Shown: piece after piece, positions 1 to 23,930 of the stretch
How positions within the stretch are numbered: position 1 is the stretch's first letter
How the letters are laid out: each line of letters opens with the position of its first letter
DNA from: a virus
Virus record (IMG/VR): IMGVR_UViG_3300047409_000851
Span: 1-23,930 of that record
Direction: 5' to 3' (one strand)
DNA: 23,930 nt
Program-made: the position numbers and the translations under genes
The notes under the pieces: generated by a model
Told to the model about the DNA's origin: nothing
What the model saw: only the letters and a program-made list of their open reading frames with translations
The model's database searches: none

Positions 1-2061
1 TTAGGCGACGCGAACCCAGAGGGACACGTCGAGGTTGCTGGCGTTGGTGTCGTGCCCGATGAAGCGCCACGTCCCAGAGGTGATGTTGACTGCCGCGCCG
101 CCGCCCAGGCCAGGGATGCCGACGAACTGGCTACCCGAGAAGACGAACGTCGAGCCGAAGGTGCAGCCGGTGAATGCGCCGCTCGCCCGACCCATGATGA
201 TGCTGCCAACGGGACATTGGGAAGAACTGATGGGGCTCGTGACGATGTCGTAATCGACGTTGCTGTGTACAGCCTTCAGCGACGTGCCATCGCCGCCGAG
301 GCGGAACCTGTAGGCGAAGGCGACGTACATGGCGATGGACGTGGCGGTGCTGGTGCCCAGCGTCATCAGGCTGCTGCCGCCATCCATCGAGAGGTCGCCG
401 ATGTGACCGCTGTTGTCGGTGTTCTCCAGCCGGTAGCGGACGCCGCCACCTGATCCCTTGATGTGGAACAGGGTCGATGGGCCAGTCATCGGCCCGACGC
501 CGACGCTGCCGCCATACCGCTGCATGACGATGCTGCGGGCGTTGGGGGTGGTGTCGAAGCCCTGGATTTCAGGGAGGTCGGCAGCGGTGTAGCCGATGCC
601 CAGCCGCACGCCGGGGTTGGCGAGCGTGAAGATCGTATTGGCCTTGGCCGGCCATTCTGCAAGGCTGCCGATGGTCGAGCCACCGTTGACGTTGAGCTTC
701 GCGCTCCCCGGCACGCTGCTAATCACCGGCCCGAGCAGGACCGTGCCGGTGTTCAGCGCCGAGATCATGTTCTGGGCGATGACGTAGCTATATAGGCTGA
801 ATTCGTTGTTTCCGACCGAGCCGATGTTGGCCGCCCCCAGGGCGTACATAGCGCCCCCGGCTGCATTCTGGAAACTGATCTGATCAGCAGAGCCTCCGGT
901 GTTGTTGCATTTGAGCGCAAGCCCTGCGCCCGAAGTCGTCGACTCGATGAAGATCGTTGCGGCCCCGGCGCGCTTGACGTGGAGCGCGGCAAGGATGGTG
1001 CTTACACCGATCCCGACGTTGCCCGACCGGTCGATCCGCATCTGCTCGGCCCCGGCGTTGTCGGCCGAGGTGAGGAAGAGCAGATCGGACCCGTAGTCGG
1101 TGTCGCCGCTGACGCGGGTGTACTGCACCGAGAGGCCAGCAGGGGCAATCGCTGAACCGCCGAAGCTGTTGACGGCCCCGAAGATCATGTACCGCTGCGT
1201 GGGGGTGCTGCCTGCCCCACCGTAGCCTGAGACTACTTGGATGCTGCCGTTCAGGACACTGAGCTTGTCGTAGGGTGCGCCGCCGCCGATGCCGAGGTTG
1301 CCGCCGCTCAGGCGCATATGCTCGGTGAAGCCTCCGTCGTAGAACCGGATCATGCTGCTGCCGGCCGTCGCAACGAGCGAGATGCCCTGGGCGTGGTCGC
1401 TGAAGAGGACGCCCGTGTCGGAGTTGGCAGGCCAGTCGAGGTTGGCGCTGCCGATGGCTGCCAGCCCGACAGCGTGGCCGGCGTTGTTGTTGGCCCTGAA
1501 GACAGCGTAGGAGTGCGTGCCGGTGCTGATGTTGGTGGCGAAGAAGCCTGCGGCACCATCGAAGTTTTCGTCGACACTGATGTCGTCGAGCGATGCGATG
1601 CCGCCGCTGACCGAGATGGTGCCCGTAAGCCCCAGGTCGCCGTCGACCGCGAGGTTGCCAGTGAAGATGACGTCGCCAGTGATCGAGAGGCTGCCGTTGA
1701 AGGCGATGTTGCCGGTGACCCCGAGGTCGCCAATCACGTTGAGGTCGGTCGCCAGGGAGTAGGCAGTGCCGCTCCACTGGGCTACCTGCACGCCCATGAC
1801 GGCCACGCCCATGATGCCGGGCGACACCTTGTACAGGCCGGTGCCAGTCTCCGAGGAGAAGGCGAAGGCAGGCTGCAGGACCGAGCCGTCGACGAGCCTG
1901 AACGGGGCGATCATCCCGCCGCGTCCGTTGCGGTCGAGAGAGTCGGTGATCCCCTGCGCGATGTCGTCGGTGGTCGTGTTCGCCCAGGCCGCCTGGATGA
2001 CGGTGTTGGGGACTACCGGCGGCAGCGGCAGACTGTAGGTGCCTGAGACGTTACGGGGCAT
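1..2061 (-). CDS. Tail fibre / receptor-binding protein
   Basis: A 686-aa protein that probably forms the host-recognition fibre at the tail tip. The N-terminus (about residues 1-100, with VIQAAWANTTTDDIAQGIT followed by a GLYKVSPG segment) is typical of the virion-anchoring end of podovirus fibres. Residues about 106-155 are a run of short repeats of the type GDLxVTGN / GNLAVDG, as in beta-helical shafts. Two later MRLSGGNLGIG and MRIDRSGNVGIG units match the 'SGNVGIG' repeats common in phage fibres. The distal half is glycine/serine rich with no enzymatic motif seen. I chose the ATG at 2061 (MPRNVSG), which overlaps the end of the upstream gene by 11 bases; an 18-residue extension is possible but would lie inside that gene. 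The stop codon is at the first bases of the window, so the gene is complete. Fibre assignment is firm; the receptor is unknown. Confidence 0.85.
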   Translation of the reverse strand: MPRNVSGTYSLPLPPVVPNTVIQAAWANTTTDDIAQGITDSLDRNGRGGMIAPFRLVDGSVLQPAFAFSSETGTGLYKVSPGIMGVAVMGVQVAQWSGTAYSLATDLNVIGDLGVTGNIAFNGSLSITGDVIFTGNLAVDGDLGLTGTISVSGGIASLDDISVDENFDGAAGFFATNISTGTHSYAVFRANNNAGHAVGLAAIGSANLDWPANSDTGVLFSDHAQGISLVATAGSSMIRFYDGGFTEHMRLSGGNLGIGGGAPYDKLSVLNGSIQVVSGYGGAGSTPTQRYMIFGAVNSFGGSAIAPAGLSVQYTRVSGDTDYGSDLLFLTSADNAGAEQMRIDRSGNVGIGVSTILAALHVKRAGAATIFIESTTSGAGLALKCNNTGGSADQISFQNAAGGAMYALGAANIGSVGNNEFSLYSYVIAQNMISALNTGTVLLGPVISSVPGSAKLNVNGGSTIGSLAEWPAKANTIFTLANPGVRLGIGYTAADLPEIQGFDTTPNARSIVMQRYGGSVGVGPMTGPSTLFHIKGSGGGVRYRLENTDNSGHIGDLSMDGGSSLMTLGTSTATSIAMYVAFAYRFRLGGDGTSLKAVHSNVDYDIVTSPISSSQCPVGSIIMGRASGAFTGCTFGSTFVFSGSQFVGIPGLGGGAAVNITSGTWRFIGHDTNASNLDVSLWVRVA

Positions 2062-3772
2062 TTGGGTCCACCTGTTGGTTCTCGTACTGAGCCGCGCCGG
2101 CACCCGCCGCGCCACCGTATGGGGCCGCGCCGCGCAGTGCCCGCAGGATAGCTTCTTGCGTCTTCGGCATCGCCCTGCCGGTCATCCACTGCTGGACCGG
2201 CCGCGTGCCGTACAGGGACGCTGCACCGAGCGTGCCCAGGTTGCCGATCTCGCCCAGGCCGGCAAGGAACGCGAGCGTCGCAGCGCGCTCGGTGGTCCCG
2301 CTGTCGCTGACCTTGGGCACGAGGTTCATGCCCAGCCGCGCCTCTTCCTGCAGCGGCGCAGTGCCCTGCAGGTAGGCACGCTTGCCAGGGATGCGGTCGG
2401 TCGCCTTCGCGGCGTTGACGAGCCCGACCGGGCTGTAATGCTCGGGCACGCCTTCGCTCGCCTTGGCCCCGGTGCGCAGCGCCGCCTTCTGGAGCGCGAG
2501 ACGCTTGCCGTACCCCTTGTCGAGACGGGTGATGGCTGCCAGATCGTCGCGGGGCAGGGCGTTGCGCCAAGTGCTGCCGTACTCTTCGGCGAGCTTCTTG
2601 AACGCCTTGCCGATCTCCTGCTGGCCGGGGTCCTGGCTGTTCATGAAGCTGAAGGCTTTCTTCTTCAACTCCGACTCGACTTGCTGCGCGCCGACGGCTG
2701 ACACCTGGGCTCCAGGCGTCGGGTTCTGCATATGGCTCAGGCGCAGTTGCTGGAACGTGTCGTCGACCATCGCCCGCGCTTCCTTGTCGAGCGCGAGCCC
2801 GGCAGTCAGCTTGCGCATGTCGGGCTGGTAGGTGACGCTGGCGTAGGGCAACTGGTGCTTCGTCAGCACGGCGTCGTATGCCTTGCCGGTCTGGTCGATC
2901 ACCTCGTCGACAGTCTTCACGCCCTTTGCAGCCCCAGGCGGCAGGGCAGCATCGCGGGTCATCTGACGCCACTGATCCATCGCACGCTCGCGAGTGCGGC
3001 GCAGCGGGCCGCCGGCAATGGGTGCCGACTGGGCAGCCTCTTCGGCCCGGCCGACCGCCTTGCCGAAGTACTCCTTGCCGGCAGCCATGCTCTGGCCGAA
3101 GGTCGGCTCGACACCCTTCGCTTCGAGCGCCAGGATGTCGTCGGCCTTGGTGCCGACCGGCTTCGCCAGCCGGCCGACAGCCCTGGTCAGAAGCTGGCCG
3201 CCGGCTGTGCCGGCAGCGTTGACGGCACCGGAGGTCGCACGCTCCTTCAGGTCCCCAGGCGTCGTCGCTGCACCGTAGAGCCCGGCCGCGCCGATCTGCG
3301 CGAGCGCACCGCCAGGGACGAGTGCCAGGGGAGCCTGGGCAGCGATGTCGCCCGTGATCTCGCCCGCCGTCGTCTGCCAGCCTTCGGGCCGATGCTTCTG
3401 GTAGATCTCGGCATCGGCCGCGCCTTCGGCGTTGTCCTTGCCGAAGAGGCTTGTAACCCCACGGTACGCCTTGTCGAGGGTCGAGCCTGCGCCGACGAGG
3501 AACTTCTCGGTGCCGGACATGCCGGCATCGGGTCGGTACTTCTCGGCGTCGGCTGCAGCGTCGGCCGCGCGGCGGTCGACGGTCGGCGCTGCAGCGCGAC
3601 GGTCGACGGTCGGCGCGCTCTGCCATCCGCCAGGAGCGGCAGCAGCAGGCGCAGCAGCCTGGGGCTGCCCGCCCCCCAGCGTGATGATCTCGCTCGTGCC
3701 GGCAGCAGGACGACGACGGTCGACCGGCTGGCGGGCGTCGGCACCGACGACGGGCGCGTCCTGCCAGCCCAT
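2051..3772 (-). CDS. Probable internal virion / DNA ejection protein (573 aa)
   Basis: A 573-aa alanine-rich protein that I read as an ejection-type structural protein: a long, mostly helical protein next to the tail fibre, with no enzyme motif. The N-terminal about 75 residues are low complexity and internally repeated: GWQDAPVV (2-9) recurs as GWQSAPTV (49-56), and APTVDRRAA occurs twice in tandem (about 53-70). Residues about 143-170 are alanine/glycine-rich and hydrophobic, and a second such stretch lies near the C-terminus (AFLAGLGEIGNLGTLGAASLYG), suggesting membrane contact during DNA delivery. Its start ATG overlaps the stop of the upstream gene (TAATG), so translation is probably coupled. 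Function is inferred from composition and position, not from a recognised domain. Confidence 0.6.
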   Translation of the reverse strand: MGWQDAPVVGADARQPVDRRRPAAGTSEIITLGGGQPQAAAPAAAAPGGWQSAPTVDRRAAAPTVDRRAADAAADAEKYRPDAGMSGTEKFLVGAGSTLDKAYRGVTSLFGKDNAEGAADAEIYQKHRPEGWQTTAGEITGDIAAQAPLALVPGGALAQIGAAGLYGAATTPGDLKERATSGAVNAAGTAGGQLLTRAVGRLAKPVGTKADDILALEAKGVEPTFGQSMAAGKEYFGKAVGRAEEAAQSAPIAGGPLRRTRERAMDQWRQMTRDAALPPGAAKGVKTVDEVIDQTGKAYDAVLTKHQLPYASVTYQPDMRKLTAGLALDKEARAMVDDTFQQLRLSHMQNPTPGAQVSAVGAQQVESELKKKAFSFMNSQDPGQQEIGKAFKKLAEEYGSTWRNALPRDDLAAITRLDKGYGKRLALQKAALRTGAKASEGVPEHYSPVGLVNAAKATDRIPGKRAYLQGTAPLQEEARLGMNLVPKVSDSGTTERAATLAFLAGLGEIGNLGTLGAASLYGTRPVQQWMTGRAMPKTQEAILRALRGAAPYGGAAGAGAAQYENQQVDPNAP

Positions 3773-5151
3773 TACGGCTTCCTCCGGGGCTGCCCGTCAG
3801 GGCCGACGAACATCGTGCCGCTGGGGAGCTTGGCGTAGTCGGCCTCGCCCGTGATCCGCACCGTGCCGGTCCTGGCCCGGTGCTGGTAGTACGGGTTGAC
3901 GATCACGTTGGTCGGGTCGAGCCCGCGACGCGACGCCTTGTCGGCGTACTCCTCGCCGACAGCCTGGATCTTCGCGCCGGCAGCCTTCTCGTACAGCGAC
4001 GCCATCGACCTGATGTCGGCGACGAGCTTGTCGCTCAGGGGCTCGCCGCGAGTGACCGCCGCGATGATGTTGCTGGCACGGTCGATCAAGCCCTGCTGCT
4101 TGGCGACCCGGTCGTACTCGCCCTCGCGCACCACCGAGCCTGGGTCGAGGAACTTGTTCAGCAGCATGATCATGCCGCCCTGCTCGACTGCGGTCGGACG
4201 CCGGCCAGGAGCCAGGGCACCGAGCTTGCGGGTGGCGTCGATCTCAGCCGTGTAGTCCTTGGTCTGCGCGTCGAACTGCTTGGACATCGCGTCTTCGGTG
4301 CGCCATTCCTGGCCTTGCCGGCGAAGCTCCATGCCCTCGCCCGAACTGCCTTGCTTCGAGTGGGCGATAGCCAGCAGCACCTGATCGTGCTTGCGCTTCT
4401 CCTCTTCCTGCAGCAGCGCGAGGCGGCGGTTCTCCTGCATCGTCAGGTTGCCCTTGCGAGCTTGGTCGAGGGCGGTGATGCGCGCCTCGATCTGCTTCAA
4501 CTGAAGCTCCTGGGCGTGCGCCGGGTCCTCGATGAAGCCCTGGTCGGTCATCGTCCCGCCGGTCATCTTCATCGGTGCCTGCGACTCCCCGTACTGCTTC
4601 AGCGCCTGCGCCTGGAAGGGCTCGAAGCTCGGCCCGGCCTGCTGCGCCGCCAGGGCGAGCATCAGCTTGTTCATGCCGCCGGCCGACTGCTTGCGGTACA
4701 TCTCCTCCATGCCCGTGCGGTCGGGCGGGGCCAGCAGCCGCTGCTGGTCGGCGAACGCCTGCTCCTGACGCTTGCTCAGGTCTTGGTACTCGGTCATCAG
4801 CGGGTCGGGCGCGTTCGACGGCATCGGGACAGGCACGCCAGGACCGCCAGGAGCCCCTCCAGGCGACGATCCCGGCGCGGGAGGGGTAGGGGTGCCTGGA
4901 CGCCCTGTCGCCTGCGGCAGAGCCGTCCTGGGCGGTCCTGCCGGCATCGGCTGGGGTCCAGGCTGGGGCATCGGGGGCTGCTGGGGCATCGGCGGCGGCT
5001 GCTGCATCGGGCTCGCGCCGCCGACCGGCGCACCCATGCCGGCAGCGAACGAGCCGGGCTCGTTGCCGCGCAGAGCGTTTACACGCGCAGCACCGGGCGT
5101 GTACCCAGGCGTCAGGTCGCCCAGGATCGTGCCGATGACGTCTTCGTACAT
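3772..5151 (-). CDS. Probable internal virion / DNA ejection protein (459 aa)
   Basis: A 459-aa protein with a proline/methionine-rich, probably disordered segment at about residues 45-115 (QQPPPMPQQPPMPQPGPQPMP and similar), then a charged helical region with likely coiled coil (about 205-320), and a C-terminus ending in a LPSGTMFVGPDGQPRRKP-like tail. Similar YxxLPSGxxFxxPDGxxRxK endings are common on podophage internal proteins. It lies in a cluster of four ejection-type proteins. The start is the ATG at 5151, three bases after the upstream stop. The codons for Arg-Val-Asn near residue 23 are CGT GTA AAC, unusual for this GC-rich genome, and form one copy of the recurrent GTTTACACGC motif (5077-5086). 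Specific role unknown. Confidence 0.6.
   Translation of the reverse strand: MYEDVIGTILGDLTPGYTPGAARVNALRGNEPGSFAAGMGAPVGGASPMQQPPPMPQQPPMPQPGPQPMPAGPPRTALPQATGRPGTPTPPAPGSSPGGAPGGPGVPVPMPSNAPDPLMTEYQDLSKRQEQAFADQQRLLAPPDRTGMEEMYRKQSAGGMNKLMLALAAQQAGPSFEPFQAQALKQYGESQAPMKMTGGTMTDQGFIEDPAHAQELQLKQIEARITALDQARKGNLTMQENRRLALLQEEEKRKHDQVLLAIAHSKQGSSGEGMELRRQGQEWRTEDAMSKQFDAQTKDYTAEIDATRKLGALAPGRRPTAVEQGGMIMLLNKFLDPGSVVREGEYDRVAKQQGLIDRASNIIAAVTRGEPLSDKLVADIRSMASLYEKAAGAKIQAVGEEYADKASRRGLDPTNVIVNPYYQHRARTGTVRITGEADYAKLPSGTMFVGPDGQPRRKP
5077..5086 (+). repeat. GTTTACACGC motif, copy in the 459-aa gene
   Basis: Copy of GTTTACACGC, 65 bases inside the gene; encoded as CGT GTA AAC on the minus strand. 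Confidence 0.6.
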
Positions 5152-5154
5152 GGT

Positions 5155-5568
5155 CTACTCGATGTAGCTCGGGACGCCTTCGCCGCCGGGGATCTGCGGC
5201 ATCATCGGCGGCGGGACATAGCCCTGGCGCTTCTCCAGGGGCAGGGCCGACTGCTGCGCCTGCCGCTGCTGCTCCTGAAGGTCGGCAAGCTGCGAGCGGC
5301 GGTCGCCCATCAGGTTCTCCTGGGCGGTGTCGACGCCGCGCTGCTTCTGCGCAGCCATCACGTTGCCGGCAACATTCGCGACCATCGAGAGCGGGTTGGC
5401 CGCACGCACCGTGCGAGCCCCGCCGCCCTGGATCATGTCCGGCATCTGCGACGTCTGGCGCAGTTGGTTCACGAGTGCCTGCTTGCGCGCGATGCTTTGC
5501 TCGGCGGCGTTGTTGCCGCCCTGCTGCATCATGTAGTTCATCAGCATCGCTTCGTTGCCTGCGTCCAT
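5155..5568 (-). CDS. Small internal virion-type protein (137 aa)
   Basis: A 137-aa polar protein with many glutamine, methionine and alanine residues (MLMNYMMQQGG near the start, LQEQQRQAQQS around residue 97) and a proline-rich end (VPPPMMPQIPGG). No domain is recognised. It sits between two larger ejection-type proteins, 15 bases after one and 3 bases before the other, so it is probably part of the same complex, as the small internal proteins of podoviruses are. AGGAG lies 6 bases before the ATG at 5568, supporting that start. It could also be a chaperone or assembly factor for its neighbours. Confidence 0.55.
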   Translation of the reverse strand: MDAGNEAMLMNYMMQQGGNNAAEQSIARKQALVNQLRQTSQMPDMIQGGGARTVRAANPLSMVANVAGNVMAAQKQRGVDTAQENLMGDRRSQLADLQEQQRQAQQSALPLEKRQGYVPPPMMPQIPGGEGVPSYIE

Positions 5569-5583
5569 CTCGATCTCCTGGGG

Positions 5584-6714
5584 TTACATCGCCATCGCAG
5601 CAATGCCTGCGACGGACCCGATGCCTGACATCAATGCTTGGTTCTGCTGCTGCTTGGCGTTGTAGGCGTCCATGCCTGCGCTGTACTGATCCTTCGCCGC
5701 GCCCGTGTAGTTGACGCCGCCGGCAGAGGTCGAGGCGTTGAAGCTCGGCATGTTGGGCATCGCCACCTGGGCACCGGTCAGCAGCGCGTTCATCTCGTTG
5801 AGCGGCATCGCACGCTTCTGCTGCTGCTCGGCGATGTCCTGCTGGCGCAGCTTGTTCTGGTACTCCGACGCAGCCATCTGCTGCTGGAAATTCTGCTGGT
5901 TCGCTCCGGACATCATCCCGAAGTTTTGCTGGTTCTGGCCCATGCCCTGCTGCCACGCCTGCTGCTGCGCTGCGTTCTGGAACTGGCCGCCGGCAAGATC
6001 CTGCTGGAACTGCTGGCCTTGACCCTGAAGCTCCATCTGGTAGTTGCGCTGCTGCTCGGTGCCGGCCGTCTGCATGGCGTCGAACGCCTGCCGCGACTGC
6101 TGGTCGCCCATGCGCTGCATCTCGCGGTTCCAGGCTTCGCTGCCACGGGTCAGCCCCATGTTCTGGAGCTTGCCTTCCAGGGCTTGCTGCGCCTGCTGGT
6201 TCTGCGGCTGCATGCGCGCCATCAGCGCCTGCTCGGTGCGCTGCCGGCCAAGGTCGCCGCCGGCCTGCATGACGTTGGTCTTGCCGATGCCGGACATGAT
6301 GCCCTGGCCTGCACCGCTCGACAGGAAGGCGTTGGGGTCCGTCTCGCGAGCGCCGACCGCCTGCCCGCTCGCCCGCATCGAGTCCCAGTCGAACGGGTTC
6401 GCCATCGCCTCGCGGGCGCGGCCGATCTGCTCGCCGGCAATCTGGCTCTTCGCCGCGTCGATGCTCTGCTGCTGGTCGAGTGCAGCCTGGAGCTTCGGGT
6501 CGACCGTGGTGTTCTGGGTCCACTTGGTGACTTCCTTGCCCGTGGCCGGGTCGACCTCCATCGCAGAAGACCACTTCTGGGCTCCCCAGGGAGTGACCTG
6601 ATCGGGCCGGTTCGCCCAGTCGGCACGGGTCTGCGCTTCCTGGCTCGACGCGGCCGTCTTCTCGGCCATCGACGAGTAGTCGGGCGGGGGCGGGGGTCCT
6701 GACTTCTTGCCCAT
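5584..6714 (-). CDS. Glutamine-rich internal virion protein (376 aa)
   Basis: A 376-aa protein rich in Gln, Asn, Met and Ala. The N-terminus (MGKKSGPPPPPDYSSMAEK, then NRPDQVTPWGAQKW and DPATGKEVTKWTQNTTVDPKLQAALDQQ) matches, from memory, a widespread podophage family annotated as internal virion or tail proteins. Residues about 180-305 are a Q-rich, probably helical stretch, and the C-terminus is small and hydrophobic (MSGIGSVAGIAAMAM). I chose the ATG at 6714, which overlaps the stop of the GNAT-like gene (ATGA), over a start 11 codons upstream that would overlap that gene further. Likely role: a component ejected with or guiding the DNA; this is family-level inference. Confidence 0.65.
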   Translation of the reverse strand: MGKKSGPPPPPDYSSMAEKTAASSQEAQTRADWANRPDQVTPWGAQKWSSAMEVDPATGKEVTKWTQNTTVDPKLQAALDQQQSIDAAKSQIAGEQIGRAREAMANPFDWDSMRASGQAVGARETDPNAFLSSGAGQGIMSGIGKTNVMQAGGDLGRQRTEQALMARMQPQNQQAQQALEGKLQNMGLTRGSEAWNREMQRMGDQQSRQAFDAMQTAGTEQQRNYQMELQGQGQQFQQDLAGGQFQNAAQQQAWQQGMGQNQQNFGMMSGANQQNFQQQMAASEYQNKLRQQDIAEQQQKRAMPLNEMNALLTGAQVAMPNMPSFNASTSAGGVNYTGAAKDQYSAGMDAYNAKQQQNQALMSGIGSVAGIAAMAM

Positions 6715-7136
6715 CAGTGGGTCCTCCGTGGCGCGAGCCACTTGCATTCTTCGCGGCGCATCCGCATCAGGAAGAGCGAGCCGTCGGGGTGCGCGCCGTC
6801 AAGCTCCACCACGAGCTTGAAGCCCAGGCGTCGGTTGATGTCCAGGGCGGCGACATTGTCGCTCGGGACCATCGCCAGGACTTGGTTGCAGCCCATGACA
6901 TTGAACGGATAGTCGAAGCAGGCATGCAGCATCCGCTTGTCGATCCAGCCCGGCTCGCCCGCCATGTGCATCACGCACGAGGCTTCGTTGTAGCTGTCGA
7001 AGCCGACGACGCCGCGCAGCACGTTGGGGTCGCGGTCGGAGATCGAGCCGATGCAGCGGATGTTGACCGACGGCACGAGCCCGATGCGCCCGCAGAGCCA
7101 GGAGATGAGAGGACCCTGGGGCTGGCAGGCGATCAC
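6714..7136 (-). CDS. GNAT-like acetyltransferase-fold protein
   Basis: A 140-aa protein with the look of a compact GNAT N-acetyltransferase: an RGVVGFDSYNEASCVMHMAG beta-strand region (about residues 38-57), a helix with FDYPFNVMGCNQVLAMVP, then the characteristic NVAALDINRRLGF segment (GNAT motif B, N-aa-x-R-LGF) and a final strand with LFLMRMRREECKWL. The canonical acetyl-CoA pyrophosphate loop Q/R-x-x-G-x-G/A is not obvious. Similar short GNAT-like genes are known in podophage tail modules, substrate unknown. The start is taken as GTG at 7136, because its GTGA overlaps the stop of the nozzle gene; longer in-frame starts would run far into that gene. The stop overlaps the next ATG. Confidence 0.65.
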   Translation of the reverse strand: MIACQPQGPLISWLCGRIGLVPSVNIRCIGSISDRDPNVLRGVVGFDSYNEASCVMHMAGEPGWIDKRMLHACFDYPFNVMGCNQVLAMVPSDNVAALDINRRLGFKLVVELDGAHPDGSLFLMRMRREECKWLAPRRTH

Positions 7137-8722
7137 AGCACGCCCCCAGGCTCGACCAGCGCCTGCCAGCCAACGAAGAGCGTGTCGGCCGAAGCGCGGA
7201 CCCATGCCTCGAAGCTCTGCCCCGAGCCGGACCAGACCGCGACGTCCCAGAGGCCGACGTCCCAGGCACCGCTGCCGGCACCAAGGTATGCCGGCACGGG
7301 GCCGTTGATCTCAAGGTTCCACTCGCTATTCAGCCCGGCCTGGACGCCTGGGGCTGAATCGCTGATGAAGCTCGGCCGGACCATCTGGAACCGCTTGACG
7401 CGGATGCCCTCGCCCATCGGCTGGAAGGCGGTCACCACGAGCCCCTGGAGATCATCCCCAGGCACGGCATCGACCTGACCGTCGGTGCCGCCGACAAAGC
7501 ACTGCCAGATGTTGCCGTCGAGATCTCCCGAGAAGACCTTGCCGTTGAAGTCGATGACGGTCAGCATCGGGTATCCGCGCAGCATCGCGAACGCCTTGTT
7601 GTTGACCTCGTAAGCCCACTGCAGGTTCTCGATGTTGATCTCGGCCCGGTTGACGAGCAGCAACTGCTCGTGCGGCAGGAAGCGCACCTCCCAGTACCGG
7701 GTGTCGAGCGAGCCCGCGATCTCGACCGCCAGGGCACTGTTGATGGCGGCCGCGATCTGCGCGTTCTGGAAGAAGCCCTGGCCGCGCATCAACTCCGACA
7801 TGAAGACCATGCCGCGCTCGGACAGGATCGTGACGTCCTGCTGGTAGTTGGTGAAGTAGCGATGGCCGACCGGCACGCGGCCGATGAACCAGCGACCGAT
7901 CACTTGGAATTCGCCGGCAACGTCGGGGTCGTTGCCACCGTAGACCAGCACGTCGCCCTGGGTGGCGATGGCGATCAACTGGTTCTGCACGCCGACACCG
8001 CTGCTGCCGTCATACGTCCAGTTGATCAGCACCGACAGGCTGCCACCGTTGGGGAACATCGAGCCGAAGTCGAAGGCGGTCGCCGCGCCGGCATAGACAC
8101 CGAAGTCGAGATACCAACCCCGCGTCGTGTCCTTCTCGACGAACCAGACCCGGTTCTTGAAGACGGTGACGAAGCTGAAGAGGTTGGGGTTGACGCCGTC
8201 GATCTGGTTGACCCCGACACCCATCGTGATCTGGGTGAACGTCGTGCCGTCGTAGATCCAGTATCCACTGCCTGGGTTGACCATCAGCATGACGTGGACG
8301 CCAGCGTTGGTCGTGAAGTTGAGCGACGTCCACTCGCCGACAGGCGTGCCGGTCGGGACCGACAGCACCGGCACAGGGACGACGCCTGAGGCTGTAGGCG
8401 TCGTGATGTCGTAGATGTCGCCGGCAGCCGTCGCGGCGAAGAGCTTGTTGTCGCCCAGCGGCGACAGGTACTTCATCTCGGAGCGGACCTCGCCCGTGAG
8501 GTTGGAGACGTGGCGCAGGTAGCCCCGGCGCATCTGCAGCCCCAGCACGCGGGGCACGAGGTTCTCCAGGCGGATCGCCGTCTGCGGGTTGCCGCCGGGC
8601 AGCGGCTGGGTGACGTCCAGGCCGCGCAGCGGCGCACCGAACGGGAACGCCTGATGGTTCTGCGTGGCGCTCGACCGCCTGGGCGTCGTGCGGCGGGGTC
8701 CTTGGTAGGGGACGAGAGCCAT
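7133..8722 (-). CDS. Tail nozzle / hub protein (P22 gp10- or T7 gp12-like)
   Basis: A 529-aa, strongly beta-rich protein. Blocks such as NKLFAATAAGDIYDIT, YWIYDGTTFTQIT, FKNRVWFVEKDTTRGWYLDFG and GNIWQCFVGG look like successive blades of the beta-propeller in packaged-DNA stabilisation/tail hub (P22 gp10) or nozzle (T7 gp12) proteins. The length is close to P22 gp10. It would plug and extend the portal-adaptor channel. The start ATG at 8722 overlaps the stop of the preceding 77-aa gene (ATGA); the gene's own stop overlaps the GNAT start. Fold-level assignment only; the exact counterpart among tail tube proteins is uncertain. Confidence 0.7.
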   Translation of the reverse strand: MALVPYQGPRRTTPRRSSATQNHQAFPFGAPLRGLDVTQPLPGGNPQTAIRLENLVPRVLGLQMRRGYLRHVSNLTGEVRSEMKYLSPLGDNKLFAATAAGDIYDITTPTASGVVPVPVLSVPTGTPVGEWTSLNFTTNAGVHVMLMVNPGSGYWIYDGTTFTQITMGVGVNQIDGVNPNLFSFVTVFKNRVWFVEKDTTRGWYLDFGVYAGAATAFDFGSMFPNGGSLSVLINWTYDGSSGVGVQNQLIAIATQGDVLVYGGNDPDVAGEFQVIGRWFIGRVPVGHRYFTNYQQDVTILSERGMVFMSELMRGQGFFQNAQIAAAINSALAVEIAGSLDTRYWEVRFLPHEQLLLVNRAEINIENLQWAYEVNNKAFAMLRGYPMLTVIDFNGKVFSGDLDGNIWQCFVGGTDGQVDAVPGDDLQGLVVTAFQPMGEGIRVKRFQMVRPSFISDSAPGVQAGLNSEWNLEINGPVPAYLGAGSGAWDVGLWDVAVWSGSGQSFEAWVRASADTLFVGWQALVEPGGVL

Positions 8723-8955
8723 CAGGGGCTCGCCTCGTAGTAGGGCTGCTGCTGCGTGCGCTGCTGCGCCAGCGACTGCGCCTGCGCCTCGCAGTCTTCC
8801 AGGGCTCCGGACGAGCAGAGGTACTGCCCGTTCTCGTCGCGACAGATGTAGGTCTGGCGGCTGAAGAAGGCACCTTCTGCCGGCGTCCCTACGTTGGGAT
8901 TAGGGACGATTTCGACCGTCGGAGTCACCACCCAGCCTGGAGGAAGAGTTGCCAT
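8722..8955 (-). CDS. Small structural-region protein (77 aa)
   Basis: A 77-aa hypothetical protein. The middle (FSRQTYICRDENGQYLCSSGALEDCEAQAQ) carries three cysteines, and the C-terminal third is glutamine rich. No family recognised. It lies between the adaptor candidate and the nozzle gene and is coupled to the latter by an ATGA overlap, suggesting a connector or assembly role. The ATG at 8955 is preceded by AGGA. The 21 bases from the stop of the upstream gene to this ATG are one arm of an exact inverted repeat (other arm 14650-14670). Confidence 0.6.
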   Translation of the reverse strand: MATLPPGWVVTPTVEIVPNPNVGTPAEGAFFSRQTYICRDENGQYLCSSGALEDCEAQAQSLAQQRTQQQPYYEASP

Positions 8956-8975
8956 TTCGTTCCTGGGAAATGTCA
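8955..8975 (-). repeat. 21-bp inverted repeat, left arm
   Basis: On the minus strand this reads TGACATTTCCCAGGAACG followed by AAA, from the stop of the adaptor gene to the first base of the 77-aa gene ATG. It is identical to the plus strand at 14650-14670. The core TTCC-CA-GGAA is itself nearly palindromic. Confidence 0.8.
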
Positions 8976-9755
8976 GTTCTGGCGCATGCCGTAGAGGCTC
9001 GCCTCGGGCAGGTTGCCGATGCCGATGTATGGGTAGTCGTGGCGGCCACCCGCCATGTTCAGGATGTTGGCTCCCTTCTCGGCACCGATGCGCGAGTCGA
9101 AGGCGAGCAGGAAGTCGCGCACCGCAGCGGACGAGTCGAAGCCACGGGCTTCGAGCCACTTCAGCCGGGTCAGCAGCGTCATCAGGACGCCGTCAAGCTG
9201 GAACACGTCGCCGGCCTTCGTCGCGATGTTCTTGTACAGATCCGGGTTGTCCGCGTCCTGCACCAGCGCCTGGGACAGGTACATGAACTTGAACGGCTGC
9301 CCTGGCGGTGCCGGCGGATTCAGGAACCAAAGCTGGCGCTGGCGCATCTGCCACGTCAGCGTGAAGTTGGCGCTGATCGGGAAGACGCGATAGGTCATCC
9401 AGCCCTGCGGGCTGACCGGGCCGACCGCAGGGAAGCGCATGCCGGCATTCCACTGGGTCTGGTCGATGAAGCGGTAGAAGTCGCCCGGCAGATCGAAGGC
9501 GACCTCGTTCGACTCGCCAGGGACGGGCGGGATCAGCGTCTCGACGACGATGGTCCCTTCCTTGGTCAACTGGCTCCACTCGTAGGCGTTGAGCATCTCC
9601 AGGCTGGAGAGGTTCGCCACCGTCCGCATCAGCACCATGTTGGGGTCTGCCGACCCGACCGGGTCGGTCGGGATCGGCAGGTTGAGCATGGCGCAGACCT
9701 GCTGCATCAGCACCTGAAAGGTGCTGAAGTTGGTCATCGAGTAGGTCGTCGCCAT
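8973..9755 (-). CDS. Head-tail adaptor / connector candidate
   Basis: A 260-aa protein with an N-terminal helical region (FSTFQVLMQQVCAMLNLP ... NLSSLEMLNAYEW), a central beta region (FDLPGDFYRFI, MTYRVFPISANFTLTW, FKFMYLSQ) and a helical C-terminus with LLTRLKWLEARGFDSSAAVRDFLLAFDSRIGAEKG. The 'LKW-x-(A/K)xGxDxxxxxRxF' helices are typical of adaptor proteins that sit under the portal (T7 gp11 / P22 gp4 type). Its position just before the nozzle gene fits. ATG at 9755 follows the upstream stop by 15 bases, with a GGGGA-type ribosome site. Could alternatively be another tail-tube component. Confidence 0.6.
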   Translation of the reverse strand: MATTYSMTNFSTFQVLMQQVCAMLNLPIPTDPVGSADPNMVLMRTVANLSSLEMLNAYEWSQLTKEGTIVVETLIPPVPGESNEVAFDLPGDFYRFIDQTQWNAGMRFPAVGPVSPQGWMTYRVFPISANFTLTWQMRQRQLWFLNPPAPPGQPFKFMYLSQALVQDADNPDLYKNIATKAGDVFQLDGVLMTLLTRLKWLEARGFDSSAAVRDFLLAFDSRIGAEKGANILNMAGGRHDYPYIGIGNLPEASLYGMRQN

Positions 9756-9770
9756 GCTGTGTCCCCAGGC

Positions 9771-10454
9771 TTACCGGCCGAAGTTTTTCACGCCGGGCTT
9801 GCCGGCACCGGAGCGTGCGGCACGCTCCTCGTCGCCGACGTGATCGCCCTGCGCCACATGCGGCTGGGCGATCTGGGCTTCGAGTGCCCTGATGCGCTCC
9901 ATCAGCGCCTCGTTGCCGTTGACGGTCAACAGGTACTTCTTCGCCGCGTCGGACATCTCGCGGGCACCCATGAAGGTCATGTTGGTGTCCGACAGGTTCG
10001 CCAACTGCTCGATGGTGCGGATCTTGAAGTAAGCAAGCTCCTCGATGTGCGCCTCGGTCAGGAACGGCGCGACCTTGAGCGGCGTGCCGACCACTTGATC
10101 CTTGACGCCAGCCTGGAACTGCGCCCAGTGCTGCGGCCAGCGCCTGCGATGGAGGTCCCAGACCTCCGCAGTGACGATGTTGTTCTTGTCGCCGGGGATC
10201 ATCACGGTGACGAACGCCACGTCCTTGTAGATCGGGCGGTTGGCCTTCGTCGACTCCTCGATGTCGATCCGGGGCTTCATGTAGAAGTGGACGTGGAGCT
10301 TGTCGTCGTGCCCCGGTCCCATGCCTGGGGGCAGCCCGCCGGGAGCGCCGCCGAATTGGCGAGCATCGACGCTCACGGTCTGATCGAACTTCGACCAATC
10401 GGTCGGGGGCTGGCTGTTTTGCAGGGCTTCAACCTGCTGCGCGTCGAGTGCCAT
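9771..10454 (-). CDS. Conserved phage structural-region protein (227 aa)
   Basis: A 227-aa protein of unknown function. The central part (DKLHVHFYMKPRIDIEESTKANRPIYKDVAFVTVMIPGDKNNIVTAEVWDLHRRRWPQHWAQFQAG) looks like a conserved globular core, followed by FLTEAHIEELAYFKIRTIEQLANLSDTN, an HhH-like helical pair, and a charged disordered tail. The KDVAFVTVMIPGDKNN type of segment is familiar to me from podophage head-gene neighbourhoods without an assigned function. The start is the ATG at 10454, with AAGGAG 7 bases upstream; a longer start would add 16 residues outside the conserved part. A GTTTAAACG motif lies in the leader 65 bases upstream. Confidence 0.6.
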   Translation of the reverse strand: MALDAQQVEALQNSQPPTDWSKFDQTVSVDARQFGGAPGGLPPGMGPGHDDKLHVHFYMKPRIDIEESTKANRPIYKDVAFVTVMIPGDKNNIVTAEVWDLHRRRWPQHWAQFQAGVKDQVVGTPLKVAPFLTEAHIEELAYFKIRTIEQLANLSDTNMTFMGAREMSDAAKKYLLTVNGNEALMERIRALEAQIAQPHVAQGDHVGDEERAARSGAGKPGVKNFGR

Positions 10455-10518
10455 CTGGGTTCTCCTTGTGCGTGGGATGTTGGGGAATCTCGGCTGGCCC
10501 ATCCCACTGAAGCCTGCA

Positions 10519-10527
10519 GTTTAAACG
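10519..10527 (+). repeat. GTTTAAACG motif, intergenic copy
   Basis: Lies directly after the stop codon of the 190-aa gene and 65 bases before the 227-aa gene start. Confidence 0.6.
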
Positions 10528-11100
10528 TCAGACGCCGATGGTCGGGACCACCTCAAGAATGAACCGGACGTTGGAAAGCTCGACATCGTCGATGCCGCCG
10601 CTGATTTTGCTCGCCCTGACCTCGTACACCGGATCGCCAGCGACGGGCACGGCATTGATGACCTCGAAGGAGCATTCGGCGATGTTGGTGGCCCCCTGGC
10701 CGCTGACCGTCGTACCGCCAGGGACGCTGACCCCGTCACGGTACAAGCTGAAAACGATCTCATTGCCGGTCGCGCAGGCGATGCCGGCATAGAAGGTGAC
10801 GCGGGTGTTCGTCGAGGGCAGCCCCAGGGCGTTGCGCCTGATCTGCCCGCTAGTCGGCCCGAAGGTGGTGAAGTCGGCGGTGATCGCCATCAGGTCCGGC
10901 AGCGGCACCATCACGGGCGTGACGCCCAAGGCTGGCATCGTATGCAGGGCCACACCGAGCGCGCCGAACCCTGGCGTCATCGTGTCGATGAAGTCCTTGA
11001 TCATGTTCCGCACTGCTGCGGCGGTGATCTGGTGCGTGGCGTTGTCGGGGATCGAGGCATCAGCCTGGGCCTTCAACGCGACCATTGTCTTGCGTGCCAT
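10528..11100 (-). CDS. Head decoration / fibre-like structural protein (190 aa)
   Basis: A 190-aa protein. The N-terminus (ALKAQADASIPDNATHQITAAAVRNMIKDFIDTM) resembles the capsid- or tail-anchoring segment found at the start of many phage fibre and decoration proteins (A-D-N-x-T-x-x-I-T-A-x-x-V/L-R). The rest is beta rich (VTFYAGIACATGNEIVFSLYRDGVSVPGGTTVSGQG, then FEVINAVPVAGDPVYEVRASKISGG), suggesting a small beta-sandwich. It is placed among accessory head genes behind the capsid gene, so head decoration or head fibre is most likely. The ATG overlaps the upstream stop (ATGA). Confidence 0.55.
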   Translation of the reverse strand: MARKTMVALKAQADASIPDNATHQITAAAVRNMIKDFIDTMTPGFGALGVALHTMPALGVTPVMVPLPDLMAITADFTTFGPTSGQIRRNALGLPSTNTRVTFYAGIACATGNEIVFSLYRDGVSVPGGTTVSGQGATNIAECSFEVINAVPVAGDPVYEVRASKISGGIDDVELSNVRFILEVVPTIGV

Positions 11101-11498
11101 CAGGGACTCCCGTTATCGAAGGCGTTGTTGAAGCCCTGGTCGAATGCCCCAGGGCCGATCACGGGCGGGATGATGCCGTCGCTGATCGAGAGGAACCCCT
11201 CGGCCGTCAGCGGCAGCCCTGCGTACCAGTAGACCGGGAGGTCGAAGCTGATGCGAACCTGCCCTAGCTCGTTGGTGATCGGCCCCGCCTTGGGCACCAG
11301 GGGGTTGTCGCTGTCGGTAAGGGACCCGTCGTTCAGATAGCCGATGGCCGCGAAGTAGAGGTTGGGGTTGGACCCCCCAGCCGCAGCGAGGCCGCCATCG
11401 GCCCCAACGGGGGTGCCCCCATTGAAGTCGAGCGGCGGCCCGGCCGACAGGATGATCCGGCCCTGCGGGTCGAACTTCAGCACGCCCGCGATGAGCAT
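11100..11498 (-). CDS. Accessory head protein of unknown function (132 aa)
   Basis: A 132-aa protein with no recognised domain. It has several hydrophobic beta-like stretches (AGVLKFDPQGRIILSAGPPLDFNGGTPVG, QVRISFDLPVYWYAGLPLTAEGFLSISDG) and glycine-rich turns. Gene order (capsid, 203-aa protein, this gene, 190-aa protein) suggests a small virion surface or connector component. Start ATG at 11498 is 12 bases after the previous stop, with AGAGG 9 bases upstream; the stop overlaps the next ATG. Confidence 0.6.
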   Translation of the reverse strand: MLIAGVLKFDPQGRIILSAGPPLDFNGGTPVGADGGLAAAGGSNPNLYFAAIGYLNDGSLTDSDNPLVPKAGPITNELGQVRISFDLPVYWYAGLPLTAEGFLSISDGIIPPVIGPGAFDQGFNNAFDNGSP

Positions 11499-11510
11499 GG
11501 CGTGCTGCCT

Positions 11511-12122
11511 CTACGGTGCGACGGCGGCGCTCGCAGTGCCGAAGGAGCCGAACACCGACTGGCCGGTCACCAGGGCAGAGCCCGAGCGGTTGCTGTAGCC
11601 CGTCTCGACTGCAGCGCCCGTTGCGACCGCGCCGGTCGCCGTCACCATCTTGGTGACGAAGCCCGTGTAGGCCGGTCCTGCGCCAGCGTCGCGGCTGCCG
11701 CCCTGGCCGGCACCACCGATGCCGAAGCCTGCGGTGTACGGGCTCGACGTGCCGGCAGCATCGTTGCTGCTGCGGCCGCCGCCGATGTACATGCCGATGG
11801 AGGTCGTCCAGGCGGTGCCGTCCGGCTTGGTGATGCCGGGCGTGTAGTCGTCGTTGAAGCCTGCGGCGAGGATGGAGGCGGGGGCGGTCAGCCCGATGAT
11901 CGGCGGGGAACCGAAACCGATCCCGGTACTGAGCGCCCCCGTCGATGCGTTGCCGCTCGCGGCGAAGCCCGAGCCTGCCGGCAGACCGTTGTAGGGGACG
12001 TCGACGTCGCGGTCCTTGGGCGAGCCCTTGGGACCGGAGAGGAGGTCGAAGATGACGAAGTTGCCCAGGCTCGGGTTGGCGAGGTTCTGGACGAGAGTGG
12101 AGCCTGGAAGTCCTGCGGGCAT
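11511..12122 (-). CDS. Glycine/alanine-rich accessory head protein (203 aa)
   Basis: A 203-aa protein very rich in Gly, Ala, Ser and Thr, with repeated GIGFGS / GFGIGGAGQGG / GTSSPYTAG-type segments and an ordered N-terminus (LVQNLANPSLGNFVIFDLLSGPKGSPKDRDVDVPY). No enzyme motif. It lies immediately behind the capsid-gene terminator, so its expression needs read-through or its own start signal. AGGAG lies 7 bases before the ATG at 12122. Likely a decoration or head-stabilising protein; this is inferred from position and composition. Confidence 0.55.
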   Translation of the reverse strand: MPAGLPGSTLVQNLANPSLGNFVIFDLLSGPKGSPKDRDVDVPYNGLPAGSGFAASGNASTGALSTGIGFGSPPIIGLTAPASILAAGFNDDYTPGITKPDGTAWTTSIGMYIGGGRSSNDAAGTSSPYTAGFGIGGAGQGGSRDAGAGPAYTGFVTKMVTATGAVATGAAVETGYSNRSGSALVTGQSVFGSFGTASAAVAP

Positions 12123-12140
12123 CGTGTTCTCCTGAAGCTG

Positions 12141-12167
12141 AAAAAGGGCCGGGGCCGAAGCCCCGGC
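12141..12167 (-). terminator. Intrinsic terminator after the capsid gene
   Basis: On the minus strand the sequence reads GCCGGGGC-TTCG-GCCCCGGC (8-bp perfect stem with a UUCG tetraloop, 12167 to 12148) followed by CC and five T (12145-12141). This is a textbook rho-independent terminator starting 11 bases after the capsid stop codon. Confidence 0.85.
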
Positions 12168-12177
12168 ATCAAGGAGA

Positions 12178-13149
12178 TCAGCCGCCGACGAGGCGACCCT
12201 GGAACTGGCGGCCGCTGCAGGTCAGGTTGCCCGCCCAGGCCAGGATGCTGACCTCGGCGTCCTGATTGACGGCGTACCGCTTGTTGGGGTCCAGGGCGAC
12301 CATGTCGCGGGCCGAGTGCGGCCGCAGGAAGAGGTACTTGGTGTTCAGGAAGAACGTCGTGTTGGCGGTGTTGAAGCCGCCGATGCCGCCGTCCAGAACC
12401 ACGTCCGCGTCCATGAACTTGATGGACGGGAACCCCAGGTTACCAACCTCGGGCGACGTGAACCGCTGCTGCGCCTGCAGCGAAGCCATGTACACGCCCC
12501 AGGCCACGTTGTCCTGCACGAGCAGATCGGGCCGGTCGGTGCCGCGCACGAGGCTCGCCCACATCGTGTTCATGAAGCCCTGGATGTTGGCCGCCGTCTG
12601 CGCCACCGTCAGCGTGTACTTCGACGTCCAGAAGGTCCACGTCGAGCCGACGATGCCACCGTAGGCGGTCGTCTGCGAGGCGGGAGCCAGTGCCGGCACT
12701 GCAGCCGCAAGACCCGTGAGGGACTTGCCACCGTAGGTGGTGCCGTCGCTGTAGATGCCTTCCGCCATCAGGTTCGCCATCGTCGACTCGGCGACATTGA
12801 TGCGAGCCTCAAGGAGGTCGATCATCTGCTCCTTGCCGGCGTTCTGGATCTGCTCCAGGCCGGACATCGTGACTGGGCAGGCGAGTTGCTTGATGTTGAA
12901 CTCGGCGGCGCTGATGACGTCGCTCGCTGCCACCGGCAGAAGGTCGTACCCCGAGTACCAGCCGCCGTTCGCGTTCTGCGCGAAGGAAAGCTCTTGGTAG
13001 ATCACGTTGCCGCCCGAGAACGGCTTGCGATTGCCGCGCTGGTCGAGCTTCATGTACAGGGCGTTGTTCTTGGTCACGTTGTCCGCGATCTTGCGGGTGC
13101 GCGACTGGATCGTCGTTGCGACGATGTCCGAGACGTTGGGGAAGGCCAT
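12178..13149 (-). CDS. Major capsid protein (HK97-like fold candidate)
   Basis: A 323-aa protein that builds the phage head. The N-terminus (VSDIVATTIQSRTRKIADNVTKNNALYMKLDQRGNRKPFSGGNVIYQELSFAQN) matches a large family of podophage/siphophage major capsid proteins, with the N-arm, an E-loop-like region with YSGYDLLPVAASDVISAAEFNIKQLACPVTMSG, the spine helix (ARINVAESTMANLMAEGIYSDGT), and a C-terminal A-domain (DLLVQDNVAWGVYMASLQAQQRF ... HSARDMVALDPNKRYAVNQDAEVSILAWAGNLTCSGRQFQGRL). It directly follows the scaffold gene. GGAG lies 6 bases before the ATG at 13149. The 131-bp leader has repeats and a hairpin, and a strong terminator follows, so it is probably expressed as an amplified, largely separate transcript. 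Confidence 0.9.
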   Translation of the reverse strand: MAFPNVSDIVATTIQSRTRKIADNVTKNNALYMKLDQRGNRKPFSGGNVIYQELSFAQNANGGWYSGYDLLPVAASDVISAAEFNIKQLACPVTMSGLEQIQNAGKEQMIDLLEARINVAESTMANLMAEGIYSDGTTYGGKSLTGLAAAVPALAPASQTTAYGGIVGSTWTFWTSKYTLTVAQTAANIQGFMNTMWASLVRGTDRPDLLVQDNVAWGVYMASLQAQQRFTSPEVGNLGFPSIKFMDADVVLDGGIGGFNTANTTFFLNTKYLFLRPHSARDMVALDPNKRYAVNQDAEVSILAWAGNLTCSGRQFQGRLVGG

Positions 13150-13174
13150 TGAAATCTCCGAATGAAGTTGTACC

Positions 13175-13190
13175 CTGCGTTTACACGCAG
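13175..13190. promoter_or_regulatory. Leader hairpin upstream of the capsid gene
   Basis: CTGCGT-TTAC-ACGCAG is a perfect 6-bp dyad with a 4-base loop, 26 bases before the capsid ATG. It includes one copy of GTTTACACGC (13179-13188). No T tract follows on either strand, so it is not a terminator. It may be a protein-binding site or a transcript-stabilising hairpin. Confidence 0.5.
13179..13188 (+). repeat. GTTTACACGC motif, capsid leader copy
   Basis: Copy inside the leader hairpin 30 bases before the capsid ATG. Confidence 0.6.
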
Positions 13191-13208
13191 ACCGTTCTCA
13201 TCCGCTTT

Positions 13209-13275
13209 TCGATGGCCGTTGCCTGGGGGTGTCGATGGCCGCGTTGCGGTTCTACTTCCCCCGGCTCGGTTCTAC
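13209..13275. repeat. Two pairs of direct repeats in the capsid-gene leader
   Basis: TCGATGGCCG occurs at 13209-13218 and 13232-13241 (23-base period), and CGGTTCTAC at 13247-13255 and 13267-13275 (20-base period), all in the 131-bp gap between scaffold and capsid genes. Spacing near two helical turns is what paired protein-binding sites often show. TTCTAC also forms the arm of the dyads in the control region at 22452-22468 and 22507-22523. Confidence 0.55.
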
Positions 13276-13280
13276 GAGCT

Positions 13281-14429
13281 TCAGCTATACCCCGAGTGTG
13301 CCGAGATGGCCGCCTCGATGCTTTCGCGGATCGACGACGGTTCAGGGCCAGCCGGATTGCCAACAGGAGCGGAGCCCCTGACGCTGACCGCTGCGGAACG
13401 AGCCCGCTGGGCGTTTTGCGTCAACTGGCGGGCGTTCGCCCCTTGTTGCCGGGCGAGCATAACCTTGGAAACCTCCGGATGCAACATCGCTGCCTGCCGG
13501 TAGGCGTCGGCGATGCTGATGTCGCGGCCGCGACGCTCGCCAAGCTCGATGATGTCGGCCATCTCGTGCCGAAGGTCTTGGAAGAATTCGTTCGCCGGGT
13601 CCTGGGCGAACGTCTCAAGCTCGCTGCGCGCCTCGCCCTCTGCAGCCTGAGCGATCTGCTGCTGGCGGTTCTGGGCGGCTTGGTACAGGGGCGCGAGCGC
13701 CTGCTGCACCGCCTGCTGGACGTACTGCGGGTTCTGCTGCTGCTGCTGGCTGCCGGCAGGCGGCTCCGCGCCGACCAGGGCAGAGTCGAGCGCCTGGATG
13801 TCGACCCCGTAGACCTTGACGATCTGCGCCAGGGTCTGCGCCTTCTCGTACTGGGTGCCCGAGCGCAGGGTCTGGGTGACCGACATCAGGTTCCTGACCG
13901 CCGTCAGCGGGTCGACCCCCTCGGCCTGGATCGTGCCCAGGAAGGGCTGGATCGTCTGGGTGAACCGCTCGGCGATGTTCCTGGCCGGGGCCATCTCGTT
14001 GACATAGCGGGCCATCTCCGACTCGCGCCGGGCGACCTCCTGCTGGACGGCTGCCGGCACGGTCTTCCAGTGTTCGCGTGCCCCAGGCGACCATGAGGCT
14101 GGAGCCTGCAGCGCAGGTGCCAGCGGAGCGGGCTGGATGGGCGGCAGAGCGCCGTTCGCCTGCTGGGTGGCACCAGGGGTGCCTGGAGCGGTTCCAGGCG
14201 CTCCTGGGGCTTCCTTGCCCTTCGGGATGAACCGCCCGAGCGAGTCGCGGTCGCCCTTCGCCTGGATCTGGGGCTCGCCGGCAGGCTTCTCGACCGGCTG
14301 GGAGTCGGGGGCGACCGGAGCGTCGGGGGTGGTGCTGGTGTCGCCCTCGTCGGCGTCGATGGCGCTCTCGATGGTCGAGCGGAGGTCGGGGCCGTCGTCT
14401 ACGGCAGCGTCGTCGGGCAGCGGTGGCAT
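13281..14429 (-). CDS. Capsid scaffold protein
   Basis: A 382-aa acidic, helical protein directly upstream of the capsid gene. Order: acidic N-terminus with DLRSTIESAIDADEGD; a proline/alanine-rich linker (about 60-115); a SWSPGAREHWKTVPAAVQQEVARRESEMARYVNEMAPARNIAERF helix typical of phage scaffold proteins; a Q-rich coiled-coil region (GSQQQQQNPQYVQQAVQQALAPLYQAAQNRQQQIAQAAEGEARSELETFAQ); and a basic-to-mixed C-terminus ending in SSIRESIEAAIS, the usual capsid-binding end. AAGGAG precedes the ATG at 14429 by 5 bases, and GTTTAAACG lies just before that. It directs procapsid assembly and is expected to leave the head before or during DNA packaging. Confidence 0.82.
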   Translation of the reverse strand: MPPLPDDAAVDDGPDLRSTIESAIDADEGDTSTTPDAPVAPDSQPVEKPAGEPQIQAKGDRDSLGRFIPKGKEAPGAPGTAPGTPGATQQANGALPPIQPAPLAPALQAPASWSPGAREHWKTVPAAVQQEVARRESEMARYVNEMAPARNIAERFTQTIQPFLGTIQAEGVDPLTAVRNLMSVTQTLRSGTQYEKAQTLAQIVKVYGVDIQALDSALVGAEPPAGSQQQQQNPQYVQQAVQQALAPLYQAAQNRQQQIAQAAEGEARSELETFAQDPANEFFQDLRHEMADIIELGERRGRDISIADAYRQAAMLHPEVSKVMLARQQGANARQLTQNAQRARSAAVSVRGSAPVGNPAGPEPSSIRESIEAAISAHSGYS

Positions 14430-14443
14430 GGGTTCTCCTTGTG

Positions 14444-14452
14444 GTTTAAACG
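14444..14452 (+). repeat. GTTTAAACG motif, scaffold leader copy
   Basis: Lies between the stop of the 60-aa membrane gene and the ribosome site of the scaffold gene. Confidence 0.6.
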
Positions 14453-14453
14453 G

Positions 14454-14636
14454 CTAGGCATGAAGGCGCAGCAGGCCGGACCACTGCACCAGCCAGATGA
14501 TCAGCACGATGGCCGCCACGGCGATGATCACGGTCTTGAAGGGCGGCGGCATCGGGATGTAGGTGACGATCAGCCAGACGATCAGGCCGAAGACGGCCAG
14601 GACGAGCAGAACGGTCAGCAACGAGGTGATGGTCAT
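14454..14636 (-). CDS. Two-helix small membrane protein (60 aa)
   Basis: A 60-aa protein made of two hydrophobic helices (about residues 4-26 and 34-53) joined by the short turn YIPMPPPFKT. The pattern '...WLI-x-TYIPM...K-x-x-x...WLLQ' matches a family of small membrane proteins found in Proteobacteria and phages (Thivi_2564-like), of unknown role. AAAAGGAG lies 6 bases before the ATG at 14636. Position between a zinc-ribbon protein and the scaffold gives no direct clue; a holin-like function is possible from topology but there is no lysis gene nearby. One arm of a 21-bp inverted repeat lies in the gap upstream. Confidence 0.65.
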   Translation of the reverse strand: MTITSLLTVLLVLAVFGLIVWLIVTYIPMPPPFKTVIIAVAAIVLIIWLVQWSGLLRLHA

Positions 14637-14649
14637 CTCAGTCTCCTTT

Positions 14650-14670
14650 TGACATTTCCCAGGAACGAAA
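14650..14670 (+). repeat. 21-bp inverted repeat, right arm
   Basis: Exact match in opposite orientation to 8955-8975. It lies in the 42-bp gap between the zinc-ribbon gene and the two-helix membrane gene. A weaker, third version (TTCCCAGGAACG with similar flanks) lies in the methyltransferase gene near 21809. Confidence 0.8.
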
Positions 14671-14678
14671 CTCGATCT

Positions 14679-15074
14679 TCAGCGGCCCTGCCGGTGGGCG
14701 AAGGCGCGGGCCAGATCCTCCCTGGTGACCGCTCCTCCGCTCTCGCCGCGCCGGTAGGCTTCGCGAGCTTTTTGCGCCTTGGCCCAGGTGTCGGTGTAGT
14801 CGTCGGCGGTCGTCAGCCCGTGGCGGTGCATGTACTCGCGATGCTTCGACCGCGAGGAGATGTCGGTGCCGTCCTGGGCGCAGAGCCCGATGTAGTGGCG
14901 GTCGCCCGCCAGGGCGTTGTCCTGGGCGCTCGTGCGGCCGCTCGGCGGGAAGTACCGGTCGGCAACCTCGCCGCAGCAGATCAGCGGCCTGGGGGCGCGG
15001 AGATGTTCGCTCAGGGGGCGGAACACCTCCAGGGTGTTCTCGCACTTGCCGCAGCGGAAGCTATACGTTGGCAT
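14679..15074 (-). CDS. FmdB-like zinc-ribbon protein
   Basis: A 131-aa protein beginning MPTYSFRCGKCENTLEVFRPLSEH, the hallmark start of the FmdB/CxxC zinc-ribbon family; C8 and C11 pair with C33/C34 in LICCGEV. The second knuckle is CCG rather than the usual CPxCG, so metal binding may rely on three or an altered set of ligands. The rest is hydrophilic with DISSRSKHREYMHRHGLTTADDY and an arginine-rich end. I prefer the ATG at 15074 because GAGG sits 5 bases before it; a GTG six bases upstream would add two residues. It overlaps the end of the preceding 61-aa gene. Such proteins are common in phage head modules with unknown role. Confidence 0.65.
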   Translation of the reverse strand: MPTYSFRCGKCENTLEVFRPLSEHLRAPRPLICCGEVADRYFPPSGRTSAQDNALAGDRHYIGLCAQDGTDISSRSKHREYMHRHGLTTADDYTDTWAKAQKAREAYRRGESGGAVTREDLARAFAHRQGR

Positions 15075-15246
15075 TGCCACCTCGCAACTGCTTGACGAGC
15101 GCCTGCTGCTTCAGCTTGGGACTGCCGGCATCGGCGGCGTTGAATTCCTGGGCGACGGCGACCGGCGGTGCCTTGGTCTTGTCGGGCTGCCAGCCGTGGG
15201 CTACTGCTGCCATGAACCTTGCCTGCTTAGGTGTAGATGAAGGCAT
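15061..15246 (-). CDS. Small conserved phage protein (61 aa)
   Basis: A 61-aa basic protein. The pattern MPSSTPKQARFMAAVAHGW ... VAQEFNAADAG is recognisable as a widespread short phage/prophage family (MPSKSxAQxRFMxAxAH ... VAKEFxxADKG) without known function. The ATG lies one base after the TAG of the 662-aa gene, and the stop overlaps the zinc-ribbon start, so the three are probably translated together. Confidence 0.7.
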   Translation of the reverse strand: MPSSTPKQARFMAAVAHGWQPDKTKAPPVAVAQEFNAADAGSPKLKQQALVKQLRGGNANV

Positions 15247-15247
15247 T

Positions 15248-17236
15248 CTAGAACCCCTTGGCTTCGTCTTCGTTGCGGAGCATGTCGACCAGCGAGCCCG
15301 ACGCCAGGGCGGCGGGGCCGGTGAAGTAGGCGAACTTGCGCCAGTCCTTGGGCTCGTCCTTGAGCCGCTGGGTGCCAAGCTCGCCGGTGACCGGGTCCTT
15401 CGAGGTGCCGGTGTAGCCTTTGGCTTTGTGTTCGCCCAAGCTCGCCTGCATCTCCTCCCAGGACATCTTCGGGAGCTTCTTGATGTCGGGGTGCGCCATC
15501 TCGTGGGGCTCGACGCGGCCCCGGTAGGTGTCCCACAGCCGCCACTGCTCGGGGAAGAGCGGAAGCTCGGGGTTCTTGCCGCGCGACTCGTTGACGTAGT
15601 CGACGATCTTGTTGTAGTACGGCCCGAATTCGGTCGCCGTCTCGGGCTCGAAGGCGAGCTTGCCCGGCTGGATGGCCGGATGCACGCTCGGGTTCACCTC
15701 GCCGCCGGCAAGCCGGTACTTGGCCCCTGGGTGGCTGGAGATCACATCGATGGCGGCACCTTCGAGCTTCTTGGCGAAGCCGGGGTCGGTGCCGGCACGG
15801 GCCGCGAGATCCGAGTGCGATGCCCCAGGCATGCCGGTAAGCTCGCCCAGCCGGCCGACGAAGGCGTGGCCGAGATCCGGGTCCTGCATCAGCCGGTCCA
15901 TGTTGTTGCGGATCATGTGGAGGTCGACCGCGCTCGTGTCGCCCTTCGCGAGATCGAGGAACGGCACCCCCAGGCTGGCCGTCTTCGGCCCGAGCCCCGG
16001 CACTTGGTTCATGATTCTCCGGGCTACATCCTGATAGCCCTCGCCCTGTGCCGGCGTGAACATCTCCGGATAGTCGCGCGCCATCCTGGCAAGCTGGGGC
16101 ATGTTGCCGAAGTCGGCGGTGCCCTTGACGCCCATGCCGCCGCGACTCGCGGCCCCCGTGCCCATCTCGTTGGCCCGTGCAGCCTCGGGCGTCATCGCGG
16201 CGATCCGGTTGATGTCCTCGGGGCCGGTGGCACGGTGGCGCATCGCCAGGAATTCGTTCTGGGTCAGCGGCGCGTTGGGCGAGAGCAGCGAGAAGTTGAG
16301 AGCGTTGAAACGGTCAGCCGCGTCGGTCGGCCCCGGCCGCTCGTAAGTCCGCAGGAACTTCTGCATGAGCTTGTTGTGCATGTCCTGGGGCAGCGCGCCA
16401 GGGTCGAAGTTGTTGGCCTTCATCTCCCAGACGTCGGGCAGCGTGAACTTGCCCTCCAGGCCGCCGGGGACCATGACCTCCTTGCGCGTCGTCAGGTCAC
16501 TCAGCCCCAGGCTTTGGCTGGGCGTTCGCGTCAGGTCGACCCCGTGCTTCTGGCCGAAGGCGGCCCACTCCTCGGGCGACATCTCGCCGGCAGGCTTCGG
16601 CAGCACCGGGGGCTCGGAGCGAAGCTCGGCCCGGTTCGCCAGGGCTTGGTCGACCTGTTGCGCGCCGATGGTCGGCCCCTTGCCGGCCTTCTCGGAGATG
16701 ATCGAGCGGGCGATGTCCGGCTCGCCGGCCTCGATGATCGGCGCCATCGCCGCCGCGCTGCGCTCGATCTGCGGCCCTGCCCTGCCGGCCTTGGCGACCG
16801 CCCTGGTGGCTGTCTTGGCCGCCCTGCCGGCCTTGGTGGGGTCGCCGGCCTCGACCAGACCCGCGATGCCGGCAGCCATCGCCGGGTTGGTCTGGCTGTA
16901 CTGGTCCCAGCCCCGCTCGGCCTGGGCGACGCCAGGGACATTCTTGGTCGCCCAGTCTCCAGCACCCTTGATGTTGGCACCAAGCTCCTGCAGCCGCTGG
17001 CCGCCGCGCTCGGTGAGCGGGCCACCCAGGGACTGGATGCGCTCGACCTGATCGGCCGCGTCCTTGGCGGACTGCTCCAGGCCGCGACCGCGCAGCAGGG
17101 AGGTGATGCCGTGGCTGGCCCCGGTCAGGCCGGCGACCGGGGTCTTGACGAGCCCGAGCAGCAACTGCCCGGTCGCGTCAAGCTGGCCGCCAGCCTCGGT
17201 CGCGCCTTCGCGCAGGAGGTCACTGATGCGCGACAT
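15248..17236 (-). CDS. 662-aa virion-region protein with HhH-GPD-like motif
   Basis: A 662-aa protein downstream of the portal. The N-terminal about 180 residues are alanine/glycine-rich and helical (LLLGLVKTPVAGLTGASHGITSLLRG; AGIAGLVEAGDPTKAGRAAKTATRAVAKAG), like ejection proteins. Residues about 308-450 resemble an HhH-GPD DNA glycosylase: LNFSLLSPNAPLTQNEFLAM (like the LLSxQ helix), then the hairpin VPGLGPKTA (412-420) and SAVDLHMIRNNMDRL (435-449). K418 and D438 correspond in position to the catalytic Lys and Asp of endonuclease III-type enzymes (spacing 20 versus 18 residues). No cysteine is present, so there is no iron-sulphur cluster. The C-terminal part (PLFPEQWRLWDTYRGRVEPHEMAHPD) is unassigned. 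Start ATG at 17236 has GAGG 6 bases upstream; longer starts would run deep into the 93-aa gene. The structural context is firm; enzymatic activity is inference. Confidence 0.6.
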   Translation of the reverse strand: MSRISDLLREGATEAGGQLDATGQLLLGLVKTPVAGLTGASHGITSLLRGRGLEQSAKDAADQVERIQSLGGPLTERGGQRLQELGANIKGAGDWATKNVPGVAQAERGWDQYSQTNPAMAAGIAGLVEAGDPTKAGRAAKTATRAVAKAGRAGPQIERSAAAMAPIIEAGEPDIARSIISEKAGKGPTIGAQQVDQALANRAELRSEPPVLPKPAGEMSPEEWAAFGQKHGVDLTRTPSQSLGLSDLTTRKEVMVPGGLEGKFTLPDVWEMKANNFDPGALPQDMHNKLMQKFLRTYERPGPTDAADRFNALNFSLLSPNAPLTQNEFLAMRHRATGPEDINRIAAMTPEAARANEMGTGAASRGGMGVKGTADFGNMPQLARMARDYPEMFTPAQGEGYQDVARRIMNQVPGLGPKTASLGVPFLDLAKGDTSAVDLHMIRNNMDRLMQDPDLGHAFVGRLGELTGMPGASHSDLAARAGTDPGFAKKLEGAAIDVISSHPGAKYRLAGGEVNPSVHPAIQPGKLAFEPETATEFGPYYNKIVDYVNESRGKNPELPLFPEQWRLWDTYRGRVEPHEMAHPDIKKLPKMSWEEMQASLGEHKAKGYTGTSKDPVTGELGTQRLKDEPKDWRKFAYFTGPAALASGSLVDMLRNEDEAKGF

Positions 17237-17501
17237 CTTTCGCCTCGGCGTAGCCGGGCTCGATGGCTTCGCCCTCGGGCGCTGCGCCACCGTGCGCCTC
17301 GACCCAGGCGACCTTCTCGTCGTAGGTCGCGCCGCCCGTGCTGAAGCGTGCCGGCATCTCCTCGGCAGCCTGGGGCTCCAGATAGGCACCCTTCTCGGCC
17401 TTCTTCTCCAGCTTGGCCTGCTCTTCGAGCGCCTCGCGCTCGTACTTCTGCTGGATCGGGTCGGGTTCCTGCTCGACGAGCTTCTCTTCCTTCTTGGTCA
17501 T
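17220..17501 (-). CDS. Charged helical protein (93 aa)
   Basis: A 93-aa hydrophilic protein. The first half is Lys/Glu-rich and likely coiled coil (KKEEKLVEQEPDPIQQKYEREALEEQAKLEKKAEKG); the second half (FSTGGATYDEKVAWVEAHGGAAPEGEAIEPGYAEA) is acidic. No family recognised. AGGAG lies 6 bases before the ATG at 17501, ten bases after the portal stop, and its end overlaps the next gene by 17 bases. Position directly after the portal suggests a small assembly factor, but nothing in the sequence proves it. Confidence 0.6.
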   Translation of the reverse strand: MTKKEEKLVEQEPDPIQQKYEREALEEQAKLEKKAEKGAYLEPQAAEEMPARFSTGGATYDEKVAWVEAHGGAAPEGEAIEPGYAEAKDVAHQ

Positions 17502-17510
17502 GGTCGACTC

Positions 17511-19607
17511 CTATTGCATGGGTGGACGGGGCATCGGTGCGCCTTGCATCGGCGCACCCTGCAATGGTGCTACCTCCGGGGGCGGCTGCATAGCCATGCC
17601 GCCAGGGCCGGGCTTTTGCTGGTCGGGCGGCCCGAGCAGCGCCTGGGCACCGTGGACGGCTCCCTGGACATGGTGCATGCCGGCCTGGGCGAGGTTCTTG
17701 ACAGCCTGGGTCTTGTTCTTGGTGACCTCGGACTTCGTCTTGTCGATCTCGGCCTGCTCTGCCGGTCCTGGGGGCTGCTTGCCCTTGTCGTTGGCGCTCG
17801 CGGCGGCGATGGCCTGATCCAGCACCGTCTCGATCTCCTTGGAGATCCGGAAGCCGCCCAAGCCCCACTTCATCATCTGCATCACTGCCGGCGCGGCCTC
17901 GGGGTTGGTCTGCAGGAGCGGCGTCACCGACTGGACGAACATGCCGACCGCCTGCATGAACTGGGACCGCGAGTCGCGCTCCTGCGCCCAGTCGACCATC
18001 GCCATCGTCTCGCTCTCGACGCTGATGCGGTAGAACTTGTTGTCGCCTGGGGTTTTAAGGAACTGGATCGCCGGCTGCGCCATGCCGGCATCGGGGCTGT
18101 GTTCGATGTTGGACCGCTGCAGGATCGTCTGCGGCTGGAACCGGTCGCAGATGACCTGGGCGCGGATGCGCTGGCCGCCGGCAACCCAGGCACCGATCTG
18201 CTGCTGCTTGAACTGCAGCCGGTTGCCGCCGAACTGCGCCTTCAACTGCTGCGCGCCCAGGGTTTCATCCGGGTTGGTCATGCCGCGCATGATGTCGCCG
18301 ATGCCCAGCACCTCGTAGAGCGCACCCTTGATCGTGTCGCGCTGCATGGTCAGCTTCTCGATCACTGCGGCAACGATCTCGATGGGCACCCAGTCCATCT
18401 GGCCCTTCAGCCCGCCCTTCTCGGCGAACGCGGCCCAGTTGTCGACCGGGATCATCTGGTTCTCCATGCCCTCTTGGAAGACACGGCCGATGGGCGTGCT
18501 GTTCTTGTCGTACACGCCGACCACCTTGCAAGCCTTCGTCAGGTACTTGATCCGGGTCGTCAACTCGTCGATCTGCTGGTACTGATCCTGGGCGAGCAGG
18601 TAGTCGGCGCGCGGGATGAACTTGGACGTCGTCAGGTTCGCCATCAGCGGCTGCGGGCACGGGAAGAAGCCCTTCAGCACCAGCGGGTCCTTCTTGTAGT
18701 CGCAGATCATGTTGAAGCCCAGGACGTGCCAGTAGGCGCACTTCGTGGTCTTGTCCCAGATCTCGAAGACCCCAGCCTTCTCCCAGGGGTCGTTGATGTG
18801 TCCCAGGGCATCAGCCTTGGACTTCTGCTTGCTGACCGGGATCACCTTGCCGATCTTGTCGCCGAAGCGGGCGCAAAGCTCCTCGCGGTTCATGTACACC
18901 CGGCGGGCGACCCAGCGAACGTCCTGCCAGACCCTGGCCGGGCTCCACCAGAAGTCTTCCCAGTAGATGTAGTCTGCCGGCGCATCCTCGTTGACGATAG
19001 CCTCGTACTCGATGGGCTCGGCCAGGACCGTGCCGGTCGCCGGGTCGGTGACAGCCTCGGTCTTGTTCTTGGCCGTCTCGACCTCGTAGCGATACCAGAC
19101 CTGTCCCAGGCCGACGATCAGGTAGTCGCTGACCGCCTGCCTCGTGATCTCGGGGTAGGTCGACTCGTCGTCGTCCTCGCAGTCGTTGTTCAGCATCCGC
19201 TGCAGGATGTTGGCCGCGACCCTTGAGACGTCGTCCTCGGAATCCTTGTGCGTGTTGCTGACGTCGACGTTGGGCGGCTTGGCGTAGAGGGAGGACTTCA
19301 GCACCTCGATGTTCGACCAGAACAGGTTGAACTTCGAGTCGGCATCGTTGAAGCTCGCGCCGTCGCGCTCGTCGAGATACCGCTGCACGAGCTTCTTGGC
19401 GGTGATGTGGAACTTGGAAAGCTCCTTCTTGGCCGCCTGAAGCTCGCGCTCCCAACGCTCGGCCAGCTTCGCCGGGTCCTTGCCCTGGTCTTTCTCGGGC
19501 ACCAGCGACTGATCCCCAGGCTTCTTGCCGTCGTGGATGTCGTGGTACTCCTTGCCGTCGGACGGCTTTTCGTCACCAGCGACTGCAGCTTCACCGTATG
19601 TAGCCAT
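17511..19607 (-). CDS. Portal protein
   Basis: A 698-aa protein close in length to the P22 portal (gp1). It would form the dodecameric ring through which DNA is packaged and ejected. Signs: the N-terminal FNLFWSNIEVLKSSLYAKPPNVDV and DYLIVGLGQVWYRYEV segments, WWSPARVWQDVRWVARRVYMNREEL, a long FIPRADYLLAQDQYQQIDELTTRIKYLTKA helix, DIMRGMTNPDETLGAQQLKAQFGGNRLQFKQQQIGAWV and VESETMAMVDWAQERDSRSQFMQAVGMFVQSVTPL, all typical of podophage portals. The C-terminal about 60 residues are Pro/Gln/Met-rich with a short APMQGAPM repeat and probably disordered. Its ATG overlaps the large terminase stop (ATGA). Confidence 0.88.
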   Translation of the reverse strand: MATYGEAAVAGDEKPSDGKEYHDIHDGKKPGDQSLVPEKDQGKDPAKLAERWERELQAAKKELSKFHITAKKLVQRYLDERDGASFNDADSKFNLFWSNIEVLKSSLYAKPPNVDVSNTHKDSEDDVSRVAANILQRMLNNDCEDDDESTYPEITRQAVSDYLIVGLGQVWYRYEVETAKNKTEAVTDPATGTVLAEPIEYEAIVNEDAPADYIYWEDFWWSPARVWQDVRWVARRVYMNREELCARFGDKIGKVIPVSKQKSKADALGHINDPWEKAGVFEIWDKTTKCAYWHVLGFNMICDYKKDPLVLKGFFPCPQPLMANLTTSKFIPRADYLLAQDQYQQIDELTTRIKYLTKACKVVGVYDKNSTPIGRVFQEGMENQMIPVDNWAAFAEKGGLKGQMDWVPIEIVAAVIEKLTMQRDTIKGALYEVLGIGDIMRGMTNPDETLGAQQLKAQFGGNRLQFKQQQIGAWVAGGQRIRAQVICDRFQPQTILQRSNIEHSPDAGMAQPAIQFLKTPGDNKFYRISVESETMAMVDWAQERDSRSQFMQAVGMFVQSVTPLLQTNPEAAPAVMQMMKWGLGGFRISKEIETVLDQAIAAASANDKGKQPPGPAEQAEIDKTKSEVTKNKTQAVKNLAQAGMHHVQGAVHGAQALLGPPDQQKPGPGGMAMQPPPEVAPLQGAPMQGAPMPRPPMQ

Positions 19608-20968
19608 CAGAGTCGTCCTTGATTCGCGGAGGGTCCGACCGTCTCATGCAACTGGTCGAGCGTGAAGGTGCGGTTGAGAGGCGGCACGATTATGGTCTTC
19701 TCGGGCGGCGGGGGCTCGATGACCGCCAGCTTCGCGGAGCCTTCCATGTAGGCGTCGCACGGGTGGCTCGACCAGTCATGCTCGGGCTCGCTGCTGAAGG
19801 TCTTCGTCTCCTCGTCGTACTTGAAGTGGTACGCCCGCAGCGCCTGCACCAGGGGCTTGCAGACCTCGTTGTTGCTGATCCTGACCCGGCGCAGCATCAG
19901 CCTGCCGGCATTGATCGAGTCGGCCTTCTTGCGAAGCTCGTTTACACGCACGTCGACGCCTTCCCAGGGCCGGTCGGACAGGAACGTCTCGACGACGCTG
20001 CGCTTCGAGGCGAAGCTCTTCGCCTTGGCATCGTGCGGCAGGCAGATGACGTCGGCGCGGGGCTGCTTGCGTAGCCTGGGTATCCACTCCTCGGCGTCCA
20101 TGCCCGAGCCGTCGTCGTAGTGGAAGATCTCGAAGCCGCCGCGCATCCGCTTCCACCAGACGAACGCGGCCTTGTCCCGGTAGCCGATGTCCGACGTCAC
20201 CCAGACCTCGTCGTTGACGCTCGGCCGGTCGACGAAGCAGATCCGGCCCTGCTTCTCGGCCTGCTCGATGTAGCGGCCGAAGATCGCGCCGACGTTCGCG
20301 GCGCTGAAGTCGCAGTCGTACTCCTGCCGGTACAACTCGTCGGGCATCTCGCGGCGCTCGTCGTCCAGCACGCTCTGCGGGATGTGCTTGGTGTCGTCGA
20401 CACCCAGGTGCGAGTGGAACCAGTGGTCGCTGCCCTTGGCAAGCTCGATCAGGTCGTGGAAGTGGTTGTAGCCTCGGGGTGTCGAGATGAAGGCTGCCCA
20501 GCCACCGTTGCCGGCAAGCATCGGCCGGAACATGCTCCAGGCTCTCGGGTCACTGAGCGCAGCCTCGGACATCACGATGCCGAACGGGTTGGAGCCCACC
20601 AAGCTGTCGTAGTAGTCGCTGCCGACCAGTTGCCAGATCGCGCCCGACCGCAGCGTGATCTTCATCTCGGTCTTGTTGGTGTCCTCGCGCAACTGCTTGG
20701 GGAACACCACGTCGAGCGTCTTCCTGCCCTGGTTGTCGAAGCCGTCCCAGACCACCTTCCTCGCGTGCTTGTGCGTCGGCAGCATATGGAAGTACATGCC
20801 TGGGCGCTCGAAGCTCATCTTCGCGGTCTGGTGCAGCATCGTCAGGTCCTTGCCGAACCGACGCGGCCAGCAGCAGGCTGCACGCAGCCCACCGTGGTCG
20901 AAGTAGCGCATCAGCGCCTTCTGCGGCGGCCGACCGACGAAGCCGTTGGGCAGGGTGATCTCAGCCAC
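19607..20968 (-). CDS. terL: Terminase large subunit
   Basis: A 453-aa DNA-packaging motor. ATPase: Walker A-like loop CWPRRFGKD (34-41; the RRxGKD variant, with Asp where Ser/Thr is usual, is known in podophage enzymes), Walker B FGIVMSEAA (129-137, acidic E135), and coupling motif ISTPRG (161-166). Nuclease: the first metal-binding acidic strand is VTSDIGYRD (D260), with PHDAKAKS later and a C-terminal HDWSSHPCDAYM segment carrying further candidate acidic residues. The start is GTG at 20968, which overlaps the tiny upstream ORF by 8 bases; the stop overlaps the portal start. Codons for Arg-Val-Asn in VDVRVNELR are CGT GTA AAC and form one copy of the GTTTACACGC motif (19940-19949). Confidence 0.92.
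   Translation of the reverse strand: MAEITLPNGFVGRPPQKALMRYFDHGGLRAACCWPRRFGKDLTMLHQTAKMSFERPGMYFHMLPTHKHARKVVWDGFDNQGRKTLDVVFPKQLREDTNKTEMKITLRSGAIWQLVGSDYYDSLVGSNPFGIVMSEAALSDPRAWSMFRPMLAGNGGWAAFISTPRGYNHFHDLIELAKGSDHWFHSHLGVDDTKHIPQSVLDDERREMPDELYRQEYDCDFSAANVGAIFGRYIEQAEKQGRICFVDRPSVNDEVWVTSDIGYRDKAAFVWWKRMRGGFEIFHYDDGSGMDAEEWIPRLRKQPRADVICLPHDAKAKSFASKRSVVETFLSDRPWEGVDVRVNELRKKADSINAGRLMLRRVRISNNEVCKPLVQALRAYHFKYDEETKTFSSEPEHDWSSHPCDAYMEGSAKLAVIEPPPPEKTIIVPPLNRTFTLDQLHETVGPSANQGRL
19940..19949 (+). repeat. GTTTACACGC motif, copy in terL
   Basis: Copy inside the large terminase gene; encoded as CGT GTA AAC (Arg-Val-Asn). Confidence 0.6.
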
Positions 20969-21080
20969 GCTTGCGCATCCGCCAGAGCATCAGCCGGTCG
21001 GCAGCGATGCCAGCCATGAAGGCGACGACGAAGTCGAGCCCGTAGGTCCACCAGGGATCGGCGACCACGAGCGTGATCAC
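20961..21080 (-). CDS. Tiny membrane protein, GTG start (39 aa)
   Basis: A 39-codon ORF read as V(M)ITLVVADPWWTYGLDFVVAFMAGIAADRLMLWRMRKRG: one predicted transmembrane helix (about 14-31) and a positively charged C-terminus, giving an N-out/C-in preference. Its GTG overlaps the stop of the preceding 22-codon ORF (GTGA), and its own stop lies 8 bases inside the large terminase start. The chained overlaps support translation; function is unknown. It could act only as a coupling leader for terminase. Confidence 0.45.
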   Translation of the reverse strand: MITLVVADPWWTYGLDFVVAFMAGIAADRLMLWRMRKRG

Positions 21081-21145
21081 GTCGCGCACCAACCGATGAG
21101 GGCGAGCATGCCGCACACCACGATGAAGGCCAGCACGCGCAGCAT
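21077..21145 (-). CDS. Tiny hydrophobic ORF (22 aa)
   Basis: A 22-codon ORF, MLRVLAFIVVCGMLALIGWCAT, nearly all one hydrophobic helix with two cysteines. Its ATG overlaps the methyltransferase stop (ATGA) and its stop overlaps the next GTG. Too short for gene finders. The overlaps at both ends and clean membrane-helix composition argue it may be translated; it is listed with low confidence. Confidence 0.35.
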   Translation of the reverse strand: MLRVLAFIVVCGMLALIGWCAT

Positions 21146-21903
21146 CAGCCTGCGCCGCCGATCCAGATGCTGGGCGTCACTGCGTCGCTGTCCAGCACCT
21201 CGCAGACCGCCTTGCCCAGCACCTCTGCCGGCAGCCGGTGCCACTGCATGCCGTAGTCGAGCCGCACGAGCCCTGCGTGCTGCAGGTCGCGGCTGTCGAG
21301 CGCCTCGTACCGCACCGCATCGTTGAAACGCTGCGCGCCGTCGACGACGTCGATGACCAGCAGCGTGCCTCCAGGCTTCAGGTACGCCTGGGCCATCGTC
21401 AGCATGCTGGGCACGCTGTCCGCGTGGTGCAGCGAGTAGCCCATCAGCACCACGTCGAACGTGCCCAGGGCCGCCAGGAGCGTCGGGTCGCGCATGTCCC
21501 CATGCACCAGCCTGCCAGGGCACTGGCAACGCTCTAGCTGCGCCCTGGATGCGTTGACCAGGGTGAACCGGAGGTCAGGCTGCGCCTCGCGCCAGTACCG
21601 CTCCATGCCGGCAACGCCGCAGCCCAGGGACAGCACGCTGGAACCCGGCGGGGTGTTTACACGCTCCAGCACCATCAGGCTGTGCTTGCGCTCGTCAGGG
21701 TCGAGCAGGAACAACTGCAGCACGCTGACGCCTTGCGACAGCAGCCAGTCGGTGACGCCACCGACGACACGCTCGTCAGCGTAGAGCGGATGGTCTGCCG
21801 GCGGCCAATTCCCAGGAACGTAATCGTGGCCGTTGGCACCCGAGCCCTGGGGCTTCATCACCGTCTGCCAGCCCTTCAGCGAGGCTACATCGACCTCGTC
21901 CAT
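21145..21903 (-). CDS. Class I SAM-dependent methyltransferase
   Basis: A 252-aa Rossmann-type methyltransferase. Motif I is SVLSLGCGVAGMERYW (89-104), the end of strand 2 is FTLVNAS (113-119), then VHGDMRDP (133-140), motif IV-like FDVVLMGYSLHHAD (149-162), and LKPGGTLLVID (175-185). The residue expected to hold the SAM ribose is Asn117, not Asp/Glu; the form (V/L)NxSxxQL is known among small-molecule and lipid-type methyltransferases. No DPPY or PCQ motif is present, so it is unlikely to be a DNA base methyltransferase. The C-terminal part (RLPAEVLGKAVCEVL) may be a substrate cap. It sits between the small and large terminase genes. ATG at 21903 follows the upstream stop by 3 bases. Substrate unknown. 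Confidence 0.8.
   Translation of the reverse strand: MDEVDVASLKGWQTVMKPQGSGANGHDYVPGNWPPADHPLYADERVVGGVTDWLLSQGVSVLQLFLLDPDERKHSLMVLERVNTPPGSSVLSLGCGVAGMERYWREAQPDLRFTLVNASRAQLERCQCPGRLVHGDMRDPTLLAALGTFDVVLMGYSLHHADSVPSMLTMAQAYLKPGGTLLVIDVVDGAQRFNDAVRYEALDSRDLQHAGLVRLDYGMQWHRLPAEVLGKAVCEVLDSDAVTPSIWIGGAG
21655..21664 (+). repeat. GTTTACACGC motif, copy in the methyltransferase gene
   Basis: Copy inside the methyltransferase gene, encoded as CGT GTA AAC (Arg-Val-Asn, residues 81-83). Confidence 0.6.
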
Positions 21904-21906
21904 GCC

Positions 21907-22281
21907 TCAGGCTTCCTTCCTGATGACCACTGTCAGCGGGCCGCCGCCTTCGCCGACCACCTCCGACCTGTTGAGCTTGGGCGCAGCAAACTCGGCAAGC
22001 TGGGCCAGCAGGCGTGCAGCGCCGGCAGGATCTGGCGGCCGACCGGGGATGGTCTTGCCCCCGACCTTGCGATTGCGCGAGCCCTCGGCCGTCTGCTTCA
22101 GCCACAGGGCCACGTTCTCCCTGTTGTCGTCGAGCAGCGCCTGGACCGTCTCGCGGAACGCCTGGGTGGTCCTGTTGGGCACGCCTTTCTTGCGCCCCTT
22201 GCCGGCGTTGGGCGGCCGCCTGGGGCTCGCAGCAGGCTGCACCAGAGTGCTGTCGCCACTGGGCGAAGAGGGGGTTGACAT
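21907..22281 (-). CDS. Putative terminase small subunit
   Basis: A 124-aa basic protein. The core GKGRKKGVPNRTTQAFRETVQALLDDNRENVALWLKQTAEG ... PDPAGAARLLAQLAEFAAPKLNRSEVVGEGGGPLTVVI matches a short phage family (KGRKKGxPNKxTxxx...P.L...E..G..G.PL) that usually lies just upstream of the large terminase and is taken as the small subunit or a functional substitute that marks DNA for packaging. No clear helix-turn-helix is visible. I chose the ATG at 22281; upstream in-frame sequence runs into the repeat region and is not protein-like. The ribosome site is weak. First gene of the leftward block. Confidence 0.6.
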   Translation of the reverse strand: MSTPSSPSGDSTLVQPAASPRRPPNAGKGRKKGVPNRTTQAFRETVQALLDDNRENVALWLKQTAEGSRNRKVGGKTIPGRPPDPAGAARLLAQLAEFAAPKLNRSEVVGEGGGPLTVVIRKEA

Positions 22282-22330
22282 GCGCCGAAATGTACCCGCA
22301 AACCTGCGCGACGCCCAGGCCGCCGCCCCT

Positions 22331-22355
22331 GAACAGCCGAACAGCCTGAACAGCC
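22331..22355. repeat. GAACAGCC x3 tandem cluster
   Basis: Three copies of the 8-mer GAACAGCC start at 22331, 22339 and 22348, spaced 8 and 9 bases apart. They are the reverse complement of the GGCTGTTC copies found about 100 bases to the right, so the region has two facing groups of the same site. Confidence 0.75.
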
Positions 22356-22446
22356 TTGTCCGCCCTTTGTGCGCTCGCATTCGCGCGGCCGCTCGATGCG
22401 CGCTACTTTCTCCTTTTCTCACATAAGAGGAGGAATAGGTTGTCCA

Positions 22447-22531
22447 GGCTGTTCTACCGGGCGTAGAAGGCTGTTCTCGAAGGCTGTTCAGGCTTCGACT
22501 TGGCTGTTCTACCGGGCGTAGAAGGCTGTTC
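22447..22531. repeat. GGCTGTTC x5 with exact 30-bp duplication
   Basis: GGCTGTTC starts at 22447, 22469, 22482, 22502 and 22524. The 30-bp unit 22447-22476 recurs exactly at 22502-22531 (55-base period). Inside each unit, TTCTAC-CGGGC-GTAGAA is a perfect 6-bp dyad (22452-22468 and 22507-22523) lying between two GGCTGTTC copies 22 bases apart, about two turns of the helix. This layout suits a bound dimer or an iteron-type initiator. Confidence 0.75.
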
Positions 22532-22562
22532 AGCGTATTGCCAACAAAGTCACGCCACCCCC

Positions 22563-22590
22563 TTGCAGAGTGTAGATTGAATCTATATGA
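22563..22590 (+). promoter_or_regulatory. Candidate sigma70-type promoter for rightward genes
   Basis: TTGCAG (22563-22568) and TATATG (22584-22589) are separated by 15 bases and lie in the only AT-rich patch before the first rightward gene. The spacing is short and the match imperfect. The -10 overlaps the edge of the palindromes, so a bound repressor would block it. Confidence 0.3.
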
Positions 22591-22602
22591 TCGAGGCTCG
22601 AT
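22573..22602. promoter_or_regulatory. Paired 13-bp palindromes (operator candidates)
   Basis: TAGATT-G-AATCTA (22573-22585) and ATCGAG-G-CTCGAT (22590-22602) are both perfect 6-bp inverted repeats around a single G, centred 17 bases apart. They end 16 bases before the first rightward ATG and overlap the candidate promoter, a classical operator position. Confidence 0.5.
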
Positions 22603-22618
22603 ACAGCAAGGCAGCAAG

Positions 22619-22981
22619 ATGAACACCACCACCCAAGCAGCATTCGTCGGCCCCCTCCTCCCCACGAAGAAGGGCCGCCCCGCGAAGCACGAAGACCAAG
22701 CCGCTCGCCAGCGCGCATGGCGTGCCGCCAACAAGGTCAAGACCTACCGCATCGACGGCAAGGCTGCCGGCACCATCGCCGAGTTGGCTGCCCAGTTCGA
22801 CACCGACGAGACGCACGTCCTCAACAACCTCGTCCGCTTCGCCCTGGCGAACTACAACTGGAAGCAGTGCGGCATCGGCGGCTGGGCGATGTCCGACGCC
22901 CGATTCACCAAGGGCAAGCGCGCTGCCCCGGCGGCCGTCGACCTGTCCGCGCTCGACGCCGAATTCCCCCTCGTCAAGTAA
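22619..22981 (+). CDS. Small basic protein, possible DNA-binding regulator (120 aa)
   Basis: A 120-aa protein and first gene of the rightward group. A basic N-terminus (TKKGRPAKHEDQAARQRAWRAANKV) of the GRPxxxxxxARQRxWR kind often seen in phage DNA-binding proteins is followed by KTYRIDGKAAGTIAELAAQFDTDETHVLNNLVRFALANY, a strand-helix-helix pattern like ribbon-helix-helix domains, and a variable C-terminus. AAGG precedes the ATG at 22619 by 7 bases; an in-frame TTG at 22538 would have to read through the operator-like palindromes, so I reject it. Its place next to paired palindromes suggests autoregulation. Function unproven. Confidence 0.6.
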   Translation: MNTTTQAAFVGPLLPTKKGRPAKHEDQAARQRAWRAANKVKTYRIDGKAAGTIAELAAQFDTDETHVLNNLVRFALANYNWKQCGIGGWAMSDARFTKGKRAAPAAVDLSALDAEFPLVK

Positions 22982-22997
22982 CCCTTGGAGCTACACC

Positions 22998-23144
22998 ATG
23001 AGCAACACTGTCCGCATCGTCCACAACCGCCTGCTGGGCGGCTGGTTCATCGTTCGCGGCGCGCACCAGACCCCGCTGGGCGGCCGCTTCGACACCCGTG
23101 CGGCCGCCCTGGCGCACCTGAAGACCGCCCCCGCCTACCGCTAG
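22998..23144 (+). CDS. Small protein of unknown function (48 aa)
   Basis: A 48-aa protein, MSNTVRIVHNRLLGGWFIVRGAH then TPLGGRFDTRAAALAHLKTAPAYR: a predicted beta-hairpin followed by a helix, as in small phage early proteins. TGGAG lies 8-10 bases before the ATG. It is the second of four rightward genes with related leaders. No family recognised. Confidence 0.6.
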   Translation: MSNTVRIVHNRLLGGWFIVRGAHQTPLGGRFDTRAAALAHLKTAPAYR

Positions 23145-23151
23145 TCCACCA

Positions 23152-23170
23152 CCACCACCCTGGAGCTTCA
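23152..23170 (+). repeat. Repeated translation leader, copy 1
   Basis: CCACCACCCTGGAGCTTCA (19 bases) directly before the 110-aa gene is repeated exactly at 23508-23526, before the 133-aa gene. It includes the ribosome site TGGAG. A looser version (CCCTTGGAGCTACACC, 22982-22997) precedes the 48-aa gene. Confidence 0.7.
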
Positions 23171-23173
23171 GCA

Positions 23174-23506
23174 ATGACCACCGTGACCCTGACCCACAAC
23201 GCCGCCCAGGCACGCGCCATAGAGGGCTTCAAAGCCTTCATGCAGACCCAGATCAGCAAGTGGCCCGACTATGGCGACACCGTCGAATTCGAGATCCAGA
23301 CGACCGCCTTCGGCCAGACCTGGGTGACCGCCAAGACCGACATGAAGGGACTCAGCGAAGGCAACCTGCTGCGTGCGGTCGCCGCCCAGTACTGGCTCGC
23401 GCGCATCGGCAAGCGCGGCGCGGTGACCATCAAGATGGCCCCGAAGTCCTTCGACCAGTTCCAGGGCAAGCGCGCCTTCGGCTACACCTTCGACCACAAG
23501 TCCTGA
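23174..23506 (+). CDS. Small protein of unknown function (110 aa)
   Basis: A 110-aa protein with an N-terminal helix (NAAQARAIEGFKAFMQTQISKWPDY), a strand (DTVEFEIQTTAFGQTWVTAKTD), a helix (SEGNLLRAVAAQYWLARIGKRG) and a final strand (AVTIKMAPKSFDQF). No family recognised. TGGAG 8 bases before the ATG at 23174 supports the start. It is probably co-transcribed with its rightward neighbours. Early phage proteins of this size are often host takeover or anti-defence factors, but nothing here shows that. Confidence 0.6.
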   Translation: MTTVTLTHNAAQARAIEGFKAFMQTQISKWPDYGDTVEFEIQTTAFGQTWVTAKTDMKGLSEGNLLRAVAAQYWLARIGKRGAVTIKMAPKSFDQFQGKRAFGYTFDHKS

Positions 23507-23507
23507 C

Positions 23508-23526
23508 CCACCACCCTGGAGCTTCA
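23508..23526 (+). repeat. Repeated translation leader, copy 2
   Basis: Second exact copy of the 19-base leader CCACCACCCTGGAGCTTCA, ending two bases before the ATG at 23529. Confidence 0.7.
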
Positions 23527-23528
23527 CC

Positions 23529-23930
23529 ATGAAATTCGCCTTCAAGTACACCCGCCGCGACATCCCCCGCACCATCGTCCTAGAGGCCGACAATGCGGCC
23601 GATGCCACGTCCCTGGGCTACATCCGCGCCGGTAGCGTCATCGACAACGTCCGCTGCGAGCCCGCCACAGCCTACGAGGCGCTCGAAGCCCTCGTGGCCC
23701 AGGCCAAGGACGCCAACCCCGACCTGGGGCTGTCCTTCGGCTACATCGGCAACTGCGAGCGTTGGGGCGACGACCGCGACTGGCGCATCTTCACCAACCG
23801 CATGCTGGGCGGCCGCTCGTACTCCCTGCCCCTGGGCTCGACCGACAACCTCGACCGTGCCCTGGCCGCCATGCCCGAGGTGCTGCCCCGCTTCCTGGCG
23901 GTCGCCCAGAAGGCCGACCGTCGCCACTGA
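23529..23930 (+). CDS. Small protein of unknown function (133 aa)
   Basis: A 133-aa protein whose TGA is the last codon of the window. The start MKFAFKYTRRDIPRTIVLEADNAADATSL suggests a ferredoxin-like beta-alpha unit; later parts are helical (ATAYEALEALVAQAKD; DNLDRALAAMPEVLPRFLAVAQKA). No catalytic motif or known family. It shares the repeated leader with the gene before it and is probably in the same transcript, which may continue beyond the window. Confidence 0.6.
   Translation: MKFAFKYTRRDIPRTIVLEADNAADATSLGYIRAGSVIDNVRCEPATAYEALEALVAQAKDANPDLGLSFGYIGNCERWGDDRDWRIFTNRMLGGRSYSLPLGSTDNLDRALAAMPEVLPRFLAVAQKADRRH

Follow-up and report, generated by a model that had tools for sequence, protein, structure and literature searches.

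Groups of cluster A phages have their own versions of the stoperator. In the L5-type cluster A mycobacteriophages, more than 20 repressor sites are distributed genome-wide, at promoters and in short intergenic spaces (PMC9283540, available text). The sites analyzed here are likewise many and dispersed, with 4–43 per carrier and few in phage ep3 and its relatives, but they are 10-bp dyads of mixed orientation, whereas the L5 stoperators are asymmetric 13-mers aligned with transcription. The L5 reader is a repressor that is a monomer and carries an HTH plus another DNA-binding domain, whereas the candidate reader here is a SprT-like zinc protein. The repeat SPBRE of Bacillus phage SPbeta was found in silico first and was later shown to be bound by the master repressor MrpR, which comes from an enzyme family (PMC10516654, available text). 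MrpR has a tyrosine-recombinase fold without catalysis, whereas the HExxH of the SprT-like protein is intact, and SPBRE is a 15-bp repeat of about ten promoter regions, whereas the present sites are also found inside genes.

SprT/SPRTN proteases resemble the candidate in that a zinc-binding region accompanies the HExxH SprT-like domain; the structure of DNA and contacts with proteins recruit SPRTN, and the reading of a 10-bp sequence is not described in the available text of the source (PMC9240642). The AZ and EH phages have a SprT-like protease in common, and lysogens of Powerpuff, a cluster AZ phage, are immune, with no identified repressor (PMC8758107, available text). This actinobacteriophage protease (AZ, EH and others) belongs to the same gene family as the podophage protein described below and is 33–46% identical to it where aligned; its gene is annotated as a protease, whereas the podophage protein is here a candidate regulator. 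The literature matches listed, as excerpted, contain no DNA site or regulatory role for a phage SprT-like protease.

The motif in the window and its relatives

The window is a stretch of 23,930 nucleotides of viral DNA (IMG/VR record IMGVR_UViG_3300047409_000851). The initial annotation had described six copies of GTTTAMACG, and all six are present on the plus strand, against 0.01 expected; none of 100 dinucleotide shuffles reached six. The late genes lie on the minus strand, and read along with them the copies are CGTKTAAACG.

5077..5086, minus strand: site 1, GCGTGTAAAC in gene direction, within a 459-aa gene, codons CGT GTA AAC
10519..10527, no strand: site 2, palindromic GTTTAAAC, directly 3' of the stop of a 190-aa gene
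12178..13149, minus strand: major capsid gene (phrog_9953, E 3.7e-103), the query for finding relatives
13179..13188, minus strand: site 3, part of a short inverted repeat and 30 bp away from the start of the major capsid gene
14444..14452, no strand: site 4, palindromic GTTTAAAC; a 382-aa (putative scaffold) gene starts 15 bp away
19940..19949, minus strand: site 5, within the terminase large subunit gene
21655..21664, minus strand: site 6, within a 252-aa gene, codons CGT GTA AAC
22613..22981, plus strand: first early gene, encoding an AT-hook-like RGRP protein, rejected as site reader

As the annotation had it, three copies are intragenic and encode Arg-Val-Asn as CGT GTA AAC, and those at 10519, 13179 and 14444 lie between genes, near the starts of the 227-aa, capsid and 382-aa genes. 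The distance from site 2 is 17 bp to the first ATG in a 243-aa reading and 65 bp to the start of the 227-aa gene, and the 382-aa gene, annotated initially as the scaffold, has no PHROG match. The claim that a 10-mer recurs four times beyond chance is borne out, as GTTTACACGC occurs four times in the window (as GCGTGTAAAC four times) against 0.002 expected. The count of TTTA made by eye is also correct, with seven occurrences on the plus strand, six of which belong to the motif; the minus strand has only two, both within the two palindromic copies. Since 14.1 occurrences are expected over both strands, the word itself is scarce.

Relatives were collected by a capsid search (the best 80 of 307 capsid loci). 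In these genomes the motif takes the form of a ~10-bp dyad, (C)GTKTAAAC(G), with up to ~20 copies per 40-kb genome, and it exists in three versions, one per relative and rarely mixed: class C (GTKTAAAC), class T (TKTAAAT) and class G (CTTTAAAG). Class words make up 136 of all 149 TTTAAA/TGTAAA words in 11 class C genomes including the window, 24 of 24 in two class T genomes (by a looser rule) and 42 of 49 in three class G genomes; G015 (9 of 13) and G018 (8 of 12) are less pure. Two contigs of different class are 95% identical over 6.5 kb and have three sites in common, where AAAC in one corresponds to AAAT in the other; only one of the contigs has a fourth site. A site in the matching sequence context of site 5 is found again in class C and class T relatives, and the inverted repeat at site 3 is retained, with altered arms, in several. 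An RNA hairpin was rejected as an explanation: the arms of this capsid-leader copy co-change by eye, but the sites are generally without extended arms. Three MAG loci from a genome scan with the capsid alignment have neither GTKTAAAC nor a SprT-like gene in the parts examined.

Selection for a DNA site, as proposed in the initial annotation, is strongly supported: the sites recur in the relatives, and codon-preserving shuffles do not reproduce the motif frequency. Synonymous-codon shuffles of six genomes (200 per genome) give means of 0.02–0.16 sites in called genes, compared with 2–13 observed. For the window the values are 0.03 expected and 2 observed, a count that leaves aside the third intragenic copy because the start of its gene was trimmed.

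A SprT-like protein as candidate reader

A scan for class-tracking columns, made with no gene chosen beforehand, covered 2,157 columns from the 11 gene families with at least three independent class G lineages, and so only genes with a homolog in G015 or similar. One column only is invariant within the groups and different between them. This is residue 153 of a SprT-like protein, which is R in 13 class C or T alleles and Y in four class G alleles from three lineages; the same protein also supplies Q150, one of five looser matches. Residue 153 precedes the C-terminal zinc ribbon, and the signature before the ribbon is Q-x-[TA]-R in classes C and T and x-x-[TS]-Y in class G. The class T alleles represent one lineage, so T-specific columns mean little: those found in a DUF6011 protein (233 aa), a HicA-like 70-aa protein and others were set aside, and the determinant of a C-to-T switch is not proven by such alignments.

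The SprT-like protein is composed of ~190 aa, with an HExxH metalloprotease-type domain followed by the zinc ribbon. H81, E82, H85 and H94 (HExxH and a further His) are the same in all 23 aligned proteins. The G003 protein scores 24.0 bits against the Pfam SprT-like family PF10263 (cut-off 25.6), and the family has no PDB sequence match at E 1. The gene is present in 14 of the 16 podophage genomes with sites, and in 15 of 17 podophage alleles a site with a TTTAAA or TGTAAA core, in some cases of mixed half-sites, is positioned within 130 bp upstream of its start, often in the interval that separates a -35-like from a -10-like box, or immediately downstream of the latter (boxes by eye). It was found neither in the window nor in G012 (partial sequence), nor in the 40,000 of 40,318 bases searched of G011, the 40,000 of 41,825 of G021 or the 48,496 of 53,495 of Mx9; in G008 it was found only in L203, and in G020, which has three sites, the search covered the L059 part. 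By synteny with G001, the window's own gene is expected ~4–5 kb past its right end.

The six copies in the window are probably sites of this phage-encoded protein, whose gene would lie in the early arm beyond the window. That the protein physically binds such sites is predicted with high confidence from the sequence comparisons. It would probably bind as a dimer to the 10-bp dyad of two 5-bp half-sites, with residues just before the zinc ribbon helping to set the base flanking the TTTA core. We propose a residue-level specificity switch between Q-x-[TA]-R and x-x-[TS]-Y; if this is true, the QxTR protein should prefer GTGTAAAC and GTTTAAAC over CTTTAAAG.

Unrelated phages with the SprT-like gene

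Among 133 proteins (from G014, G003 and the window), the SprT-like family is the only one with homologs (E 1e-4) in all five unrelated QxTR phages tested, namely Reedo, Zeta1847, Mica, ep3 and Microdon. The comparison was extended over 26 SprT phages, hand-picked from 163 records rather than drawn at random, several of them closely related. GTKTAAAC is found at 4–43 distinct sites in 17 of 17 QxTR carriers and at 0–1 in nine of nine SprT phages without QxTR, though the carriers fall into about seven phage groups and the non-carriers into about three and are therefore not independent. For four of the 17, some of them related to phages examined earlier, the sites were counted after the signature had been read. 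CTTTAAAG is absent in 25 of the 26 phages, and a reversed-pattern control gives 0–3 occurrences per strand, highest in KA2-1. In 14 of the 17 QxTR carriers the annotated SprT-like gene has a site no more than 150 bp upstream. In ep3, which is AT-richer, four sites against 1.9 expected are no clear excess, and the closely related Arya, KA2-1 and ECO1230-10 have 7, 8 and 5 sites only.

The temperate Arthrobacter cluster AZ phages carry both parts, the sites and the SprT-like gene, and the protein would be a candidate for the missing repressor of the temperate cluster AZ/EH phages. The 10-mer of one fragment leads in this way to a testable protein–DNA system in phages from Actinomycetota, Alpha-, Beta- and Gammaproteobacteria and a cyanobacterium.

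Arrangement of the sites and alternative explanations

The sites are more evenly spaced than random (p ≤ 0.05) in 10 of 15 podophage genomes and also in the unrelated carriers Microdon (0 of 5000), R5C (0.03) and Reedo (0.048), but not in Zeta1847 (0.16). Gene-start bias is observed in Reedo (11 of 28 sites, 3.9 expected) and Zeta1847 (14 of 22, 3.1 expected). By mechanical gene calls, in places with the wrong strand (G001), 112 of 193 podophage sites are inside genes and 70 are outside called genes, at coding fractions of 0.81–0.96. Orientation relative to transcription is mixed, with 51 sites in the same direction, 31 opposite and 6 undecided. No integrase was found among the podophage proteins scanned against Pfam, which cover part of the early genes, nor is one listed for ep3 or in bases 5000–53356 of Microdon; lysogenic immunity is therefore not to be assumed as the general role.

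The SprT-like protein would most likely regulate transcription genome-wide, that of its own gene included, and probably as a repressor; it would occupy its own promoter and 4–43 sites across the genome, many near gene starts, and in temperate phages it could possibly be the immunity repressor. This points to a novel role for the SprT/Spartan protease fold. On balance we favor transcriptional regulation as the function of the sites; repression by an elongation block at the intragenic sites is a tentative extension, and a self-cleaving protease as the off-switch is speculative and improbable. Observations that count against the regulator reading include the position of most sites inside genes, their mixed orientation, spacing that is more even than promoter operators need and an HExxH that is invariant in the 23 aligned proteins and unneeded by a plain repressor. 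The last two are consistent with sites that serve as loading points, from which a SprT-like protease stationed every 1–4 kb would clear host proteins (silencers, defence or crosslinked proteins) off the phage DNA, the site at its own promoter merely limiting its amount. The many sites inside genes and in late operons also fit, as does the action of SPRTN proteases, which act on DNA-bound proteins and cleave themselves (PMC9240642, available text), but the gene-start enrichment in Reedo and Zeta1847, the excess outside called podophage genes and a promoter position typical of autorepression make this explanation rather doubtful. Strict stoperator-like silencing, in which the protein blocks initiation and elongation in the prophage, draws on the number, dispersal and stop/start-junction positions of the sites, which are like those in cluster A mycobacteriophages (PMC9283540, available text); it is possible but unlikely given (nearly) symmetric sites of variable orientation, where L5 has asymmetric 13-mers along transcription, and given that an integrase is not seen in some carriers. 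A broader scheme has the dyads every 1–4 kb, in phages of at least two bacterial phyla, docking a sequence-specific SprT-like protease that silences phage genes and also cuts proteins bound to DNA, perhaps including itself once abnormal DNA is exposed by replication or damage. Such a protein would be repressor, sensor and off-switch together, and also the missing AZ/EH repressor; we consider this decidedly unlikely.

Other readers were weighed against the same data. Of the 16 podophage genomes with sites, 13 have a small HTH protein (family A1), for which phages without sites gave one weak match (ppBjS10J-1, E 0.022), and 11 have an AT-hook-like protein (family A2), which is broken in G003. 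The A1 model has a pLDDT of 84 and weak PDB matches to lambda/434-type repressors, none at E 0.001; the A2 model is poor (pLDDT 59). Both families accompany the motif in podophages, yet alleles matching in the compared region occur with different classes (for A1, L188 with class C and L189 with two T sites and one C site; for A2, L212 with T and L213 with C), no column in either tracks site class, and neither has a homolog in the five unrelated carriers named above, so that both were rejected and a reader from these families is highly improbable. The column comparisons for A1 and A2 used loci with at least two class words and no second class above about one third, with L064 as the one representative of the far relatives L048–L086; A1 was also part of the 11-family scan. 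A host protein might be considered for a site present in phages of very different hosts, but Microbacterium phages with the SprT-like gene and QxTR have 16–23 sites against 0–1 in those without QxTR, and the recorded hosts of phages that share the site belong to five bacterial classes, which leaves a host reader with hardly any probability.

Of the three roles suggested in the initial annotation, regulator binding fits best, and no evidence was found for packaging or segregation, though the even spacing may leave room for other genome-wide roles. No ParB was found among the podophage proteins scanned (a subset), and a ParB–parS system was rejected: the motif differs from parS, and parS-like sites are separate from it, clustered in BUCT555 and also present in a few relatives.

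Selection and layout of the sites

The initial annotation had described six copies of GTTTAMACG that take up almost every TTTA of the window, and both statements were borne out. The copies, starting at 5077, 10519, 13179, 14444, 19940 and 21655, are all on the plus strand (0.01 expected) and hold six of its seven TTTA words, and the three intragenic copies are indeed encoded as CGT GTA AAC (Arg-Val-Asn). The window is a 23,930-bp virus record spanning the late arm together with the first early genes; the late genes are on the minus strand, and read along with them the sites are CGTGTAAACG or CGTTTAAACG. No near DNA match to the window was found in the annotated phage set, which may omit records very near it. 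The capsid-leader copy (13179–13188) sits inside a short inverted repeat whose arms, judged by eye, change together across relatives, including those that lack the site itself. The window also contains 27 copies of a palindrome, TGCCGGCA (1.6 expected); elsewhere, among loci of at least 7 kb, only L007, L143, L189 and L227 passed the same screen, with 3–9 copies.

Selection for a DNA site had been proposed, and the contrary outcome of equal frequency in codon-preserving shuffles was not observed. Synonymous-codon shuffling (200 per genome) gave means of 0.02–0.16 sites in called genes, far below the counts of 2 (window), 6, 9, 12, 13 and 6 in the six genomes. Called genes contain 112 of the 193 sites placed; another 11 are at gene edges, and 70 fall between genes or across them, in genomes with coding fractions of 0.81–0.96; relative to transcription, 51 have the same orientation, 31 the opposite and 6 are undecided. 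Gaps between sites were less variable than the random median in all 15 genomes, and even spacing reached p ≤0.05 in 10 of the 15, which are related and hence not independent.

Site classes among relatives

The relatives comprise 131 contig loci from capsid and portal searches, the capsid search being represented by its best 80 of 307 matches. The site is abundant in some and absent from others, even where the capsid protein is up to 99% identical, and several site-less relatives carry a different dispersed word: GATTTAAA and ATTTACAC in L096 (genome G002), CATTTACACG in L011, and CTTTAAAG in L015 and L038. Reading every TTTAAA or TGTAAA word in the longer genomes resulted in three site classes. 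Class C (GTKTAAAC) accounts for 136 of 149 words in the window plus ten genomes; class T (TKTAAAT, a looser rule with one half free) for 24 of 24 words in two genomes; and class G (CTTTAAAG) for 42 of 49 words in three genomes. Purity is lowest in G015 (9/13) and G018 (8/12). The consensus forms a dyad some 10 bp long that has no extended flank, and dyads in which one half is GTGTA keep the outer C and G more strictly.

Contigs L094 (class C) and L095 (class T) are 95% identical across 6.5 kb; all three of their common sites read AAAC in one contig where the other has AAAT, and a fourth site is present in L094 and missing from L095. The common sites have changed in concert, the hallmark of a reader with an altered preference.

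A SprT-like protein as candidate reader

Two protein families of these podophages accompany the motif, the small HTH protein A1 and the AT-hook-like protein A2. Neither was retained as the reader: alleles that match in the region displayed span classes (L188 and L189 for A1; L212 and L213 for A2), and homologs of both were absent from phages Reedo, Zeta1847, ep3, Mica and Microdon.

With no gene chosen beforehand, a column scan sought residues that follow class G versus C plus T in the 11 families (2,157 columns) in which class G was represented by three or more independent lineages. A single column was constant within each group yet differed between the groups, at residue 153 of a SprT-like protein (~190 aa, an HExxH metalloprotease-type domain followed by a zinc ribbon), which is Arg in 13 C/T alleles and Tyr in four G alleles from three lineages. 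Gln150 is also constant in C/T alleles and is Asp or Lys in G, and just before the zinc ribbon C and T alleles read Q-x-[TA]-R where G alleles have DKTY, KATY or KPSY. Over their last 50 residues, the L225 (class C) and L218 (class G) alleles have 12 differences, three of them within QSTR/DKTY.

In 15 of 17 alleles the 130 bp upstream of the SprT-like gene contain a site with a TTTAAA or TGTAAA core, in some cases built of mixed half-sites; it often occupies the spacer that separates −35-like from −10-like boxes, or falls just past −10. Of the 16 podophage genomes that have sites, 14 yielded the gene in profile searches (G008 via L203), as did L225 and L070; the searches did not find it in the partial G012 or in the window, which stops short of the gene's position in G001. 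The same searches found none in G011, G019, G021, G022, BUCT555, Mx8, Mx9 and ppBjS10J-1, three of which were searched in part.

Adjoining the SprT-like gene in G003 (L143:12112-12624) and G002 (L140:2407-2874) is a gene for a weakly GIY-YIG-like protein with a QxTR zinc ribbon 53–71% identical (31–59 aa) to those of Microdon, Reedo, Zeta1847 and ep3. Because this protein bears so similar a ribbon, the reader module may be portable.

The SprT-like family extends to 163 phage records. Among 133 proteins drawn from G014, G003 and the window, it is the only family common to Reedo, Zeta1847, ep3, Mica and Microdon. The word GTGTAAAC occurs 28 times in Arthrobacter phage Reedo (0.2 expected) and 22 times in Microbacterium phage Zeta1847 (0.08 expected), and Streptomyces phage Microdon has 43 sites. 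GTKTAAAC was counted in 22 gene-bearing records, with palindromes told apart and the signature read; Q-x-T-R is present in 13. Four further records, all QxTR, formed a prospective set in which the signature was read before counting.

GTKTAAAC counts in phage records (expected values, for the whole or most of the record, in parentheses)
QxTR: Reedo 28 (0.26), Zeta1847 22 (0.09), ep3 4 (1.88), Mica 7 (0.37), Microdon 43 (0.04), R5C 17, Henoccus 42, Alexa 9, Arya 7, KA2-1 8, Gretchen 16, Lego 25, Emotion 17
QxTR, prospective: ECO1230-10 5, R26L 21, Barnstormer 23, Pan1 16
KSRSG[KR]S, Microbacterium phages: Eden 0, Katzastrophic 0, Franklin22 1, Clayda5 0, Dismas 0, AvGardian 0
Gene, no signature: FP1 1, PSA20 0, Epa43 0
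No SprT-like gene detected: 0 in four phages
Reversed-pattern control: 0–3 per strand

At least four sites are present in 17 of 17 QxTR carriers versus 0 of 9 non-carriers, which by taxonomy lines and names represent roughly seven and roughly three groups, respectively. Of these 26 phages, 25 lack the class G word CTTTAAAG and the remaining one has a single copy. With four sites against 1.88 expected, the ep3 count alone proves little, as is perhaps also true of its relatives Arya, KA2-1 and ECO1230-10; in such phages the argument is carried by the site in the SprT-like gene's promoter. In 14 of 17 carriers, all but Zeta1847, R5C and R26L, the 150 bp upstream of the annotated SprT-like gene include a site. 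Relative to start codons, positions −60 to +30 hold 11 of 28 sites in Reedo (3.9 expected) and 14 of 22 in Zeta1847 (3.1 expected). Actinobacteriophage carriers almost exclusively use the asymmetric GTGTAAAC (Reedo 28/28, Lego 25/25, Henoccus 41/42, Gretchen 14/16), and proteobacterial and cyanobacterial phage carriers the palindrome GTTTAAAC (R5C 17/17, Pan1 16/16, R26L 20/21, Alexa 8/9).

Proposed function and comparison with known systems

The co-variation, the presence across unrelated phages and the small prospective count make it very probable that the SprT-like protein reads the sites. Given the site position in its promoter, the protein would regulate its own gene, and since sites cluster near starts, it would control transcription more widely, with repression the simplest reading. 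Cluster AZ can serve as a test case for repression: immune lysogens of phage Powerpuff with no identifiable repressor are described, a SprT-like protease is listed among genes common to AZ and EH phages (PMC8758107), and 25 sites are present in Lego, which is among those phages. The carriers without an annotated integrase, the evenly spaced sites and an HExxH intact in 23 of 23 aligned proteins would also allow the protease a docking role, alone or alongside repression.

As repressor targets, the sites would work like the dispersed operators described for L5-type phages (PMC9283540) and SPbeta (PMC10516654), although the asymmetric site, fixed orientation and HTH-type reader of L5 are missing here. 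SPRTN proteases target proteins bound to DNA and also self-cleave, and reading of a short DNA sequence is not described in the accessible text of that source (PMC9240642). No published link of a SprT-like protein to dispersed sites was found among the matches listed, most subscription papers lying outside the search.

Several further features were observed in relatives. The 18 kb fragment L016 has no TTTAAA word and no SprT-like gene seen within it; GTGTACAC occurs four times (0.18 expected) and CGTGTACA seven times (0.45 expected), and the two words may represent a fourth site class. In Stenotrophomonas phage BUCT555 (L176) a bacterial parS consensus, GTTCCACGTGGAAC, is matched perfectly three times and nearly twice, at 37885, 39381, 79, 473 and 2371, a cluster that spans the genome ends; perfect copies are also found in L041, L044, L158 and L167. 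Genes annotated as DNA polymerase I, adenylosuccinate synthetase and DUF550 form one run in BUCT555 (L176:9891-15328) and may point to a modified-base (Z-genome) pathway. Two small phage proteins of G003 (L143:2173-2772 and 2804-3451) contain PEP-CTERM sorting motifs.

Follow-up and report, generated by a model that had tools for sequence, protein, structure and literature searches.

The locus and its protein

The window, the whole 23,930-nucleotide stretch of viral DNA analysed here (IMG/VR record IMGVR_UViG_3300047409_000851), belongs, judged by its sequence, to an Mx8-like phage, with terminase, portal, scaffold-like, capsid and tail genes that are homologous to and collinear with those of the Mx8/Mx9-like Myxococcus podoviruses. 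The gene order runs from the portal gene (positions 17514-19607, minus strand; phrog_12082, nearest Mx8/Mx9) through a small ORF, the gene for a 662-amino acid protein termed P0002, a Zn-ribbon ORF and a scaffold-like gene to the major capsid gene (12181-13149, minus strand; phrog_9953), an arrangement that bears out the placement of P0002 between portal and scaffold genes in an earlier, sequence-only reading of this DNA. The order in Mx8 is portal, small Zn-ribbon-like gene, scaffold and capsid. Unlike the window, Mx8 has no P0002-like gene between the portal and the Zn-ribbon/scaffold genes, and such a gene is likewise absent from BUCT555 and ppBjS10J-1 at the loci compared.

The ORF reported in that reading is real, although it had been given no strand; it is read from the minus strand, where it spans 15251-17236 and is followed by a stop codon at 15248-15250. 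Its ATG start is backed by the homologous proteins of L002 and L003, which open with MSxxSDLLREG. All of the sequence features that had first drawn attention to P0002 were found in the protein. The helix-hairpin-helix motif VPGLGPKTA occupies residues 412-420 (15977-16003, minus strand) and includes K418 (15983-15985), a putative catalytic lysine in the first turn of a predicted helix; AVDLHMIR at residues 436-443 (15908-15931, minus strand) includes D438 (15923-15925), a putative catalytic aspartate that would cap the N-terminus of the predicted helix that follows. These assignments draw on motif, structure model, profile alignment and conservation. The lysine-to-aspartate spacing is 20 residues, as opposed to 18 in endonuclease III (EndoIII). 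A stretch at residues 308-335 that had been likened to the LLSxQ helix contains LLSPN at residues 317-321 (16274-16288, minus strand), which is conserved in homologues and is the equivalent, by profile alignment, of LLSAQ in EndoIII and LTAN in Ogg2. P0002 has no cysteine. The motif pair is more than a chance occurrence: a loose form of it appeared in 2 of 200,000 shuffles of P0002 and in none of approximately 4,480 distinct ORFs of the retrieved loci that do not belong to the family, and it recurs in every homologue that covers its region.

In the closest relatives of the window the slot is occupied by proteins with a constant N-terminal region of approximately 150 residues and one of three types of C-terminal module. 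The HhH-GPD type is found in the window, L002, L006, L090 and L110, the second type in L003, L156, L159 and L164, and the third in L157, with the same module also present in L168-L170. In P0002, the N-terminal module corresponds to residues 1-154 (16775-17236, minus strand), a proposed delivery part that is common to proteins of the same locus with unrelated C-terminal modules. For instance, residues 1-154 of the proteins encoded by L164:4001-5710 and L165:1527-3479 match at 99.4% identity, and the sequence beyond is unrelated apart from a short tail. Similarly, the window and L157 are nearly identical in the capsid and neighbouring small genes and differ in the module.

The modules of the second and third types resemble one another (profile score 30.5, as against a shuffle maximum of 22.8). 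By eye, the L003 module (KTAH...GDAHFSR) was suspected to be a divergent HhH-GPD domain; its profile score of 17 lies below the best shuffles, and profile comparison gave no support for the L157-type module as HhH-GPD either. These undescribed modules (L156:4001-5713, L159:4001-5593 and L157:4001-5575) carry the signatures GMSSPSSEV..VGDAHFSR and TAMSSPEMN..KRHNFAANFEG..STIDTRMM.

Homologues, conservation and predicted fold

Homologues were collected in two scans. The first, seeded with P0002 residues 382-458, yielded approximately 70 viral contigs, and the second, seeded with residues 254-345 in another part of the domain, added further contigs that were not picked by the motif. Approximately 80 viral contigs were found to contain the domain. 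The portable unit corresponds to residues ~168-637 of P0002 (15326-16735, minus strand), aligning to the window at approximately 45-50% identity in most homologues; outside of this unit, the N-terminal regions of the homologues are unrelated or very long. The extent of roughly 160 residues proposed earlier is thus too small, as the conserved unit comprises approximately 470 residues, in which an HhH-GPD core is flanked on either side by conserved extensions. This core, at residues 289-446 (15899-16372, minus strand), is delimited by alignment to EndoIII/Ogg2 profiles and by fold matches. In comparisons of P0002 with the L002 homologue, dN/dS falls from 0.40 over residues 1-150 to 0.19 over the domain and 0.09 over the core, and the domain is under purifying selection.

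Two large conserved flanks are lacking from the glycosylases used for comparison, and the substrate may therefore be unusual. The flank N-terminal of the core carries PGGLEG.FT.PD.., and that on the C-terminal side LFPEQWR..D.YR.R.EPHE.AHPD, which is part of a highly conserved extension at residues 560-595 (15452-15559, minus strand) that continues as ..KLP and that is without equivalent in the ~210-aa Ogg2 and EndoIII sequences compared.

Within the motif pair, K418 is invariant in 40 of 40 homologues and D438 in 39 of 39 (the dereplicated set together with the second-scan sequences). Other motif positions do vary among the 40 homologues: residue 416 is G or S, and H440 is replaced by W and R443 by N twice each. 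The contigs of the second scan, chosen without reference to the motif, also keep both residues, as evidenced by the divergent L110 homologue, which reads TPGLSTKTGS...AVDIHGVR. Conservation is high throughout, with 56 of 278 core columns (20%) invariant; because of this, invariance of the lysine and aspartate is by itself weak evidence and was set aside as a stand-alone proof.

A family profile of 29 homologues was compared with a merged profile built from EndoIII (E. coli Nth and two others) and Ogg2 (three sequences), each of which came from a PDB chain or was verified against one. The score of 38.1, over 132 columns (residues 289-446), was reached by none of 150 column shuffles (maximum 21.6), and the reversed profile scored 15.4. 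In this alignment K418 falls on K129 of MjOgg, D438 on D147, and LLSPN on LTAN/LLSAQ. Against EndoIII only, the family profile scored 33.7 (52 columns), which no shuffle reached; against Ogg2 only, the score of 20.1 was within the shuffle range (1 of 150 reaches it), with the lysine and aspartate aligned.

Structure prediction leads to the same superfamily. An AlphaFold model of residues 160-650, built from the 29-sequence alignment (pLDDT 84, pTM 0.87), places a hairpin at 410-416 between helices 401-409 and 417-427, with D438 directly before helix 439-450. In a Foldseek search of the PDB, this model matched D. radiodurans EndoIII-1 first (4unf; probability 0.92) and TmOgg second and third (0.93), the other appreciable matches being MjOgg (0.75) and MUTYH, with unrelated proteins listed at probabilities of 0.04 or less. 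A second model, limited to the core (residues 258-535, 39 sequences, pLDDT 82), retrieved HhH-GPD enzymes at ranks 1-12 (MjOgg at probability 0.98, AlkA, EndoIII, MUTYH/MutY and TmOgg), the first unrelated PDB match having a probability of 0.04. In BFVD, one homologue was followed by a Pandoravirus 3-methyladenine glycosylase. No Foldseek E-value against solved structures was below 0.001, and TM-scores normalised by target were at most 0.52, and for these reasons the relationship has to be regarded as remote. The link to HhH-GPD glycosylases is remote, yet independent lines agree on the superfamily and on the residues. Together, the profile alignment, the two models and the invariant residue pair uphold the HhH-GPD reading, and P0002 very probably carries this fold. 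Neither of the outcomes named beforehand as refuting it, a predicted structure lacking the fold or free variation of the lysine and aspartate, was obtained.

The likeness to EndoIII that had been put forward stands in so far as EndoIII is among the nearest folds, but archaeal and thermophilic Ogg2 enzymes are equally among the nearest solved structures. With Ogg2 (MjOgg, 3fhf/3knt; TmOgg, 3n0u), the enzymes that the core model matched best, P0002 has in common the HhH hairpin, lysine and aspartate in register, the LTAN/LLSPN helix and the lack of an Fe-S cluster, which Ogg2 8-oxoguanine glycosylases naturally do without. Sequence identity to Ogg2 is however only about 10-16%, and Ogg2 proteins are about 207 residues long as compared to approximately 470 for the P0002 domain. 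With EndoIII, which ranks first in the search with the longer model, P0002 shares the PGxGxKTA and VDxHxxR motifs; it differs in its large extra conserved regions and in having no cysteine, hence no [4Fe-4S] cluster. P0002 is not filed as an EndoIII because it lacks the [4Fe-4S] cysteine motif that is a feature of EndoIII and MutY, nor as an Ogg2 because the profile score against Ogg2 alone is within the shuffle range.

Searches of P0002 or its alignments against Pfam, PHROGs, NCBIfam, PADLOC and PDB sequences gave no meaningful match. A hit to TIGR01217 is noise (15 bits, the cutoff being 521), weak Pfam HHH matches occur in 5 of the 29 family members, and PF00730 went unmatched across the window at E-values up to 10; the Pfam cutoff for PF00730 is a detection threshold and not a biological feature. 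No relatives of the domain were found among annotated phages, plasmids and 84,980 bacterial and archaeal genomes, in scans that look first for short peptide patterns and that distant relatives could escape; there is therefore no host or prophage link. A link to DUF7178 is conceivable. The C-terminal ~470 residues are apparently a phage-restricted new branch of the HhH-GPD fold, and the domain is most aptly described as a new family within the HhH-GPD superfamily, in a new setting.

Candidate functions of P0002

The residues expected of a bifunctional glycosylase/AP lyase are retained in P0002, which is likely to be an active enzyme, with AP-lyase chemistry probable because the lysine is kept. 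In the proposed mechanism, the HhH hairpin (410-420) would grip the DNA backbone and a base would be flipped out of the DNA, whereupon D438 would activate K418 for attack on C1' and the base would be released; nicking of the strand by beta-elimination may follow.

Several observations bear on where such an enzyme would act. The P0002-type domain adjoins terminase and portal genes in several other distinct phage groups, and in the long relatives L131, L114 and L079 it is present in one polypeptide with ART-PolyVal, a domain named for the polyvalent proteins that are predicted to be injected with DNA (Iyer et al. 2017, PMC5512222). P0002 is like these polyvalent proteins in its location near portal and terminase genes, in modular exchange and in the ART-PolyVal fusion of its long relatives (PMC5512222). 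It is unlike them in consisting of an N-terminal module and a glycosylase-like domain, with no other recognised polyvalent domain. From the locus, the ART-PolyVal fusions and the swapping of modules, P0002 is probably packaged and injected. The N-terminal ~150 residues would be a separate module that directs P0002 to the inside of the procapsid or across the portal, an idea made directly testable by the sharp L164/L165 swap, and the glycosylase would enter the host alongside the genome and act within minutes of entry.

On balance, an active HhH-GPD glycosylase delivered as cargo into the host with the phage DNA is the best explanation as a whole. With regard to the role of such a cargo, a slight and tentative preference goes to repair, in which damaged bases of the oxidised type handled by Ogg2 would be excised from the entering phage genome; the reason is that Ogg2 enzymes provide the nearest folds. 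Almost as likely, owing to the behaviour of the payload slot, is an attack on host or modified DNA. The broader proposition, that phages package and inject an HhH-GPD glycosylase as interchangeable cargo of a 'payload slot' among the head genes and so remove damaged or modified bases early in infection, is put forward as a plausible conjecture. A literature search that covered few subscription papers found no virion-delivered DNA glycosylase of HhH-GPD fold, and the terms 'glycosylase' and 'endonuclease III' are absent from the main text of the polyvalent-protein paper (PMC5512222).

Within the injection reading, P0002 might instead serve offence or counter-defence, excising bases, whether normal or modified, from the DNA of the host or of a DNA-based defence; this version is possible and is given only slightly less weight than repair. 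The modular swapping and the ART-PolyVal fusion resemble those of conflict effectors, and the unique conserved extensions could confer a new base specificity, but the domain evolves slowly (dN/dS 0.09-0.19), where many effectors would be expected to change fast, and PADLOC gave no match. It is less probable that P0002 is active but not injected, in which case it would be made late and act in the producing cell, for example by checking or repairing DNA before this passes the portal or as it does so. Such a function would suit a gene that lies in the late head operon and adjoins portal and terminase genes. It would not suit the gene's absence from Mx8, the fusion of the same domain to a family assigned to injected proteins (PMC5512222), or an N-terminal module that is common to unrelated cargo modules, which looks like delivery and not repair.

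The sequence-only reading had also allowed for a dead HhH-GPD fold reused for DNA binding. Such a fold could equally have a structural role in the head or the portal vestibule, as might be suggested by the location among head genes and by very high conservation over the whole 470 residues, as in structural proteins. This option is now disfavoured and rather improbable: the catalytic lysine and aspartate are invariant while neighbouring motif positions vary, the gene is absent from Mx8, BUCT555 and ppBjS10J-1 and therefore not needed for the head, and the domain is replaceable by unrelated modules in related phages. A coincidental motif in an unrelated all-helical protein, to which the lack of any matching curated family model might point, is very improbable given a motif pair far above chance, a profile score above all shuffles and two structure models whose best matches are HhH-GPD enzymes.

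If delivery of an active glycosylase is correct, base excision would number among the activities packed into the heads of some phages, and DNA glycosylases would join RNA polymerase, ADP-ribosyltransferase and anti-restriction proteins among injected phage enzymes. It would also define a locus at which rival phage payloads can be read from what comes after one N-terminal module. Furthermore, none of the family libraries consulted annotates the domain, and a set of 'hypothetical' phage proteins could immediately be given a name.

Other genes of the window and its relatives

Just upstream of terL, an ORF at 21148-21903 (minus strand) is, by eye, class I SAM methyltransferase-like, with homologues in L002, L075 and L135. 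Among the tail genes, a GNAT-like acetyltransferase is encoded at 6717-7205 (minus strand), the Mx8 homologue of which is annotated as an acyl-CoA N-acyltransferase and potential holin. The product of 2054-3772 (minus strand), 573 residues long, contains APTVDRRAA repeats, matched no PHROG and is possibly another protein that is internal to the virion or ejected from it. In two of the related contigs, capsid homology is split over several overlapping frames (L006:6165-7730 and L089:9258-10194), reflecting sequencing errors, an intervening element or frameshifts.
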